From: an uncultured Caldilineaceae bacterium
GTDB taxonomy: Bacteria > Chloroflexota > Anaerolineae > Caldilineales > Caldilineaceae
Direction: 5' to 3'
Assembly (NCBI GenBank): GCA_958295915.1
Contig: OY282381.1
Span: forward strand, 642,722 to 706,721
Length of the DNA stretch: 64,000 bases
In this document: piece by piece, positions 1-64,000 of the stretch
How the letters are laid out: every line of letters starts with the position of its first letter
Numbering within the stretch: the first letter of the stretch is position 1
Made by a program: the position numbers and the translations under genes
The notes under the pieces: generated by a model
Told to the model about the DNA's origin: nothing
Seen by the model: only the letters and a program-made list of their open reading frames with translations
Databases searched by the model: none

Positions 1-847
1 CAACGCTTTCTCCGTCCTCTGGGTCGGGCGTTGAGAAAGTGACTTTGCGGAAGTGTTCATAGAGCACAGCGGAACGCGCGCCGTCGAAGAATTCAAAGAA
101 CCACTTGGAGATAACGGGATTGCTGCCGGCGTCGCTCATCAGGAAGGTGGCGACCGAACCGTTGGCAAAGCGGATGGTACTGGCGACCGTGTCCACCATA
201 TCAGGACTTCCCAACTCGCCGGGGTGGGTCACCTGGCCGCCTGTTGCGTAGACCTCCACCGGCATGCTGTCGTGTATCCAGCAGAGGAAATCCACCATGT
301 GGACGCCGACATCGAAAAGTGGGCCCCCGCCCTCCTCGGGATGCCAGCGCCAGCGGCTGAGGTCTGCCCGGCTCATCATACACTGGCTGTGGCTCACCTT
401 GGGCGCGCTCAAGCGCTGCTGAATGGCGCGCGCGGCGCCGGAAAAACGGATGGAGAAGTTGAGCATCAGTTTCGTGCCGGCGGCTTTCATAGCCTCATAG
501 ATGCGCAGACAGTCGGCCGTAGTCATGGCCATGGGCTTTTCCAAGAACAGATGCTTGCCGGCCTGGCAGGCGGCCACTGCCAGATCAGCATGGGAATTGT
601 GGGAAGTTGCAATCGAGACGATATCCACAGCTGGATCGGCAAAAATGCGCGCGGGATCCGTAGTCGCGTAGTCTCCATTGTGTTCCTGGTTCAACTGTTG
701 CGCCATGCTGGCCCGGATATCGCAGAAGCCGCGTACGGCGATGCCGTCCGTGGCTGATGCCCAGCGGGCATGCGCTCTGCCGGCGCTGCCGCAGCCGATA
801 AGCGCCCATCCCAGAGCAGCGCCTGTTATTTCGTCTGTTGTAGTCAT
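1..847 (-). CDS. Gfo/Idh/MocA-family oxidoreductase (cut by left edge)
   Basis: NAD(P)-dependent oxidoreductase of the glucose-fructose oxidoreductase/inositol dehydrogenase family; 282 codons are visible and the C-terminus lies outside the window. Seen: N-terminal Rossmann motif GCGSAGRAHA at residues 18-27, the family EKP motif in FLEKPMAMT near residue 108, and the conserved histidine region DVGVHMVDFLCW near residue 190. The start is the ATG at 845-847; upstream Shine-Dalgarno pairing is weak. Divergent from the PhyH gene to its right. The family acts on sugars, inositols and related polyols, which fits the neighbouring sugar isomerase, SDR and sugar ABC genes; the exact substrate cannot be read from the sequence. 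Confidence 0.85.
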   Translation of the reverse strand, partial: MTTTDEITGAALGWALIGCGSAGRAHARWASATDGIAVRGFCDIRASMAQQLNQEHNGDYATTDPARIFADPAVDIVSIATSHNSHADLAVAACQAGKHLFLEKPMAMTTADCLRIYEAMKAAGTKLMLNFSIRFSGAARAIQQRLSAPKVSHSQCMMSRADLSRWRWHPEEGGGPLFDVGVHMVDFLCWIHDSMPVEVYATGGQVTHPGELGSPDMVDTVASTIRFANGSVATFLMSDAGSNPVISKWFFEFFDGARSAVLYEHFRKVTFSTPDPEDGESV

Positions 848-987
848 AGATTCATTCTCAAGCTGCTTCAATTGTGCCTCTGTCGCCGCTTACTTATCGT
901 AGCTTTGCCCAGAGACCTATTGCGCGCGGCAACGCCTACACGCTTCATACCTATATTGTACACGAAAGCGCAATGTGTGCGAAGATT

Positions 988-1017
988 GCAATGCGTCTCT
1001 GCTCGAAAGAGGCGCGT
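988..1017 (+). repeat. Hairpin repeat, family A
   Basis: Copy of the short palindrome: a GCAATGC leader followed by a GCGTCTC / GAGGCGC stem around the loop TGCTCGAAA. It lies 88 bp upstream of the PhyH start in the divergent intergenic region. Confidence 0.85.
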
Positions 1018-1054
1018 AGAGGAGCGATCTTGGAGGTAGCGCGACAAACCAGAC

Positions 1055-1071
1055 TGGGATATACTATCCCA
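1055..1071. promoter_or_regulatory. Perfect 7-bp-arm palindrome, operator candidate
   Basis: TGGGATA-TAC-TATCCCA is a perfect inverted repeat 34 bp upstream of the PhyH start codon, and it contains a TATACT hexamer that could be a -10 box. No good -35 is seen at the right distance. Size and position suit a dimeric repressor site; this is inference. Confidence 0.35.
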
Positions 1072-1104
1072 AAGCAAACTTCACAGGATTCACAGGAGGC
1101 CCAA

Positions 1105-2058
1105 ATGTCTGGGAAGGTGAACGCGCAAGAACAGCATGCTCGCAACCGAGCGGCGGCGGGGCTAACGCCACAGCAGATCCGACAGTTCCAGGAGGACGGC
1201 TTTCTGATCGTACGCGGCCTGTTGCCCCAAGAGGCGCTACAGCCGCTGATCGCCGAACTTACGCAAAAGGTAGATGAGGCAACCCGGGAAGCGGTGCGGC
1301 AGGGTCTGCTCGATTCTGCGAACACATTCCCAGACGCGCCGTTCGCTACCCGACTGGCGTTGGTGTCCAACGCCTGCGCAGACCGGACTTGGCTATGGCA
1401 GAACTATTTCTCCCGGCAGAAGCCCATATCCGCCGGTATGTTTGCCCTCAGGACGGCATCCGCCTTGCTGGATGCGACCGAATCTCTGATCGGGCCGGAA
1501 ATCCTGGCCCATCCCCAGTTTGGCCTGCGCACGAAATTGCCAGACCTTGCGATCATGGATATACCATGGCATCAGGATCTGGCCTACCTGACGCCGGACG
1601 AGGCGGGGGAAACCCTGGTTGTCAATTTTTGGATCCCGCTTGCCAGGGCCACCACTGAAAACGGCTGCCTGCAGGTGATTCCAGGCTCCCACCGTATGGG
1701 GCTGCTGGCGCATGACCTGCGCCTCGAGACGCCTGGCCATAAGGGGTTCATAGGGATTGCCGACGCCGCCCTGCCGTCCGACGATTGCATATCATGCGCG
1801 GTGGATGTGGGGGATGTGTTGCTGACGACGGAACGGCTCGTGCATCGCTCGATTCCCAATCGGTCGAACACCGTCCGCTGGAGTGTCGATACGCGCTATA
1901 ACCGTATTGGCCTGCCGACGGGCCGGTCGCAGGTGCCTGGCTTTGTGGCCCGCAGCCAGCGGCATCCTGAGCGAGTCGCCCAGTCGTACCACGATTGGCT
2001 TCAGAACCTGGCTGAAGCCGGTCTTGACCGCTGGGGGCAGACCGTGCGTAAGGGTTGA
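1105..2058 (+). CDS. Phytanoyl-CoA dioxygenase (PhyH) family protein
   Basis: 317 aa Fe(II)/2-oxoglutarate-dependent oxygenase of the PhyH family, which hydroxylates or oxidatively cleaves small substrates. Seen: the first iron ligands as HxD in WHQDLAY near residue 155, the family segment GCLQVIPGSHR, the distal iron histidine in ERLVHRSIPN, and the 2-oxoglutarate-binding arginine region RWSVDTRY. The ATG at 1105 is chosen because GGAGG sits at 1095-1099; the open frame extends further upstream through a repeat copy but without start signals. It begins the forward catabolic cluster. A second, more divergent PhyH lies at 12924. Substrate unknown. Confidence 0.85.
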   Translation: MSGKVNAQEQHARNRAAAGLTPQQIRQFQEDGFLIVRGLLPQEALQPLIAELTQKVDEATREAVRQGLLDSANTFPDAPFATRLALVSNACADRTWLWQNYFSRQKPISAGMFALRTASALLDATESLIGPEILAHPQFGLRTKLPDLAIMDIPWHQDLAYLTPDEAGETLVVNFWIPLARATTENGCLQVIPGSHRMGLLAHDLRLETPGHKGFIGIADAALPSDDCISCAVDVGDVLLTTERLVHRSIPNRSNTVRWSVDTRYNRIGLPTGRSQVPGFVARSQRHPERVAQSYHDWLQNLAEAGLDRWGQTVRKG

Positions 2059-2113
2059 ATTGCGGCCACTGTAGGGCGCGACAAAGCGCCTCTACTCAAA
2101 AGGAGACGCGTAG
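2055..2113 (+). repeat. Composite of hairpin families B and A
   Basis: A family B unit (TTGAATTGCGGCCACTGTAG, continuing to GGCGCG) is followed at once by a degenerate family A unit (GCGCCTCTACTC ... GAGACGCG). The A unit contains AGGAGA, which serves as the ribosome binding site of the gene starting at 2115. The stop codon of the PhyH gene lies at the left edge. Confidence 0.7.
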
Positions 2114-2114
2114 C

Positions 2115-3038
2115 ATGACCGACCACCGTTTCAAGCTGGGCATGTATCTGCCGGAGCTAGGTCTGCCCTTCGATGAATCTTTGGCCAAGGCCAAAGAGAT
2201 CGGGGCGGACTATGTCTGGTTCAACAGTCTGGGCGCTGATGACCCGCCTATGCGCGCGCTGGATGACACAGAAGTGGATCGCATGGCGGAGAGGGTCGCC
2301 GGCCACGGGCTTGAGATCTTTCTTATCAACATCGGCAACCCGTTCAAGCAGATCCACCTCACCGACCTGGAACTGGATACGATGGAGGAGCATCCGGCCT
2401 TTCGCCAGGATATGGCCGACCTGATTCGATCCATGCAGATTGCGGCGCGCTTGGGGATTGGGGCTGTCGGCGCGTTCAGCTTTGCTTGGCCGGGCGAGTA
2501 TACAGCCGGCAAGCCGACATGGCCGATGCGCTGGCTGACCCGCGGGGGCTATATCGCCGATGGTGAAATGGAGAAGCTGATAAAGGCCTTTTCTTTGGCT
2601 CTCGAGCAGGCTGAACAGTATGACGTCGATCTGGCTCTCTCCATGATGCCTTGGAACTATACCAATACCAGCGGCAACTTCCGGCGTCTGGCAGAGGCGC
2701 TCAACTCCAGGCGCCTCAAGGTGATGTGGGGGCCGTCAGACAATCTGAACTGTGGCGAGGGAGATGTGGCGACGGCCGGTTTTCTGAATATCCAGCCCTA
2801 TCTCTACGGGCTTCACCTCAAAGACCTGACCGTGAAGAATGGCATCCAATGCGACTTTGCATATCGTCCACTCGGCGATGGCGACGTCGACTATCCGACC
2901 ATTCTGCGCAGCCTCCGCGACCGTCGCAGCGATGCGTTTCTTTCGGTCGCCACGCACTTTCTGCCGCCCAGTGGGTCGCGTGAGGAGGCTATGCGTATCA
3001 ACTACACCAATCTCAAACAGATGATCGGCAGCATCTAG
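2115..3038 (+). CDS. Sugar phosphate isomerase/epimerase-like TIM-barrel protein
   Basis: 307 aa protein of the xylose isomerase-like TIM-barrel superfamily (AP endonuclease family 2 fold), judged from the overall pattern: N-terminal FKLGMYLPELG, a barrel strand with AARLGIGAVGAFSF, ending in YLYGLHLKDL and a C-terminal PLGDGDVDY segment typical of the last strands of the barrel. Such enzymes isomerise or epimerise sugars and polyols, often beside Gfo/Idh/MocA oxidoreductases and sugar ABC importers, as here. The ATG at 2115 follows AGGAGA supplied by the preceding repeat. Exact reaction unknown; a hydroxypyruvate isomerase-like or keto-sugar epimerase role is possible. Confidence 0.75.
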   Translation: MTDHRFKLGMYLPELGLPFDESLAKAKEIGADYVWFNSLGADDPPMRALDDTEVDRMAERVAGHGLEIFLINIGNPFKQIHLTDLELDTMEEHPAFRQDMADLIRSMQIAARLGIGAVGAFSFAWPGEYTAGKPTWPMRWLTRGGYIADGEMEKLIKAFSLALEQAEQYDVDLALSMMPWNYTNTSGNFRRLAEALNSRRLKVMWGPSDNLNCGEGDVATAGFLNIQPYLYGLHLKDLTVKNGIQCDFAYRPLGDGDVDYPTILRSLRDRRSDAFLSVATHFLPPSGSREEAMRINYTNLKQMIGSI

Positions 3039-3114
3039 GCGTGGATCTTCATCTTGCCAGTGGTTCTTACTGGGCAGTCCATCTGAATCCCCCCTGAGCG
3101 GTACGATAGCGCCC

Positions 3115-6100
3115 ATGCCAACTCTCACCCTCAAACCTACGCACAAGCCTATCCGGGCATACTACGCCGCGCTCGAGCGCTTCGACCGCCTCGGCATCAG
3201 CCCTGAAAGCGCGGCGCCCGCCGCTTTTCAGGCGCTGCTTGAACACTGCGCGCGGCAGTGCGCGTGGACGCTGGCGCCGGAACAGGCCATCGCGCCTCTG
3301 CTCGCAAGAGGCGCATCGAACACTGCGCGCGGCAAGCGGCGCATCGTGGTCGACGGCGCATTGATCGACGATTTCCAGTTGATCCATGGCATCTGGGAGG
3401 CGAAGGACATCCACGACGATCTGCTGTCTGAAGCGCGACGCAAGTTCGAGGCCGGCTATCCGGCGACAACATCCTCTTCCAGACGCCGCAACGCGCCATC
3501 CTGTGGCAGAACGGTCGGCAGCTGCTTGACGCGGACCTGGGCGACCCGTTGCAGCTGATCGAGACACTGGAAACCTTCTTCGGCTATCGTCCGCAGGAGT
3601 ACGCCGCCTGGGAGGAGGCGCTGGCGCAGTGCAAAGACAGAGTGCCGGATATCGGGCGCGGCCTGGCGCGCTTGATCCACAAGGAGCGGCAGAGCAACCG
3701 CCGCTTTGCCACGGCCTTTGGCGATTTTCTGGAGACATGTCGCCAATCGATCAACCCCCACCTCTCGGAAGCGGCGGTCGAGGAGATGCTGATACAGCAT
3801 CTGTTGACCGAGCGTCTGTTCCGCACTGTCTTCAGCAATCCCGACTTCACGCGGCGCAATGTCATCGCCAATGAGATCGAGAAGGTGATCGACGCGCTCA
3901 CATCGCAGTCGTTCAGTCGTCGTGATTTTCTCCACAGTCTGGATCGTTTCTACGTGGTCATCGAGCGCGTGGCCGCAACCATCAGCGATTTTTCGCAGAA
4001 GCAGCATTTTCTCAACACTGTCTACGAGCAGTTTTTCCAGGGCTTTTCGCTCAGGGTGGCGGATACGCATGGGATAGTCTACACGCCGCAGCCGATCGTC
4101 GATTTCATGGCGCAAAGCGTTGCCCACATCCTGCAGAGCGAGTTTGGGCGCTCGCTATCCGACCCCGGCGTGCATATCATCGACCCGTTTGTGGGCACGG
4201 GCAATTTCATCGTGCGCCTGATGCGGGAGATACGCCGGACCGCGCTGGAGGACAAATACAGGTCGGAGCTGCACTGCAACGAGGTGATGCTGCTGCCCTA
4301 CTACATCGCCAGCATGAACATCGAGCATGAATTTTATGCGGCGACGGGCGCGTATCAGCCCTTTGAAGGCATCTGCCTGGTGGATACCTTCGACCTGGCG
4401 GAGGACCGCCAGCTGCCGCTGTGCGCGCCTGAGAACACACAGCGCGCGGAGGTCCAGAAACAGACGCCGATGTTTGTGGTCATCGGCAATCCGCCTTACA
4501 ACGTCGGACAGGTCAACGAGAACGACAACAACAAGAACCGCAAATATGAGACGCTGGACAGACGGGTGGCGGAGACCTACGCGCACGATTCCAAGGCGAC
4601 CAATAAAAACGCGCTCTCCGACCCGTATGTGAAGGCGATACGCTGGGCAGCGGACCGCATTGGAGATGAGGGGATTGTCGCCTTTATCACCAACAACAGC
4701 TTTCTCGACGCTGTGGCGTTTGATGGCATGAGAAAACACCTGGCAGACGATTTCGATGCTCTGTACAGTCTCGATTTGGGCGGGAATGCGCGCAAGGGCT
4801 TGAAGGTCTCGGATGCCAATGTATTCGGCATTCGGGTGGGGGTAAGCATCAACCTGTTTGTGAAGCGTAGGGGCGGGCAACCACAAGGCCAGCTATCCCG
4901 TATCTTCTACTATCGAACCGACGATCTGTGGAACAAAAAGCGGAAATTCGACTTTCTGCATGAACGCCAACACGCAGGCAATATCGAGTGGCAAGAGATC
5001 AGGCCGGACAGGCGACACACCTGGCTGACAGAAGGACTTCACGCTGAATTCGAGAGCTTCATCCCCTTGGGAAGCAAGGAAGCGAAGGCGGCAAAAGGCG
5101 AGGCGGTGGATGTGATTTTTAAGGTGTATAGTCTTGGTGTCAATACGGCCCGTGATGCCTGGGCGTACAACTTCAACCGTGACGCGCTCACAGAGAACAT
5201 GGAGCGGATGATCGATTTCTACAATGAGCAGGTATTCAAGTGGGAACGACAGGCGGGCCGAGAAATAAACGTCGATGATTTTGTGGTCTATGATGACCGT
5301 CGGATTAGCTGGAGTGAGACACTTAAACGAAACTTGACACGAGGGAAAATCAGTGATTTTTCGCAAGAAAAGCTGAGGACATCACTCTATCGCCCGTTTA
5401 CGCAATCGAACCTTTACTTTGACCGAGCGGTGACCGAACGTGTGTACGTCTTCCCATCGATCTTCCCCACAGCGGAGACCGAAGAAGAGAACTGTGCCAT
5501 CTGGCTTAAAGTGGGGGCTGCCTGGCCAATGTTTGCGCTGTCCATCAACAAAATTCCCAATTCGCTGCCGCAAAGCGGTTCCCAATGCTTCCCCTTCTAC
5601 ACCTACGACGAGGACGGCGGCAACCGCCAGGAGAACATCACCGATTGGGCGCTGGCGCAGTTCCGCAGGCAGTACAGCGACGATTCTATCGGGAAATGGG
5701 ATATCTTCCATTATGTTTACGGTCTGCTGCATCATTCCGCCTATCGGCAGCGCTATCAAGCCAACCTCAAACGCGATCTGCCGCGCCTGCCCTTTGCCCC
5801 GGACTTCCGGGCCTTTGTCCAAGCCGGCGCGCGTCTGGCGAAAATCCACGTCGGCTATGAAGAGATGCCCGCCTATCCACTGACAGTCAGCGAAAACCCG
5901 GATCTGCAGCTTGATTGGCGCGTCGAGAAGATGAAGCTCTCCCGAGACAAAACGCAGATCCAATATAACGATTTCCTGATACTGGGCGGGATCCCAGCAA
6001 AAGCGTTACACTATCGGCTGGGCAACCGCTCGGCCCTGGAATGGGTTATCGACCAGTACCGGGTCAAGACAGACAAACGCAGCGGCATCGTCAACGATCC

Positions 6101-6212
6101 CAACCGCGCCGACGATCCGCAGTACATCGTCAACCTGATCGGAAAGGTTATCAGCGTCAGCCTGGAGACGGTGGAGATTGTCGAGGGCTTGCCGGCGTTG
6201 AGGACGGGTTGA
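3115..6212 (+). pseudogene. Type ISP-like restriction-modification protein, frameshifted copy 1
   Basis: Near-identical paralogue of the intact 1032-aa gene at 53421-56519. One base is missing around 3461-3463 (TATCCGGCGAC here, TATCCGCGCGAC in the intact copy); restoring it gives the same total length, 3099 nt. As read, an N-terminal piece ends at 3558 and the rest stays open from 3549 to 6212. Seen: PD-(D/E)XK-like nuclease motif (VDGALIDDF ... WEAKD) in the first piece; methyltransferase motifs DPFVGTGNF and NPPYN in the second. The segment 5156-5580 differs strongly from the paralogue although both flanks match closely, as expected for an exchanged target-recognition domain. It may be a true pseudogene, a phase-off state or a sequencing error. 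Confidence 0.85.
3292..3314 (+). repeat. Family A hairpin inside a coding sequence
   Basis: GCGCCTC-TGCTCGCAA-GAGGCGC, read in frame as APLLARGA in the N-terminal part of the restriction-modification gene. The same codon position in the paralogue (53597-53619) carries the repeat with its loop inverted. Confidence 0.85.
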
Positions 6213-6237
6213 GAACACAACGCAATGGCGCAAAGAT

Positions 6238-6325
6238 GCAAAGGCGCAAAGGAAAACCAATACAACGCAATGACGCAAAGAAAAATCAGGGAATTCCTTG
6301 CGTCCCTGCGCCTTCGCGCCTTTGC
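6238..6325. repeat. Inverted GCAAAGGCGC repeat after RM copy 1
   Basis: GCAAAGGCGC at 6238-6247 pairs with GCGCCTTTGC at 6316-6325; the interior has further CGCAAAG-like units. The same arrangement, followed by a CCCGCCCACAC stretch, follows RM copy 2 at 56527-56585, so the duplication seems to include it. It may end transcription in either direction. Confidence 0.65.
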
Positions 6326-6449
6326 GTTATTTTCTCATTCCCGCCCACACACCCTGAATTTACAATTTGACGGTTGCCGTCAGCCATGATAGTATTGGGA
6401 ATTATATACTTGACTGCACAAGGATTTCCGTGCGTTGCGTGTGAATATG

Positions 6450-6458
6450 TGGTATGAT
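6450..6458 (+). promoter_or_regulatory. Extended -10 promoter candidate for tnpB
   Basis: TGGTATGAT matches the extended -10 pattern TGnTATAAT, about 75 bp upstream of the tnpB start and inside the mobile element. No convincing -35 is seen. Confidence 0.35.
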
Positions 6459-6532
6459 GGAGATACTTCGAGAAGAGAAAAGCCCGTCAGTGCGGCAAAC
6501 ACTACGGGCTACGATCCACAAGGTCAGAACTT

Positions 6533-7711
6533 ATGGATACGCCCCAGAGTACCACACTCCACAAGACCTATCAAGAACGAGGCTACTGTTCGCGAGCTGG
6601 CTATGCTCGCATCCGTGAGGTATTGCGCTCTTGTTGCTGGCTCTACAATCGCTCCCTTGAACAGCGCAAGAATACCTATCTTTCTGATGGCAAGGGCATG
6701 AGTTTGTACACGCAGATGAAAGAGCTGACCCAGCTACGAAAGGAACAACAGTTCTGGCGAGATATAGGGATAACAGTTTCTCGCGGAGTCCTGGTACGAG
6801 TAGACAGGTCATGCAAGGCATTCTTTCGTAGGGTAAAAGCTGGGGAAAAGCCTGGTTATCCGCGCTTCAAGCCGCATCAACGCTATCAATGCATCGAACT
6901 GTCAGAAGTTACAGCGGGCATGGTGAAGGGCAATCGTATCAAGGTGAAGGGATTGTCTGTTATCAGAATACGGCCCAATCGTGCATTGCCAGCCAGTAGC
7001 CAGTTGAAAGCCTTGCGAATCGGTATGCATGGTCGCATCCTGACAGTCGATTTGGTATATGAAGAGGAAAGTGAGCCACTTACTTCTGTGGATACTGCGG
7101 TGGGCATAGATATGGGCGTAAATGAACGCATGACCTTCAGCGATGGGGAAACAGTATCCCGGCGCGTGATTGACAGAAGTAGAGAAACAAGCTTGCAACG
7201 CGCGATTTCCACAAAGAAGAAAGGAAGTAAGCGTAGAAGAAAGGCGGTATCCGCTTTTGCTTGTGAGAGGCGTAGGAATACAGTACGCAATCGTAATGAA
7301 TGCCATCGGTTGACTACTGCTATCGTGCGAAAATACCAGAAGATAGCGGTTGAGAAGTTGACAATCAAGAACATGTCGCGCAAGGGTGGCAATCGGAAAC
7401 GTGGCTTGAATCGCAGTATGATGGAACAGACATGGGGCATACTCTTTCAACAATTGCGCTACAAGGCAGAATGGGCCGGTAGACAATTCGCTGAAGTTGA
7501 CCCCCGCTATACATCCAAGACCTGTTCCCACTGCGATGAAGTAAGGAAAGAGAAGCTGGCGGTTTATCGGATATTCGAATGTTTGCGGTGTGGTCATACG
7601 GAAGATCGGGATACCAACGCCGCTAAAAATATTCAGAAACGCGGGTGGGAATATCCCGCACAGCCGGTTCCACCGGCTGAGAAAGATATGCTTGTGCAGT
7701 CAAGTATATAA
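6533..7711 (+). CDS. tnpB: TnpB RNA-guided nuclease / IS605 OrfB-family protein
   Basis: 392 aa TnpB, the family ancestral to Cas12 and known as omega-RNA-guided DNA nucleases. Seen: N-terminal helix-turn-helix-like region (NRSLEQRKNTYL), first RuvC aspartate in GIDMGVN near residue 193, RuvC glutamate in AVEKLTIKNM near 273, zinc finger CSHC ... CLRC, and third RuvC aspartate in DRDTNAAKNI near 359. All three catalytic residues are present, so it looks active. No tnpA lies beside it. In typical elements the omega RNA overlaps the 3' end of tnpB; here only 5 bp separate the stop from the element boundary, so such an RNA would have to lie mostly within the coding region. Start ATG at 6533; no strong Shine-Dalgarno. 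Confidence 0.9.
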   Translation: MDTPQSTTLHKTYQERGYCSRAGYARIREVLRSCCWLYNRSLEQRKNTYLSDGKGMSLYTQMKELTQLRKEQQFWRDIGITVSRGVLVRVDRSCKAFFRRVKAGEKPGYPRFKPHQRYQCIELSEVTAGMVKGNRIKVKGLSVIRIRPNRALPASSQLKALRIGMHGRILTVDLVYEEESEPLTSVDTAVGIDMGVNERMTFSDGETVSRRVIDRSRETSLQRAISTKKKGSKRRRKAVSAFACERRRNTVRNRNECHRLTTAIVRKYQKIAVEKLTIKNMSRKGGNRKRGLNRSMMEQTWGILFQQLRYKAEWAGRQFAEVDPRYTSKTCSHCDEVRKEKLAVYRIFECLRCGHTEDRDTNAAKNIQKRGWEYPAQPVPPAEKDMLVQSSI

Positions 7712-7795
7712 TTCCCATAGTATTACAATAATGCTGTTGATATCATAGACTTTGGCTGTATTGACTTTGCCTCTTGCATTACGCGCAGCAATCCA

Positions 7796-7915
7796 TCAAG
7801 CGTAGAACGCAGATATACAAACCAGGTTTGCGCCGAAACCGTCATATGCCTCTGGAGATGAGTCGGCGAAGCGCAACTCTCTCAGATTCAGGGTTGGGAT
7901 CTCTACTATAGCCAT
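7796..7915 (-). pseudogene. Possible N-terminal scrap of ureidoglycolate lyase-like protein
   Basis: About 39 codons from the ATG at 7913-7915 reading MAIVEIPTLNLREL then SPEAYDGFGANL, which resembles the start of ureidoglycolate lyase-family proteins (typically ...LTPEAFAPFG). It stops after ISAFYA. The rest of such a gene is not found. The frame is also open upstream to the family B repeat at 7994-8021. The similarity is from memory and weak; the stretch 7725-8062 otherwise shows no gene. Confidence 0.3.
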
Positions 7916-7993
7916 GTCTATGTAACAGTGATTCGAAGAGGATTCACCCTCCGAGCCACCGGCGGGGAATACAAAGGGCTCGGTTGCATGATA

Positions 7994-8021
7994 GCGCCCT
8001 AACAGTGGCGCGCAATACAAC
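7994..8021 (-). repeat. Hairpin repeat, family B
   Basis: On the minus strand GTTGTATTGCGCGCCACTGT followed by TAGGGCGC; stem GCGCC/GGCGC around an ACTGTTAG loop. It lies in the 340-bp gap before the ABC binding protein gene. Confidence 0.7.
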
Positions 8022-8062
8022 TTTTAATCGGACAGCTTGCACCAACATGAGGAAGGCAATCT

Positions 8063-9385
8063 ATGTCAAAGACGCTGCATGACACAACCCAACCAAGCAG
8101 ACGCGCCTTTTTGAAGGGCATGACGATGACGGCTGCAGGAGCGCTGCTCGCCGCCTGCGCCCCCTCCGGATCGACCGAGACAGCCGCGGGCGAATCAATG
8201 GCAGATGAATCTGTGGCTGAAGAAGCCGTTACCCTCAGATTCATGGCTTGGGGCGATATCTTTGGTGAGGTCCTCGAGCTATATAACGGCTCTCACGAAA
8301 CGCAGGTTGAGATGGCCGTCAGCCCCTGGTCTGGCTACGCTGAAAAGATGTTGACCCAGTTTGCGGGCGGGACCGCGCCGGAGGTGCTGTGGGTGCAGGC
8401 GCCCTTCTTCCCCATGCTTGTGCAGCGGTCTGTCTTTACCGCAGTCGATCCATTGATCGAAAGAGATGGCTCTGATGTGGATGGGCTGGTTGGCAGCCCC
8501 TGGGTGTGGGCCGGCTTTGAGGGCAAAGCCTACGGTGTCCCGTCACATGGGGCGGTGCCCCGGGGCCTCGCCTACAATATCCGGCTCTTTGAAGAAGCCG
8601 GTGTGGAGTTGCCTCGCTATGACGATTGGACCATGGACGAGATGGATGCCGCCGTCAAAGCCATTGCCAGCCCACCGGACATCTGGGGCGCGGCAACGCC
8701 TCCGAATATGGTTTATTTGGACCTGATTTTGTCGAATGGCGGCGCCTTGTTCAACGAAGACGAAACCCAGTGTCTGTTGAATTCGGATGAGGCACGGGAA
8801 GCGTTCTCCTACGCAGTCGATTGGCTTCTGGAATCCAAAGTGGCGCCCACGCCCGCCGAACAGCAGCTGCTGGGGGATCTTATCTTTTCCAGCGACAAGA
8901 TCGCCATGGTGGCGGCTGTTCTCACAGACTGGGACTCTTGGGGGCCGAATACGCAGGACTACGCCATGAATGCCTGGATGGCGCTGTGGCCGATTATGCC
9001 GGGCGGCAAACGAGTGAGCACAGGGCAATCCCATCCCTTCTCCATCCCGGCCAACACGCCGTATGTCGACCAGGCCTGGGAGTTCATCTCATTCTATGTT
9101 TGGAATGAAGACGCCATTACGGCCATGATCAAGAGGATACCTATCCCCTACAAGTTCAGCGAAAATGCGGCCAAGTTTGTAACCGACCCGACGCAGTTGG
9201 AGTTCATGACCAAACCGTTCGAGTACGGCGACACCTTCATACCAGAGCACTGGGGCTCGAAACCGACCGAGGTGCAGCGCGCTTTCAGAGAAGATTTGGA
9301 ACTGATGCTTTTGGGCGATAGCTCGATCGAAGAGGCCACCGACAATATGGTGGAGAAGATCAACGCAATCCAGGCAGAGGTCTGA
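8063..9385 (+). CDS. Sugar-type ABC transporter substrate-binding lipoprotein
   Basis: 440 aa extracytoplasmic solute-binding protein of the maltose/multiple-sugar (family 1) type. Seen: a twin-arginine-like N-terminus SRRAFLKG, hydrophobic stretch, then the lipobox LAAC with cysteine near residue 32, followed by a Ser/Thr/Glu-rich linker; the mature part carries the family pattern LRFMAWGD ... EVLWVQAPFF ... EFISFYVWNED. Exported probably by Tat and anchored by lipid. RBS GAGGAAGG at 8048-8055. Its permeases are 7.6 kb downstream (16994, 17958), separated by catabolic enzymes, and no ATPase is present, so a shared MsmK/UgpC-type ATPase encoded elsewhere is likely. A terminator follows at 9418. 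Confidence 0.9.
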   Translation: MSKTLHDTTQPSRRAFLKGMTMTAAGALLAACAPSGSTETAAGESMADESVAEEAVTLRFMAWGDIFGEVLELYNGSHETQVEMAVSPWSGYAEKMLTQFAGGTAPEVLWVQAPFFPMLVQRSVFTAVDPLIERDGSDVDGLVGSPWVWAGFEGKAYGVPSHGAVPRGLAYNIRLFEEAGVELPRYDDWTMDEMDAAVKAIASPPDIWGAATPPNMVYLDLILSNGGALFNEDETQCLLNSDEAREAFSYAVDWLLESKVAPTPAEQQLLGDLIFSSDKIAMVAAVLTDWDSWGPNTQDYAMNAWMALWPIMPGGKRVSTGQSHPFSIPANTPYVDQAWEFISFYVWNEDAITAMIKRIPIPYKFSENAAKFVTDPTQLEFMTKPFEYGDTFIPEHWGSKPTEVQRAFREDLELMLLGDSSIEEATDNMVEKINAIQAEV

Positions 9386-9417
9386 AATCCGCTGCCGCGG
9401 TGTACTGTCAACGCAGG

Positions 9418-9442
9418 GGGAGGCTCTCTGCCTCCCTTTTTT
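9418..9442 (+). terminator. Rho-independent terminator after binding protein
   Basis: Stem GGGAGGC (9418-9424) / GCCTCCC (9430-9436) with a TCTCT loop and a run of six T (9437-9442), 33 bp after the stop codon of the binding protein gene. Confidence 0.85.
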
Positions 9443-9552
9443 CGTCTTTGGCGCATTTTTCAACTCTGTTTGCGACCGGATGCCAGGAGCGTGGGCGTAC
9501 GGCGGGAGGTCTGCGCCGGTTGGATTGGCTGGCGCGTTCCTGGCTATGGGTA

Positions 9553-9645
9553 GTGATAATGCGCCTCTGCTCGAAAGAGGCGCGTGATAATGCGCCTCTG
9601 CTCGAAAGAGACGCGTGATAATGCGCCTCTGTTCGAAAGAGACGC
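9553..9645 (+). repeat. Three tandem 31-bp copies of hairpin family A
   Basis: Units at 9553-9583, 9584-9614 and 9615-9645, each GTGATAATGCGCCTCTG plus loop and GAGRCGC, with an exact 31-bp period. Units 2 and 3 share a GAGACGC right arm; unit 3 has a GTTCGAAA loop. They sit 33 bp before the VOC start codon at 9678. Confidence 0.9.
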
Positions 9646-9677
9646 GTGAAGCTTCAATACCGAGGAGGCATAACACG

Positions 9678-10187
9678 ATGAGTGCAATCACTATCGATCA
9701 CATCGCCATCATGGTCAGCGATCTGGAAAAGTCTCTGCAATTCTACCGCGACATACTGGGGATGGAGGTGGTTTCTCCGGAGGAACACGACGGCGGCCCG
9801 ATCGATGAGATGACAAGGATAGCGGATGTCCACATGCGCGAGTACCGTCTGCGCCCGCCCGGAGGCGTCAACGGCCATACCAGAAGCGCGGAACATGGCT
9901 TCACTTTCGATCTGATCCAATGGATCAACCCGCAAAGCCCACACGGCCGGCAACCAATTCACCATGTGCCCAGCGCGCATATCTGTTTTGGTGTAGAGGA
10001 TGTGCCGGCCACCTACGAACGGCTGAAAGCCGCCGGCGTGGAGTTGGTCTCGCCGCCGGTGCGCTTCAGCGGCGAGGGCGAATGGCATGTCCTTTTCTTC
10101 TACGACCCAGACGGCAATCTCCTTGAACTCAACGAGATTGGCACCGGTCAACAGGAGCCGCATCAGTATAGCTGGAGTACGGTCTGA
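9678..10187 (+). CDS. VOC (glyoxalase/dioxygenase fold) protein
   Basis: 169 aa vicinal oxygen chelate metalloprotein. Seen: first metal-ligand segment IDHIAIMVSDLEKSLQFYRD, a central HHVPSAHICFGVEDV, and the C-terminal FFYDPDGNLLELNE pattern with its conserved glutamate. Two tandem beta-alpha-beta-beta-beta modules are implied by length. ATG at 9678 is preceded by GAGGAGG (9662-9668). It resembles the VOC proteins at 12245 and 13719. Possible roles are lactoylglutathione lyase-like, epimerase or ring-cleaving dioxygenase; the sequence does not decide. Confidence 0.85.
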   Translation: MSAITIDHIAIMVSDLEKSLQFYRDILGMEVVSPEEHDGGPIDEMTRIADVHMREYRLRPPGGVNGHTRSAEHGFTFDLIQWINPQSPHGRQPIHHVPSAHICFGVEDVPATYERLKAAGVELVSPPVRFSGEGEWHVLFFYDPDGNLLELNEIGTGQQEPHQYSWSTV

Positions 10188-10212
10188 CCTGGCCGGCGCT
10201 GGATGGTTCGAG

Positions 10213-10359
10213 GTACGGATGCACCTTTACTTTGCTTGTGGCTACGGCATCCATTTCTGCATCGGCGCGCCAGTGGCTCGCATGGAAGGAGAAATAGCGA
10301 TCAACTCCATGCGGCGCCGCTTTCCCGCTATGCAACTGACAGATTCCAAGGTAGTCTGG
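10213..10359 (+). pseudogene. C-terminal scrap of a cytochrome P450
   Basis: In one frame this reads MHLYFACGYGIHFCIGAPVA then RMEGEIAINSMRRRFPAMQL, matching the P450 haem-binding signature (FxxGxHxCxG; usual form HLAFGYGIHFCLGAPLAR). The cysteine codon for the haem thiolate is at 10258-10260. Nothing of the remaining ~350 residues precedes it: the VOC gene ends 26 bp upstream. The scrap ends where a family A repeat begins. Remnant of a deleted gene. Confidence 0.75.
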
Positions 10360-10389
10360 CGATGCGCCTCTGCTCGAAAGAGGCGCGTG
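10360..10389 (+). repeat. Hairpin repeat, family A
   Basis: GCGATGC then GCGCCTC-TGCTCGAAA-GAGGCGC, placed between the P450 scrap and the lactonase-like gene, 17 bp before its ATG. Confidence 0.9.
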
Positions 10390-10406
10390 AAGTCAAAGGA
10401 TTCGTT

Positions 10407-11207
10407 ATGCGTGATGTAGCATATTGGCCCAAAACATTTTTGGACGAGGTAGAGAATAGAACGGTTGACAACGGCATCGTATTCTGGGCGTTAGGGGGAC
10501 CGAGCTTCGTTTATCGCACGCCACAGACGATGATCTGGATCGATCCCTATTCCTACGGTACGCCCGACGACGCGGTACCGGATGCCTATCGAGCTACGGC
10601 CATCCCCATCAAACCTGACGAGGTGCGCGTTGCCGACATACTCATCTCCACACATGATCATGTGGATCACTGCCACGCTGGCACGCTGACGCCCATTGTT
10701 GGCAATACGGAGGCGTTCTGTGTGGCGCCAAGCTCCTCGGCCAGGCTCATGCGTGAATTCGGCATCGCCGACGACCGCATCCGCGAGGTAAAGCCCGGCG
10801 ACTCTATCCAATTCCGCGATGTGGAGGTCCAGGTCTATCCCTCTTACGATCCCAATGAGCCTCAGGCAGTGACGTTCGTCTTCTCGTCGGGTGGGACGAA
10901 ACTTTTTGTCTCGGGCGACACCTGGGATGGACCGGCGCTCGCGGAGATCGGGGCGACGCATGAATTGGATTTGGCCCTGCTGGCCTTTGGCCGCACGTGG
11001 TATATGGACGAGGAGCAACTGATTCAGGTGGCCCAGAAGCTGCGCCCCAAGACACTTCTGCCCTTTCATTGGGAGTTCTGGCGCAACCATACCGGCAATA
11101 TCGCCAAGCTCTTTGAGATCTACTATCGAGAGCAACCGGACTTCGAGATCCAGATACTGTTGGCTGGCGACTCGCTGCACCTACCTGCCAGGGTGACGAT
11201 GCCGTGA
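10407..11207 (+). CDS. UlaG-like metallo-beta-lactamase-fold hydrolase
   Basis: 266 aa metallo-beta-lactamase-fold protein. Seen: HxHxDH signature in STHDHVDHCHAG, a second metal-binding region FVSGDTWDG, and a C-terminal LLPFHWEFWRNHTGN histidine. The family includes L-ascorbate-6-phosphate lactonase UlaG, which fits the surrounding sugar/lactone-type catabolic genes, but broader MBL hydrolases look alike. The ATG at 10407 lies just after a family A repeat with little Shine-Dalgarno pairing (AAAGGA at 10395-10400). The next gene (SDR) starts 51 bp downstream. Confidence 0.8.
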   Translation: MRDVAYWPKTFLDEVENRTVDNGIVFWALGGPSFVYRTPQTMIWIDPYSYGTPDDAVPDAYRATAIPIKPDEVRVADILISTHDHVDHCHAGTLTPIVGNTEAFCVAPSSSARLMREFGIADDRIREVKPGDSIQFRDVEVQVYPSYDPNEPQAVTFVFSSGGTKLFVSGDTWDGPALAEIGATHELDLALLAFGRTWYMDEEQLIQVAQKLRPKTLLPFHWEFWRNHTGNIAKLFEIYYREQPDFEIQILLAGDSLHLPARVTMP

Positions 11208-11258
11208 CGCGCTCCACTTGGCAACACTGCTCCTTCAGCCTGTCAGGAGGAAATACGC

Positions 11259-12098
11259 ATGGGTCGGTTGGAAAACAAAGTGGCGATAGTTACGGGAGCC
11301 GGCCAAGGCCTTGGCCGGTCGACGGCGCAACGTTTCGCCACAGAAGGCGCTAAGGTCGTTGTCGCGGACTTGAATCAGGCAACGGCTCACGACACAGTTC
11401 AGGCGATAACTTCTGCCGGTGGAGAAGCAGTGGCAGTTGTGGGCGATGTCAGCAACGGGCAGGATGCCGAATGTCTGGCGGCAACCACGTTAGCGAAGTT
11501 TGGCCGCATCGACATCCTGGTGAACAACGCTGCCATCTTCGGTAGCGGAAAGCACATTGCCGAGATCGATGAAGAAGCGTGGGATCGAGTGATGCGGGTG
11601 AATCTCAAAGGGCCGTTTCTGTGCTCGAAGTATGTGATTCCCCCTATGCGTCGCCAAGGTGGCGGCAGCGTCGTCTTCGTATCATCGATGTCTGGCGTGG
11701 TCGGCAACGAACTGCAAGCGGATTACAACACATCCAAGCATGGCCTCATCGGTCTGGCCCGCTGCCTCGCGCAGGACTGCGGCGGTGATGGCATTCGCGC
11801 CAACGTCGTCTGCCCTACAGGGATGAACACGCCCATGATGGCTCGCACTCCTCCAGAGAATGTAGCGCCTTATGCCGCCATGACGATGTTTGCCCGCTTT
11901 GCCGAGCCGGCGGAGGTGGCCAATGCTATCCTGTTTCTGGCCAGCGACGAAGCATCCTATATTACTGCAGCTGTGCTCATGGTGGATGGCGGGGCCACGG
12001 CGATTCAGCCCTCTGGCCGGCAGCTTAAGGAAGGCGCGGCCAGGTTTTTGCGCGCTGCCGGCCAGGAAGACACGCGCGCGCCTTCAAAGATCAGGTAA
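11259..12098 (+). CDS. Short-chain dehydrogenase/reductase
   Basis: 279 aa classical SDR. Seen: NAD(P)-binding TGAGQGLG at residues 12-19, ADLN after strand 2 (acidic, suggesting NAD preference), NNAA, and catalytic S-Y-K (SSMSG ... YNTSKHG). A C-terminal tail of about 30 residues extends beyond the usual ~250. AGGAGG upstream fixes the ATG at 11259. One of three SDRs in this cluster (also 14241 and 15090); the 15090 protein resembles it most (LCSKY, YNxSKHG, VCPxxMNTP). Confidence 0.9.
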   Translation: MGRLENKVAIVTGAGQGLGRSTAQRFATEGAKVVVADLNQATAHDTVQAITSAGGEAVAVVGDVSNGQDAECLAATTLAKFGRIDILVNNAAIFGSGKHIAEIDEEAWDRVMRVNLKGPFLCSKYVIPPMRRQGGGSVVFVSSMSGVVGNELQADYNTSKHGLIGLARCLAQDCGGDGIRANVVCPTGMNTPMMARTPPENVAPYAAMTMFARFAEPAEVANAILFLASDEASYITAAVLMVDGGATAIQPSGRQLKEGAARFLRAAGQEDTRAPSKIR

Positions 12099-12244
12099 TG
12101 TCCGAGTCATATCAGGAGAATAGATCACAACAATCAGGAAGCGGGTACCCGTGCGCGATACAGGAGCGGATGAACCGAACAATAAAATCGTGGAAACGTA
12201 CTGAATTGCAGGCCGATTCTTCACCAATCAGGAGATATACAGAC

Positions 12245-12694
12245 ATGAAGGTCAAAGCATTTGATCACGTTGCGATCACGGTCAGCGACACCGAACGGGC
12301 CCTGAAATTCTATGTGGACAAGCTGGGCCTTAGGCAAGTTGAGCAGCACCAGTTGGAAGGGGAAAAGTGCGACTTGGCCGGCGGGATGCAGGGTTCGCGC
12401 GCGCAGTCAACTCGTTTGGCGGCCCCGGATACGCCGCGCCTGCTGATCGATCTACTCGAATACTTCGCGCCGCCGGGGCATAAGCACGTTACCCCTATGG
12501 GCTCTGTGGGCTCCTGCCACTTCGCTTTGACAGTGGAAGATCTGCCGGCAACCGTGAACGATCTCCAGAGAAACGGCGTCGAATTCATCTCGGGACCGGT
12601 GAACTTCGAGCTCACCGAAGGCTCGGTCAGCGTCTGCTTTTGCTACGACCCTGACGGCAATTTGGTCGAACTCATGGAGGAGTACGAACACTAA
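12245..12694 (+). CDS. VOC (glyoxalase/dioxygenase fold) protein
   Basis: 149 aa vicinal oxygen chelate protein. Seen: AFDHVAITVSDTERALKFY at the N-terminus, CHFALTVEDLPATVNDL in the second module, and CYDPDGNLVELMEEYE at the end. The ATG at 12245 is preceded by CAGGAG; the frame is open further upstream without start signals. It is close in length and spacing of motifs to the VOC at 13719, suggesting local duplication. Function unknown; probably acts on an intermediate of the catabolic locus. Confidence 0.85.
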   Translation: MKVKAFDHVAITVSDTERALKFYVDKLGLRQVEQHQLEGEKCDLAGGMQGSRAQSTRLAAPDTPRLLIDLLEYFAPPGHKHVTPMGSVGSCHFALTVEDLPATVNDLQRNGVEFISGPVNFELTEGSVSVCFCYDPDGNLVELMEEYEH

Positions 12695-12728
12695 ACCGCC
12701 ATTCGCTCTCCGAGCGATTTTGCTATGC

Positions 12729-12758
12729 TTGACGGGCAGGGGAAGGGGATGATATACT
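12729..12758 (+). promoter_or_regulatory. Sigma70-type promoter
   Basis: TTGACG (12729-12734), 18-bp spacer, TATACT (12753-12758). It would give a leader of about 160 nt for the PhyH gene at 12924, containing the repeat at 12785. Confidence 0.6.
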
Positions 12759-12784
12759 TCTGCCTGCTGGAGTACATCATCCAA

Positions 12785-12819
12785 TACGCGCATCTTCCGA
12801 GCAGAGGCGCCTTGTCAAC
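12785..12819 (-). repeat. Hairpin repeat, family A, reverse and degenerate
   Basis: On the minus strand GGTTGACAAGGCGCCTCTGC then TCGGAAGATGCGCGT: a full-length family A unit in reverse orientation with a damaged right arm, lying in the leader of the PhyH gene. Confidence 0.65.
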
Positions 12820-12923
12820 CTTATATTCGGGCATGGTCGTTCCTGCTTCGGGCCAAGCACGCAGAACGTCGATGATGTCCCCAGATTCCCCAGATCTTCC
12901 CTTATTTCAACGAAAGAATCGGC

Positions 12924-13703
12924 ATGAACCTGTCAGAACAGCAGCTAAATCTATTCCGAGATTTCGGATTCCTGATTTTCCGTCAACTTCTTTCTCCTGA
13001 GGAGACGGCGCAATACAGTCGTGAATTCAATACGGGATTGAACGCATGGATTGACGGTGGCCAGCACGACGGCAAGAGCCGGCACTATGCATCGCTCATG
13101 GAGGAAAAATCGCCTTTCATCGCTGGCTTGGCCCACGACCCCCGCTTCGTAGATGTGGCGGAACAGCTGCTGGGCAAAGATGCGTTGGCGATAGCGGTAG
13201 ACGGCAACTATATGGTAGGCGACACACTGTGGCACCCGGACACCCGGTCGTTGGATTACGCTGCCGTGAAATTCTGCATCTATCCTGATCCCCTGAATGG
13301 AAGCAATGGCGCCTTACGGGTAATCCCAGGCTCCCACCAAGATCCCTTCCACAGCCAGATCAGCCTCGACCCCGAGGCAGCCTATCACCTGTCCCAGGCA
13401 GACGTGCCTTCCTATACGTTCGAGTCACAACCAGGTGATGTCCTGGTATTCAATGTCGCTCTCTGGCACGCGGCCTTTGGCGGCGGCAACCACCGGCGTC
13501 AGGGAGTCGTGGTCTACTACGAAGATCCGGATACGCCCGCTGCCACGGCCGCTATCCAGGAGCAGATGCGAGGCAATCACAGGGCGTTCGCGCAGGTAGG
13601 CCGGCAGATGTACGGCCCGTACTGGCGCGCGATCGATGATCCACACCACCAACGGTGGATTCGACGGCTGGACGAACTTGAGGCGCTGGAGACAAACAAT
13701 TGA
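12924..13703 (+). CDS. Phytanoyl-CoA dioxygenase (PhyH) family protein
   Basis: 259 aa Fe(II)/2-oxoglutarate oxygenase. Seen: N-terminal NLFRDFGFLIFRQLLSPEE typical of PhyH proteins, iron ligands HxD in LWHPDTR near residue 110, GALRVIPGSHQ, and the distal histidine in NVALWHAAFGGGN, with an arginine in NHRRQGV for 2-oxoglutarate. Stop is 15 bp before the next VOC gene, so they are co-transcribed. Start ATG at 12924 lacks a strong Shine-Dalgarno. Differs from the PhyH at 1105 in length and motif spacing, so probably a different substrate. Confidence 0.85.
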   Translation: MNLSEQQLNLFRDFGFLIFRQLLSPEETAQYSREFNTGLNAWIDGGQHDGKSRHYASLMEEKSPFIAGLAHDPRFVDVAEQLLGKDALAIAVDGNYMVGDTLWHPDTRSLDYAAVKFCIYPDPLNGSNGALRVIPGSHQDPFHSQISLDPEAAYHLSQADVPSYTFESQPGDVLVFNVALWHAAFGGGNHRRQGVVVYYEDPDTPAATAAIQEQMRGNHRAFAQVGRQMYGPYWRAIDDPHHQRWIRRLDELEALETNN

Positions 13704-13718
13704 GGGAGGGGGCAAACT

Positions 13719-14192
13719 GTGATCAGTTCTGTCAACGTGTTGGATCATATTTCGGTAACGGTGAGCGACATGGAGCGTTCGCTGGCGTTTTACCGGGATC
13801 TGCTTGGCATGCAGGAGATCGAACGTCATCGGCTGGAAGGTGAGACGATCTCGAAGATGGCGGGTAAAGAGGATGTGATCATGCAGGTTGTGCGCCTGCA
13901 AGCGCCGGAGACGCCGGGGATGCTGCTCGATCTGCAGCAATACCTGAATCCTCAAGGCAAAGTTTCGGATGGGAAATTGGGGGATGTAGGCCACTCCCAT
14001 ATCTGCTTCGGCGTGCCTGATCTGGCGCAAGCCTACCGGGAACTGCAAGAACAAGGGATCAAGTTCGTGTCGGAACCGGTCAGCTTCGATCTGGGCTGGG
14101 CTATCGTCCATGTGGTCTTTTTTGAAGATCCTGATGGCTACATCCTGGAGCTGATGCAGACGCCATACGAGATAAAGGAAGCGGCCCAGTGA
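13719..14192 (+). CDS. VOC (glyoxalase/dioxygenase fold) protein
   Basis: 157 aa vicinal oxygen chelate protein: VLDHISVTVSDMERSLAFYR at the N-terminus, GHSHICFGVPDLAQAY in the middle and FFEDPDGYILELMQTP at the end, with the usual histidine and glutamate metal-ligand positions. It starts at GTG 13719 after GAGGGAGG. Third VOC member in the locus; all three precede an SDR or lactonase gene and probably arose by duplication. Confidence 0.85.
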   Translation: MISSVNVLDHISVTVSDMERSLAFYRDLLGMQEIERHRLEGETISKMAGKEDVIMQVVRLQAPETPGMLLDLQQYLNPQGKVSDGKLGDVGHSHICFGVPDLAQAYRELQEQGIKFVSEPVSFDLGWAIVHVVFFEDPDGYILELMQTPYEIKEAAQ

Positions 14193-14240
14193 GCCGAAAG
14201 GATCTGCTCGTCAGGCCGTCGGAAGGGAGATAGACCGACC

Positions 14241-15038
14241 ATGCCAAGATATGATCTTGAGGGGCGGGTCGCCATTGTCACCGGGGCCGGGCGGGGGATC
14301 GGACGGGCCATTGCGCTGCGTTTGGCGCGGGAAGGGTGTCGGGTTACAGTGGCCGATTTGGACGGGGACACAGCAGCGCAGGTTGCTGACGAAGTCAGGG
14401 AGTTCGGCGCTCAAGCCCTGGCCCTGCAGGTGGATGTAACACGCAAAGATGACGTGGAAGGCATGGTCAACGAGAGCATAGCCCGGAGGGGGCCTCTGCA
14501 TATTCTGGTCAACAATGCCGGCATCGGGGCCATCGCGCCCCTGATGGAGACCGACGAAGAGACCTGGGATACTTTGATGAACGTAAACGCCAAAGGGACG
14601 CTTCTCTGCTCCCAAGCGGCAGCCCGACGCATGATCGAACAGGGCGATGGCGGGCGTATCATCAACAATGCTTCGGGCGCGGGCAAGACCGCGCCCGGAA
14701 AGGGTCTGCCCTTGGGGGCCTACGCGGCCAGCAAACACGCTGTTGTCGCCCTTACCAAACAGATGGGGCTGGAGCTTTCTGATCACGGGATTCTCGTCAA
14801 CTGTGTATGCGCCGGCATTGTCGATACACACATGTGGGATCTGATCGATCGCGAGACTGCCAAGCGCCAGGGCGTAGCGGTTGGTTCGATTAAAGCGCAG
14901 GCTGTCGCCAGCATACCGCTGGGCCGCATTCAGCAACCCGAAGATGTGGCCAACATGGTCGCTTTCTTGGCCTCGCCCGACGCCAGCTATCTGACAGGCC
15001 AGACCTACAATGCCTGTGGTGGACTCCTGCCCTATTGA
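14241..15038 (+). CDS. Short-chain dehydrogenase/reductase
   Basis: 265 aa classical SDR. Seen: TGAGRGIGRA at residues 14-23, VADLDG (acidic residue after strand 2, NAD-type), NNAG, catalytic serine in NNASGAGKTAPG and YAASKHAV for Tyr/Lys, and a C-terminal LTGQTYNACGG. Starts 48 bp after the VOC gene. The serine region carries an unusual GKTAPGKGLPLG insertion-like loop compared with its neighbours, so substrate binding probably differs. Confidence 0.9.
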   Translation: MPRYDLEGRVAIVTGAGRGIGRAIALRLAREGCRVTVADLDGDTAAQVADEVREFGAQALALQVDVTRKDDVEGMVNESIARRGPLHILVNNAGIGAIAPLMETDEETWDTLMNVNAKGTLLCSQAAARRMIEQGDGGRIINNASGAGKTAPGKGLPLGAYAASKHAVVALTKQMGLELSDHGILVNCVCAGIVDTHMWDLIDRETAKRQGVAVGSIKAQAVASIPLGRIQQPEDVANMVAFLASPDASYLTGQTYNACGGLLPY

Positions 15039-15047
15039 GCATGAAAG

Positions 15048-15081
15048 GTTGACAATGCGCCTCTGCTCGGAAGAGGCGCGT
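15048..15081 (+). repeat. Hairpin repeat, family A
   Basis: GGTTGACAATGC, then GCGCCTC-TGCTCGGAA-GAGGCGC and GT, filling almost the whole 51-bp gap between two SDR genes. Its GGAAGAGG is the only purine-rich tract before the ATG at 15090. Confidence 0.9.
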
Positions 15082-15089
15082 AATCGCAT

Positions 15090-15839
15090 ATGCCGAATCG
15101 CCTCCAGGGAAAAGTAGCGGCCATTACTGGCGCGGGCATGGGACTGGGTCAAGCGATCGCGATCCTGTTCGCGGCCGAGGGCGCGCGGGTGGTGGTCGCG
15201 GACATCGATCCGATCACCGGCAAAGAAACCAGCGGCCACATTCATGCGCAGGGCGATGAAGCCATTCTGGTGCAGATGGATGTGCGGCAGGCGCTGGATG
15301 CCGAGCGTCTGGTGCGCACAACGGTTGATGCGTTTGGCCGGCTGGACATCCTGGTCAACAACGTGGGTGTACAAGTAAACAAAGATGTGGTTGACACCAG
15401 CGAAGAGGAGTGGAATTTCGTCGTCGATACGAACCTCAAAAGCATGTTTCTCTGTTCGAAATACGCCGTTCTCCAGATGCGTCAACAAGGCGGCGGCAAC
15501 ATTATCTGCATTTCATCCCTCTCGGGGCTGGTGGGCAATGGGCTACAGGCATCTTACAACGCCAGCAAACACGGCGTCATTGGACTGGCCCGCTCTATGG
15601 CGGTCGACCATGCGAACGACAACATTCGGGTCAATGTCGTCTGTCCCGGCTCTATGAACACACCGCTTACGGAAACGATACCCGAAGAAAAACTGGCGCC
15701 GTACCGGGAAGCCAACCTGATGAAACGCTTCGCCGCGCCGATTGAAGTTGCCCAGGCGGTCCTCTTTCTGGCCAGCGATGACGCCTCGTTTGTCACCGGC
15801 TCGGCGCTAGTGGCCGACGGTGGCTATACGACCCTTTGA
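15090..15839 (+). CDS. Short-chain dehydrogenase/reductase
   Basis: 249 aa classical SDR. Seen: TGAGMGLGQA at residues 13-22, VADID, NNVG, SSLSG and YNASKHG (catalytic Ser-Tyr-Lys), VTGSALVADGGYT at the C-terminus. It starts right after a family A repeat. Close relative of the SDR at 11259, so likely acts on a related substrate. The stop codon is followed within 8 bp by an inverted repeat (15847-15903). Confidence 0.9.
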   Translation: MPNRLQGKVAAITGAGMGLGQAIAILFAAEGARVVVADIDPITGKETSGHIHAQGDEAILVQMDVRQALDAERLVRTTVDAFGRLDILVNNVGVQVNKDVVDTSEEEWNFVVDTNLKSMFLCSKYAVLQMRQQGGGNIICISSLSGLVGNGLQASYNASKHGVIGLARSMAVDHANDNIRVNVVCPGSMNTPLTETIPEEKLAPYREANLMKRFAAPIEVAQAVLFLASDDASFVTGSALVADGGYTTL

Positions 15840-15846
15840 AAAGGCA

Positions 15847-15903
15847 GTTTTTAGTTGTCTGTTTCCAGTAGTCAGTGAACTGCAGTTACTCGAAACTAAA
15901 AAC
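15847..15903. repeat. Inverted repeat with CAGTAGTCAGTGAACTGCAG core
   Basis: GTTTTTAGTT at 15847-15856 pairs with AACTAAAAAC at 15894-15903. The core (CAGTAGTCAGTGAACTGCAG) resembles the CAGTGGCTAGTGG-type sequence at 43354-43413 and 62338-62398. It lies in the gap between an SDR and the hydroxyacid dehydrogenase gene. Confidence 0.6.
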
Positions 15904-15924
15904 CAAATGCGAAAAGGAAGCACA

Positions 15925-16908
15925 ATGCCAGAACGACTGAATGTCCTCTTTCTGCCCCACCCGCTCAAAGCCTCCATGTTCACTCCATGGGGTGAAGACG
16001 TCGTGAAAGCTGTCGGCGCCCGCCACAATCTCCATATTTTTGACTACGACCAGCCCCTTTCACCTCAATTCGAAGGCATTGACGTGGTCATCGACCATGG
16101 CGGTTCCGCCGGCGTCCGAGAGATGGTCGATGTGGCCTCTGCGGCGCGCCTTTGGCAGATCCTGGGGACAGGATTCGACCACTTCGACCTGGACTACTGG
16201 AAAGCCAAAGGTATGCCCGTTGCCAACTGCCCAGGCGCGTTCAGCGCCGTGGCCCTGGCCGAATGCGCCATGATGTTCATTCTCATGCTGACCCGGCGCT
16301 ATCCGATCGCCCGCGCCAGGTTGGATGTGGGACAGCTCTACGAGCCACTCGGGCTGGAATTGGAGGGGATCCAGCTGGGCATTGTCGGTTTCGGCGCCAG
16401 CGGCATAGAATTGGCGCGACGGGCCCGTCCATTTGGCATGGAGATCGCGGCCATTGATATACGCGAGATCGACGACGAGGAGCGGCATGAATTCGGTCTC
16501 TCGTTTGTAGGCAAACCATCTGACCTCGAAAAGGTGGTGTCCGAATCGGACATCCTCTCGCTGCACCTGCATCTGAACGACGAGACCCACCATATCATCG
16601 ACACGCGTATATTGAGCTTGATGAAACCGACCGCCTACCTTATCAACGTTGCCCGGGGCGCCCTGGTCGATGAGGAGGCCTTGACACAGGCCTTGATCAG
16701 CGGTCAACTGGGCGGCGCCGGCATCGATGCCTATAGCCAGGAGCCACCGGACCTCAGTTCACCGCTTTTCAGCCTACCCAACGTTATCGCGACGCCCCAT
16801 ACCGCCGGCGTCACCGATGGCACCTCCCGCAAACGAGCTCAGTGCGCAGCCGACAATGTAGATCGGATTGCAGCCGGGCTGGAGCCATTGTACCGCATCG
16901 ACCTCTAG
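15925..16908 (+). CDS. D-isomer-specific 2-hydroxyacid dehydrogenase
   Basis: 327 aa NAD-dependent dehydrogenase of the D-lactate/phosphoglycerate/glyoxylate reductase family. Seen: nucleotide-binding GIVGFGASGIELAR near residue 155, catalytic arginine in NVARGALVDEEAL, glutamate in AYSQEPPDL and histidine in ATPHTAG. AAAGGAAG precedes the ATG at 15925. It follows the SDRs and precedes the ABC permeases, so it probably reduces or oxidises a 2-keto/2-hydroxy acid from the imported compound. Confidence 0.9.
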   Translation: MPERLNVLFLPHPLKASMFTPWGEDVVKAVGARHNLHIFDYDQPLSPQFEGIDVVIDHGGSAGVREMVDVASAARLWQILGTGFDHFDLDYWKAKGMPVANCPGAFSAVALAECAMMFILMLTRRYPIARARLDVGQLYEPLGLELEGIQLGIVGFGASGIELARRARPFGMEIAAIDIREIDDEERHEFGLSFVGKPSDLEKVVSESDILSLHLHLNDETHHIIDTRILSLMKPTAYLINVARGALVDEEALTQALISGQLGGAGIDAYSQEPPDLSSPLFSLPNVIATPHTAGVTDGTSRKRAQCAADNVDRIAAGLEPLYRIDL

Positions 16909-16993
16909 GCAGATAGGGGGCGGGTGTCCGCGCGGGGAGTCTGGCTGTCAACGACGACTCGCCAGAGAGAATATTGAACGAAGGGCTTGACCA

Positions 16994-17941
16994 ATGACCA
17001 GCGACAGCGTGGTAGAATCAGTTGCTGCGCCTTCACCGAAAAGCTTCCCTCTGGGCCGCCTCGCGCGCCGTGAGGCGTTGGCTGGATACCTGGCCATCGC
17101 GCCTTGGTTGTTGGGCTTCCTGATCTTTGAACTAGGGCCTCTCCTCACGTCTCTCTATCTCAGCTTCACCAAATTCGATGTTCTCACGAACCCTCAGTGG
17201 GTGGGTTTGAAAAACTGGGACAAGATGCTATTCAACGATCGTCTTGTCTGGCACAGCCTGAAGGTCACGGCCATCTACTCTGTGGGCGCGGTGAGTCTGG
17301 GCCTGGTCTTGGGTCTTGGGCTGGCCCTATTGCTCAACCAGAAGGTACGCGGGCTCTCCTTCTACCGCACCGTCTTTTACACTCCGGCTGTGGTATCGGG
17401 CGCGGCTGTGGCTATGATGTGGCTCCTGCTCCTCAATCCGGAGGTCGGCGTCATCAATCGGATCCTGGCCCTGGTCGGCATTGAGGGGCCGGCGTGGCTT
17501 TTTGACCGCCAGTGGGCGTTGCCCGCCTTTATCATCATGAGTGTTTGGGGGGTCGGCGGCGGCATGGTGCTCTATCTGGCGGCCCTACAGGGAGTGCCCA
17601 CGGAGCTGTATGACGCCGCCATGATCGACGGCGCCGGGGCATGGCCCAAACTCTGGTTTGTCACTCTGCCGATGATCTCTCCTGTGATCTTCTTTAATCT
17701 GGTCATGGGCATCATCGGCTCATTTCAGGTCTTCACCAGCGCGTATATCATGACCAAAGGGGGGCCGGCCAACGCCACCTACTTCTTTGTGCTGGGCATC
17801 TACCTGAACGCGTTCGAGTTCCTGAAGATGGGGTACGCGTCTGCCTTGGCTTGGATGTTGGCTCTGATCATCCTGGTGTTGACACTGGTCGCCTTTCGCA
17901 GTTCGGGCCGTTGGGTCCATTATGAGGGGCAGATCAGATGA
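16994..17941 (+). CDS. Sugar ABC transporter permease, MalF/UgpA type
   Basis: 315 aa inner-membrane permease with six predicted hydrophobic segments: AGYLAIAPWLLGFLIF near residue 40, then a helix around 95-115 and the rest to residue 300. The ABC-binding EAA-like loop is seen as ELYDAAMIDGAGAWPKLWFV. Overlaps or abuts the next permease gene (stop 17941, next ATG 17958), so the two form a heterodimer. Together with the lipoprotein at 8063 it makes a carbohydrate-type importer lacking its own ATPase. Confidence 0.92.
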   Translation: MTSDSVVESVAAPSPKSFPLGRLARREALAGYLAIAPWLLGFLIFELGPLLTSLYLSFTKFDVLTNPQWVGLKNWDKMLFNDRLVWHSLKVTAIYSVGAVSLGLVLGLGLALLLNQKVRGLSFYRTVFYTPAVVSGAAVAMMWLLLLNPEVGVINRILALVGIEGPAWLFDRQWALPAFIIMSVWGVGGGMVLYLAALQGVPTELYDAAMIDGAGAWPKLWFVTLPMISPVIFFNLVMGIIGSFQVFTSAYIMTKGGPANATYFFVLGIYLNAFEFLKMGYASALAWMLALIILVLTLVAFRSSGRWVHYEGQIR

Positions 17942-17957
17942 TGGGAGTACTGAAACT

Positions 17958-18908
17958 ATGACCGAATCAGCATTCAGCAAGCCAGGGCCCGCGCTTGTCA
18001 GTGCGCGGCGGCAAAATACAAATGCCAGAAGAGTGCGCCTTATCAGCCAATTGCTGGTTCACCTGCTGCTGATCGTGGGTGGGATCGGGGTGTTGATCCC
18101 CTTTTTCTGGATGGTCTCTTCCTCTCTCAAGCCTGACTGGGAGATCTTTCAGATCCCTCCAGCATGGATTCCTGAAGAGCCTCTGTGGCAGAACTACGCC
18201 ATTGTGCTGACTGGACATCGCCCTGATGCGGAGGGGTCGCGCGCCGGACAGGGTTGGAGTTTTATGCGCTTTGTCTGGAACACAACGTATGTCACGGCAT
18301 GGGTATTGATCGGGCGTCTGCTCACTGCATCGTTGGCGGCTTACGGGTTTGCGCGCTTGCGCTTCCCAGGGCGTAATGCGCTCTTCATCATCATGCTGAC
18401 TACGATGATGGTGCCCAGCCATGTGACGATGATTCCCATCTACTTCATTTTCAAGACTCTGAAAACTCTGGACACCTACTGGCCGCTCGTTCTACCCGTC
18501 TGGTTTGGAGGGGGCGCTTTTTTTATTTTCTTGCTGCGCCAGTTCATCAACAGCATTCCGTCCGATTATGATGATGCCGCCCGGATTGACGGTTGCGGTT
18601 GGTTTGGCGTCTACTGGCGGATTATCTTGCCCATGGCCAAGCCCGCCTTAGGCGCTGTGGCCATCTTTTCGTTCATGGCAACCTGGAACGATTTTATGGG
18701 GCCGCTGATCTACATCAGCACGATGAGCAAATACACCGTTGCGATCGGGTTGCATTTTTTCCGTAACAACGCCAGCCCCGCAGCCCGACCTTTATGGAAC
18801 CTGACCATGGCCGCCTCGGTCGTGGCTATGGCGCCGCCCCTCTTGTTGTTCTTCTTTGCGCAACGTTATTACATTCAAGGCGTCGTCGTTTCCGGTCTCA
18901 AAGGGTGA
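17958..18908 (+). CDS. Sugar ABC transporter permease, MalG/UgpE type
   Basis: 316 aa inner-membrane permease. Seen: first membrane segment LLVHLLLIVGGIGVLIPFFW, a long periplasmic loop, and the EAA motif DYDDAARIDGCGWFGVYWRI that docks the ATPase; C-terminal YYIQGVVVSGLKG is typical of MalG-like proteins. The ATG at 17958 is chosen because GGGAG lies 10-15 nt upstream; an in-frame ATG at 17922 inside the previous gene is less likely. Last gene of the catabolic cluster. Confidence 0.92.
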   Translation: MTESAFSKPGPALVSARRQNTNARRVRLISQLLVHLLLIVGGIGVLIPFFWMVSSSLKPDWEIFQIPPAWIPEEPLWQNYAIVLTGHRPDAEGSRAGQGWSFMRFVWNTTYVTAWVLIGRLLTASLAAYGFARLRFPGRNALFIIMLTTMMVPSHVTMIPIYFIFKTLKTLDTYWPLVLPVWFGGGAFFIFLLRQFINSIPSDYDDAARIDGCGWFGVYWRIILPMAKPALGAVAIFSFMATWNDFMGPLIYISTMSKYTVAIGLHFFRNNASPAARPLWNLTMAASVVAMAPPLLLFFFAQRYYIQGVVVSGLKG

Positions 18909-18997
18909 CCTGCATGGCCGCCAGTGGGCGCGCCTGCCGCGCGATTTTCCACCATATATTCGGATGAATATTCGGATGGCTTCTCAGGCGTATGCGC

Positions 18998-21196
18998 TCA
19001 TGGCAGCCGTAGGCGCGCCAATAGAACGTCAGGCTCCCAAACATTCAGTTGGACAGTCGGTTTCAGGGTCTCGGCGTCGTAGACGACCAACCGCAGCTCG
19101 TAATCGCCTGATAGGAGGTCGGTCGGAAAATCAAGCTGGACGACGGTATCGAACGGTTCGGATGGCCCCCCCTGACCAGTGGTCGTATGGTTCGCTTTCC
19201 ACAGGACAGCATCTTTTTGGTAGACCATTTCGGCTTCAGCATCGTATAGGCGCAGGGATATCGAATAATCAATATCCAATTCAGGGATGGTCTGCCATTG
19301 CAGGCCCACCCACAGAGAGCGATCCTGTTCCAGGTCAAGCAACTGTCGAAATGACAGCTGCTCGGCGCCTTGGCCCAAGGCGAGACCTTGGAGAGCTATG
19401 CCGCCATCGTAGTCGACTGTCAGCGGCTCCAGGTGTTCATAGAATGTCCAGGGGCGATCCAGGAGAATATCCGTATAGTTGTGGATTTGAAAATCGACAT
19501 ACGCGTCACTGCTGACGTAGCGGCCGTACTTGCCAAGCAGCGCGGCAATGCGTTCGGCTTCATCACCACTCCAGTCAATATCGTCATTCCAGTCCACAAC
19601 TTTCACAGTGGACAGGTTCTCTTGTACTGCCAGCGCAGATTCAATCGTCTGCGCCAAGTTGGGCATGGCCGTATGGAAAAGATGAGCTGGCGCCGTGCCT
19701 TGATAGAGAAAATCGAAACTATATTCTCGAAATTCCTCCGGCAGGAATAGCTGACGATAGCCGCCAGGAATCAAGTAGACGATGCCTGAATTGGGTGGCT
19801 CCGCGTTCATCATCCGGGATAAGTGAATCAACTCGGTTTGGTATATGCGGATGACTGCGGGCGTAGCTGCCCACTGATGGAAATAGGTCTGGTAGGTGAT
19901 CAGACCCTGAGCCAAGACCATTCCGCTAGCCACAGTTCCCACAGCAATGGCAGGTATCATTTTCCTGAAAAAGTTGAATGCGCGCCACTGTTGGGCGCGA
20001 TACCGCTCCCTCAAAAATCGGAACGCTTCCCACATGCCAACACCGACGAGCAGATAGGCAGCGGGCAGCATACCCATCATACGGATAGTGTTGGGCGGAT
20101 TCTCCAGGGCCAATACAGCAGGCAAGAGCATGACCGCCCACCAGAGAACAAGCAGTCGATATTCGGGTCGTCGCCAATGCCATACGGCCATGCCGATCCC
20201 CATCCAGAAAAAGAATGCTTCGAATGGATTAAGCAGAGGGCGACTATCGAAATTATAGGGCCACCACGGATCCCCGCGAACACCAAAAGCCAGCAGATGC
20301 TCCCACACGTTGCGCAGAAAGGCTCCCAGAGGGTCGCCCTGACTATGGCTAGGGTGGAAAATCCAGAGCTGACCGCTACGGGAAATAAAGTGTTCGGGAT
20401 GCAGAGCAAAATAGATAAGAAGGGGCGCGGCCACCGCGCCGGCCACGCCCAAAAACGGAAGAATCTTCGGCAGACTGGCCCGTACTCCTTCTGACAAACG
20501 TCTGGAAATGGAGCGAAGGTGGTTGAATGCGCCTCTGCTTGGAAGAGGCGCAGAGAGCAGAAAGCTCGCGCCGAAAAGCAAAAGCAGAAGGGGCACGAAA
20601 CGCGCGGCAATGTAGGTGTAGGGCAGCAGCCCCGTGCAGCCCCCCGCCAAAATGATTCGCCACCGGCTCCGTTGCCCCCATCCTGACCAGAGCAGGGCCA
20701 GACTAAGAGCGAGAAGCAGCGGTAGAAAATTCGCTCGGAACGCGGTCCGTCCAATGATCGTCTGCCCAAGAGAGACCGCCATCAGACTCGCGCCAATACC
20801 GCTGATCAGCAGGCCACGCCACGGGGTAGCCTGCCTGGTTTCAGAGTCTCTCCCAAAGAGAACCCATCCCAACCAGAAAACAGCGAAAACTGTGCCCACG
20901 CTGGCTAGAGCCGCGGACAAACGAATGGACAGCATTATGCGCCCCAAAAAAGGGACGAACGGGGCAATTGTATAGACAATCAGCCCTTCGCGCCCATTCC
21001 CTCCAGGGAAGAAAACAGCGTGCTTTCCTTGTAATACCTGGAGGGACTTTATACCATAGAACCCTTCATCCCAGTGGAGACCCGGCGGCACTTCAGCCAA
21101 CCGGTACAGACGCAGCGACACAGCGGCCACAGCCAACCCAAGCAGAATCACGGCTGTCAAGATCAGGCGTATCTGTTCGCTCTTTCCGACTTTCAT
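18998..21196 (-). CDS. GT39/ArnT-like membrane glycosyltransferase
   Basis: 732 aa polytopic protein resembling the dolichyl-phosphate-mannose/ArnT (PMT) glycosyltransferase superfamily: the N-terminal half has about ten hydrophobic segments, with the catalytic-loop acidic motif LHWDEGFYGIKSL after the first one; the C-terminal ~300 residues look extracytoplasmic. It would transfer a sugar from a lipid carrier. The frame is open upstream to 21334; the ATG at 21194-21196 begins closest to the first membrane helix but has a weak RBS. A family A repeat is read in frame as [11 protein letters not shown] (20520-20551) and a family B repeat at 19973-20002. Convergent with the ABC genes, no terminator seen between. 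Confidence 0.75.
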   Translation of the reverse strand: MKVGKSEQIRLILTAVILLGLAVAAVSLRLYRLAEVPPGLHWDEGFYGIKSLQVLQGKHAVFFPGGNGREGLIVYTIAPFVPFLGRIMLSIRLSAALASVGTVFAVFWLGWVLFGRDSETRQATPWRGLLISGIGASLMAVSLGQTIIGRTAFRANFLPLLLALSLALLWSGWGQRSRWRIILAGGCTGLLPYTYIAARFVPLLLLLFGASFLLSAPLPSRGAFNHLRSISRRLSEGVRASLPKILPFLGVAGAVAAPLLIYFALHPEHFISRSGQLWIFHPSHSQGDPLGAFLRNVWEHLLAFGVRGDPWWPYNFDSRPLLNPFEAFFFWMGIGMAVWHWRRPEYRLLVLWWAVMLLPAVLALENPPNTIRMMGMLPAAYLLVGVGMWEAFRFLRERYRAQQWRAFNFFRKMIPAIAVGTVASGMVLAQGLITYQTYFHQWAATPAVIRIYQTELIHLSRMMNAEPPNSGIVYLIPGGYRQLFLPEEFREYSFDFLYQGTAPAHLFHTAMPNLAQTIESALAVQENLSTVKVVDWNDDIDWSGDEAERIAALLGKYGRYVSSDAYVDFQIHNYTDILLDRPWTFYEHLEPLTVDYDGGIALQGLALGQGAEQLSFRQLLDLEQDRSLWVGLQWQTIPELDIDYSISLRLYDAEAEMVYQKDAVLWKANHTTTGQGGPSEPFDTVVQLDFPTDLLSGDYELRLVVYDAETLKPTVQLNVWEPDVLLARLRLP
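19973..20002 (+). repeat. Hairpin repeat, family B, inside a coding sequence
   Basis: GTTGAATGCGCGCCACTGTT then GGGCGCGATAC. It lies in frame within the glycosyltransferase gene (transcribed on the other strand), showing that family B has also entered coding DNA. Confidence 0.65.
20520..20551 (+). repeat. Hairpin repeat, family A, inside a coding sequence
   Basis: GGTTGAATGC, then GCGCCTC-TGCTTGGAA-GAGGCGC. Read in frame on the minus strand as [11 protein letters not shown], in a loop after the hydrophobic segment FVPLLLLLFGASFLL of the glycosyltransferase. Confidence 0.88.
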
Positions 21197-21413
21197 CAAT
21201 CCCAATAAAAATTCCTCTTTACCTGAATTCAGAGTTACTGATCTCCTTGAACAAGATGGTAGAATAGAGTTGATAACTGTCAATCTACCAGCAAGGGGAT
21301 CGGGATAAGTATACTCGACCGGGGTAGCGGTCACAAATCAGTGGTGAGAGCCGGGATTTCATCGCCAAGCTGTGGTCAATGATAAACCACCTGACGGCCC
21401 TATAATGGTAAGC

Positions 21414-22271
21414 ATGCTAGATCGCGCGTTGACCCGACGCCGGTTTCTACAGTTGATCGGCGGCGCGGCCTTGGCCGGCGTCGGTGGTTTGGGCTACGGG
21501 CGCTTACTGGAGCCTGAATGGGTAGATGTGGAGCGGGTTACTCTCGCGCTGCCGGGGTTAGCTGAAAGGGTATCCGGGCAGCGCATCGCCCAGATATCCG
21601 ACATTCATCTCAGCGACTACAACCCCAGCCGTAAGCTGCATGCGGCCGTCACACGCGTCAATCGTTTACAGCCGGACCTGGTGGCGCTAACCGGCGATTA
21701 CGTAGGCAACGACGCCCGGTATGCTGCCGAGATGATCGATCCCCTACGGCTGCTGGAAGCGCCGGCGTACGCGATTTACGGCAATCATGACCTGTGGACT
21801 GGGCGCGCCGCGGTGCGCGCTGCTCTGGCCGAGACGCCGGTACGCCTTCTGGTGAATGAAGGCGTCGAGGCGGCCCCGGGCCTCACAATCGCTGGTGTAG
21901 ACGACGTATGGGTCGGCCATCCTCGTCCGGATCTGGCTCTGGCCAATGCGCCCTCCGGCCACACGAATCTGCTGCTTTGCCATGAGCCGGATTTCATCGA
22001 CCGGATACACAGAGCGAAAGCGCCCGTCGCCCTGCAACTGAGCGGCCATAGCCACGGTGGACAGGTGCGGCTGCCCACCTCCCAGCCGGACGGCAATGAA
22101 CTGCTCACCTACGCGCCCATCCTACCTACCTGGGGAGTGCGCTACCCCATCGGCCATTATCAGGTCGGACCCCATCAGCTCTACACGAATCGGGGGCTGG
22201 GCGTCTGGCCTCTCCCTTTTCGTTTCAACTGCCGGCCGGAAATCACAATCTTCACGCTACGGCCGGCCTGA
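21414..22271 (+). CDS. Tat-exported YkuE-like metallophosphoesterase
   Basis: 285 aa calcineurin-like phosphoesterase. Seen: twin-arginine signal TRRRFLQLIGGAALAG within the first 30 residues; metal-binding motifs DIHLSDYN (DxH), TGDYVGND (GDxxxxN-like), YGNHDLW (GNHD) and SGHSHGGQ (GHxH). YkuE-type enzymes act at the outer face of the membrane. Two other in-frame starts (21372 and 21405) are possible; 21414 puts the RRR closest to the usual position. The stop is followed by a family A repeat. Confidence 0.88.
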   Translation: MLDRALTRRRFLQLIGGAALAGVGGLGYGRLLEPEWVDVERVTLALPGLAERVSGQRIAQISDIHLSDYNPSRKLHAAVTRVNRLQPDLVALTGDYVGNDARYAAEMIDPLRLLEAPAYAIYGNHDLWTGRAAVRAALAETPVRLLVNEGVEAAPGLTIAGVDDVWVGHPRPDLALANAPSGHTNLLLCHEPDFIDRIHRAKAPVALQLSGHSHGGQVRLPTSQPDGNELLTYAPILPTWGVRYPIGHYQVGPHQLYTNRGLGVWPLPFRFNCRPEITIFTLRPA

Positions 22272-22273
22272 AG

Positions 22274-22306
22274 GGTTGAATGCGCCTCTGCTTGGAAGAG
22301 GCGCGT
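22274..22306 (+). repeat. Hairpin repeat, family A
   Basis: GGTTGAATGC, then GCGCCTC-TGCTTGGAA-GAGGCGC and GT, three bases after the phosphoesterase stop. The following stretch to 22643 has no gene; it contains an ATTCGATGGAGTGATATTCG near-repeat and the ftsH promoter. Confidence 0.9.
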
Positions 22307-22493
22307 ATCGGAAGCGGCCTTACTGCCCCGCAGGCGAGACTACCTACAATGGATGATATTCGATGGAGTGATATTCGATTGGATGCCAGGCTGTACAGAA
22401 GGTTCGCATATGCAACAGACGCCACCGATGTGAGATCCTCTCATGCGCTCCCTATGAATATTTGGGCTATGAACGAACGACGAGCGAGAATGC

Positions 22494-22546
22494 GCAAGGG
22501 GAAGAGTGCGCATTCGTTTGACGCAGCTTTCCCCTTGTGCTAAACT
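22494..22546 (+). promoter_or_regulatory. ftsH promoter overlapped by an inverted repeat
   Basis: TTGACG (22518-22523), 17-bp spacer, TAAACT (22541-22546), about 98 bp before ftsH. GCGCAAGGGGAA (22494-22505) is inverted as TTCCCCTTGTGC (22529-22540) with one mismatch, the right arm filling the spacer up to the -10. A second palindrome, GAATGCGCA/TGCGCATTC (22487-22515), overlaps the left arm. This could be an operator for heat- or stress-responsive control of ftsH. Confidence 0.5.
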
Positions 22547-22643
22547 TTTAGCAAGAACTGACGGAGCCATTTTCCAGGTGAAGGCGCCAGCGGTGGTGTA
22601 TGCGTTCAGGTTGTCTTCATCCTCGTAAAAATCGAGAGAATCT

Positions 22644-24602
22644 ATGGATTCCAAACGAATTCGCAATGGCATGATCTACTTCCTTCTGGTAGTAGCTCTT
22701 GGCGCGTTTCTCTACATCATCCTGAACAACCAGGGCAATGTCTCCGCGACTGTTTCCATCGCTGAAATCGCTACCCTTGTGCGCAGCGGCAACGTGCAGG
22801 AACTTCACGTAGACGGTGATGAAGTCATCGCATTCACCGGCGGACGGTCGATTGGCTCTCGCAAAGAGACCGACGTCGGCCTGATCGAGACGCTCCAAAA
22901 TCTGGGTGTAACCAAGGATCAGCTAGCAGATGTCGATGTAGAGATCGAAGCGCCCAGTGGGTGGGAGGTGTATGGCGGCATTTTGCTGGCGCTATTGCCG
23001 ATTCTGCTGATTGCGGTCTTTTTCATCTTCATTTTGCGCCAGGCTCAAGGCGTTGGCAACCAGGCATTCAGTTTCAGCAAGAGCCGGGCGCGCATGTTCA
23101 CCGGCGACAAACCAACCGTCACCTTCAGCGATGTGGCCGGCAATGAAGAGGCGAGACAGGATCTGGAAGAAATTGTTGAATTTCTTAAAGAGCCGCAAAA
23201 ATTCGCATCTTTGGGCGCGCGTATCCCCAAAGGCGTACTGCTGGTCGGGCCGCCTGGCACCGGAAAAACACTCATGGCGAAGGCAGTTGCCGGCGAAGCT
23301 GGCGTGCCGTTTTTCAACATCAGCGGCTCCGAGTTCGTGGAGATGTTTGTGGGGGTCGGGGCCAGCCGGGTACGCGATCTATTCGAGCAGGCCAAAAAGA
23401 ACTCTCCATGTATTATTTTCATTGACGAGATCGATGCGGTTGGTCGTCATCGGGGCGCGGGTCTGGGCGGCTCCCACGATGAACGGGAGCAAACGCTCAA
23501 TCAGATTCTGGTGGAGATGGACGGTTTCGATACAGATGTCAATATCATCATCGTCGCTGCCACCAATAGGCCTGATATTCTGGATCCGGCGCTGCTACGG
23601 CCCGGTCGCTTCGACCGCCGTGTGGTGATGGATGCGCCGGATGTGAAGGGACGCCGGGCGATTCTCGATGTTCATGTGAAGGGCAAGCCCCTGGCGACAG
23701 ACATCGATCTGGAGGTAATCGCCAAGCAGACGCCCGGATTTGTGGGCGCGGATATCGAGAATCTGGTTAACGAAGCAGCGATACTGGCCGCCCGACGCAA
23801 TCGGCGCTCCATCGGCATAGCTGAGTTCCAGGAAGCCATCGAGCGGGTAATCGCCGGCCCCGAACGTCGCAGCCGCATCATGACGCCGAAAGAAAAGGAG
23901 ATCGTCGCCTATCATGAAGCCGGCCACGCGGTGGCAATGCACGTGCTGCCCAAGCACGACCCGGTGCATAAAGTGACGATCGTCCCACGGGGGATGGCTG
24001 GCGGCTACACAATGCCTCTGCCTGAAGAGGAATCGAATCTGCGCACGAAGGATAAATTTCGTGACGAACTGGCGGCTCTATTGGGCGGACGGGTGGCGGA
24101 GGAAATTCGCTTCGCCGATGTGACAACCGGGGCCAGTAACGATCTGGAACAGGTTACCAATATGGCCCGTATGATGATCACCCAATGGGGTATGAGCAAG
24201 GCCCTCGGCCCGATTCAGTACGGTGAACGCGAGGAGATGGTTTTCCTGGGTCGAGGCATTGCTGAGACCCGCAATTACAGCGACAAAGTGGCCCAGGAGA
24301 TCGACGAAGCGGTGCGCAAACTGGTGGACGAGGCCCACCGCCGCTGCCACGAGATCCTGAAATCATATCGAGACCGCTTGGATGCGGTGGCCGTCGCTCT
24401 GCTGGAGCAAGAAACCCTCCACGCGCCGGAACTTGAAGCAATCATGCGGGGCGAAGATCCATTCCGGTCTGTTGACGACCTGGAGGAAACTCGGCCCAGC
24501 GGTAGCGCCACCTCCGAACGGGACGAAGACGAACATTCTCGTGAGGAAGATAGTCGGGATCAGGGGTTGGACTTGAGCGGGACGTTGCCCGCCCCGGCCT
24601 AA
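22644..24602 (+). CDS. ftsH: ATP-dependent zinc metalloprotease FtsH
   Basis: 652 aa membrane-bound AAA+ protease that degrades misassembled membrane proteins and some regulators. Seen: two membrane segments (residues about 10-28 and 110-132) enclosing a periplasmic domain; Walker A GPPGTGKT near 202; Walker B IIFIDEID; second region of homology with [19 protein letters not shown]; zinc site HEAGH near 424 with a downstream aspartate. Length and order match the family. A charged tail ([15 protein letters not shown]) ends the protein. Own promoter at 22518, terminator at 24687. Confidence 0.97.
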
Positions 24603-24639
24603 GCGGCCTGATCGAATCCGCAACCAGAGCAGTGCAAGT

Positions 24640-24671
24640 GTTGCAACGCGCCTCTGCTCGGACGAGGCGCG
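24640..24671 (+). repeat. Hairpin repeat, family A
   Basis: GTTGCAACGC, then GCCTC-TGCTCGGAC-GAGGCGC, between the ftsH stop and its terminator. Confidence 0.85.
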
Positions 24672-24686
24672 GATGTGGTTGCCAGG

Positions 24687-24712
24687 CCTCGCCCCGAAGG
24701 GCGAGGTTTTTT
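24687..24712 (+). terminator. Rho-independent terminator of ftsH
   Basis: CCTCGCCC (24687-24694), CGAA tetraloop, GGGCGAGG (24699-24706), then six T. A textbook intrinsic terminator. Confidence 0.9.
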
Positions 24713-24740
24713 GCAAGAGATTTTTTGCAAGAGATTTTTT
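24707..24740 (+). repeat. Short tandem repeat derived from terminator T-tract
   Basis: TTTTTTGCAAGAGATTTTTT followed by GCAAGAGATTTTTT: a 14-bp unit (GCAAGAGATTTTTT) twice in tandem directly after the ftsH terminator. It probably arose by slippage and gives extra T-runs. Confidence 0.7.
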
Positions 24741-24747
24741 ACAAATC

Positions 24748-24779
24748 GTTGAATGCGCCTCTGCTCGAAAGAGGCGCGT
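24748..24779 (+). repeat. Hairpin repeat, family A
   Basis: GTTGAATGC, then GCGCCTC-TGCTCGAAA-GAGGCGC and GT, 40 bp before the next gene. With the copy at 24640 it brackets the ftsH terminator. Confidence 0.92.
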
Positions 24780-24819
24780 TGCTTGTCATATCCTTTCAGG
24801 CGGGAGTTCTGACAAAAAC

Positions 24820-25569
24820 GTGTCCCTTCTTATCTATCACCTGGACCGCATGTTGTTGGCTGGCGCGCCGATTGCCCGCTGGATCAACGGACTGTTATTG
24901 TTCATAGGCGCGCTGGGCCTGACCGGGCTATTCCCCGCGCGTTGGCTGACGGCCGGTCTGTGCCTTTTTCTGCTGATATCATTCTTTTGGCTCCGCCGTT
25001 ACTGGCACAGGCAGGAGTACGTGCGGTTCCGGGAAGAGACGCGCCCACCGGTCACGCCTCGGCCGATGATACCGTCGGACAGCATCCCAATCAATGCCAG
25101 CGGCTATTTCACGGTGGAGGGTAAATCCGAACGATTCACGTGGTTGCAGGGGTATTTCCGCACATTCGCCACCCGAGAACATGCTGTGATCTGCCTGGTG
25201 CAGCCTAAACGCTTTCTGTTGGCGGAATGGCCGGAAAAGGATGTGGGCATGTGGTACATCTTTTTCTACCCAAAGGCTATCCGTGATATCCGCTATGGCA
25301 CTGTCGCATTTGGGCGGGCGACACAGCCATGCCTGGCGATCGAACACGAAATTCACATCCCCAAAAGCGGCCGTTTCCGTCGCGAACGCACAGTGCAGGA
25401 GACGATCATGCTGGCTTCGCCCACAGAAGCCGATGCCCGTCGCATTCTTGCGGATCTGCTGTACGACACCCACGCCAAACGGGATAAACCGCCGCCCCAG
25501 CCGCCCCCCGATCCAGCGCGCAATGGACACGTCACTATCCCAATCGGCGCAACCCGCCGCTTGGATTGA
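24820..25569 (+). CDS. Small membrane protein, unknown function
   Basis: 249 aa if started at GTG 24820 (GGGAG 13 nt upstream) or 239 aa from ATG 24850. Two N-terminal hydrophobic segments (INGLLLFIGALGLTGLF and LCLFLLISFFWL) are followed by a basic stretch and a soluble domain of about 180 residues with no motif I recognise (FTWLQGYFRTFATREHAV, DVGMWYIFFYP, RTVQETIMLASP), and a proline-rich tail. It precedes the dCMP deaminase by 36 bp, probably in one transcript. Family not recognised. Confidence 0.7.
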   Translation: MSLLIYHLDRMLLAGAPIARWINGLLLFIGALGLTGLFPARWLTAGLCLFLLISFFWLRRYWHRQEYVRFREETRPPVTPRPMIPSDSIPINASGYFTVEGKSERFTWLQGYFRTFATREHAVICLVQPKRFLLAEWPEKDVGMWYIFFYPKAIRDIRYGTVAFGRATQPCLAIEHEIHIPKSGRFRRERTVQETIMLASPTEADARRILADLLYDTHAKRDKPPPQPPPDPARNGHVTIPIGATRRLD

Positions 25570-25605
25570 TCCGGATCCAGGCAAGCCAGCCCTCCAAAAA
25601 CGCGC

Positions 25606-26091
25606 ATGACCGTAACGCAACCCGAGCGTCCATCCTGGGATGAATATTTCCTGCGTATCGCCTTCACTGTGGCGGAGCGCAGCACCTGTGACCGGGCCCA
25701 TGTGGGCGCGGTGATCGTGCGCGACAGGCGCATCCTGACCACCGGCTACAACGGCGCGCCGGCCAGTCTGCCCCACTGCGATGATGTGGGGCATCTGATG
25801 CTCGATGGCCACTGCGTGCGCGCTCTCCACGCCGAGCAGAACGCCATCATTCAGGCTGCTCTCCACGGCGTCGGCACGGTCGGCAGCATGATTTATGTGA
25901 CCCATCAGCCGTGCCTTACCTGCGCCAAAATGATCATCAACGCCGGGATCGAACGGGTGGTATATGCCGGCAACTACCCGGATGAGAACAGCCAACGCTT
26001 TCTGCAGGAAGCCAGCGTCTCCCTTCTGCATATGCCGGTGCATCGGCCAGCGGACAGCGTCTACCACGCTCCGGGGGAGAGCCGCCAGTAG
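25606..26091 (+). CDS. Deoxycytidylate deaminase (ComEB-like)
   Basis: 161 aa zinc-dependent deaminase that converts dCMP to dUMP for thymidylate synthesis. Seen: the zinc/catalytic HAE in RALHAEQNAI near residue 72, PCxxC in QPCLTCAKMI, an N-terminal PSWDEYFLRIAF and an ATG at 25606. The extra CDDVGHLMLDGHC segment before HAE is typical of dCMP deaminases, not cytidine deaminases. No strong RBS. Confidence 0.9.
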   Translation: MTVTQPERPSWDEYFLRIAFTVAERSTCDRAHVGAVIVRDRRILTTGYNGAPASLPHCDDVGHLMLDGHCVRALHAEQNAIIQAALHGVGTVGSMIYVTHQPCLTCAKMIINAGIERVVYAGNYPDENSQRFLQEASVSLLHMPVHRPADSVYHAPGESRQ

Positions 26092-26151
26092 GGCATCCCC
26101 GAAAATCAAAGCTCTGCGATTGATTCATGTATATGACGACACTGATGACCC

Positions 26152-26180
26152 TTGACAGATCGGCTCGAGCGGCGTATACT
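26152..26180 (+). promoter_or_regulatory. Promoter of the trp/aro operon
   Basis: TTGACA (26152-26157), 17-bp spacer, TATACT (26175-26180): near-consensus sigma70 promoter, placing the transcript start a few bases before the T-box stem I. Confidence 0.9.
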
Positions 26181-26215
26181 GACAGGTGACAATTGAAGAC
26201 AAAAGACTGTGAACC

Positions 26216-26614
26216 GGAGTAGTAGCGCTCAAAGCGGGTTTCAGAGAGTCCCTGACTGGTGAAAGTGGGACAGCGGCGCAGAGCATGAATGGGCCGGGGA
26301 GTCGACCAGTGAACTGTGGTTGCGGAATGGTTTGTGGGCAATGTGGCTCATTTCCATATACCATTCACCATTCACTAGCTGGTTCCGGAGACGCCACCGT
26401 TATCAGGGCGCTGCAGTTCGGGCAGATATGTATTCATGTGAGATCGCCTGGCTGCGATGAGTGAGACTGGCGCCGGCATCCTTTGCGTTTCACGCAAGGG
26501 ATTTTCTTTTGCCCGGCATACACCGGTCTAAACGGGGTGGCGCCGCGGGAGCCTGAACAGCCCTCGTCCCCAATGGCAGTGTAAACGTCCTGCGATTGGG
26601 GACGAGGGTTTTTT
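26216..26614 (+). ncRNA. Trp-specific T-box riboswitch leader
   Basis: tRNA-sensing leader of the trp operon. Stem I: CCGG then AGTAGTA (26216-26226); GTTTCAGAGAG (AG bulge) and TGGTGAAAG (terminal loop), the latter enclosed by GTCCC (26249-26253) and GGGAC (26269-26273). GCTC pairs with GAGC below, leaving a specifier loop ATGAATGGG whose codon is UGG (26290-26292) closed by CCGG. The T-box GGGGTGGCGCCGCGGG (26534-26549) carries UGGC, complementary to the GCCA end expected of tRNA-Trp (discriminator G). It competes with the terminator at 26561. The leader is long (about 400 nt), with 150 nt between specifier and T-box holding repeat-like sequence. Uncharged tRNA-Trp should allow read-through. 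Confidence 0.9.
26561..26614 (+). terminator. T-box-controlled terminator
   Basis: CCCTCGTCCCCAAT (26561-26574) pairs perfectly with ATTGGGGACGAGGG (26595-26608), then six T. The left arm also pairs in the antiterminator formed with the T-box sequence. Confidence 0.92.
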
Positions 26615-26647
26615 GTCAGGCGATTGCTTGCGTCAGAAATCGAGAAA

Positions 26648-26680
26648 TGTTGAATGCGCCTCTGCTGGAAGAGGCGCGTA
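26648..26680 (+). repeat. Hairpin repeat, family A
   Basis: TGTTGAATGC, then GCGCCTC-TGCTGGAA-GAGGCGC (loop one base short). It lies between the T-box terminator and the trpE start codon. Confidence 0.88.
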
Positions 26681-26693
26681 CAGGAGAGAGTCA

Positions 26694-28262
26694 ATGGCAA
26701 CGTATACTCCGTCGCTTGCGGAAGTTCAGGCGCTGGCGGCCGACGGCAATACGATCCCAATTTTTCGGGAGCTGCCGGCGGATTTGGAAACGCCGGTCTC
26801 CGTCTATTTGAAGCTACGTAACGGTGGCCCGTCCTTTCTGCTGGAATCGGTGGAAAAAGGAGAGCAGGTGGGCCGTTACAGCTTCCTGGGCGTGCATCCG
26901 TCGATGACCCTGTGCGCGCAGGGGAATCAACTGGTGATCGGCGCCGCCGGCGGCGCGGAGTTGGAGCGCCAGGAGGGGGACCCGTTTGCAGCCGTGCGCG
27001 GCCTGTTGGCAGGCCGCCGGCCGGTGGCAGTTCCGGGCCTACCGCGTTTCTGCGGCGGCGCGGTCGGCTACTTCGGCTATGACACGGTACGCTTTATCGA
27101 GCGACTGCCCGAGACCGCGCAACGGAAGCTATCCGTTCCCGATATGCTGCTGCTGTTCAGCGACAATCTGGTGGTCTTCGATCATGTAAAACGCAAGCTG
27201 CTGGTTATTGCCAACATGCGGGTCGGCAGGCCGGGCGCGCCATCTGACGATCCTGGTTCAGGCTTCCAATTTGAAGACGAAATTCGGGCCGCCTATGCCG
27301 ATGCCATCGCTCGCATCGACGCGATTATCACCGACCTGCGCGAACCCCTCGTGCCGCCGGAGAGTCGCCCCGTGCAGAGCGGGACAGAATGGCGCAGTAA
27401 CTTCACCCAGAAAGAATACGAAGCGATTGTGCGTAAGGCAAAGGAGTATATCGCCGCTGGCGATATCTTCCAGGTGGTGCCCAGCCAGCGCCTCAGCCGC
27501 GAAACGGATGCGGAGCCGTTTACGATCTACCGTGCGCTGCGGATGCTGAACCCGTCGCCTTACATGTATTTTCTGGAATTCAACGGCGTGGCCGGTCTGG
27601 CGGAAGCGTCGGGCAGCGATGACCCACTGTGGATCATCGGCTCCAGCCCGGAGATGCACGTGATGCTGGAAGACGGCTGCGCCTACCTGCACCCCATTGC
27701 CGGCACGCGCTGGCGGGGCCAAGACGCAGCCGAGGACGACGCCCTGGCGGAAGAGTTATTGAACGACCCCAAAGAACAGGCTGAACACGTGATGTTGGTG
27801 GATCTGGGACGCAACGATCTGGGGCGAGTATGCGAGTACGGTAGCGTGAAAGTGCCGGAAATGATGGTGATCGAACGCTACAGCCATGTTATGCACATCG
27901 TCAGCGATGTGCAGGGGAAACTGGCCGTCGGCCACGACGCCATCAGCCTGTTGCAGGCGACCTTCCCAGCGGGCACAGTCAGCGGCGCGCCGAAGGTGCG
28001 GGCGATGGAGATCATCGAGGAACTGGAGGGTCTGCGGCGCGGGCTCTACGCTGGCGCAGTCGGCTACATCGACTACGACGGCACAATGGACACCTGCATT
28101 GCCATCCGCACGATTGTTATGCAAGGCAAAACCTGCCATCTCCAGGCGGGGGGCGGTGTCGTTGCCGACAGCGACCCCACCTATGAGTGGGAGGAAACAT
28201 TGAATAAGGCGAAGGCCCTTTCCGCTGCAGTGCAGCGGGCGGAGGAGGGATTTGAAGGTTGA
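26694..28262 (+). CDS. trpE: Anthranilate synthase component I
   Basis: 522 aa chorismate-utilising enzyme; with TrpG it converts chorismate and glutamine to anthranilate. Seen: N-terminal Trp-binding region with the [16 protein letters not shown] segment, and the C-terminal chorismate-binding domain with [26 protein letters not shown] and [18 protein letters not shown]. The LLES motif suggests feedback inhibition by Trp. ATG at 26694 is preceded by CAGGAGAG. First gene after the T-box. Its TGA (28260-28262) is provided by a family A repeat. Confidence 0.96.
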
Positions 28263-28289
28263 ATGCGCCTCTGCTCGGAAGAGGCGCGC
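28257..28289 (+). repeat. Hairpin repeat, family A, supplying the trpE stop
   Basis: GGTTGAATGC, then GCGCCTC-TGCTCGGAA-GAGGCGC. The TGA within GGTTGAATGC is the trpE stop codon. Confidence 0.93.
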
Positions 28290-28351
28290 GCTTGAAGGCT
28301 ATTCGGGACCCTGTTCCCCAATCTTTACTCTTGCGTATCGGGAGTGATCTA

Positions 28352-29452
28352 ATGACACAGAAGAAAAGAATCCTCACCGGCGACCGGCCAACGGGCAAGC
28401 TACATTTGGGCCACTATGTGGGCAGTCTGCAGTATCGGCTGGCATTTCAGGAGGAGTATGAATGCTTTTTCATCATAGCTGATCTGCATATGCTGACGAC
28501 GAAACCGTCCAAAGAGGACATCTCTCAGATCGGGGAAAACGCCCGCGAGATCGTTCTCGATCACCTGGCGATTGGCATCGATCCAGAGAAAGTAAGGTTC
28601 TATCTGCAGTCGGCGGTGCATGAAATCTACGAGATGCAACTGATTCTCAGTGGCATGGTGACGGTAGAGCGCCTGCAGCAACTGCCCACAATCAAAGATA
28701 TGGCCAGTGCCGCTGGATTGGAGCAGATGCCATATAATCTGCTCGGCTATCCGGTTCTGCAAGCCGCGGACATACTCATGCCCCGGGCGCATCTGGTGCC
28801 GGTGGGTAGGGACAACGAATCCCACATCGAGATCAGCCGGCAGATCGCCCGCCGCTTCAATAACGCCTACGCCGAAGTTTTTCCCTTGCCGGATGCGCAT
28901 ATCGTCGGCGGCACGCTCGTGGGCGCCGATGGCCAGGCCAAAATGAGCAAGAGTCTGGGCAATGCCATTCTTCTCAGCGATGACTCGGAAACGGTCAGGA
29001 AACGGGTACTGAGTATGTACACCGACCCCAACCGCATCCGGGCCGATATTCCCGGCACTGTCGAAGGCAACCCGGTTTTTATCTATCACGATAGGTTCAA
29101 CCCCAACAAGGCAGAAGTGGAAGAGCTGAAGAGCCGCTACCGGGCAGGCGCTGTCGGCGATGTGGAGGTGAAGACGAAGCTATACGCCGCCTTGGAGAAC
29201 TTCCTAAAGCCGGTCCGTGAACGCCGGGCATTCTATGCCGAACAGACCGGTTTCGCCGACCAGTTGCTCTACGAGGGCACCCAACGGGCACAGGAAGAAG
29301 CCCGATTTACGCTGATGGAAATGAAGAAGGCGATGGGGCTTAGCGGTGTGTGGAACCGCATTCGCCGCGCGAATGAACGCCGGCAAAAGAGGCTGGCAAA
29401 GGCGGCAGCCGGAGATGCGTTGAATGCGCCTCTGCCGAGCAGAGACGCGTAG
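28352..29452 (+). CDS. trpS: Tryptophanyl-tRNA synthetase
   Basis: 366 aa class I aminoacyl-tRNA synthetase charging tRNA-Trp. Seen: HIGH-equivalent LHLGHYVGS near residue 17, KMSKS in [11 protein letters not shown] near 200, and the Trp-binding region HMLTTK. ATG at 28352 follows GGGAGTG. It lies in the T-box operon, so the enzyme that charges the sensed tRNA is itself controlled by its charging. Its last ten codons ([10 protein letters not shown]) and TAG stop are encoded by a family A repeat, an apparent C-terminal extension. Confidence 0.96.
29418..29451 (+). repeat. Hairpin repeat, family A, loop inverted, forms TrpS C-terminus
   Basis: CGTTGAATGC, then GCGCCTC-TGCCGAGCA-GAGACGC and GT. 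The loop is the reverse complement of the TGCTCGGCA loop seen at 30893, while the flanks keep forward orientation. It is translated as the TrpS tail and contains its stop. Confidence 0.88.
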
Positions 29453-29469
29453 GGGAAAGGAGCGACGCA

Positions 29470-30066
29470 GTGATCGCCGTCATCGACAATTATGACAGTT
29501 TCACGTACAATCTGGTACAGTTTTTGGGGGAGATTGTAAAGGCTACCCCCTTATCCGGCGGGGAGGATGCGAACCGCATTCGGGTCTGGCGCAACGATGC
29601 CATCGACATCGAAGAACTGATGGAAAAGAAGCCGAATCATGTTATCATCAGTCCTGGCCCTGGCACGCCGGAAGAGGACAGCGGCATCAGCAATGACGTC
29701 ATTCGGCATTTGGGTGGCCAGACGCCAATACTGGGCGTTTGTCTGGGTCAACAGTGCATCGGACATGTGCATGGCGGCAAAGTCGAGCGCGCGCCCCGCT
29801 TGATGCACGGCAAGATTAGCCCGATCCATCATAAGGGCACGATTCTTTTTCAAGGAATTCCAAGCCCCTTTACGGCTACCCGCTATCATAGTCTGATCGT
29901 GAAGGAGCCTTTGCCGGCAGATCTGATGGCAACTGCATACACAGCCGAAGGCGAGTTGATGGGTGTGCAACACCGTTCCAAACCGATCTTCGGCGTACAG
30001 TTCCACCCGGAGAGTATCCTGACTCAATACGGGCACGATCTGTTGCGAAACTTCCTGAAGAGTTGA
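29470..30066 (+). CDS. trpG: Anthranilate synthase component II (glutamine amidotransferase)
   Basis: 198 aa class I glutamine amidotransferase giving ammonia to TrpE (and possibly to aminodeoxychorismate synthase). Seen: N-terminal VIDNYDSFTYNLVQFLGE, catalytic cysteine in GVCLGQQCIGH near residue 80, histidine/glutamate in FGVQFHPESIL. GTG start at 29470 after GGAAAGGAG. The TGA stop (30064-30066) falls in a family A repeat. Confidence 0.96.
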   Translation: MIAVIDNYDSFTYNLVQFLGEIVKATPLSGGEDANRIRVWRNDAIDIEELMEKKPNHVIISPGPGTPEEDSGISNDVIRHLGGQTPILGVCLGQQCIGHVHGGKVERAPRLMHGKISPIHHKGTILFQGIPSPFTATRYHSLIVKEPLPADLMATAYTAEGELMGVQHRSKPIFGVQFHPESILTQYGHDLLRNFLKS

Positions 30067-30094
30067 ATGCGCCTCTGCCCGGAAGAGGCGCGTA
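30061..30094 (+). repeat. Hairpin repeat, family A, supplying the trpG stop
   Basis: AGTTGAATGC, then GCGCCTC-TGCCCGGAA-GAGGCGC and GT; the TGA is the trpG stop, and the right arm ends 19 bp before the next start codon. Confidence 0.92.
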
Positions 30095-30113
30095 TATGAT
30101 CCACGGAGCAGGC

Positions 30114-31271
30114 ATGAGCGACTGGGTTGAAGGCGCCTCTGCTCGGCAGAAGCGCGTAACACAGGCCATTCACGGCTATCTCACCAGCGCCGCGTCCAGT
30201 CATTTTCGCCATCAGGAGGTGACGATCCTCGATCAGTGGCAGGGGCGTGACAATCTGCTCTGGCGGGTGCGCGGCAGCGACGGCAGCGACGCGGTCGTAA
30301 AGCTGTTCACCGACGCTGGTCAGGCCCGTAGTCGTCGCCAATTCAGCGGCCAGGAGCAGTTCGCGGCCGCTGGCCTCGCGCCGGAGCCCCTCTGGCACGA
30401 TCGCTACCCGCAAGGCCTGCCTTGCCAGATTCTGATCTATCGCTGGGTAGAGGGCGAAGCGTTACAGTTGACAGACCCGCGCCAGCAGACGGCTCTCGCC
30501 GAAACGGTGGCCCACATCCATCGCGCCGACGGGGGCGCGGTGCGGCGTTTCAGCCCGCGTCCATTTAATTTGCTCACATTCTGGCAGATATGGCAGGCGG
30601 GTGAAGCCCAGCTGCAGACGTGGTTGTCGCGCATGTCTGCCCCGTTGCTGACAGAGCTTTTTTCAAACCTATGGGCGGCGGCCCACCGGATGCTGGCCAC
30701 AGCCCTACCGCTGTTCGGAGAGACGCCCCCCACAGCGGTCCACGGGGATCTGGCGGTAGAAAACGGGCTGTTCCGGAGCGGCCGGGCGCTACTCGTAGAC
30801 TGGGAGTTCTTCGGGCTAGGCGATCCGGCCCAGGAGATCGCCCGCTTTCTCTTCTACAGCGGAGACGCTTGGCCGCAGGGTAGGCAAGAGGAGTTGAATG
30901 CGCCTCTGCTCGGCAGAGGCGCGTGCTGGTGGGAAGCGTATCGATCTGGCAATGCCGACCCCAGCCTGTCACACCGAGTCGAGCTATACATGCGGTTGTT
31001 CAACTTTCAGGCGGCCACATTTCTGCTGGAGGGCATTCGCCAGGGGGCCATCGCGTCTCCTTCGGCTACGGCTTCTGTGGCCGATGATCGAACTACGCAG
31101 TACCGCTCCTTTCTCATCGACGCCTTGACTGTCGCCGTGCGCCGCTCCCTGGACATGTGGGGATTGCCGCCGCTGGGCAAGGCAGACGGGTTGTTACTGG
31201 GAGATGAACTCGAGCATATAATGAACTTTCACCTGGCCGAATCACGCGCATCCGATCCGGCCGGCAATTGA
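30114..31271 (+). CDS. APH/choline kinase-fold phosphotransferase in the trp operon
   Basis: 385 aa protein of the aminoglycoside phosphotransferase/choline kinase/homoserine kinase fold. Seen: a nucleotide-binding NLLWRVRGSDGSDAVVKLF with the ATP lysine near residue 67, catalytic loop AVHGDLAVENGLF (HxDxxxxN) and metal-binding VDWEFFGLGDP. ATG at 30114 follows GGAG; an upstream in-frame ATG at 30096 is possible. Two family A repeats are read in frame (residues about 4-15 and 260-271), the second between the catalytic domain and the C-terminal helices. Substrate unknown; position between trpG and trpD suggests a link with aromatic metabolism or chance operon capture. Confidence 0.8.
   Translation: MSDWVEGASARQKRVTQAIHGYLTSAASSHFRHQEVTILDQWQGRDNLLWRVRGSDGSDAVVKLFTDAGQARSRRQFSGQEQFAAAGLAPEPLWHDRYPQGLPCQILIYRWVEGEALQLTDPRQQTALAETVAHIHRADGGAVRRFSPRPFNLLTFWQIWQAGEAQLQTWLSRMSAPLLTELFSNLWAAAHRMLATALPLFGETPPTAVHGDLAVENGLFRSGRALLVDWEFFGLGDPAQEIARFLFYSGDAWPQGRQEELNAPLLGRGACWWEAYRSGNADPSLSHRVELYMRLFNFQAATFLLEGIRQGAIASPSATASVADDRTTQYRSFLIDALTVAVRRSLDMWGLPPLGKADGLLLGDELEHIMNFHLAESRASDPAGN
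30124..30158 (+). repeat. Hairpin repeat, family A, in the kinase N-terminus
   Basis: GGTTGAAGGC, then GCCTC-TGCTCGGCA-GAAGCGC and GT; read in frame as VEGASARQKRV, 30 bp downstream of the previous copy. Confidence 0.85.
30893..30924 (+). repeat. Hairpin repeat, family A, inside the kinase gene
   Basis: GTTGAATGC, then GCGCCTC-TGCTCGGCA-GAGGCGC and GT; read in frame as [10 protein letters not shown]. Confidence 0.92.
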
Positions 31272-31331
31272 ACGGTCTCATTTTGCCGTAGATGGCGTCG
31301 AGACCGTCCGACGTGACAGGAGAAAGAACCA

Positions 31332-32381
31332 ATGGCATCACCCATTCACGCAGCCCTGGAGTCGATCTTTGCCGGGCAAGATCTGACCACCGACGCGGCA
31401 GACGCGGCGATGACACAGATTATGAGCGGCCAGGCCACCGATGCGCAGATCGGCGCCTTCCTTGCGGCTCTGCGCCAGAAGGGAGAAAGCGTTGCCGAAA
31501 TCAGCGGCTGTGCCCAGGCGATGAAGCGCGTCGCCGTGCAGGCGCGGCCCAATCTCAGTGGTCAGCGCCTCCTGGACACCTGCGGCACCGGGGGGGATCA
31601 GACGGGGACGTTCAACATCAGCACCACTGTCGCATTCGTCGTGGCCGGGGCAGGCGAAAAGGTGGCGAAACACGGCAACCGCTCTGCCAGCGGCAAATGT
31701 GGCAGTGCCGATGTGCTGGAGGAGCTGGGCGTCCATCTGAGTTTGGGGCCGGAACAGGTGGCGGAGTGCATTGAGGAAGTAGGCATCGGCTTTCTGTTCG
31801 CGCCTCTCTACCATCCGGCGATGAAATACGCCATCGGCCCTCGAAAAGAGTTGGCGACCCGCACGGTTTTCAATATTCTCGGCCCTCTGACAAATCCGGC
31901 CAACGCCACGCATCAGGTCATCGGGGTGGCGAGCCCCAATCTGACGACGCCGATGGCGCAGGTGTTGGGCCAGATGGAAACTACTGCGGCCTTTGTTGTT
32001 CATGGAACCACAGATGATGGCCGCGGTGTGGACGAACTCACGACTACAGGCGCCAATCGGATCAGCCATCTACGCAACGGCACAGTTCAGACGAGCGAAC
32101 TGTCCGCAGTCGATCTTGGCCTGCGGCCCGCATCCTTGGACGATCTGCTCGGCGGAGACGCCTCCCTGAATGCGGCCATCACCCGGGGCATTCTCAGCTG
32201 CGAACTGCGCGGCCCCAAGCGGGATGTGGTCCTATTGAATGCCGCCGCCGCGCTGGCCACCGAAAGCGGTGACTGGCAGGCCGGTCTTGCTGCGGCAACC
32301 CGGTCGATCGACAGCGGCGCGGCCCAGAATGTGTTGGACACATTTATCGAGAAGACGCAGCGCTACAGTGATGAGCAATGA
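31332..32381 (+). CDS. trpD: Anthranilate phosphoribosyltransferase
   Basis: 349 aa enzyme joining anthranilate and PRPP. Seen: N-terminal helical domain (TQIMSGQATDAQIGAFLAAL), the PRPP site DTCGTGGDQTGTFNISTTVA, and AKHGNRSASGKCGSADVLE. Preceded by ACAGGAG, and overlaps the trpC start by 11 bp, so translational coupling is likely. Confidence 0.97.
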   Translation: MASPIHAALESIFAGQDLTTDAADAAMTQIMSGQATDAQIGAFLAALRQKGESVAEISGCAQAMKRVAVQARPNLSGQRLLDTCGTGGDQTGTFNISTTVAFVVAGAGEKVAKHGNRSASGKCGSADVLEELGVHLSLGPEQVAECIEEVGIGFLFAPLYHPAMKYAIGPRKELATRTVFNILGPLTNPANATHQVIGVASPNLTTPMAQVLGQMETTAAFVVHGTTDDGRGVDELTTTGANRISHLRNGTVQTSELSAVDLGLRPASLDDLLGGDASLNAAITRGILSCELRGPKRDVVLLNAAAALATESGDWQAGLAAATRSIDSGAAQNVLDTFIEKTQRYSDEQ

Positions 32382-33234
32382 GACAATGCCGAAATTCTCA
32401 CAGCTGGATATCAGCAAACACAAAGGGCAGGCGCTCGACAAAATAATGACCTGGAAACGCCAGGAAGTGCCCCATCAGATGGAGAAGGTACCCTTGGCGC
32501 AGCTCAAGGCCTTTGTGTCGGTGACCGAACCGCCCCTGGATTTCGCCGCCGCTCTCAGCGTCGAACCCGGGGCCAGTCTCATCGCCGAAGTCAAACGGGC
32601 CAGCCCATCCAAAGGACTGATCGCCCAGGACTGGTCACCGACCATCATTGCGGAAACATACGCCGCCAACGGTGTAGCTGCCATCTCCTGCCTGACCGAC
32701 ACCCGTTTTTTTCAGGGGCGCCTTGCTCACCTGGCTGAAATTAAAGAACATCTGCGCAGCAAGAAGCTATCCACACCAATCCTGCGCAAGGAGTTTATCT
32801 ATCACCCATATCAGGTGTACGAGGCCCGCGCGGCCGGCGCAGATGCGTTGTTGCTGATTGTAGCCGTGTTGGGGAGCGCCGAACTACGGGAGTTGCTTCG
32901 CCTGACGAATCGCTTGGGGATGGATGCGCTCGTCGAAATCCATGACGAATCCGAATTGGAGCGCGCTCTGGCTGCAGACGCTCACATCATCGGCGTCAAC
33001 AACCGCGATCTGAAGACCTTCGCGGTGGATATCGAAAACACTGCCCGGCTGCGTGGACAGATTCCTGCGGATAAGATCGTCGTTGGTGAGAGCGGCATCC
33101 GCGACCCGGCCGACGTGAAGCGCATGGCAGAGATCGGCTGCGATGCCATTCTCGTAGGTGAGAGCTTCTGTAAACTACGCCAAGCGAAGCGGGCCGCGAA
33201 GGTGCTTGAATTCGTCAGAGCCGGCAAGCTCTGA
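32371..33234 (+). CDS. trpC: Indole-3-glycerol phosphate synthase
   Basis: 287 aa TIM-barrel enzyme closing the indole ring. Seen: DKIMTWKRQEV, SLIAEVKRASPSKG (catalytic Lys/Glu region), TDTRFFQGRLAHL, LRKEFIYHPYQVYEARAAGADALLL, INNRDLKTF-type IGVNNRDLKTF and GESGIRDPADV. The ATG at 32371 overlaps the trpD stop; a second in-frame ATG at 32386 is an alternative. Length matches the family. Confidence 0.96.
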   Translation: MSNETMPKFSQLDISKHKGQALDKIMTWKRQEVPHQMEKVPLAQLKAFVSVTEPPLDFAAALSVEPGASLIAEVKRASPSKGLIAQDWSPTIIAETYAANGVAAISCLTDTRFFQGRLAHLAEIKEHLRSKKLSTPILRKEFIYHPYQVYEARAAGADALLLIVAVLGSAELRELLRLTNRLGMDALVEIHDESELERALAADAHIIGVNNRDLKTFAVDIENTARLRGQIPADKIVVGESGIRDPADVKRMAEIGCDAILVGESFCKLRQAKRAAKVLEFVRAGKL

Positions 33235-33267
33235 CATAGAGAGGCCCAGGAATCTATCACTCCATGC

Positions 33268-33411
33268 CCGGCTGGCGGCATTATGATTCTCGGCATCAGC
33301 CTGTCTTTATTGGAACTGAAGAAGATAAGAGTCGCCAATCTTTTGCCGGGCATCCTGGTTGCGCCGCTGATCGTGTGGGTATTGGAAAGGTTGTATGGCG
33401 CGCCGCCGTAG
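33268..33411 (+). pseudogene. C-terminal scrap of a DUF554 membrane protein
   Basis: In one frame: PAGGIMILGISLSLLELKKI then RVANLLPGILVAPLIVWVLE and a stop at 33409-33411. This matches the end of DUF554 (YdfK-type) membrane proteins, which finish with GGxxxLGIGLNLLEIKKIRVxNxLPA. The rest of the gene is missing; trpC ends 33 bp upstream. The scrap runs into a GC-rich repeat (33394-33420) and fills the only sizeable gap in the operon. Confidence 0.65.
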
Positions 33412-33420
33412 GGCGCGCCT
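33394..33420 (+). repeat. Hairpin repeat, family B, degenerate
   Basis: ATGGCGCGCCGCCGTAGGGC then GCGCC; stem GGCGCGCC/GGGCGCGCC with the loop GCCGTA in place of ACTGTA. It contains the stop of the DUF554 scrap. Confidence 0.55.
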
Positions 33421-33491
33421 ATCTGAGCATAGGAAATTGAGGGGCAGATCATGACATCCATCCGCTGGCATCTCTGCGCATACCCAGAACC

Positions 33492-34202
33492 ATGACCCGA
33501 GTAAAGATCTGTGGCATTGCCAATTTCGAAGACGCTCTGTGCGCTGCTGACGCGGGCGCGGATTACCTGGGTTTCATCTTTTTCAAGAAATCCCCCCGCT
33601 ACGTCACGCCGGAGCGGGCAGCGGAGATCATCTCTAAGTTGACTATGCGTATTCCCGCATCTGCGCAGCGTTCTCCACAGCGTCCATCTCCAGCGCTCAA
33701 GTCTCGGTCTCTGCCCCAATTTATCGGTGTCTTCGTCAATGAACCACTGGCCCAGATCGAAGAGACGATCCACCATGTCAATCTTGACTACGCTCAGTTA
33801 CACGGCGACGAACCGCCGGCCTTGCTCGAGGCACTGCAAGGACGCGGATTTAAGGCCCTGAGGCCCTCGAGCGCCGTCGAAGCCGAGGCCGATGCCGAGT
33901 GGTATGCAGATTTGGGCCCCAGAGACGGCCCACAGATTCTCATCGATGCCTACGACCCCAAAGAGTATGGCGGCACTGGCAAGAAGGCCGATTGGCGCAT
34001 CGCCGCCGGCTTGGGTCAGGTCTACCCCCGATTGGCGCTGGCAGGCGGCCTGACGCCGCAGAATGTCGCTACGGCAGTGGACGCCGTGCGGCCGTGGGCG
34101 GTTGATGTGAGCAGTGGTGTCGAAATCGAACCCGGACGTAAAGACCCGGACAAAATACGCGCATTCGTTTCTGCGGCCAAAGGCCGGGGGCAGCAAGGTT
34201 GA
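33492..34202 (+). CDS. trpF: Phosphoribosylanthranilate isomerase
   Basis: 236 aa TIM-barrel isomerase. Seen: N-terminal RVKICGIANFEDALCAADAG with the catalytic cysteine, YLGFIFFKKSPRYV, QLHGDEPP, LIDAYDPKEYGGTGKKADW with the catalytic aspartate, and LALAGGLTPQNV / VDVSSGVEIEPGRKD. A low-complexity insertion-like stretch (SAQRSPQRPSPALKSRS, near residue 58) makes it about 30 residues longer than usual. 10 bp before aroC. Confidence 0.96.
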   Translation: MTRVKICGIANFEDALCAADAGADYLGFIFFKKSPRYVTPERAAEIISKLTMRIPASAQRSPQRPSPALKSRSLPQFIGVFVNEPLAQIEETIHHVNLDYAQLHGDEPPALLEALQGRGFKALRPSSAVEAEADAEWYADLGPRDGPQILIDAYDPKEYGGTGKKADWRIAAGLGQVYPRLALAGGLTPQNVATAVDAVRPWAVDVSSGVEIEPGRKDPDKIRAFVSAAKGRGQQG

Positions 34203-34212
34203 GGATTGAACC

Positions 34213-35466
34213 ATGGAGATATTAGGTGGTCCGCTTTTCGCAGTTGCCGGCGCCGGCGAATCCCACGGACCCGGCGTGACGACGATCGTTTTCGGTTGTC
34301 CGCCGGGGCTTCGCATTCGCAGAGCAGACGTGCAACAGTACCTGGAGCGTCGCCGGCCCGGGAGCAACCGCCACGGCACGACTCGACAAGAGGCGGACAG
34401 AGTGGTCTTGCTCTCCGGTCTATACGCCGAGGGAGAGATCGACCGACTGCTATCCGGGCCTACGATCGCGGTTGGCCATGGAGAGGCCAACTCCGAAACC
34501 GAGAGCTACGAAGAGGGCTACTCCACCGGCGAGCCTATCGCTGCGCTGACGCTCTCCACTTCAAAACGTTCGCGCCACTACGAGCAGTTCGCCGGCCCCG
34601 GGGGTCAAGTACGCCCTGGGCATACGGATTTGGTGAAATATCACAAATCTCAAGGTTTTGTGGACATTCGCGGTGGCGGGCGCTCCAGCTACCGCTCGAC
34701 GATTTCCGATGTCATCGGCGGAGCCATCGCCCGCATCTTTCTGAAAGAGCGGTTCGGCGCCGTCATTCTGTCGTCGATCTCACAGGTCGGCCCCTTACAA
34801 ACGGATCTGAGCCTGGCCCAATATTTTCAGAACAGTATGCCGCAACAGGGATCCCAGACGATCACAGCGGAACGCATCGCCGTGGTGGAGGCCAAACTGG
34901 ACGAGGCGGAAATCCGCTCTCTCGATCCGGAGTTTGCCCAGGAAGCCGGCGATCTGATCAAACGCACTCGCATTTTGGGGGATTCTCTGGGCGCGGCCGT
35001 AGAAGTGGTGGCGGTCAATCCGCCGTCACTGGTGGGCGAGCCTCTGTATCAGAGCCTGAAAGTGCGGTTGATGGGCGCGCTCGGCGGGCTCAATGCGGTC
35101 CAATCCTGCGAAGTGGGTGACGGCGTACGCGTAATTCCCCGGAAGGGCAGCGAGAACAACGACCCCATTCGCCGCAGCGGCTATCAATCAAACAGCCACG
35201 GCGGACTCATCGGCGGAATGACCACCGGTTTGCCGCTGGTGTGCCGGGTCGGTTTCAAGCCCACTTCAACGATCCTGAAGACCCAACAATCTGTGCGCAA
35301 AAATCTGGAAGAGATCGATTTTGCCCTGGAAAAGGGCCGCCACGACCCCTGCGTAGGCGTGCGCGCCGGGGTGACGCTGGAATCCCGCATGGCGATTGAG
35401 TTGATGAACGCAGTATTGATGCATCAGGCAGGCCAAGTGGACGCGGCAAACTTCAAGCTTTTTTAG
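34213..35466 (+). CDS. aroC: Chorismate synthase
   Basis: 417 aa FMN-dependent enzyme making chorismate from EPSP. Seen: AGESHGPG near residue 16, RRRPGSNRHGTTRQEAD, the central GGQVRPGHTDLVKYHKSQGF then DIRGGGRSSYRST, and DPCVGVRAG near the C-terminus. Slightly longer than the usual 360-390 residues, with RPGHTD in place of the common RPGHAD. ATG at 34213. Confidence 0.95.
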   Translation: MEILGGPLFAVAGAGESHGPGVTTIVFGCPPGLRIRRADVQQYLERRRPGSNRHGTTRQEADRVVLLSGLYAEGEIDRLLSGPTIAVGHGEANSETESYEEGYSTGEPIAALTLSTSKRSRHYEQFAGPGGQVRPGHTDLVKYHKSQGFVDIRGGGRSSYRSTISDVIGGAIARIFLKERFGAVILSSISQVGPLQTDLSLAQYFQNSMPQQGSQTITAERIAVVEAKLDEAEIRSLDPEFAQEAGDLIKRTRILGDSLGAAVEVVAVNPPSLVGEPLYQSLKVRLMGALGGLNAVQSCEVGDGVRVIPRKGSENNDPIRRSGYQSNSHGGLIGGMTTGLPLVCRVGFKPTSTILKTQQSVRKNLEEIDFALEKGRHDPCVGVRAGVTLESRMAIELMNAVLMHQAGQVDAANFKLF

Positions 35467-35498
35467 TGTTCAATGCGCCTCTGCCCGCAAGAGGCGCA
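35467..35498 (+). repeat. Hairpin repeat, family A
   Basis: TGTTCAATGC, then GCGCCTC-TGCCCGCAA-GAGGCGC, beginning at the base after the aroC stop and ending 17 bp before the aroKB start. Confidence 0.9.
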
Positions 35499-35515
35499 CC
35501 TTCGGAGCAAGTAGC

Positions 35516-37162
35516 GTGGATACCTTACAGGCTTCTGGAACCGTTCAAACCCTTGACAATCTTGTGGCAGATGGCTGCAACCTGACGATTACCGGCTTTA
35601 TGGGCACGGGCAAAACGACCGTTGGCCGTATGCTGGCGGAGCGACTAGGGCGGCGGCTCGTCGATATGGATGAGCGCATCGAGGCCGAGATGGGGAAGAC
35701 GATTGCGCAGGTCTTCGCCGACGACGGCGAGGAGGTATTCCGTCAGGCAGAAGCCCGACTGTGTCAGGCGCTCGCCCAGGAATCCGAGTTGGTGATCGCC
35801 ACCGGCGGCGGCACGCTGGTGAGTGCGGAGAATCAGCAAGCCTTGGCAGCCAGCGGCCCAGTCATCTGCCTGGTCGCTGGCATCGATACAATATTGCAAC
35901 GGGTCGCGGCATTTGAAGATCGTCCGCTGTTGCCGGGGGATCGGGACGAGAAGCGGCGTAAGATCGAAAGGCTGCTGCTGAGCCGTCGAGCCGCCTATGA
36001 GCGGATTCCTCTGCGCGTGCCAACCGACGACATCGCTCCGACTGTGGTTGTGGAACGGGTCTTGGACATGCTGGCCGGCAACAACGAAATCCCGGATATG
36101 ACTCGCATCTCCGTCCCGACGCCGGCAGGGCGCTATCACATCTGCATTGGCGAGGGGATTCTGAAGCAGGCGGGCCGCTTACTAGCCAATCGCTCTCTGG
36201 CAAAGGGGAAAGCGGCGATCGTCTCCAACTCGGATATTGCCGCCTACTTCGCCGAGGCGCTGAGCGAAAGCCTGCGGCAGGAAGGCTACGCGCCGGTTTT
36301 ATGCCTGACGCCGGAAGGGGAAGCGCATAAAACTCTGGCCACGATTCACAGTCTGTACGACCAATTTGTGGCCGCGGGGTTGGACCGCCACAGCCCCATC
36401 ATCAGCTTGGGCGGCGGTGTCATCGGTGATATGACCGGTTTCGCGGCGGCCACGTATCTGCGGGGCGCGCCATTCGTGCAGATTCCCACATCCTTGCTGG
36501 CGATGGTCGATGCATCCGTCGGCGGCAAGACCGGCGTAGACCTGCCCCAGGGTAAGAACCTGGTGGGGGCGTTCAAGCAGCCAGCGGTTGTGATTATCGA
36601 TCCGGAAGTCCTCTCTGAACTGCCGGGAGAAGAGTTTCGGGCCGGCCTGGCCGAGATCGTAAAGCACGGCATTCTGGGCGCGCCGGAGCTATTCCGGCAG
36701 TTGGAGGAGGAAGGGCCAACGAATCTGGCCCAGATGATCGCCGATGCGGTGCGGGTAAAGGTGGATGTGGTGATAGAGGATCCGTTTGAGCAGGGGCGCC
36801 GCGCGACGCTCAACCTGGGCCACACATTCGGCCACGCCATCGAGCAGGTGAGTGGCTATCGGTTACGGCATGGGGAGGCGGTGGCCATCGGCGCCGTGGC
36901 CGCCACGCGCATGGCAGTGGCCTTGGGGCGCTGCGCGCCGCAGACGGCAACCCGCATCGAGACGTGTCTGGAAAGGTTGGGGCTCCCCACATCCGCCAGC
37001 GGCCTCGATCTGGACGATGTATACGAGATGATGTTCCAGGACAAAAAACGCAAAGGGAAGATATTGCGTTTTATCATTCCCCAGGCGATTGGGGATGTGA
37101 TGATCATCGACGACCCAGGCGCGGAGTGCGTGCAGAAGGCGCTGGCATCGGTGCTGACATAG
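35516..37162 (+). CDS. aroKB: Shikimate kinase / 3-dehydroquinate synthase fusion
   Basis: 548 aa bifunctional enzyme. Residues 1-190: shikimate kinase with Walker A TGFMGTGKTT near 27, VDMDERIE and ATGGGTLVS. Residues from about 195 (an internal ATG lies at 36098): dehydroquinate synthase with SLGGGVIGDMTGFAAATYLR, IPTSLLAMVDASVGGKTGVD, GLAEIVKHGIL and LNLGHTFGHAIEQ (metal ligands Glu/His/His). It performs steps 2 and 5 of the shikimate pathway. GTG start at 35516 with GGAG upstream. Such kinase-synthase fusions are known in some bacteria. Confidence 0.95.
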   Translation: MDTLQASGTVQTLDNLVADGCNLTITGFMGTGKTTVGRMLAERLGRRLVDMDERIEAEMGKTIAQVFADDGEEVFRQAEARLCQALAQESELVIATGGGTLVSAENQQALAASGPVICLVAGIDTILQRVAAFEDRPLLPGDRDEKRRKIERLLLSRRAAYERIPLRVPTDDIAPTVVVERVLDMLAGNNEIPDMTRISVPTPAGRYHICIGEGILKQAGRLLANRSLAKGKAAIVSNSDIAAYFAEALSESLRQEGYAPVLCLTPEGEAHKTLATIHSLYDQFVAAGLDRHSPIISLGGGVIGDMTGFAAATYLRGAPFVQIPTSLLAMVDASVGGKTGVDLPQGKNLVGAFKQPAVVIIDPEVLSELPGEEFRAGLAEIVKHGILGAPELFRQLEEEGPTNLAQMIADAVRVKVDVVIEDPFEQGRRATLNLGHTFGHAIEQVSGYRLRHGEAVAIGAVAATRMAVALGRCAPQTATRIETCLERLGLPTSASGLDLDDVYEMMFQDKKRKGKILRFIIPQAIGDVMIIDDPGAECVQKALASVLT

Positions 37163-37203
37163 GATGGACGAGATGAGATATCACGCGTAGCGCGAGTTTC
37201 CAC

Positions 37204-37650
37204 ATGACGAAAATTCTTGTGCTTCATGGCCCCAACCTGAATCTGCTGGGTATGCGTGAGCGGACGATTTACGGCCACGCAACTCTCGAAACGATCGATC
37301 AGGAATTGATGGCGGCGGCCGGCGCTGAGGATGAAATCCGAACGTTTCAGAGCAATCATGAGGGCGTATTGATCGATGAAATTCACCGTGCTCGGGAGTG
37401 GGCTGACGGCCTGCTGATGAACCCCGGCGCCTTCACCCACTACTCCTACGCCATCCGCGACGCAGTGGCTGGGATAGCTGTGCCAACAGTCGAGGTCCAC
37501 CTGAGCAATGTCCACAGCCGCGAGGAGTTCCGCCACCGCTCAGTGATCGCCCCGGTCTGCGTGGGACAGATCAGCGGTTTCGGCTGGCGCAGTTATCTAC
37601 TCGGATTGCAGGGATTGCTGGCATATCTGGCTGAAAATCGGGCAGAGTGA
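37204..37650 (+). CDS. aroQ: 3-Dehydroquinate dehydratase, type II
   Basis: 148 aa dodecameric-type dehydroquinase. Seen: N-terminal [15 protein letters not shown] with the catalytic tyrosine in [41 protein letters not shown] and [18 protein letters not shown]. Full length. Last gene of the forward aromatic operon; the 8-copy array begins 10 bp after its stop. Confidence 0.96.
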
Positions 37651-37660
37651 GTGTTGCATT

Positions 37661-37785
37661 GCGCGCCACTGTAGTAGGGCGCGCCACTGTAGAGCGCGCC
37701 ACTGTAAGGCGCGCCACTGTTAGAGCGCGCCACTGTGTAGGGCGCGCCACTGTAGAGCGCGCCACTGTAGGGCGCGCCACTGTAG
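37661..37785 (+). repeat. Eight-copy tandem array of the family B core
   Basis: GCGCGCCACTGT occurs at 37661, 37679, 37694, 37709, 37725, 37742, 37757 and 37772, separated by 3-6 variable bases (AG, TAG, GTAG, etc.), period 15-18 bp. Neighbouring units can pair GCGCGCC with GGCGCGC. The array ends 14 bp before an extended -10 box, so it lies directly upstream of the promoter for the next gene. Confidence 0.92.
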
Positions 37786-37798
37786 TTCATTCCGACCG

Positions 37799-37807
37799 TG
37801 CTATACT
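37799..37807 (+). promoter_or_regulatory. Extended -10 promoter after the tandem array
   Basis: TGCTATACT fits the TGnTATAAT extended -10 pattern; no good -35, whose place would be the last array unit. The first start codon is 50 bp downstream at 37858. Confidence 0.55.
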
Positions 37808-37857
37808 GATACGGCCTGCGTGCGTCATTCTACCGATTTCTCTCACTACACCTCCAG

Positions 37858-39207
37858 ATGTCCCGATTTCGTTGGCAACTCCTCTGGATGCTCTTGATAC
37901 TGTGCGCGCTGGCCGTGCTGGTCAATGTTTCCAACCGACCCACTGCCACGTCCACGCCGCTACGCGCCTCTTTCGAGCGGAGCGTTCAACGATCTGGCGC
38001 AAGCCTTCCAACCCTTAGCTCTACGGTCGAATCGCCGCCACCTGCCGCCAATTTCTCAACCCTTAGCCGTCCAGGCGAACCGTCGCCCATAGCGGATGCG
38101 GGAACGGTCGTTTTATGGCACAGTTGGGCGGGACGAGACGGTGATGCGCTGGCAGAAATCCTGACCGATTTCCTGCAGAAAAGACCGACCATGCGGGTAG
38201 AGACGCTTTTTGTGGCCTACGGCGACCTGGCTCAGGCCTACACCGATGCGGTGATGGCTGGCGGTGGACCGGATCTGATATTGGCGCCCAACTGGTGGCT
38301 ACAGGAGCTAGTGGCCGCGGATGTCCTGCTACCGCTGGAGAATCGAATCTCCGCGCAGGAACGAACGCAGTTCATCCCGGCCGCCATTGAAAACCTTTCC
38401 TTGGCGGGGGTGTTGTATGGCTTGCCAACCAACTACGAGCTCGTCGCGCTGTATTACAACAAGCGGCTGCTGGATGAGAAAAACCTGCCCCGCACGACGG
38501 AAGATTTCATCGATTTGGCCCTGGCCTCTCCTTCCCAAGGGACTGGCATCTACACAAACTTCTACCACCTGTTCTGGGGCATCCCGGCCTACGGCGGCAG
38601 ACTTTTCGCTGACGACGGCCGCGTGATTCTGGAACAGACATCGGGCGCGGCGGACTTTCTCAGGTGGTTGCTACGAGCCCAAAGCACACCGGGCATTTTC
38701 GTCGATCTGGACTACGGAATGCTCATCGACCGCTTTAAGAAAGAAGAGTACGCCTTTTTCATCGATGGCCCGTGGAGTGTTGGGGAGTTGCGGGAGGTAT
38801 TCGGCGCAGATCTAGGCGTATCTCCTCTGCCGGCCGGTCCTGTGGGGCCGGCCCGCCCCTGGCTGAGCGCTGACGGCGTCTTTCTGAACCCGGCGACCAC
38901 CGCCTACCAACAGGAACTGGCGCTGATGTTAGCCCGACATATGACGAATGCTGAAAGCGCCTCGCTTTTGGCCCAGATCGCCGGCTATCTGCCTGCGCGC
39001 AGGGACGCTGTCCCCGGCATCGATCCGCTGATGGCCGGCTTTATGAGACAAGGCGAGACCGCCATTCCCCAGCCCCACTATACGGAGATGAACGAAGTGT
39101 GGGGGTATGCCGGGGATATGATCGCGAAGGCGCTGAGCGGCGCGGCGCCGGCGGAGGAGGCCGTATTGGAAGCTGCGACGCTCATGAATGAAGCGAACGG
39201 GAAGTAA
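37858..39207 (+). CDS. Extracytoplasmic sugar-type solute-binding protein
   Basis: 449 aa binding protein of the family 1 type with an N-terminal membrane segment (LLWMLLILCALAVLVNV) but no lipobox cysteine, then a Ser/Pro-rich linker, TVVLWHSWAGRDGDALAEIL, GPDLILAPNWWLQELVAADV, LYGLPTNYELVALYYNK and a C-terminal helical lobe. Not next to permease genes, so it may serve the importer at 16994 or another elsewhere, or act as a sensor. A reverse family A repeat is read in frame as PLRASFERSVQRS in the linker (37961-37990). The next gene overlaps by 20 bp. Confidence 0.82.
   Translation: MSRFRWQLLWMLLILCALAVLVNVSNRPTATSTPLRASFERSVQRSGASLPTLSSTVESPPPAANFSTLSRPGEPSPIADAGTVVLWHSWAGRDGDALAEILTDFLQKRPTMRVETLFVAYGDLAQAYTDAVMAGGGPDLILAPNWWLQELVAADVLLPLENRISAQERTQFIPAAIENLSLAGVLYGLPTNYELVALYYNKRLLDEKNLPRTTEDFIDLALASPSQGTGIYTNFYHLFWGIPAYGGRLFADDGRVILEQTSGAADFLRWLLRAQSTPGIFVDLDYGMLIDRFKKEEYAFFIDGPWSVGELREVFGADLGVSPLPAGPVGPARPWLSADGVFLNPATTAYQQELALMLARHMTNAESASLLAQIAGYLPARRDAVPGIDPLMAGFMRQGETAIPQPHYTEMNEVWGYAGDMIAKALSGAAPAEEAVLEAATLMNEANGK
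37961..37990 (-). repeat. Hairpin repeat, family A, reverse, inside a coding sequence
   Basis: On the minus strand GTTGAACGC, TCC-GCTCGAAA-GAGGCGC and GT; the left arm is degenerate. It encodes part of the linker of the binding protein. Confidence 0.75.
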
Positions 39208-40270
39208 CCGGGCAGAGGACAGGACTGGATCTATCTTGCCGACTCAACTTTCTCTGGAGACCCGCCCACAGGAGATTGTGGCGGGCGTGTACGACCGGCT
39301 GCCGTTTCCCAACATTGGCCCGGTGCAGGAGATCGCCTTCGATCTGGGGATCACCGCTCTCGACGGCGATGCGCAGCTACAGGGGTTGGTGATTCAGGGC
39401 TATAGCGGGCATCAACTGCTGTTTGAGCAGCGTTGGTCGGCACGAACCATCTGTCAACGCACAGGCGAGGCGGATTTAAGGATCGAAGCCAACACTGGGT
39501 TGGCTGTCCGCAGTTTGCAATTTCTGCTGCACGGGTACGAACGCCTCTCCCACGTTGACATTACAGCGATAGGCGCACCGCAAGGGGCTACGCTGGCCGA
39601 TGAAGATAGGCAGCGGCAGCGTATACAGGCGCTCTGTCAGGCGCCGGTTGTGTATCACGAACAGAAGACAGACTACTACTTCCCGCTGGCAGGCGCCTGG
39701 TGGGCCATTCAGGCCGGGGACTGGAGCGATCTCCATAAATCAGAGGTGTACAGCCAGCCCTTTGCCGTGGATTTCGTGAAGCTGGGGCCGGCAGGACGAA
39801 CGCATACGGGTGACGGCCGCGCCCTTTCGGATCACTACAGTTGGCATCAGCCGGTATATGCGGCGGCAGGGGGCAAAGTGGCATATCTATGCTTCGATAT
39901 GCCGGATATGGCGCCCGGCGCGATTCCAGACCAAGCGATCATGCGTGGGGATATGCGGCGGATGTTGGGCAATGCGGTGGCGATCAGCCACGCCAACGGG
40001 GAGTTCAGCTACTACGCGCATCTGCAACAGGCCAGTCTGCAGGTACATGAGGGCGAGATGATCCGGCGGGGCAGTCTGTTGGGACGGGTGGGCAACAGCG
40101 GCAATTCGCCGGGGCCGCATCTGCACTTCCATGTGATGAACGGGCCCAATCTGTTCATCGACCAGGGACTGCCGGTCAAGTTCAGCCATTTTCAGGCCGG
40201 TGGTCAGTACTTTGCCGAGCCCATAACGATACCTACCCGCATGATAGTCATCGGGCCGGAACGAACATAA
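39188..40270 (+). CDS. M23-family metallopeptidase domain protein
   Basis: 360 aa protein whose C-terminal half is an M23 (LytM-type) domain: HQPVYAAAGGKVAYLCF, HANGEFSYYAHLQQASL and GRVGNSGNSPGPHLHFHVMN with the HxH zinc motif. The N-terminal ~190 residues show no recognised domain. No signal peptide or membrane segment is visible, unusual for a cell-wall hydrolase, so the start may lie elsewhere or the substrate may be internal. It overlaps the binding protein gene by 20 bp; in-frame alternatives exist downstream (TTG 39236). Confidence 0.8.
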   Translation: MKRTGSNRAEDRTGSILPTQLSLETRPQEIVAGVYDRLPFPNIGPVQEIAFDLGITALDGDAQLQGLVIQGYSGHQLLFEQRWSARTICQRTGEADLRIEANTGLAVRSLQFLLHGYERLSHVDITAIGAPQGATLADEDRQRQRIQALCQAPVVYHEQKTDYYFPLAGAWWAIQAGDWSDLHKSEVYSQPFAVDFVKLGPAGRTHTGDGRALSDHYSWHQPVYAAAGGKVAYLCFDMPDMAPGAIPDQAIMRGDMRRMLGNAVAISHANGEFSYYAHLQQASLQVHEGEMIRRGSLLGRVGNSGNSPGPHLHFHVMNGPNLFIDQGLPVKFSHFQAGGQYFAEPITIPTRMIVIGPERT

Positions 40271-40273
40271 AAG

Positions 40274-40306
40274 GTCGCAATGCGCCTCTGCTCGCAAGAG
40301 GCGCAA
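40274..40306 (+). repeat. Hairpin repeat, family A
   Basis: GGTCGCAATGC, then GCGCCTC-TGCTCGCAA-GAGGCGC, four bases after the peptidase stop. Confidence 0.9.
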
Positions 40307-40358
40307 AGATCGACCCGCAGAAATTCAGCCTATCTCTCGAACGGCGCGCCGAGGTATC

Positions 40359-40820
40359 GTGACGGAAACCCCAAACAGCGAAAACGAACCGAGTGAGATT
40401 GGTCTCCACTTTCAACTGGATGACGATCTGTACGAAGCGCTGGTTGAAGCCCTTGAAGGTGAGAGGGCGATGGCGCTGGCCCTGTATGAGGAGTCGATCA
40501 CCGATGAAGGGGACGAGAAGCCGTCGCTGGAGGCCCGCGTCCTGTTCGATTTAGACCTGCATCTGGAGAACAATCTGCTCCTGGTGTTGTACGGAACGTC
40601 CGTTTTTCCTGATCTCGATAGCGATCCCTTGCACGGCTGGCAACAGACTGGTAAAATACTGCAAACTCTGATCGCAGAAGGGCTTTGGCTGGACGAAATC
40701 GCGGCGACGGCAGAGGACGAACTGGTTCTAATCCTGAGCCGGAATCACAAACCGCAGTTGTATATGATTGTGAGTGGCTGGTCTATCGAGGAGTGGGAGA
40801 GGCTGCCTGGCGAGCAATAA
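40359..40820 (+). CDS. Acidic protein of unknown function
   Basis: 153 aa, strongly acidic (many Asp/Glu), no membrane segment. GTG start at 40359 with no clear Shine-Dalgarno. Patterns such as FDLDLHLENNLLLVLYGTS and WSIEEWERLPGEQ do not match a family I know. Codon use looks like its neighbours, and the reading frame is clean, so I treat it as a gene. Downstream, 40821-41017 has no gene but contains a GCGGGCGGGACGCCCCC hairpin-like stretch and a GCCCTC/GAGGGC hairpin at 40901-40925. Confidence 0.6.
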   Translation: MTETPNSENEPSEIGLHFQLDDDLYEALVEALEGERAMALALYEESITDEGDEKPSLEARVLFDLDLHLENNLLLVLYGTSVFPDLDSDPLHGWQQTGKILQTLIAEGLWLDEIAATAEDELVLILSRNHKPQLYMIVSGWSIEEWERLPGEQ

Positions 40821-41017
40821 TCCCCGCCCCGGGGCAGACTCCCTTTTCAACGGGGATAGGGCGGGCGGGACGCCCCCAGGAGCAACCCTTTCCTTTTCAG
40901 GCCCTCGCCATTGTCAGGGAGGGCGCGGCTGTTTCCGTGCGCCAACCGATCCTCCTTCCGAAAACGGGGGGAGTTAGAGAGAATTAACAGTTACGACCCG
41001 ACAGGGGAGGTTTTGCC

Positions 41018-41590
41018 ATGACAATTTTGACTGCCATGAACATCGCCCAGACAGATGACAATCGCTGGAAAGTGTTACTGTACGCGGGAGGGGCTACGGT
41101 GGTAGTCGTCCTCCTGATGATTTTGCTGATAGGCGTGCCGTTCTTACCGGTTCTGCTGGGCATTCTGATCGGCGCGGCGCCGCTGGTGGGCTACGATCTG
41201 GCCAGAGGCGTGTTGGGCGTCGACTGGCGGCCGGTCATCGCCGGCCTGATCGGCAACATTCTTTTTGTTGCTGGTTTCTTTGTGCCAGGGGAGGCTTACG
41301 GTCTGGTTGTAGCCATCGTGGGCATCCTTTCGATGATTTTGTGGCCGATTGTGGTCGGGGCGATGAGCCCGAATCAGTCGGTGGGCAAACTTCTTCTCGC
41401 CAGTCTGATCGGCCTCGTTCTGGGGATCATAGTGGTGGTGGCGGTGGTCATCCCGCTTTTCGGTCAGAATCCGTATAGCTGGCTTCGTGTCGCCGCCATT
41501 TTGTTATGGGCCGTATGGGGCGGCGCCGTTGGCGCGGCGCTGAGCGGGTTCAATCTGACCCAGATGGCTCGCGGGCTGGGGCGGCGCTGA
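41018..41590 (+). CDS. Polytopic membrane protein, unknown function
   Basis: 190 aa with about five hydrophobic segments (ATVVVVLLMILLIGVPFL, IAGLIGNILFVAGFFV, GLVVAIVGILSMILWPIVVG, LLLASLIGLVLGIIVVVAVV, AAILLWAVWGGAVGAAL). ATG at 41018 is preceded by GGGGAGG, a strong RBS. No family recognised. It is followed 118 bp later by the PucR-type regulator gene. Confidence 0.75.
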   Translation: MTILTAMNIAQTDDNRWKVLLYAGGATVVVVLLMILLIGVPFLPVLLGILIGAAPLVGYDLARGVLGVDWRPVIAGLIGNILFVAGFFVPGEAYGLVVAIVGILSMILWPIVVGAMSPNQSVGKLLLASLIGLVLGIIVVVAVVIPLFGQNPYSWLRVAAILLWAVWGGAVGAALSGFNLTQMARGLGRR

Positions 41591-41708
41591 ACGCCTGGAG
41601 CAAATAGACGACGAATGGCCGCGCTGATTCGATTCTGTACGGATTGGCAGCGGGATTTCCTGCTGTGGCGCTGGACGCAGATCTATACGGTACTGACTGG
41701 TTTCGCTG

Positions 41709-43364
41709 ATGTATCGGGATGCGACAACTCTTGACGATGTCTACCGATTGGCTTTGCCGAAAGGATCTCAGATTCTGTTTGGTAAAGAGCTGCTGGATCG
41801 TCCAGTCAGTTGGGCCTGTAGTTTGCGCCCCAGCCCGCCGGCTTTTCCGAATCTCGCCGGCGAAGAGTTGGCGCTGATCGATATGGAGGACCTGCGGCAA
41901 CTGGATCCGCAGATGCGTCTGGATCATGTCGTGAACGGCCTACACCAGGCCGGTATCACTGCCATTGGCGTGTTGGGCGAGACGCCGGAGAACATCATTG
42001 CCGTCGCCGAGGAAAATCAGGTTCCTCTGATAGCCCTGGCCGACTCCGAATCCCTGTTGACCGTCGAACGGACGGTTATCCGTCTGATCGTTGATCGAGG
42101 AGGCTACCTGGCGGCCAAAGCCGCGGATCTGCAACGGGAACTGACACAAATTGAACTGGACGGCGGCGACCTTGAGGTGGTGGCGCACCGTCTGGCGCGG
42201 TTCTCCGAACAGCCGGTGCTCTTTTTGAAAGATGAGGGCACACCGATAGCCTCTGCCGGTCTGGAAGAATTGACCGAACAGCACAAACAGCGCGTCCTGA
42301 CATCTCTACCCAGCCGCACGACTTTGCGCAGCTGGCTCGCCGCTGAATTCGGCCCGGAACTCGCCGAAACCACAGAATTGACAGGCATCATCCAGATCGA
42401 TACCAAGCAGCGTTTTCGCCAGATGGTGGTCAGCCCGGTGATCGTCGGCGAACGAATCGAAGGCTATTGCCTTCTGCTGCGCTGGAGGCCTGGCCAATCA
42501 GAGGAAGTCTCGACAGTCGAAAGGCTGGCAGTGTTGCAGGGAGCTGGGGCGGCCGCGCTGGCATGGAGCCGCGCGCACGCGGTCGGGGCCGTCGAAGAAA
42601 AGATGCGGGCTGTGTTTCTGGATGAGTTGTTGGCAACAGAAATTGCCGACGAGGAGGCGTGGATTCAGCGTGGGCACTCCTTGGGATTCGACCTGATCCG
42701 ACCGCACACAGCCTGGATGATCCAAGCCGAAGGTATCCAGGATTGGCCGAATGCGCTCCGGCAATACCTGGCGGAGAGACAGGAATCGATCTTGCTCTCT
42801 GTCCGGGCTGAAGTAGCGCTGCTTTTTTGGCCGTCGGACAACTCCAAGAGTGGACGCGAGTTCAAATCGATCGCAAACAACCTCGTCGAGCACTTCTTGG
42901 CTTCATTTCCCAACGCGTCTCTGGTGATCGGCATCGGCAGACCCGGCGCATCCGTGCGGGAGTGGTTGCGCAGTCTGGAGCAGGCTCGGGAAAGCTGGCG
43001 GATGGGAAATTCCTGGCAGGCTTCTCCGGTGACATATTTCGGAGACCTGGGGCTGTATCAACTCCTGACAGGGCTGGGCGGAAATCGGGAAGCGGCCCGA
43101 TTCTTTCGTAAAACGATCGAGCCGCTGATTGAGCATGACGGGAACCGCAATGCAGAGCTGGTCGAAACCCTCGAAGCGTTTTTTGTCTGCCACGGAAACC
43201 TGAGCCAGACAGCGACTTCGCTGCATATCCACCGCAATACACTGACCTACCGACTGGAGCGCATCTCCAACATCACCAGTCTGGATCTGAACGATCCAGA
43301 CGCCCGTTTTTCCCTCCAACTCGGTCTCAAACTGCGACCGGTCATGCAGAACGGCAGTGGCTAG
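41709..43364 (+). CDS. PucR-family transcriptional regulator
   Basis: 551 aa. Seen: an N-terminal PucR domain (TTLDDVYRLALPKGSQILFG ... GLHQAGITAIGVLG), a middle GAF-like region, and a C-terminal PucR helix-turn-helix NLSQTATSLHIHRNTLTYRL. PucR-type proteins sense nutrients and control purine, proline or other catabolic genes. The regulated genes are not obvious here; it is convergent with trpA. Its stop codon lies inside an 11-bp inverted repeat (43354-43413). Confidence 0.88.
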   Translation: MYRDATTLDDVYRLALPKGSQILFGKELLDRPVSWACSLRPSPPAFPNLAGEELALIDMEDLRQLDPQMRLDHVVNGLHQAGITAIGVLGETPENIIAVAEENQVPLIALADSESLLTVERTVIRLIVDRGGYLAAKAADLQRELTQIELDGGDLEVVAHRLARFSEQPVLFLKDEGTPIASAGLEELTEQHKQRVLTSLPSRTTLRSWLAAEFGPELAETTELTGIIQIDTKQRFRQMVVSPVIVGERIEGYCLLLRWRPGQSEEVSTVERLAVLQGAGAAALAWSRAHAVGAVEEKMRAVFLDELLATEIADEEAWIQRGHSLGFDLIRPHTAWMIQAEGIQDWPNALRQYLAERQESILLSVRAEVALLFWPSDNSKSGREFKSIANNLVEHFLASFPNASLVIGIGRPGASVREWLRSLEQARESWRMGNSWQASPVTYFGDLGLYQLLTGLGGNREAARFFRKTIEPLIEHDGNRNAELVETLEAFFVCHGNLSQTATSLHIHRNTLTYRLERISNITSLDLNDPDARFSLQLGLKLRPVMQNGSG

Positions 43365-43413
43365 CGGTCGGTGGTCGGTGCAGTTACTGCCGTTTCTGGT
43401 CACTAGCCACTGC
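43354..43413. repeat. Inverted repeat between convergent pucR-like and trpA genes
   Basis: GCAGTGGCTAG (43354-43364) and CTAGCCACTGC (43403-43413) form a perfect 11-bp inverted repeat. The left arm includes the regulator stop and the right arm encodes part of the TrpA C-terminus (SHTAVASDQ). The sequence recurs at 62338-62398 (GCAGTGGCTAGTGGCCAGTA). Confidence 0.8.
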
Positions 43414-44208
43414 AGTATGGCTGCCGACCGCAAGCTCCTCGGCCAAGGTCCGCACTGCGGCGATGCCAGACGCCGAACCGGCAGCCTTTACCAGCGCAGA
43501 ACCGACGATAACACCCTCGACAATCTCCGCCACCTTGGCCGCCTGGGGGCCGGTGCTGATGCCGAAGCCAACAGCCAGAGGCAGATCTGTATGCCGACGC
43601 ACTCGCTTGACGAATCCCAACAGATCCGATGGTAGTTCCTCACGCGCGCCGGTGATGCCGGTCACACTGACGAGATACACGAACCCGGTGGCGTGCCGGG
43701 TTACGGCTTGTATGCGTTCTTCGGTACTGGTAGGGGCAAGCAGATAGATTGTGGCCAGCCCGGCCTGCCGGCAAGCAGGTTCCAGCAGTTCCGATTCTCC
43801 CGGCGGCAAATCGGGAACGATCAGGCCATCGATGCCAGCCTCTGCCGCATCGGCCACGAAGCGTTCTTCGCCGTAGGCTAGAATCGGATTGTAGTAGCTC
43901 ATGGCGCAAAAGGGTTTTCCCACACCCTGCGCCCGTAGTTCTCGCACCATTTGCAGGCAGTCGGCAACGGTCGTGCCGCCGACGAGAGCCGCGTAGGTAG
44001 CGGATTGAATCGTCGGCCCGTCGGCCAGGGGGTCGCTGTGGGGAATGCCGATTTCGAAAAGATCCGCGCCGGCTTCCGTCAGGGCAGCGATCACCTCCAA
44101 AGATGCCTGCCGGTTGGGATAGCCCATAGCATGATAGGGCATAAATGCAGCGCTTTCTGCCCGCTTCAAATCGCGAAAAACCTGTTCAATGCGTTCGATT
44201 CCGCTCAT
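43384..44208 (-). CDS. trpA: Tryptophan synthase alpha subunit
   Basis: 274 aa TIM-barrel subunit cleaving indole-3-glycerol phosphate to indole. Seen: [32 protein letters not shown] with the catalytic glutamate, YYNPILAYG and [13 protein letters not shown] with the catalytic aspartate, and GFGISTGPQ / GVIVGSALV. The usual SxTG is [11 protein letters not shown]. The C-terminal residues ([12 protein letters not shown]) are encoded by a dispersed repeat. 30 bp after trpB. Last gene of the reverse operon. Confidence 0.96.
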
Positions 44209-44238
44209 CTTTCACCTCGCGCTCAAAGTTAGCGCAAC

Positions 44239-45489
44239 TTACCTTTCTCCGCCTACCGTCTTCATGACTGTGCCCAAATCCTTGTCACCCCGCCCGCTGA
44301 GATTGACTAGAATCACCTGATCCCGCGCCATTTGTGGGGCCAATTCCAGCACGTGCCCGATGGCGTGGGCGCTTTCCAAGGCGGGGATAATCCCCTCCAG
44401 TTCGCACAGAGCTTTGAACCCCTTCAGGGTCTGCGCGTCTGTGCAATAGGTGTATTGGGAGCGGCCCATATCCCGCAGCCAGGCATGTTCCGGCCCAACG
44501 CTGGCATAGTCCAGGCCGGCGGAAATCGAATGGGTGAGGGCGATTTGCCCGTCGCTATCCTGAAGGACATAGCTCTTGGTACCCTGCAGGACACCAAGTC
44601 GGCCCAGTTTCGGGTCGGCAAAACGGGCGGCGTGCGCGCCGCCTTCAATGCCGTGGCCGCCGGCCTCCACGCCAACGAGGCGAACGGTCTCCTCCTCCAG
44701 AAAGGGATGAAAGATACCGATGGCGTTGCTGCCGCCGCCGACACAGGCGACGATCACATCCGGCAATCGTCCAGGGCCCCCTTGGGCGGTGTCCTGCATC
44801 TGGCTGTAGGCTTCGCAGCCGATAATCGATTGGAAGTCCCGCACCATCGCCGGGTAGGGATGAGGGCCGAGGACGCTGCCCAGTAGGTAATGGGTGGTTG
44901 CCACGTTCGTTACCCAATCTCGGATGGCCTCGTTGATGGCGTCTTTTAAGGTCTGGGAACCGCTATCCACCGACCGCACTTCCGTGCTGAGCAACTGCAT
45001 GCGGAAGACATTCGGTTTCTGGCGTTCCATGTCAACAATGCCCATATAGACAACGCATTCGATGCCCAACAGCGCGGCCGCGGTGGCGGTGGCGACGCCG
45101 TGCTGGCCGGCGCCTGTTTCGGCGACGATACGCGTTTTGCCCATTTTGCGCTTCATCAGCAGCGCCTGGCCCAGGGCATTGTTGATTTTGTGGGCGCCGG
45201 AGTGGGCCAGATCTTCCCGTTTCAGGTAGATCTGGGCTCCGCCCAGGCGCTCGCTCAAGCGGCGAGCATATGTGAGTGGAGTCGGGCGGCCTACGTATGT
45301 ATGCTGCAAGTGGGCCAACTCCGCCATGAATTCTCCATCATCGCGGGCCTGAAGGTATGCCTCTTCCAGCTCATCCAGCGCGGGCATGAGCGTCTCCGGC
45401 ACATATTTGCCGCCGTACGGCCCGAAACGGCCGCTCTCGTCCGGCACAGCGCGATAGTTGACAGATGTTGATGTGGTGGTGAGAACCAT
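44239..45489 (-). CDS. trpB: Tryptophan synthase beta subunit
   Basis: 416 aa PLP enzyme joining indole and serine. Seen: [34 protein letters not shown], the PLP lysine in [52 protein letters not shown] and a C-terminal [10 protein letters not shown]. Full length, no anomalies. Confidence 0.97.
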
Positions 45490-45535
45490 CTAAAGTTCCT
45501 CAAATTGAGATTGGCGACGGATTTGAATCCACTGG

Positions 45536-45562
45536 GATCGCGGGCGTCTCGCCCGCTTTCTA
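45536..45562. repeat. GC-rich hairpin GCGGGCGTCTCGCCCGC
   Basis: Perfect GCGGGCG/CGCCCGC stem with a TCT loop, preceded by CTGGGAT, between aroE and trpB. The same CTGGG..CGCGGGCGTCTCGCCCGC occurs at 49072-49096 in the same operon. Confidence 0.8.
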
Positions 45563-45566
45563 CCCG

Positions 45567-46502
45567 TCATGCACGGTCGAAGATGATATTTGTGGCCCGC
45601 TGCATCACATCCACCGGCGCGGCTTCGCCGGTCCATGCTTCCCAGGCGATCGCGCCCTGATACACGAGCATGCCCAGGCCACCTATGGCTGTGGCCCCGT
45701 CTGTGGAGGCCAATTGCAACAGCCGAGTCATGGCTGGGTTGTAGACCAGGTCGTAGACGATCTGATCGTCCCGAAACTCCACATCTTCCTCCCAAGGCAG
45801 CCCTTCGATGCGCGGCTCCATTCCCAGAGAGGTACAGTTGACGATCAGATCAGCAGTCTCTGCACTGGCGGTCACATCATCGGGGAATGGCGCGCTGCGC
45901 ATGCAAATGTCCGGAAAGTAGGATTGCATTGTTGCGGCCAGATCGACAGCCTTGGCAACGGTGCGATTGAGTATAGTAACCGAATGCGCGCCGGCCTCAG
46001 CCAGCCCGTACACGATCGCCCTGGAGGAGCCTCCAGCGCCAATAACCAGCGCCCGCTTGCCGGCGGGATCGACTGCGTGGGCCCGCAGATCGGCGATGAA
46101 TCCGGCGGCGTCGGTATTGTCGCCGCTGAGGTGTCGATCCTCATCCACGACAATTGTGTTGACCGCGCCAATGGCCTCAGCCGCCGGCGTCCAGCGGTCC
46201 AGATGGGACATCACGGCCTGCTTGTGGGGCACCGTCACATTGACGCCTCGCAGGCCCAGAGCCGGCAGGCCGGCGACAGCTTCCGCCACCCGCTCCGGCG
46301 GCACGGGAAATGCCAGATAACGCCAGTTCATACGCCGGGCGGCAAAGGCTGCGTTGTGCATTTGCGGGCTGATCGAATGGGTGATAGGCCAGCCTATCAG
46401 GCCGACGAGTGTGGTGGCGGCGGTAATGTCCGTCGGAAGTAGCTCCGAGTCGGTGGCGTCTGGTCGCCGCGAGTCGGATGTGTGTTGCTGTGGTTCAGTC
46501 AT
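45567..46502 (-). CDS. aroE: Shikimate dehydrogenase
   Basis: 311 aa NADP-dependent enzyme reducing 3-dehydroshikimate. Seen: LVGLIGWPITHSISPQMHN with the shikimate-binding serines, NVTVPHKQAVMSH with the catalytic lysine, DNTDAAGF with catalytic aspartate, ALVIGAGGSSRAIVYGL and the NRT pocket (TILNRTVAKA), GGLGMLVYQGAIAWEAWTG. The start is placed at the ATG 46500-46502, overlapping the aroA stop by 8 bp (a GGGACG RBS is present); the ATG at 46517 is an alternative. Confidence 0.95.
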   Translation of the reverse strand: MTEPQQHTSDSRRPDATDSELLPTDITAATTLVGLIGWPITHSISPQMHNAAFAARRMNWRYLAFPVPPERVAEAVAGLPALGLRGVNVTVPHKQAVMSHLDRWTPAAEAIGAVNTIVVDEDRHLSGDNTDAAGFIADLRAHAVDPAGKRALVIGAGGSSRAIVYGLAEAGAHSVTILNRTVAKAVDLAATMQSYFPDICMRSAPFPDDVTASAETADLIVNCTSLGMEPRIEGLPWEEDVEFRDDQIVYDLVYNPAMTRLLQLASTDGATAIGGLGMLVYQGAIAWEAWTGEAAPVDVMQRATNIIFDRA

Positions 46503-47826
46503 TTTTTTTCGTCCCATCCGTCTCTTGCACGTCCACGTTCAGCGCGCGCAAAGTCGACTCGAAGCCGGGAAAACTATCAGCGGTTACATGCGCATTGTAA
46601 ATTGTGGTCTCGCCTTTGGCAATCAAGCTGGCCACGGCCAGGGCCATTGCCAGCCGGTGGTCCCCGTGGCTGTCGACGACTGTACCGCTAAGTTGCGTCG
46701 GCCCGTCAACGATGAAACCGTCCGCGGTCTCTTGGATCTGTGCCCCCATCTTTTTCAGTTCGGAGACGGTCGTGGCGATGCGATCTGTCTCTTTCACCCG
46801 CAGTTCCTGGGCGTCTCGCACAACGGTGCGGCCTTGGGCTTGGGTGGCGGCCACAGCGAGAACCGGCAGCTCGTCGATCATGGTAACGATCCGCTCGCCC
46901 CCGAACTGCGTGCCCCGCAGCCCGCCGCCGCTGACCACCAGACTCGCCAGCGGTTCACCGCCCTGGAGCGAGCGATCTTTGCGTAGGATGTCGGCCCCCA
47001 TTTCGATGAGAGCATCGACGATGCCTGTGCGGGTCGAGTTGATGCCTACGTTGACAATCGTCAGTTTGCTGTCCGGCTGGGCAGAGGCAGCCACGAGCAG
47101 GAAGGCGGCAGAGGAGATATCGCCGGGGATGGTGATATCCAAGGGTTGCAGCGGGGTTTGGGGGCGTTCGCTGTGAATCGTGTTGCCAAGGACAGTGACC
47201 GGCGCGCCCATTGCGCCCAGCATCCGCTCGGTGTGATCCCGGGCCGGCCCCGGCTGGCGCACAATAGTCAATCCGTGGGCGTACAGGCCCGCCAAGAGAA
47301 GGCAGCTTTTCACTTGCGCGCTGGCGATGGGCATGGGGTATTCGATGGCGTTCAGCCGACTGGGCGCAATGGTCAAGGGCGCGTATTTGCCATTTTGACG
47401 TCCGAAGATCCGCGCGTTCATCGTGCGTAGGGGATCGACGATTCGGCCCATCGGACGGCCTCGGATCTGGCCTGTGCCGTTGAGAACGCTCATGAATGTC
47501 TGGCCCGCCAGAAGTCCTGCCATCAGACGCATCGTCGTGCCGCTGTTGTCGCAGTCGAGTACGTTATCCGGCTCTTGCAGGCCATCGAGACCAACGCCGT
47601 GTATCTCCAGTTGCGTGTCGTTGATTTCGTCGATGGACACACCCAGCGCCCGCATGATGCCTATGGTGGCCCGACAGTCATGACCGTCAAGAAAGTTACG
47701 AATACATGTGCGTCCTTCGGCAATCGAACCGAAGATCACTGCCCGATGGCTGATGGATTTGTCGCCGGGAACGGCGCATTGACCTTTCAGGGGCTGATCG
47801 CCGCGGATGGTGAGGATATCGGTCAT
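46495..47826 (-). CDS. aroA: 3-Phosphoshikimate 1-carboxyvinyltransferase (EPSP synthase)
   Basis: 443 aa enzyme of shikimate step 6. Seen: VPGDKSISHRAVIFGSIAEG, LDCDNSGTTMRLMAGLLAG, GRPMGRIVDPLR, SAQVKSCLLLAGLYA, RDHTERMLGAMG and VNVGINSTRTG. The four short motifs used to separate class II (glyphosate-insensitive) enzymes, GDKx, SAQxK, RxHxE and NxTR, are all present (GDKS, SAQVK, RDHTE, NSTR). ATG at 47824-47826. Confidence 0.96.
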   Translation of the reverse strand: MTDILTIRGDQPLKGQCAVPGDKSISHRAVIFGSIAEGRTCIRNFLDGHDCRATIGIMRALGVSIDEINDTQLEIHGVGLDGLQEPDNVLDCDNSGTTMRLMAGLLAGQTFMSVLNGTGQIRGRPMGRIVDPLRTMNARIFGRQNGKYAPLTIAPSRLNAIEYPMPIASAQVKSCLLLAGLYAHGLTIVRQPGPARDHTERMLGAMGAPVTVLGNTIHSERPQTPLQPLDITIPGDISSAAFLLVAASAQPDSKLTIVNVGINSTRTGIVDALIEMGADILRKDRSLQGGEPLASLVVSGGGLRGTQFGGERIVTMIDELPVLAVAATQAQGRTVVRDAQELRVKETDRIATTVSELKKMGAQIQETADGFIVDGPTQLSGTVVDSHGDHRLAMALAVASLIAKGETTIYNAHVTADSFPGFESTLRALNVDVQETDGTKKND

Positions 47827-47841
47827 GAGGGCTACCTTTAC

Positions 47842-47876
47842 GGTTGCAATGCGCCTCTTTCGAGCAGAGGCGCGCT
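47842..47876 (+). repeat. Hairpin repeat, family A, loop inverted
   Basis: GGTTGCAATGC, then GCGCCTC-TTTCGAGCA-GAGGCGC. The loop is the exact reverse complement of TGCTCGAAA while the GGTTGCAATGC flank keeps its forward position. Confidence 0.9.
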
Positions 47877-47910
47877 GAGTGAAGAGTAAGCGATTGCGTG
47901 CGCGTCCATT

Positions 47911-48123
47911 TCAGGAGGCGGCAGATACGGACTCCAGCTGTATCTCACATTCAGCAGACAGGAAATCGACACTTCCCAAAACCTTAGGTGGATCACTGAT
48001 CGAATTCTCCAGGAACCAGTCCGGAGGCGCCAGCCGAGCAGCGGGTAAGAAACGCGCCTGTGCGACGAGCAAGGGATGATGCCGGAGAACCTGCTCGACT
48101 GTCTGGAAGTCGCTAAACGCCAT
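47911..48123 (-). CDS. Small protein, unrecognised, in the aro operon
   Basis: 70 aa from the ATG at 48121-48123, preceded by a strong AAGGAGAGG. Starts FSDFQTVEQVLRHHPLLVAQ then RFLPAARLAPPDWFLENSIS. The -VLR-HP---V---RFLP----PDWFL pattern reminds me of the N-terminus of longer uncharacterised proteins, so this may be a truncated remnant, but I cannot name the family. It lies between tyrA and aroA on the same strand with 27 bp to the tyrA stop. Confidence 0.5.
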   Translation of the reverse strand: MAFSDFQTVEQVLRHHPLLVAQARFLPAARLAPPDWFLENSISDPPKVLGSVDFLSAECEIQLESVSAAS

Positions 48124-48150
48124 GGTTGCCTCTCCTTGGTGACTACTGAA

Positions 48151-49020
48151 CTATGGCTTCCGCCAATTCGCCCGCATCTGCTGGGATCGAGTCAACTTCG
48201 CCCGCAGGGTCTGTTCGTCACCGTCTGCGAGTAGGGAGCGCAGTTCCTGCAGATGAGCGGACAGCGTGCCCAACTGCGCCAGAACCGCGCTGCGATTGGT
48301 CATCAGGATATCCAGGAACATCTGCGTATCACTGGCTGCCACCCGGCTGGTGTCGCGAAAACCACCGGCGGCCAGCTCCCAAACAGCGGCATCGGCGGCG
48401 CCGCTATCCGCTACCGTGTGGACCAAGGCGCTTGCCAGCAGAAAGGGCAGATGGCTGATCGCGGCCACGAGCCGATCATGGCGGGCCGGCTCCAGCACAA
48501 TGGGAAAGGCTCCGATTGCGGTAGCCAGTTCAGTGGCCAGGGTGATAGTTTCCGGGGTTGTGCAGGGTAGGGGCGTGAGTACCCATGGCGCGCCCTCGTA
48601 CAGTCCGCTTTGCGCGGCCGCGTAGCCGGCCGTCTCTTTGCCGGTCATGGGATGTCCCCCGATGGGCTGAACCGTCGCCGGCAACCGGCTCATTGCCGCG
48701 CAGATTTCGGCCTTCGTGCTACCCATATCCATCACGACGGTACCCGGCCACAGGATTGGCCCCAATGTCTCCAGCATGGCGATCACTGCCCGCACCGGTG
48801 TGGATAGAATGACGACATCGGCGCCGGCGACACCGGAATTCAGATCGGTCGTCGCCAGATCGACAGCGTTTTCGTGAAAGGAGCGCAATATTGTGCTGAG
48901 GCTGCGCGTGACACCCCGTACCTCCCGGCACAGGTTGCGCTGTTTCAGATCCATACACAGGCTTGCGCCCATCAGGCCCAGCCCGATGACGGCAACACTG
49001 CAATCGGCGAGAGATTTCAT
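48151..49020 (-). CDS. tyrA: Prephenate dehydrogenase
   Basis: 289 aa NAD-dependent enzyme giving 4-hydroxyphenylpyruvate. Seen: Rossmann [13 protein letters not shown] near residue 10, [24 protein letters not shown], the signature [20 protein letters not shown] with the catalytic histidine, and [12 protein letters not shown] with the substrate-binding arginine/histidine region. No ACT domain is visible. Start at ATG 49018-49020; an in-frame ATG at 49032 is possible. Confidence 0.94.
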
Positions 49021-49071
49021 TACACAATACAAGGGGCAATGAGGGATAAGGGAGCGACGGTTTGCGTCTGG

Positions 49072-49096
49072 GCTCGCGGGCGTCTCGCCCGCGGCC
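49072..49096. repeat. GC-rich hairpin GCGGGCGTCTCGCCCGC
   Basis: CGCGGGCG-TCT-CGCCCGCG, a perfect 8-bp stem preceded by CTGGGCT; second copy of the element at 45536, in the gap between aroF and tyrA. Confidence 0.8.
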
Positions 49097-49149
49097 CATC
49101 CGGCTCACTGCGCGCGCGTCGCTCCACAATCCCTTGAGATACCCATGCC

Positions 49150-50166
49150 TCAGAGCTCGCGTCCGACAGCGCTGGCAATCGCCTGCAACTCCTGCATCAG
49201 CTGGCCGAAACGCTCGAATGTGAGACTTTGCGCGCCGTCGCTCCAGGCTTTTGACGGGTTCGGATGCACTTCGATCATCAAGGCATCGGCCCCGGCGGCA
49301 ACGGCGGCTTTCGCTACCGGGGCTACATACTCCCACTGGCCGGTTCCGTGGGCCGGATCGGCCACGACTGGCAGATGCGTGAGTCGCTTCAACACCGGGA
49401 TGGCGTTGATGTCAAAGGTATTGCGGGTGGCAGTTTCATAGGTGCGAATACCTCGCTCGCAAACCATCACCTGCATATTGCCGTTGCTCAGGATGTATTC
49501 AGCCCCCATCAGCAGTTCCTGAATCGTACCGCTGATGCCCCGCTTGAGGAAGACGGGTTTGCTCGTCTTGCCTACGGCCTTCAGCAGCGGATAGTTCTGG
49601 TTGTTGCGCGCGCCAATCTGAAAAATATCGGTATAGTCGCCAACCAGTTCGATGTCTTCCGAACTCATTACTTCTGTAATGATCGGCAGACCGGTCTGCT
49701 GCCTGGCTTCGGCCAGATATTTGAGGCCCTCTTCGCCCAGCCCCTGAAAGCTGTACGGGCTGCTACGGGGTTTGAAGGCCCCACCCCGCAGCATAGAGCC
49801 TCCGGCCTCCTTCACCGCGTGAGCCGTCTCCAGGATCTGCTCCCGGCTTTCCACACTGCACGGGCCGGCCATGACAACGATCTTTTGACCGCCGACGCTG
49901 ACCCCGTTGACCGGGATCTGCGTCGATGTCTGGACGAAATCCCGGCTGGCGAATTTGTACGGCTGCATAATACGGACGGTCTTCTCAACGCCATCCAGCA
50001 CTTCGAAGGTGTCCTGCTGAAGCAGATAATCGTCCGCGCCGATGATGCCGACGATTGTGCGGGCTTCGCCTCGGCTCAGATGCACTTTGTAGCCGAGGTC
50101 CTCTACCCGCTTGACGACTGTTTCCACCTGATCCGGTGTTGCGTTCTGTTTCATGACGACGATCAT
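49150..50166 (-). CDS. aroF: DAHP synthase, type I-beta with regulatory N-terminal domain
   Basis: 338 aa enzyme of the first committed step (PEP + erythrose-4-P). Residues 1-70 form the ferredoxin-like (ACT-like) regulatory domain seen in Thermotoga-type enzymes ([20 protein letters not shown]), which mediates feedback inhibition. The catalytic barrel follows: [40 protein letters not shown] and [10 protein letters not shown], with metal ligands in C-H-E-D positions. ATG at 50164-50166. The gap to pheA (50167-50297) holds nothing recognisable. Confidence 0.95.
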
Positions 50167-50297
50167 TGACAGATCCTTTGCTATTACAGATTTATGATTG
50201 ACATATCAATAGGTGATGAATGCTTTGCGCGGCGGGTGTTCACTCTCCTCTGCCTACGCATTGCTCATTCAAATTACACCAACACGGCTCCCTTTTT

Positions 50298-51155
50298 CTA
50301 AATCTGCAAGATGGCCTCCTGCGTGTAGCGGTCCGTACTGAGTTGTGGCGCCGCGGGATAACTACCCAACATCTTGACAAACGCCGCCCGGTTGAGCAGG
50401 CCCAAAAGCGCAGCGCTACAGTCCGGGTCTTGCCAGTGACCCTCGAAATCCAGATAAAATACATACTGCCAGGGCCGGTTGCGCCGGGGGCGGCTCTCCA
50501 GCTTGGCGAGATTGATGTTGCGATCGGCAAACTCGCCGAGACAGGCGTACAACGCGCCGGGGCTGTGTGGCGTGGCAAAGACGAGGGAGGTCTTGGACAT
50601 TTCCGTCCGTTCCGCTTCGCCTCTGCCGATGATAAAGAAACGGGTAAAGTTGTAGTGCAGGTCCTCGATGCCCTGCTGGACGATCTCCAGGTCATAAATC
50701 TCTGCGGCCAGAGAACTGGCGATCACGCCCACATTCGACTCTGGGTTCTCCGCCAGTTCTTTGGCGCTGCCGGCTGTATCATACCAGGGAATGGCTGCGT
50801 AGCCGTTGCGGTTGAGAAAACCTTCGCACTGCGCCAACGCTTGGGGATGGCTGCGCACCTGCTCAATTTTGTCGCCATTGCCGGGCACTGTCAGCAGGTT
50901 GTGCTGCACGCGCAAAAGGATTTCGCCCTGAACCCGAAAGTCGTGATCCAGCAGCAGGTCATAGGCTTTGTTGACGCTACCGGCGAGAGAATTCTCCACC
51001 GGCACGACTCCCACTGTGGCGCGCTCTTCGTCCAGAGACGCGAAGATATTCTCAAATGTCCGACAGGGCGCCGTATCGACCTCGGCTCCGAACTGTTGAC
51101 GGATGGCTTCTTCGGAGTATGCGCCATGCTCTCCCTGAAATGCGACAATTGACAT
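50298..51155 (-). CDS. pheA: Prephenate dehydratase
   Basis: 285 aa enzyme making phenylpyruvate, with a C-terminal ACT domain for Phe feedback. Seen: [20 protein letters not shown] at the N-terminus, [31 protein letters not shown] (TRF motif) and the ACT region [20 protein letters not shown] with [21 protein letters not shown] (ESRP motif). No chorismate mutase domain, which is supplied separately by aroH. Start at ATG 51155 after GGAG; open frame continues to 51203. Confidence 0.95.
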
Positions 51156-51263
51156 CGGACTGCTCCATGTTGCGAATTGTGTATTGCGTACGGGGACATT
51201 CATCGTCAGACATCCCTCGCGCCCAATCTCTCATCCCCAAACACCTGATCCTCATCGACTTCA

Positions 51264-51683
51264 TCAGCCTGTCAGTTGCTCATCGATCCAACGGTTGAGT
51301 TCGTCTATATCGATCTCTTCGGCGAGGCTTTTGTCCGGGCGCAGACTTTGGGCTTCGTTCAGATAGATATGCTGAATTTGCGACTGCGGCATGTCGGTAT
51401 TCCAGTGCAGCAAAATGCGAATGCATCTGGGAAGACTGTTCGGCACTTCCATCTCATGCCCACAGAGGAGCGGCACTTCCATCCATCCCAACTGACGGGC
51501 TGCCAGCGCCGGATACTGGCTGACTACATCCTGGGTGGTAGTGAAAATGACACTCGCTACATCTTCGGAGTCGATTTTGTTCAGCCGAATTATCAATGCC
51601 AATAGTTCTCGGGTTGCCCGCAAAACTTCTTCCGGCGTGTCCCGTTCAACTGTTGTCGCTCCCCGCACTCCTCGACAGATCAC
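51264..51683 (-). CDS. aroH: Chorismate mutase, AroH type
   Basis: 139 aa mutase of the Bacillus AroH (trimeric, beta-alpha barrel) class. Seen: [20 protein letters not shown] with the conserved arginine, [31 protein letters not shown] and [19 protein letters not shown] start at 51681-51683 with GGAGAG upstream. First biosynthetic gene after the leader ORF and terminator at 51793-51820. Confidence 0.94.
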
Positions 51684-51787
51684 AGCTCTCTCCAGTTTCT
51701 CTCGAAAGGGACTGCAATCACTACTGAGGAGCAGACCCTTTCGAGATGGCGCTTTCTACTTCAGCGAGAACGCTTCTATACGAACAC

Positions 51788-51820
51788 AAAAAAAAGCGTG
51801 GAGAATCGTCTCCACGCTTT
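51788..51820 (-). terminator. Attenuator-type terminator before aroH
   Basis: Read on the minus strand: AAAGCGTGGAGA, CGAT loop, TCTCCACGCTTT (perfect 12-bp stem, 51793-51820), then eight U (A at 51788-51795 on the plus strand, overlapping the stem end). It sits 24 bp after the stop of the aromatic-rich leader ORF and 104 bp before aroH. Confidence 0.9.
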
Positions 51821-51844
51821 GAGTGTCTTTGACGCTGACTGTAC

Positions 51845-52069
51845 CTACACAGCCCAACGCTCCTCAACCAGCGGAGACGGCTGATTTATGCCGAAATAAT
51901 AACCGAACCAAAAGTTGCCAAAAGAAAACCCGCGCCACTCATAGCGCAGATTACTGGACAACAATATCTCGGCCGCGGTCGGTCCGTCCAACAGGTTGAT
52001 AGGCAACAGTGAGTCGTCCTCGCTACAGATCAGATCGGCAATTGATTTTGGCGCTTTTTCAGTGCTCAC
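51845..52069 (-). CDS. Aromatic-rich leader ORF (probable attenuation peptide)
   Basis: 74 codons from GTG 52067-52069 to TAG. Residues 43-59 read YEWRGFSFGNFWFGYYF: ten aromatic residues (F5, Y3, W2) in 17, with a further W72. Preceded by a near-consensus promoter (52123-52151) and GAGGACG; followed by a perfect terminator, then aroH-pheA-aroF-tyrA-aroA-aroE-trpB-trpA. The segment TCTCCGCT (51870-51877 complement), just after the aromatic run, can pair with AGC..GGAGA of the terminator left arm, giving an antiterminator when ribosomes stall. Much longer than enterobacterial leader peptides. An alternative is a small secreted or modified peptide. Confidence 0.7.
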   Translation of the reverse strand: MSTEKAPKSIADLICSEDDSLLPINLLDGPTAAEILLSSNLRYEWRGFSFGNFWFGYYFGINQPSPLVEERWAV

Positions 52070-52122
52070 TTTGTCAAGTCGTCCTCGCTGGGCAATCGAT
52101 TGGGATTCTCTCTACGATGAAA

Positions 52123-52151
52123 AGAATACCACATTGAAAATTCTTTGTCAA
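52123..52151 (-). promoter_or_regulatory. Promoter of the reverse aromatic operon
   Basis: On the minus strand TTGACA (52146-52151), 17-bp spacer, TATTCT (52123-52128). Transcription would start about 45 nt before the leader ORF. Confidence 0.88.
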
Positions 52152-52395
52152 TTCTTGCGCGCGTAAAACGCGTAAAAAAGCGAAAGATAAAGTTGCGCTC
52201 ACGCTCTTTTACAAGAGCAATCGATCATGAATCTGCCCGATGCGTCACAATACCTTCAAGATGATGAAGAGAACCACCTTATCTGCCCGCTTCTCGTCTT
52301 GCAGATCCATTTCTGTTCCCCGACAATAGCAAACAAGCGTTATCAAAATGAACGAGCATCAGCTCGACAACAGGAACATACGCAGGAGGAGAATC

Positions 52396-53166
52396 ATGCG
52401 GAATTCATTTTCACTGGATGGTAAAGTCGCATTGATCACCGGCGGCAACGGCGGCATCGGCCGCGCCATCGCATTGGGGTACAAAGAGATGGGCGCGACG
52501 GTCATTGCCAGCGGACGCAATTCGCAGAAAAACGCGACAATGGCGCAGGAGTTGGGCGACGGCCACGCGGTCATATCCCTGGACGTGCGCGACGAAGAGG
52601 CGGTCAATCAGGCGGTGACCGCAATCGTTGAAAAGTACGGCAGCCTCGACATTCTCGTCAACAACGCCGGCATCGCCCGCCGGATCAATATTCTCGATAT
52701 GGATACAGACGACTGGCACGCTGTCATCGACACCCATCTGAACGGCAGTTTCTACTGCGCCAAAGCCGCGGCCAAAGCGATGGTCAACGCCGGCAAGGGC
52801 GGTAAAATCATCAACATCGGTTCGATGTATTCGCTGCTCGGGCCGCCCAATGTCGTCAACTACGCGGCGGCCAAAACCGGGCTCCTCGGCCTGACCCGCG
52901 GGCTGGCCGTGGAGCTGGCGGTTCACAACATTCAGGTGAACGCCCTGCTGCCGGGCTGGCACAAGACCGATCTCAACCGTGCGCTGCTCGACGGCCCTCT
53001 GGGTGAAGAGATACGCCACAAAACGCCCGCCCGACGTCTGGGCACGACAGACGACCTGGCCGGCGCTGCCATCTTCCTGGCCTCTGCCGCAGCCGATTTC
53101 GTCACCGGGAGCAGTGTGGTGGTGGATGGCGGCTACTCGATTATGGACCGCCGCTGGGAAGATTGA
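52396..53166 (+). CDS. SDR, gluconate 5-dehydrogenase-like
   Basis: 256 aa classical SDR closest in style to gluconate 5-dehydrogenase/2-keto-3-deoxygluconate oxidoreductases: FSLDGKVALITGGNGGIGRA at the N-terminus, NNAGIARR, IGSMYSLLG and YAAAKTGL (catalytic Ser-Tyr-Lys), QVNALLPGWHKTDLN. AGGAGGAG directly precedes the ATG at 52396. Divergent from the leader ORF; the 225 bp upstream of 52350 contain no gene I can support, only a short GCTCTT/AAGAGC hairpin at 52203-52218. Its TGA lies in a family A repeat. Confidence 0.88.
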   Translation: MRNSFSLDGKVALITGGNGGIGRAIALGYKEMGATVIASGRNSQKNATMAQELGDGHAVISLDVRDEEAVNQAVTAIVEKYGSLDILVNNAGIARRINILDMDTDDWHAVIDTHLNGSFYCAKAAAKAMVNAGKGGKIINIGSMYSLLGPPNVVNYAAAKTGLLGLTRGLAVELAVHNIQVNALLPGWHKTDLNRALLDGPLGEEIRHKTPARRLGTTDDLAGAAIFLASAAADFVTGSSVVVDGGYSIMDRRWED

Positions 53167-53193
53167 ATGGGCCTCTGCTCGCAAGAGGCGCGT
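53161..53193 (+). repeat. Hairpin repeat, family A, supplying the SDR stop
   Basis: GATTGAATGG, then GCCTC-TGCTCGCAA-GAGGCGC and GT; TGA at 53164-53166 ends the SDR gene. The stretch from here to 53420 has no gene. Confidence 0.9.
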
Positions 53194-53420
53194 CCCAGAT
53201 TTTTGGGGAGAGGAACAGAGTGTCCGCATCAGGATTTTCAGGATGGAAGGATACACAGGATGATTTGCCTTGTTCAACGGCCTGCGCGCAAGTGGTTGTG
53301 GAGACGCTACGCGGGTTTGCAGTTGGCAATAAGAAGGGCGACAATGACAGTGCGGCCATCTGATCTTGGGAGGCGCCCATCTGAATTTGCCACCTGCGCC
53401 GCAGCGGTACGATAGCGCAC

Positions 53421-56400
53421 ATGCCAACTCTCACCCTCAAACCTACGCACAAGCCCATCCGGGCATACTACGCCGCGCTCGAGCGCTTCGACCGCCTCGG
53501 CGTCAGCCATGAAAGCGCGGTACGCTCCGCCTTTCAGGCGCTGCTCGAACACTGCGCGCGGCAGTGCGCCTGGACCCTGGTACCCGAACACGCCATCGCG
53601 CCTCTTGCGCGCAGAGGCGCATCGAACACTGCGCGCGGCAACAAGCGCATCATAGTCGACGGCGCCCTGATCGACGATTTCAAGTTGACGCATGGCATCT
53701 GGGAGGCGAAGGACATCCACGACGACCTGCTGACCGAAGCGCGGCGCAAGTTCGAGGCCGGCTATCCGCGCGACAACATCCTCTTCCAGACGCCGCAACG
53801 GGCGATCCTGTGGCAGAACGGTCGGCAGCTGCTTGACGCCGACCTGAGCGACCCGGCGCAGCTGATACAGATACTCGAAGCCTTCTTCAGCTACCTTCCG
53901 CAGGAGTACGCCGCCTGGGAGGAGGCCGTCGCGCAGTGCAAAGACAGAGTGCCCGACATTGGGCGCGGCCTGGCGCGCTTGATCCACAAGGAGCGGCAGA
54001 GCAACCGCCGCTTTGCCACGGCCTTTGCCGGTTTTCTGGAGAAATGTCGCCAATCGATCAATCCGAATCTCTCTGAAGCGACGGTCGAGGAGATGCTGAT
54101 ACAGCATCTGTTGACCGAGCGTCTGTTCCGCACCGTCTTCAGCAACCCCGACTTCACGCGCCGCAATGTCATCGCCAATGAGATCGAGAAGGTGATCGAC
54201 GCGCTCACATCGCAGTCGTTCAGTCGGCCTGATTTTCTCCACAGTCTGGATCGTTTCTACGTGGTCATCGAGCGCGTGGCCGCAACCATCAGCGATTTTT
54301 CCCAGAAGCAGCATTTTCTCAACACCGTCTACGAGCAGTTTTTCCAGGGCTTTTCGGTCAGGGTGGCGGATACGCATGGCATCGTCTACACGCCGCAGCC
54401 GATCGTCGATTTCATGGCGCAAAGCGTTGCCCACATTCTGCAAACGGAGTTTAACCGTTCGCTATCCGACCCCGGCGTGCATATCATCGACCCGTTCGTG
54501 GGCACGGGCAACTTCATCGTGCGCCTGATGCGGGAGATACGCAGGACCGCGCTGGAGGACAAGTACAGGTCGGAGCTGCACTGCAACGAGGTGATGCTGC
54601 TGCCCTACTACATCGCCAGCATGAACATCGAGCATGAATTTTACGCCGCGACCGGCGCGTATCAGCCCTTTGAAGGCATCTGTCTGGTGGACACCTTCGA
54701 TCTGGCGGAAGACCGCCAGCTGCCGCTGTTCGCGCCTGCGAACGCGCAGCGCCTGGAGACGCAGAAGCCGCCGATGTTCGTGGTCATCGGCAATCCGCCT
54801 TACAACGTCGGACAGGTCAACGAGAACGACAACAACAAGAACCGCAAATACGAGACGATGGATGCGCTGGTTGCGGAGACCTACGCGCAAGCCTCGAAGG
54901 CGACCAATAAGAACAAACTCTCCGACCCGTATGTGAAGGCGATCCGCTGGGCGTCGGACCGCATTGGCGAGGAAGGGATTGTCGCCTTTATCACCAACAA
55001 CAGCTTTCTCGACGCTGTGGCCTTTGATGGCATGAGAAAGCATCTGGCAGACGATTTCGATACCCTGTACAGTCTCGATTTGGGCGGGAACGCGCGCAAG
55101 GGCTTGAAGGTATCGGATGCCAATGTATTCGGCATTCGGGTGGGGGTAAGCATCAACCTGTTTGTGAAGCGTAGGGGCGGACAACCACAAGGCCAGCTAT
55201 CTCGCATCTATTACTATCGAACCGACGATCTGTGGAACAAACAGCGGAAATTCGACTTTCTGCATGAACGTCAACACGCAGGCAATATAGAGTGGCGAGA
55301 GATCAGACCGGACAGGCGACACACCTGGCTGACAGAGGGACTTCACGCCGAATTTGAGACCTTCATCCCGCTGGGAAGCAAGGAAGCGAAGGCGACAAAA
55401 GGCGAGGCGGTGGATGTGATATGTAAGGTGTATAGCCTCGGTGTCAATACGGCCCGTGATGTTTTGGCTTACTCGTTCGATCTCAAGCTGCTGCAAGAGC
55501 GAGTTGGCGCATTTATCGAAATATACAACAGCGCCGTTGACCGCAAGAGAAGGCATGACCCCAACGACCCTGTTGAAAGTTTTATTGATACGAACGACCC
55601 ACGCATCAAATGGACTCGTCAGGTTAAGGCATCACTTAAAAAATTGGAGTCAAGCAACTATGACGATTCGCACTTTCGCACCTCGTTGTATCGTCCGTTC
55701 TGTCAGAAATACCTCTACTTCGATACCTTCTGGAATGAAGAGCGCTATCAACAGCATCGAATTTTTCCCACACCGAAGACCGAAACGGAAAATCGAGTGA
55801 TTTGTGTTGCTGGCATCGGTGATAGAAAAGGCTTTGGTTGTCTTATAACAAACATGATTCCCGCCTTGGATTTAGCCTTTGAAAAAACCCAATGCTTCCC
55901 CTTCTACGTCTACGACGAGGACGGCAGCAACCGCCGCGAAAATATCACCGATTGGGCCTTGGCACGGTTCCGCAGGCAGTACAGCGACGATTCTATCGGG
56001 AAATGGGACATCTTCCATGCCATCTACGCTATCCTCCACCATCCGCGCTACCGCGAGCGCTACCAGGCCAACCTCAAGCGCGACCTGCCGCGCCTGCCCT
56101 TTGCCCCGGACTTCCGGACCTTTGCCCAAGCCGGCGCGCGCCTGGCCGAAATCCACGTCGGCTATGAAGAGATGCCCGCCTATCCGCTGACAGTCAGCGA
56201 AAACCCGGATCTGCCGCTCGATTGGCGCGTCGAGAAGATGAAACTCTCCCGAGACAAAACACAGCTCCAATATAACGATTTCCTGACACTGGGCGGGATT
56301 CCAGCAAAAGCGTTACACTATCGGCTGGGCAACCGCTCGGCCCTGGAGTGGATCATCGACCAGTACCGCGTCAAGACAGACAAACGCAGCGGCATCGTCA

Positions 56401-56519
56401 ACGACCCCAACCGCGCCGCTGACCCGCGCTACATCGTCAATCTGATCGGAAAGGTCATCAGCGTCAGCCTGGAGACGGTGGAGATTGCAGACGGCCTGCC
56501 GGTGTTGAGGACGATTTGA
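53421..56519 (+). CDS. Type ISP-like single-chain restriction-modification enzyme (intact copy)
   Basis: 1032 aa N6-adenine methyltransferase with an N-terminal nuclease-like domain, as in type IIG/ISP-like systems. Seen: PD-(D/E)XK-like motif VDGALIDDF near residue 79 and WEAKD near 94; a helical linker; methyltransferase motif I DPFVGTGNF near 357, motif IV NPPYNVG near 458; then the conserved RTSLYRPF and QCFPFYVYDEDG blocks. Residues about 680-822 differ strongly from the paralogue at 3115 although flanks match closely, consistent with the target-recognition domain. No helicase domain is present. The repeat at 53597-53619 is read in frame as APLARRGA. Confidence 0.9.
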   Translation: MPTLTLKPTHKPIRAYYAALERFDRLGVSHESAVRSAFQALLEHCARQCAWTLVPEHAIAPLARRGASNTARGNKRIIVDGALIDDFKLTHGIWEAKDIHDDLLTEARRKFEAGYPRDNILFQTPQRAILWQNGRQLLDADLSDPAQLIQILEAFFSYLPQEYAAWEEAVAQCKDRVPDIGRGLARLIHKERQSNRRFATAFAGFLEKCRQSINPNLSEATVEEMLIQHLLTERLFRTVFSNPDFTRRNVIANEIEKVIDALTSQSFSRPDFLHSLDRFYVVIERVAATISDFSQKQHFLNTVYEQFFQGFSVRVADTHGIVYTPQPIVDFMAQSVAHILQTEFNRSLSDPGVHIIDPFVGTGNFIVRLMREIRRTALEDKYRSELHCNEVMLLPYYIASMNIEHEFYAATGAYQPFEGICLVDTFDLAEDRQLPLFAPANAQRLETQKPPMFVVIGNPPYNVGQVNENDNNKNRKYETMDALVAETYAQASKATNKNKLSDPYVKAIRWASDRIGEEGIVAFITNNSFLDAVAFDGMRKHLADDFDTLYSLDLGGNARKGLKVSDANVFGIRVGVSINLFVKRRGGQPQGQLSRIYYYRTDDLWNKQRKFDFLHERQHAGNIEWREIRPDRRHTWLTEGLHAEFETFIPLGSKEAKATKGEAVDVICKVYSLGVNTARDVLAYSFDLKLLQERVGAFIEIYNSAVDRKRRHDPNDPVESFIDTNDPRIKWTRQVKASLKKLESSNYDDSHFRTSLYRPFCQKYLYFDTFWNEERYQQHRIFPTPKTETENRVICVAGIGDRKGFGCLITNMIPALDLAFEKTQCFPFYVYDEDGSNRRENITDWALARFRRQYSDDSIGKWDIFHAIYAILHHPRYRERYQANLKRDLPRLPFAPDFRTFAQAGARLAEIHVGYEEMPAYPLTVSENPDLPLDWRVEKMKLSRDKTQLQYNDFLTLGGIPAKALHYRLGNRSALEWIIDQYRVKTDKRSGIVNDPNRAADPRYIVNLIGKVISVSLETVEIADGLPVLRTI
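53595..53624 (+). repeat. Hairpin repeat, family A, loop inverted, inside the RM gene
   Basis: GCGCCTC-TTGCGCGCA-GAGGCGC. Compared with TGCTCGCAA at the same codon position in copy 1 (3292-3314), the 9-base loop is reverse-complemented with one mismatch, while the flanking codons are the same. Confidence 0.88.
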
Positions 56520-56526
56520 AAAAAAT

Positions 56527-56585
56527 GCAAAGGCGCAGAGACGCCGGGACACAATGAACTCCCTGGTTTTTCTTTGCGCCTTTGC
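56527..56585. repeat. Inverted GCAAAGGCGC repeat after RM copy 2
   Basis: GCAAAGGCGC (56527-56536) and GCGCCTTTGC (56576-56585), then CACTCCCGCCCACACT further on; equivalent to 6238-6325 after copy 1. Confidence 0.65.
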
Positions 56586-56650
56586 GTCCTGGCGTCCTTG
56601 CGTTGTGTTTTCACTCCCGCCCACACTGTTCGCTGGCGCGGAGACGCCGG

Positions 56651-56680
56651 GAGGCGCCCCTCGCAAGAGGCGCGCTTGAA
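56651..56680 (+). repeat. Hairpin repeat, family A, degenerate
   Basis: GAGGCGCCCCTCGCAAGAGG then CGCGCTTGAATGC: GCGCC...GAGGCGC with a shortened left arm, followed by TTGAATGC, as if two half-copies had recombined. Confidence 0.55.
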
Positions 56681-56707
56681 TGCGTGGGATCGGATCGGGT
56701 ATACTAG

Positions 56708-56938
56708 GAGCAGCGGATCATCTGGTTTATGCTACGCGAAGGCGTCTACGAAGAGCGACAACCCGACGAACACGGCGCGCTAAAGAGCGAAGTCTTCCCT
56801 GGCTTGTGGCTACCGCCGGATGCTCTCCTGTCCGGGGAGATGCCTCAGACGCTGGAGGTCCTTCAGCAGGGAATCGCCTCGCAAGAACACAAGACATTCA
56901 CCGCCGCGCTGACCCGGCGCCGCAAGGAGGCCAAATGA
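56708..56938 (+). pseudogene. C-terminal fragment of a Uma2-family (DUF820) nuclease
   Basis: 77 codons reading EQRIIWFMLREGVYEERQPD then SEVFPGLWLPPDALLSGEMP and VLQQGIASQEHKTF. This matches the end of Uma2 proteins, whose C-terminus follows the pattern YxxxQPDExGxxxSEVFPGLWL...AVLQQGLASPEH. The nuclease core (about 120 residues) is missing; the frame begins after a TAG at 56705. An in-frame ATG at 56729 could still give 69 aa. It overlaps the nitroreductase start by 4 bp. Confidence 0.75.
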
Positions 56939-57594
56939 ACCTCGCAACTCCGAAAAATCTGGCCATTCTCGACCACCTGTTGACCACCACCCGCTCCGTG
57001 CGCAAACGGCTGGACTTTACCCGCCCTGTCGAGCGAGAAGTCATCGAGCAGTGTCTGGACATTGCAGTCCAGGCCCCCAGCGGCAGCAACCGTCAGGGCT
57101 GGCGCTTTGTCATCGTGACCGACGGGGAGAAGAAGCGCCGCATCGCCGAACTGTACCGGCAGGCCTGGTACGGCTATAACGCCCAGCGCACTGCGTCGGC
57201 CGCGCCGGTCCGCACAGCGGAAGACAGACAGATGCAGCGGGTGATCAGCTCCGCCCGCTATCTGGCCGACCACATACAGGATGCGCCGGTTCTGGTGATC
57301 CCCTGCATCGAAGGGCGTCCTCAGGATCCGGCGCCGGCTGCCCAGGCCAGTCTGTACGGCTCGATCCTGCCGGCCGCCTGGTCGTTAATGCTGGCACTGC
57401 GAGCCAGAGGACTCGGCTCTGCCTGGACGACCCTCCACCTGCAGTACGAGCGGGAGGTCGCCGACCTGCTGGGCATCCCCGACGGCATTACCCAGGCCGC
57501 GCTGCTGCCGGTCGCCTATTTCAAAGGCGACGACTTCAAAGCGGCCAAGCGCAAGCCCATCAAAACCTACTGGAACAGCTGGCAAACAGAATGA
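56935..57594 (+). CDS. Nitroreductase family protein
   Basis: 219 aa FMN-dependent oxidoreductase. Seen: the RSVRKRLDFTRPV FMN-binding start, CLDIAVQAPSGSNRQGWRFV, and the C-terminal ARGLGSAWTTLHL. ATG at 56935 is preceded by AAGGAGG. The stop overlaps the next gene (ATGA at 57591-57594), so the two are translationally coupled. Physiological substrate unknown; similar proteins reduce quinones, enones or nitro groups. Confidence 0.9.
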   Translation: MNLATPKNLAILDHLLTTTRSVRKRLDFTRPVEREVIEQCLDIAVQAPSGSNRQGWRFVIVTDGEKKRRIAELYRQAWYGYNAQRTASAAPVRTAEDRQMQRVISSARYLADHIQDAPVLVIPCIEGRPQDPAPAAQASLYGSILPAAWSLMLALRARGLGSAWTTLHLQYEREVADLLGIPDGITQAALLPVAYFKGDDFKAAKRKPIKTYWNSWQTE

Positions 57595-60500
57595 AGCTTG
57601 TCGCCGATATTCACCTGCATTCCCACTATTCCCGGGCCACCAGCAAAAACCTGACGTTTGAACACCTATGGAAATGGGCGCAGCTCAAAGGCGTTCAGGT
57701 GGTGGCCACGGGCGATATCGCCCATCCTGGCTGGCTGGCAGAGCTTCAGGAGAAGCTGGAGCCGGCCGAAGAAGGCCTGTTTCGACTCAAATCGGAACAC
57801 ACCGCCGCGGTGGCAGACGAAGTGCCCGCATCCTGCCGGGGGTCTGTGCGCTTTCTCATCGGCGGAGAGATCAGCAACATCTACAAAAAGTATGACCGCA
57901 CGCGCAAAGTACATAATATTGTCTTTGCCCCGTCGGTCGAGGCCACCGCTATCCTCCAAGCGGAGTTGGAAAAGATCGGCAACATCCGCGCGGACGGGCG
58001 TCCGATTCTCGGTCTGGACAGCCGGGATCTGTTGGAGATCGTTCTGGAGGTGGACGACCGCTGCCATCTGATTCCCGCTCACATCTGGACACCCTGGTTT
58101 TCGATCCTCGGTTCAAAGTCCGGTTTCGATTCGCTGGAGGAATGTTTCAACGACCTGACGTCCCATATCTTCGCTGTCGAGACCGGACTCTCCTCCGATC
58201 CACCGATGAACTGGCGGGTCTCCTGGCTGGATACCTACACACTCATCTCCAATTCCGACGCGCACTCGCCACCGAAGTTGGCGCGAGAGGCAACCCTTTT
58301 CGACACGGACTTGAGCTACGACGCGCTGTTCGAGGCGCTACAGAGCGGCGACCCAGCGCAGTTCCAGGGCACAATTGAGTTCTTCCCGGAGGAAGGCAAG
58401 TATCACCTGGACGGCCATCGCAAGTGCGGGGTCTGCTGGGAACCGGTCACGACGATCGCCCACAAGGGGCGTTGCCCTACCTGTGGCAAACCGGTGACAG
58501 TGGGCGTCTACCACCGGATCGAGGAGTTGGCCGACCGCCCGCATGGCGCGCGTCCGCATTCTCCTGCGCCCTTCACCAGTCTCGTCCCCCTGCCAGAAGC
58601 GTTGGCAGAGATTCTCGGCGTCGGCCCCAATTCCAAACGGGTGCAGACAGAATATCTGCGTCTGCTGGGGCGGCTGGGGCCAGAGTTGACGATTCTGCGG
58701 GAACTTCCTCTGGAGGAGATCGGCGCGGCCGGCGGTCCTCTGCTGGCGGAGGGCATCCGCCGCATGCGGGCCGGCGAGGTGCACACGCAAAGCGGCTACG
58801 ATGGCGAGTACGGCGTTATCCGCCTGTTCGACGGGGAAGCAGATCGGTTGTCTACATTTCAGATCGGGATGTTTGCAGACGAGAGACCCGCATCGCAAGA
58901 GGGCGCAAGCGACGATCAAAAGGCTCCGCAACGGCCGACAGATGATGACAGAGCCAGATTGCCGACAGCACGGCAAGCAGCCCCCGCCGACAACTCAATA
59001 CTGGAGAAGGCCGGTCAAACCAATCTGACATTCGCCTCTTCGCCTCCACGGCTTCTAGTCGATTGGTTTGACCAACTCAACCCTGCGCAGCGGACTGCGG
59101 CGACCCACACAGACAGTCCACTGGCGATTGTCGCCGGGCCGGGCACAGGCAAGACCCGCACACTGACCGTGCGCATTGCCCATCTGATAGAGACAGTAGA
59201 CGCGCCGCCTAGATCGATTTTGGCAGTGACGTTTACGAACAGAGCCGCGGAAGAGATGCGGGAACGGCTGACCGAACTGTTAGGCGAAGAGCGGTCGCGG
59301 CAGATCACAGTCGGCACATTCCACCAGTGGGGGGCCGGCCTGCTACAGGAGTACGGCGAGGCCATCGGCATACCAGAGACATTCACCATTCTCGATGAAG
59401 ATGACCGGCAACTGCTGCTAAGGCGCGCCTGTCCGGATCTGTCTGCCAGGGAACTGCGGGCGGCGTTGGAGGCGATTTCGGCGCGCAAGAATGGATTGAC
59501 GACCGAACGGCCTGGAGCAAACAGCGAGAGGACAGCCAGGCCGGCCGAGCGTGCGCTGGACACGCGCCTGCCGACCATCGACGTCATTTGGGAACGCTAT
59601 CACATTGCATTGGCAGAGGCCGATGCCCTCGATTTCGACGATCTCATCTTGCGCGCTGTACAGCTGCTGGAAACCGAGCCGGCCATTCTGCAGACGATAC
59701 AGGCGCGCTTCCGCTGGATCTCGGTGGACGAATATCAGGATGTGAACGCTGCCCAGTACCGACTGCTGCGATTGCTGGCCGCGGGGGGCGCAAATCTGTG
59801 CGTCATCGGCGACCCGGACCAGGCAATTTACGGCTTTCGGGGCGCGGATCACCGCTATTTTCTGTCCTTTGCCGAGGATTTTCCCAGTGGACAGCGGCTT
59901 TATCTGGAGCGCAACTACCGTTCGGCCCAGGCGATCCTGGACGCGGCGACACAGGTGATCTCCCGCGATCCCGACCACCAAGCGACAGCGCTGATCGCCG
60001 ACTTCGCCGAACAGGTGAAGTTGGATGTCTATCGCGCGCCTACGGATAAAGCCGAAGCCGAATATGTCGTCCATCAGGTGGAGCGGATGGTGGGCGGGAT
60101 CAGCTATTTTTCGCTGGATTCCGGCCGGGTAGACGACGACGGCCTGCCAGAAAACTGGGCTTTCGGCGACTTTGTCGTCCTCTACCGGCTCAATGCCCAG
60201 GCGAAGCTGCTGGAGGAGGCCTTTGACCGCTCTGGCATTCCTTACGAGACCGTCGGTGGGACGGCGCTAACGGAACAAAAGCCGATCCGGGAAATCCTTT
60301 CGCTCCTGTGGCTGACACAGATGCCGGACAGTCGCGTCCATTGGGAGCGGGTATTGATGGAGGGAAAAGGCGCGCTCGCTGCGGAGGCGGTGGCAGACCT
60401 GGTGACTTTGCACAGGTCGCGGCCTGGCGCGCCGGGCCTGGCGACAGACTGGCGCGCAGCCCTTTCCACCGGGGCAATAAGCGGCGCGCAGCGACGATCG

Positions 60501-61085
60501 CAGCGGGAGCGGCTGGCAGGGACGCTCGATCTGGCGCAGGCCTTAGCGAACAGCGCTTCCTCGCCGGTGTCGGAGCGGATCCAGGCCGCAGCCGAAGGAT
60601 GGGCTGGGCTGCATGGCATCGAGTACAGCGACGCCGAAAGGGAGCGGATCGACCGTTTGCAGCGCCGCTCCACTCCGTTACGCAACCGCCTGAGAGATTT
60701 TCTGACGACGATGGCGCTGCAAAGCGAGACGGACCAGTACGATCAGCGGGCGGATCGGGTCACGCTGATGAGCCTCCATGCTTCGAAGGGGCTGGAGTTT
60801 CCGGTCGTGTTTATCGTCGGCTGTGAGGATGGTTTGCTGCCCTATTTACCGGCGAATCGGAAAATTGAGCCGGCTGAAGAACGCCGGCTGTTTTACGTGG
60901 GCATGACGCGCGCCCAGCGACGGCTGATTTTGACCCACGCGGGCCGGCGCTTTCTGTTCGGTCAGACTATGGAAAATCGAGTGTCCGGCTTCGTCACAGA
61001 CATCGCAGCGGCTCTCCAGGAAGTGCGGCAGGCCCGACGACAGGCGCGCCCGAAGGCAGAAGACCGGCAACTGCGGCTGTTGTAA
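57591..61085 (+). CDS. PHP-domain / zinc-ribbon / UvrD helicase fusion
   Basis: 1164 aa. Residues 1-280: PHP-type metal phosphoesterase (ADIHLHSHYSRATSKN with HxHxH, TGDIAHPGW, IPAHIWTPW, SNSDAHSPPKLAREAT). About 278-298: zinc ribbon CGVCWEP ... CPTCGKP. About 330-400: helix-hairpin-helix-like region (LAEILGVGPNSKRVQTEYLR). From 490: superfamily 1A helicase with Walker A AGPGTGKTRTLTVR near 515, VDEYQDVNAAQY near 712, GDPDQAIYGFRGA, LERNYRS, HASKGLEFPVVFIVG and YVGMTRAQRRLIL. A DNA repair helicase with a likely phosphoesterase/nuclease module; known as a fusion in some bacteria, role not established to my knowledge. Confidence 0.93.
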   Translation: MKLVADIHLHSHYSRATSKNLTFEHLWKWAQLKGVQVVATGDIAHPGWLAELQEKLEPAEEGLFRLKSEHTAAVADEVPASCRGSVRFLIGGEISNIYKKYDRTRKVHNIVFAPSVEATAILQAELEKIGNIRADGRPILGLDSRDLLEIVLEVDDRCHLIPAHIWTPWFSILGSKSGFDSLEECFNDLTSHIFAVETGLSSDPPMNWRVSWLDTYTLISNSDAHSPPKLAREATLFDTDLSYDALFEALQSGDPAQFQGTIEFFPEEGKYHLDGHRKCGVCWEPVTTIAHKGRCPTCGKPVTVGVYHRIEELADRPHGARPHSPAPFTSLVPLPEALAEILGVGPNSKRVQTEYLRLLGRLGPELTILRELPLEEIGAAGGPLLAEGIRRMRAGEVHTQSGYDGEYGVIRLFDGEADRLSTFQIGMFADERPASQEGASDDQKAPQRPTDDDRARLPTARQAAPADNSILEKAGQTNLTFASSPPRLLVDWFDQLNPAQRTAATHTDSPLAIVAGPGTGKTRTLTVRIAHLIETVDAPPRSILAVTFTNRAAEEMRERLTELLGEERSRQITVGTFHQWGAGLLQEYGEAIGIPETFTILDEDDRQLLLRRACPDLSARELRAALEAISARKNGLTTERPGANSERTARPAERALDTRLPTIDVIWERYHIALAEADALDFDDLILRAVQLLETEPAILQTIQARFRWISVDEYQDVNAAQYRLLRLLAAGGANLCVIGDPDQAIYGFRGADHRYFLSFAEDFPSGQRLYLERNYRSAQAILDAATQVISRDPDHQATALIADFAEQVKLDVYRAPTDKAEAEYVVHQVERMVGGISYFSLDSGRVDDDGLPENWAFGDFVVLYRLNAQAKLLEEAFDRSGIPYETVGGTALTEQKPIREILSLLWLTQMPDSRVHWERVLMEGKGALAAEAVADLVTLHRSRPGAPGLATDWRAALSTGAISGAQRRSQRERLAGTLDLAQALANSASSPVSERIQAAAEGWAGLHGIEYSDAERERIDRLQRRSTPLRNRLRDFLTTMALQSETDQYDQRADRVTLMSLHASKGLEFPVVFIVGCEDGLLPYLPANRKIEPAEERRLFYVGMTRAQRRLILTHAGRRFLFGQTMENRVSGFVTDIAAALQEVRQARRQARPKAEDRQLRLL

Positions 61086-61134
61086 GCAGGGACAGCCGTG
61101 CCCCTATCATGCCACTGGCCACTGGGGTTTCGCT

Positions 61135-62361
61135 ATGCGTGAACGCGCAAACTTCGTCCAGATTACGCTGGCTGATTTTATCGTCCGAAGCGCCTACCAG
61201 ATGGGCAAGACGCCGCTGTTGCCGATTTTCGCCGCGTCTCTGGGCGCGTCGGACGTGCTCCTGGGGCTGATTGTCTCTGTCTCTACCCTCACGGGCATGG
61301 TGACAAAACCGCTCTTCGGTCTACTGTCGGATCGAATGGGGCGGCGGCTATGGCTGCTGATCGGCACGTTGATCTTCGCGGGCGTGCCCTTTCTCTATCG
61401 CTTGATTGACACGCCGGAACAACTGATCGCCATTCGCCTGCTCCACGGCGCCGCGACAGCGATCTACGGCCCGGTGACCGTCGCCTATGTGGCGGAACGC
61501 AGCGGCAAGCAGAAGGCCGAACGGCTGGGCTGGTTCGGCATGGCCCGCGGTGGAGGCTATCTCGTCGGGCCGGCTCTGGCCGGCTGGTTGCTCCTGTCTC
61601 TGGAGCCGATAGCGGTCTTCACGCTCATCGGCGTGATAAGTATGGCGGCGTTCGCGCCGGTGCTGGCGTTAGAGTCGTCCTCCGACCTGCGGCGACGAGA
61701 GAAGGCGCCCGCCACCGCCCGCTCGATACCTGCCGGAACCATCACGCGCCTTAATCACAGCGCAAAAAACATCATCCATTCTGCATTGCTCCGCGCGCCC
61801 GCGGTCTGGCTCTCCGGCGCGCTGGAGGCGGCTGTGTTCATCGTAACCTATGTCATCAAGGCCTTCTTGCCGCTGTACGCGTTGAAGGCCGGTTACTCCG
61901 CCGCCGAGATTGGGCTATTCTTCAGCCTGCAAGAAGGGAGCCTGATACTGCTTAAACCCTGGGGGGGCCGGCTGGGGGATCGGTTGGGCCATCTGCGGGC
62001 CGTATCGCTGGGAATGATCTGTCTGGCGCTGACGCTCCCCCTCCTGCCGGCGGCGACAGGCGCTATCGGCCTGCTGGCAGTAGCCGCAGCGATGGGCGCG
62101 GCCCAGGCGCTGATCTTCCCGGCGACCGTGGCCCTGATCGCCGAACAGATGCCGGCTGGCAACGTGGGGGCCGGCATCGGCCTGGCCGGCTCTCTGAAGA
62201 ATGCCGGCAAAGTGGTCGGCCCGCTTCTCGGGGGGCTGCTCATCGCCGGGCTGGGGTATAGCGGGATGTTCTGGCTACTGGCCGGCGCGCTGTTGGCCGG
62301 CGGCCTGGGGCTGTGTATCCAGCTCCGCTACATTCAAACTGCAGTGGCTAGTGGCCAGTAA
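61135..62361 (+). CDS. MFS transporter
   Basis: 408 aa with about 12 hydrophobic segments. Seen: the MFS loop 2-3 motif GLLSDRMGRRLWLL near residue 65 and a repeat of it in GGRLGDRLGHLRAV in the second half. ATG at 61135. Substrate not predictable; it resembles drug/sugar exporters. The last codons overlap a CAGTGGCTAGTGG dispersed repeat (62338-62398). Confidence 0.88.
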   Translation: MRERANFVQITLADFIVRSAYQMGKTPLLPIFAASLGASDVLLGLIVSVSTLTGMVTKPLFGLLSDRMGRRLWLLIGTLIFAGVPFLYRLIDTPEQLIAIRLLHGAATAIYGPVTVAYVAERSGKQKAERLGWFGMARGGGYLVGPALAGWLLLSLEPIAVFTLIGVISMAAFAPVLALESSSDLRRREKAPATARSIPAGTITRLNHSAKNIIHSALLRAPAVWLSGALEAAVFIVTYVIKAFLPLYALKAGYSAAEIGLFFSLQEGSLILLKPWGGRLGDRLGHLRAVSLGMICLALTLPLLPAATGAIGLLAVAAAMGAAQALIFPATVALIAEQMPAGNVGAGIGLAGSLKNAGKVVGPLLGGLLIAGLGYSGMFWLLAGALLAGGLGLCIQLRYIQTAVASGQ

Positions 62362-62398
62362 CCGCAGGGAGCGGTGGGTTTCAGTGATCAGTGATCCC
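62338..62398. repeat. CAGTGGCTAGTGG-type dispersed repeat
   Basis: ACTGCAGTGGCTAGTGGCCA then GTAAC, followed by TTTCAGTGATCAGTGATCCC. The first part matches the reverse complement of the right arm at 43403-43416, and it encodes the last residues (VASGQ) of the MFS protein, just as the other copy encodes the end of TrpA. Confidence 0.65.
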
Positions 62399-63632
62399 TG
62401 GTTCGTGGGGTTGCGACTCTCGCCCGCCGAATTGGCGAGAACACGATCAGCGTCAACTCTAGGGCCAGCGCCAGGGCGCCGACAAACAGCGTGGCGCGCA
62501 GGCCGATGGCCTCGCCCAAACTGCCGCCGATGAACGCGCCGACCGTCGCTACACTGAAAAGCGCAAATCGCCTGGCAGCGGTAGCTCGCCCCAGCAGACG
62601 CACAGGCGTAATCACCTGACGCAAACTGATCTGATTGATAAAATAGAATGCACTGCCTAAACCGTTCAGGGCCAGACCTGCGGCCACGGTTACGACGCTC
62701 CAGCCGGTCAGATCGGCGCCCGCAACCAGCAGACTCCCAACGAGCCACAGCAGTTTGCCCAAGATGAGCGTCGGCCCCACCTGCAGAAACTGCGCCGTTC
62801 CGCCGGCAAGCAAGGCGCCCAACAGGGCGCCGCCGCCGCCGCAGGCCAGGACAATACCGATCACCGCCGGCGTAAAATTCAGTTGATCGACCAAGAACAG
62901 CATCTGCACGGCTGCGGCCACAGAGCTGGCCAGCATTCCCAGACTGGATGTGATGGTAAGGATTTTCAGCATAGGCGTGCGGAGCAGCTCGTAGATCCCT
63001 TCAGCGATCTCCCGGCGGATGGAGCGCTGCGATGGTTGGGATTGCGGTTTGTCATCAGCGACGCCCCCAAGGGCCAGGGCTGATAGCAGATATGAGACGA
63101 CATCGACGAGAATCGCTTTGGGAGCGCTGAGGAGCTGCACCAGTCCACCGGCGGCCGCCGGCCCAGCGATGGAGAGCAGGGCATCGCTAATGGAAAGTTT
63201 GCTGTTGGCCTCCACCAGATCGCGCTTCTCCACCAGGGAGGGCAGTACAGAGATAGCAGCGATCTGAAAGAAGACGGTCAGCGCGCCGGCGGCGAAGGTC
63301 ACCATCCACAGGTGCAGAAATGACAGTTGGCCCAGCCACGCGGCCGCGGGGATCGAGCCGAGAGCGAGGGCCCGTCCTATATCGGCCCACACCAGAATCG
63401 GCCGGCGTCGAATGCGGTCCACCCACACACCGGCTACAAAGCCGAAGAGTAGATTGGGCAGGGAGCTGGCCGCGCCCAGCAATCCCATCTGTGAGGGTGT
63501 GGCATCCAGCAGCAACACGGCTATCAACGGCAGGGCCACGGTCGTGATCGCTGTGCCAGCGCCGGAGGTGACGTGGGCCATCCACAGACGTAGAAATGCT
63601 CGGTTTTGCCATAGATTCACGGGTTGATTCAT
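62388..63632 (-). CDS. MFS transporter
   Basis: 414 aa with about 12 hydrophobic segments; N-terminal LWQNRAFLRLWMAHVTSGAG, loop motif GVWVDRIRRRPILVWAD near residue 70. Resembles macrolide/enterobactin-type MFS exporters. ATG at 63630-63632 overlaps the TGA of the upstream gene (ATGA), so they are coupled. Convergent with the MFS gene at 61135; the two stops are 27 bp apart. Confidence 0.88.
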   Translation of the reverse strand: MNQPVNLWQNRAFLRLWMAHVTSGAGTAITTVALPLIAVLLLDATPSQMGLLGAASSLPNLLFGFVAGVWVDRIRRRPILVWADIGRALALGSIPAAAWLGQLSFLHLWMVTFAAGALTVFFQIAAISVLPSLVEKRDLVEANSKLSISDALLSIAGPAAAGGLVQLLSAPKAILVDVVSYLLSALALGGVADDKPQSQPSQRSIRREIAEGIYELLRTPMLKILTITSSLGMLASSVAAAVQMLFLVDQLNFTPAVIGIVLACGGGGALLGALLAGGTAQFLQVGPTLILGKLLWLVGSLLVAGADLTGWSVVTVAAGLALNGLGSAFYFINQISLRQVITPVRLLGRATAARRFALFSVATVGAFIGGSLGEAIGLRATLFVGALALALELTLIVFSPIRRARVATPRTRDH

Positions 63633-64000
63633 CTGTCTACCTGCGGCTGCTCTATCGAAATCCGCTCCTGCATCCACTCCGCCACCGCGCTCGCTGTCGC
63701 CGCTACGGGCGTATTGGTCGTATCCAGCAAGGTCAGCGGAGGATTCTGTCGCGGCCCCTCCACCCGCAACCAGCGGTTGAAGTCAAGCTGCGCACGCAGA
63801 GACGATGCTTGGCTGCTTTTGCGCCAAGCAGGGCGGGCATGGAGCCGCCGGCGCAACGCCTGTTCTTCGCACACCAGTGTAAGATAGTGGGTGTGGCTGA
63901 AGTAGCGCCGCTCCACGCAGGGCTCTACATGCCCCGGCACAACGAAGCCTGCGCCGAAAAGCGCGACCTGCCGCCCACTCTGGCCGATATTTTTTGCCAG
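63629..64000 (-). CDS. P-loop kinase/ATPase-like protein (cut by right edge)
   Basis: 124 codons of the C-terminal part are visible. In frame: LAKNIGQSGRQVALFGAGFV, then HVEPCVERRYFSHTHYLTLV and LRRRLHARPAWRKS, a pattern seen in P-loop nucleoside kinase-like ATPases (NIAQSGRxVxLxG ... RYF ... HYLALVC ... RLRARPAWR). The Walker A region would lie beyond the window. It continues to the right. Role unknown. Confidence 0.65.
   Translation of the reverse strand: MAKNIGQSGRQVALFGAGFVVPGHVEPCVERRYFSHTHYLTLVCEEQALRRRLHARPAWRKSSQASSLRAQLDFNRWLRVEGPRQNPPLTLLDTTNTPVAATASAVAEWMQERISIEQPQVDR

Follow-up and report, generated by a model that had tools for sequence, protein, structure and literature searches.

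How does the loop of a short, dispersed hairpin come to lie in either orientation while the bases on both sides of it stay as they are? The question is raised by a 64,000-nt stretch of the genome of an uncultured Caldilineaceae bacterium (the window), in which an initial annotation had pointed to four sites with fixed flanks and inverting loops, two of them in a pair of N6-methylase paralogues. All four were recovered, and the same pattern extends through the genome. The repeat unit measures 30 bp, GTTGAAT-GCGCCTCT-N7-AGAGGCGC, and is dispersed in many copies; its hairpin has 8-bp arms and a 7-nt loop, and the element folds as single-stranded DNA into the expected hairpin. The inversion described at the outset is upheld, with the dimensions corrected from a 9-bp loop and 7-bp stems, as the 9-mer on which they were based, TGCTCGCAA (3299-3307), is longer than the loop because it includes the closing T-A pair. 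The flank profile of the element is asymmetric, with GTTGAAT, the consensus that precedes the hairpin, on one side and G on the other. At gathering scores, Rfam gave no match in the window. Three of the 22 element copies counted there have an inverted loop, and the relevant features are as follows.

3115..6212, plus strand: first N6-methylase paralogue, split over two frames (3115-3558, 3549-6212)
53421..56519, plus strand: second N6-methylase paralogue, 1032 aa
3292..3321, minus strand: element in the first methylase gene, flipped, loop GCTCGCA at 3300-3306; inserted in frame when compared with congeners; four unflipped paralogues have the exact reverse complement of this loop
53598..53627, minus strand: element in the second methylase gene, unflipped, loop TGCGCGC at 53606-53612; located at the same codons as in the first gene
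29419..29448 (hairpin 29426-29448), plus strand: element with flipped loop GCCGAGC in forward flanks
47844..47873 (hairpin 47851-47873), plus strand: element with flipped loop TTCGAGC in forward flanks (flank TTGCAAT)
993..1015, plus strand: element core, loop forward, one arm mismatch
9561..9645, plus strand: three tandem element cores with a 31-bp period, loops forward
10364..10386, plus strand: element core, loop forward
12788..12810, minus strand: element core in reverse, loop forward relative to flanks, one arm mismatch, weak flank score
15057..15079, plus strand: element core, loop forward
20529..20551, plus strand: element core, loop forward, variant GCTTGGA
22282..22304, plus strand: element core, loop forward, variant GCTTGGA
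24648..24670, plus strand: element core, loop forward, one arm mismatch
24755..24777, plus strand: element core, loop forward
26656..26677, plus strand: element core with 6-nt loop GCTGGA, outside the 22 counted
28265..28287, plus strand: element core, loop forward
30069..30091, plus strand: element core, loop forward
30133..30155, plus strand: element core, loop forward, variant GCTCGGC, one arm mismatch
30900..30922, plus strand: element core, loop forward, variant GCTCGGC
35475..35497, plus strand: element core, loop forward
40282..40304, plus strand: element core, loop forward
53169..53191, plus strand: element core, loop forward, one arm mismatch

The copies with hairpins at 29426-29448 and 47851-47873 had been read as inverted loops in forward flanks, and they are so. 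The copy at 12788-12810 lies in reverse as a whole and does not represent a loop flip. As the annotation had it, the loops of the two methylase copies are reverse complements with one mismatch (GCTCGCA versus TGCGCGC) between the same bases beside the hairpin; the roles it gave them have to be exchanged, because by the flank consensus GTTGAAT both elements lie in reverse and it is copy 1, not copy 2, that is flipped.

Genome-wide, 240 copies with at most one arm mismatch were counted, and their polarity was fitted from the flanks alone. Clear flanks were found in 218 of them, with the loop forward in 171, inverted in 46 and ambiguous in one, so that an inverted loop sits in unflipped flanks in 46 of the 217 copies with clear polarity and a classifiable loop, or about one in five. 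The 22 copies with unclear flanks (19 forward, 3 inverted) were excluded from this tally. Exact arms occur in 178 copies of the genome, 166 of which were covered by the census, the other 12 lying outside the DNA read. After relatives had been collapsed, the loop was flipped at 43 of 194 places and in eight variants: GCTCGAA, GCTCGCA, GCTTGGA, ACTCGAA, GCTCGGC, GCTCAGA, GATCGAA and GCTCGCT. The canonical forward loop GCTCGAA differs from its reverse complement TTCGAGC at all seven positions, and ordinary point mutation thus does not connect the two; neither the plain reverse nor the plain complement of the canonical loop was found among the loops of the genome-wide flip tally.

The methylase genes give the inversions a common point of reference. 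The element forms an in-frame insertion of 30 bp, or 10 codons, common to 20 close methylase paralogues of this genome and absent from all 12 congener loci read. Among the 120 matches listed, 15 of which are proteins of the same contig, there is no non-self relative above 78% identity (the genome collection may omit near records), and by spacing the insertion is missing in 99 of the 105 other listed proteins, with unrelated residues at that place in four and two unread. The loop is flipped in five of the 20 paralogues. The annotation had named independent point mutations as the outcome that would speak against inversion; instead, all five flipped loops are exact reverse complements of GCTCGCA, which four unflipped paralogues carry, and they thus carry the variant of the methylase genes and not the genome-majority GCTCGAA. 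Three of the five lie in open frames of 1038, 1055 and 1131 codons, the other two being broken or at a contig end. The residue change proposed earlier is correct, APLLARGA being encoded in the flipped genes and APLARRGA, APLASSGA and the like in the unflipped ones.

Both orientations are scattered over the family tree. One sequence, own_3751915, was dropped after it had formed a huge branch in the first tree, because most of its row is probably non-homologous, and the trees were rebuilt with 19 rows. By parsimony, the trees of 600 and 1150 nt each require four orientation changes and that of 2900 nt requires three, and a single flipped clade is rejected on all of them (AU p 0.004, 1.4e-6 and 9.8e-86, respectively). 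Tree shapes vary between parts of the gene, and gene conversion among the paralogues could mimic repeated flips. Since the insertion is common to 20 paralogues and both loop states occur on the tree, the loop has likely been turned after insertion, and the trees suggest several such changes. In-place inversion between the arms, as had been proposed, is supported by these observations.

We consider it probable that the 7-nt loop has been inverted in place repeatedly by template switching of DNA polymerase between the 8-bp arms during replication, a reading drawn from comparison of the copies. The growing strand would, during synthesis of the first arm, anneal to the complementary arm on the opposite strand, take the loop sequence from that strand and switch back at the second arm. 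Arms and flanks would come out as they were and only the loop would be turned, with no need for a dedicated enzyme. Flips in non-coding copies would be near neutral, and those in the methylase genes would exchange a few residues of the 10-residue insert. The flipped copy at 5063288 retains a loop-closing mismatch in the same arm as the unflipped copies at 3272692 and 732439, as expected if only the loop moved. Pairing beyond the 8-bp arms is found in 16 of 41 flipped versus 28 of 158 unflipped non-methylase copies (Fisher p 0.0056). Template switching would be expected to improve the match between the arms as well, yet the excess of perfect arms among flipped copies is only mild (37/46 versus 112/171, p 0.07; without the methylase genes, 33/41 versus 110/158, p 0.24). 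Nor does a blind process predict that flips are rarer in variant loops (9/71 versus 34/123 for the canonical loop, p 0.019) and lacking in GCTCGAG (0/13).

Other inverted repeats of the same genes and of related genomes provide a comparison. Each of the two methylase genes of the window carries an unflipped control repeat.

3784..3802, plus strand: control inverted repeat AGATGCTG-ATA-CAGCATCT in the first methylase gene, unflipped
54091..54109, plus strand: control inverted repeat AGATGCTG-ATA-CAGCATCT in the second methylase gene, unflipped

Among the exact-arm copies of this repeat in methylase genes, 0 of 16 were found flipped, all having one orientation relative to the gene. In 190 paralogue pairs, screened for micro-inversions of 5-40 nt in a way that is blind to 3-nt spacers, the only other case came from the copy at 2492552, where a 14-nt segment is inverted between GCGCGCAG and CTGCGCGC. 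These arms form an 8-bp inverted repeat distinct from the element, and an inversion at such a different site is more in keeping with template switching than with a dedicated recombinase. The congeners have another hairpin family, with 8-bp arms and a 5-nt loop, and among its 619 exact copies only 6 are flipped, which, like the unflipped control, counts against template switching. Here, copies with exact arms and the canonical loop are flipped in 28 of 91 cases, and this contrast, at present unexplained, is a testable puzzle. Loss of a hairpin nuclease was considered as a cause of frequent flipping and rejected: XseA (TIGR00237) was above cut-off in 17/17 genomes, SbcD (TIGR00619) gave only partial matches below cut-off in 17/17, and with results so uniform neither distinguishes this genome.

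REP sequences are short, dispersed extragenic hairpins that occur in hundreds of copies and in tandem groups. The present element resembles them as a short dispersed hairpin with hundreds of copies and tandem groups, but it is without their GTAG foot. The congeners' GGGCAGGC family has, in most copies read, a CTAC/GTAG foot, which we take to be of REP type. A Y1 (REP-associated) transposase was rejected as the mover of the element, since none was found in this genome; the 8 congeners also gave none, and of 14 control genomes 5 contained the family.

Several other explanations have to be weighed against template switching. The flipped elements might represent a second lineage, in which one or a few inversions were followed by the spread of reversed-loop elements to new places. 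The sharing of the loop TTCGAGC by 34 of the 43 collapsed flipped places agrees with such a spread, as does the finding that flipped loops are less mutated than forward loops while their flanks are about equally mutated. We regard it as unlikely, however, because the methylase element occupies one shared insertion point at which the loop state varies among paralogues, and because eight variants are flipped, some next to a forward copy with the same rare loop. Thus one forward and one flipped copy with GCTCGCA lie 187 bp from each other (G000 2923961 and 2924148), and the three copies of GCTCGGC in the examined set lie within 1.5 kb, the sole forward ones (30133, 30900) being 0.7 and 1.5 kb from the flipped copy at 29419..29448. 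Within the collapsed set, GCTCAGA, GATCGAA and GCTCGCT occur in the flipped state only. Outside the methylase family, no flipped copy had extended flanks in common with another copy at the thresholds used, and hence no duplicated flipped place was found.

Two further readings call on a specific factor. The element could be a dedicated loop-flipping module, with a lineage factor that flips intact elements far above background and provides a compact, reversible protein switch in the 20 methylase paralogues; we think this quite improbable. Still less probable is a site-specific recombinase acting on the arms to turn the loop, in the manner of phase-variable switches, the second of the two mechanisms suggested in the initial annotation and the one that fits the sequence comparisons less well than template switching. 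A recombinase would suit a flipped fraction far above that of the congeners' 8-bp-arm family and a loop sequence that seems to matter, but the second inversion in the methylase family took place between other arms, 14 nt apart, the one family searched (Y1_Tnp) was not found in the genome, and a 7-nt spacer between 8-bp arms leaves scant room for a synapse. Ectopic gene conversion, in which another copy pairs in reverse through the palindromic arms and donates its core, is very improbable: although flipped loops are nearer the family consensus than unflipped ones, the five flipped methylase loops are the variant of that family and not the genome's commonest loop, and 8-bp arms are short for homologous recombination. 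Hairpins can mislead polymerases during library preparation, but an artefact of assembly or sequencing is hardly credible, as the flips differ between paralogues of otherwise different sequence, track arm pairing and loop variant, and in three of the five methylase cases lie in the long open frames given above.

The inversion of hairpin loops has itself been described before, in yeast genes, in plastids and in bacterial rRNA, and what is new here is its setting in a dispersed repeat and its frequency; loop flips in a dispersed bacterial repeat were not described among the matches listed from titles and abstract starts of the open-access literature. In Saccharomyces cerevisiae, according to the available part of the report, inverted-repeat spacer inversion in ten unrelated genes is ascribed to template switching; as in our case, short perfect arms enclose a spacer that is repeatedly inverted where it lies, mostly without change to the arms, and residues of coding genes are altered (PMC8604942). 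The yeast arms exceed 9 bp and their spacers measure 2-5 bp (PMC8604942), whereas here a single 30-bp family with 8-bp arms and a 7-nt loop has more than 40 flipped places in one genome. Loops of rRNA hairpins, some of 7-8 nt, are inverted at perfect stems in organisms that include bacteria, and an interstrand template switch is suggested in the portion of the source consulted; these inversions are rare and lie in conserved RNA (PMC8794818), whereas those of the dispersed element are common. Small inversions of plastids, as far as the accessible text describes them, flip to and fro at fixed stems, often near gene ends, but they concern single loci and not a repeat family (PMC6824564). Rickettsia palindromic elements, which lie between genes and in frame inside genes, share insertion into a protein gene with the present element, but they measure 105-146 bp as opposed to 30 bp; the likeness is one of description, and we found no mention of loop flipping in the available part of their account (PMC2229807).

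Hairpin loop inversion is usually reported locus by locus, and this one genome has close to two hundred hairpins of a single family that serve as replicates, each with flanks that give its polarity. Sequence comparison can therefore show how arm length, loop sequence, strand and age affect inversion. A caution also follows for the reading of alignments, since a block of seven neighbouring differences in such a place may stem from one event and not from a run of adaptive substitutions. With the origin assumed at the contig start, flip state showed no association with presumed replication direction for three assumed termini, which also speaks against template switching; the raw difference in flipping between plus and minus copies (17/113 versus 24/86, p 0.03) is unexplained. 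A same-strand frame ends within 100 nt before the element in 59 of 199 copies versus 421 of 2161 random positions, a count that is weak because 114 of the 199 copies lie near a stretch edge.

Loop inversion in the dispersed hairpin element is real and extends across the genome. The hairpin has arms GCGCCTCT and AGAGGCGC and a loop of 7 nt, and the four sites from which the initial annotation had proposed a loop that turns between fixed flanks are all present as described; the 9-bp loop given there proved to be the 7-nt loop together with its closing T-A pair. The source genome (G000; 5,064,531 bases in one contig) holds 178 copies with exact arms, and such copies were found in four of the 20 other genomes searched, one copy each, all four being congeners. 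A scan of 607,408 bases (88 stretches fetched around known copies, together with the window) yielded 240 copies with at most one arm mismatch. The polarity of each was set from the flanks alone, using a flank profile fitted with loop and arms hidden, which converged on GTTGAAT ahead of the hairpin and G behind it. The 218 copies with clear flanks, a count that excludes 22 copies with unclear flanks (19 forward, 3 inverted) and 26 sites whose arms have two or three mismatches, comprise 171 forward loops, 46 inverted and one ambiguous. The top loop, GCTCGAA, occurs forward 92 times, and its exact reverse complement TTCGAGC, which differs from it at all seven positions, stands in forward flanks 34 times. 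After collapsing, which removed the methylase family, six of the seven copies of a segmental family and any copy lying 120 bp or less from a retained one, and with the polarity margin as the sole requirement, 194 places are left, 151 forward and 43 inverted, the latter in eight loop variants.

Both window methylase genes belong to 20 close paralogues in the source genome, whose proteins carry N6-methylase domains; most of these genes (window 3115-6212 and 53421-56519, and 18 further places) are open over about 1020-1130 codons, and the first window copy (3115-6212) is split across two frames. In the alignment a 30-bp in-frame insertion, GCGCCTCT-N7-AGAGGCGC-ATCGAAC, falls at one point common to all 20, in rearranged form in copy 2492552. 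The matched stretch measures 327 nt in the nine closest congener matches and mostly 357 nt in the G000 genes, and none of the 12 congener loci, taken on the correct strand, carries the insertion (the first alignment had 11 congener rows, four of them on the opposite strand); the length of the element is known because these loci lack the 30 bp. The insert is present in 15 of 15 G000 methylase proteins listed, and among the other homologous proteins listed 99 of 105 are without it, four have unrelated residues there and two are unreadable. Since the insertion is shared by the 20 paralogues and missing in congeners, it would most simply be older than the spread of the family. Six more distant G000 paralogues are insert-free, as is a truncated 21st copy (4074686, stretch L155), which apparently lost the element by deletion between two CGAACACTGCGCG direct repeats that flank it in other copies.

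At this shared site 15 of the 20 loops are unflipped and five are flipped, the latter in the genes at the following G000 positions:

645836, flipped-loop methylase paralogue (the first window copy)
2642888, flipped-loop methylase paralogue
2786290, flipped-loop methylase paralogue
4310063, flipped-loop methylase paralogue
5063111, flipped-loop methylase paralogue

Trees built with the element cut out need three to four state changes and reject a single flipped clade; because the topologies of the 5' part and of the whole gene disagree, the paralogues have probably recombined with one another, and the count of flips is uncertain. Such flips might be produced by turning in place or by import of a foreign core. 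All five flipped methylase loops are GCTCGCA in reverse, a loop that stands forward in four of the unflipped methylase copies, and the rare loop GCTCGGC is confined, in the examined set, to window 29426 (flipped), 30133 and 30900. In the flipped copy 5063288 the loop-closing mismatch is the same as in its unflipped relatives and lies in the same arm, which suggests that the seven loop bases alone turned. Together, these observations favour turning in place over import, as the initial annotation had supposed.

When all 190 pairwise comparisons among the 20 paralogues were searched for stretches of 5-40 nt inverted in place, two sites only emerged, namely the 7-nt loop and, in copy 2492552, 14 nt turned round between GCGCGCAG and CTGCGCGC. 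As different arms and a different spacer gave the same outcome, the results point to a mechanism that requires arms and no particular sequence. The 14-nt inversion (stretch L141, G000:C1:2492552) adjoins the element and makes a new mirror copy of its core. A third inverted repeat in the methylase genes, AGATGCTG-ATA-CAGCATCT, showed no flip (16 of 16 unflipped), although selection may hide flips there, because a flip would alter a residue.

Template switching between the arms, which would invert the loop, is the most likely explanation; the mechanism is already known, and it is the setting and frequency that are unusual. Such switching has been published as a way to invert a spacer (PMC8604942), and inversions of the loop alone are reported in bacterial rRNA (PMC8794818) and plastids (PMC6824564). 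Pairing that runs past the arms is seen in 16 of 41 flipped vs 28 of 158 unflipped copies (p 0.0056), an excess that counts for template switching, but causation could be reversed, as switching could itself make the arms longer. Three findings speak against template switching in its simple form: perfect arms are not clearly commoner in flipped copies, variant loops are flipped less often than the canonical loop (9 of 71 vs 34 of 123, p 0.019), and the arms in yeast cases described in PMC8604942 are longer than those of the element. Loops of flipped copies seem younger than those of unflipped copies, whereas the flanks show no such difference; this may reflect recent flipping, a preference for intact elements, or the spread of some flipped elements.

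Frequent flipping is not automatic for repeats with 8-bp arms, as is shown by a hairpin family, GGGCAGGC-ACAAG-GCCTGCCC-CTAC, seen in two congeners (G024 and G011; L188-L207, 200 kb each), the families differing in loop length, sequence and host. Exact counts in 16 congeners gave 613 unflipped and 6 flipped copies (up to 163 copies per genome), one of the six overlapping an unflipped match and thus having the flank on both sides. The source genome has one exact unflipped and one exact flipped copy of this family, and its own element, with exact arms and canonical loop, is forward 63 times and flipped 28 times. G024 also carries a longer repeat around GCCCCTGC-ACAAG-GGAGGGCC. In all 16 congeners the XseA profile matches in two pieces (model about 1-185 and 187-383; stretch L211 is one such hit), and in G000 in one piece, as if the congener genes had extra residues mid-gene.

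The element also forms tandem arrays with all loops forward, nine copies at 33-bp spacing (G000:C1:2961716-2962002, stretch L078) and three at 31-bp spacing (window 9561-9645). At 16 of 199 copies an upstream open frame, at least 100 codons long, terminates at the TGA within GTTGAAT. In the stretches read, whose choice may account for part of the pattern, G000 is, the methylase genes apart, nearly element-free between 4.3 and 5.06 Mb. A further tandem array, of roughly 15-bp units GGCGCGCCACTGTAG, occupies window 37659-37798, and units related to these occur at 19980 and 33398.
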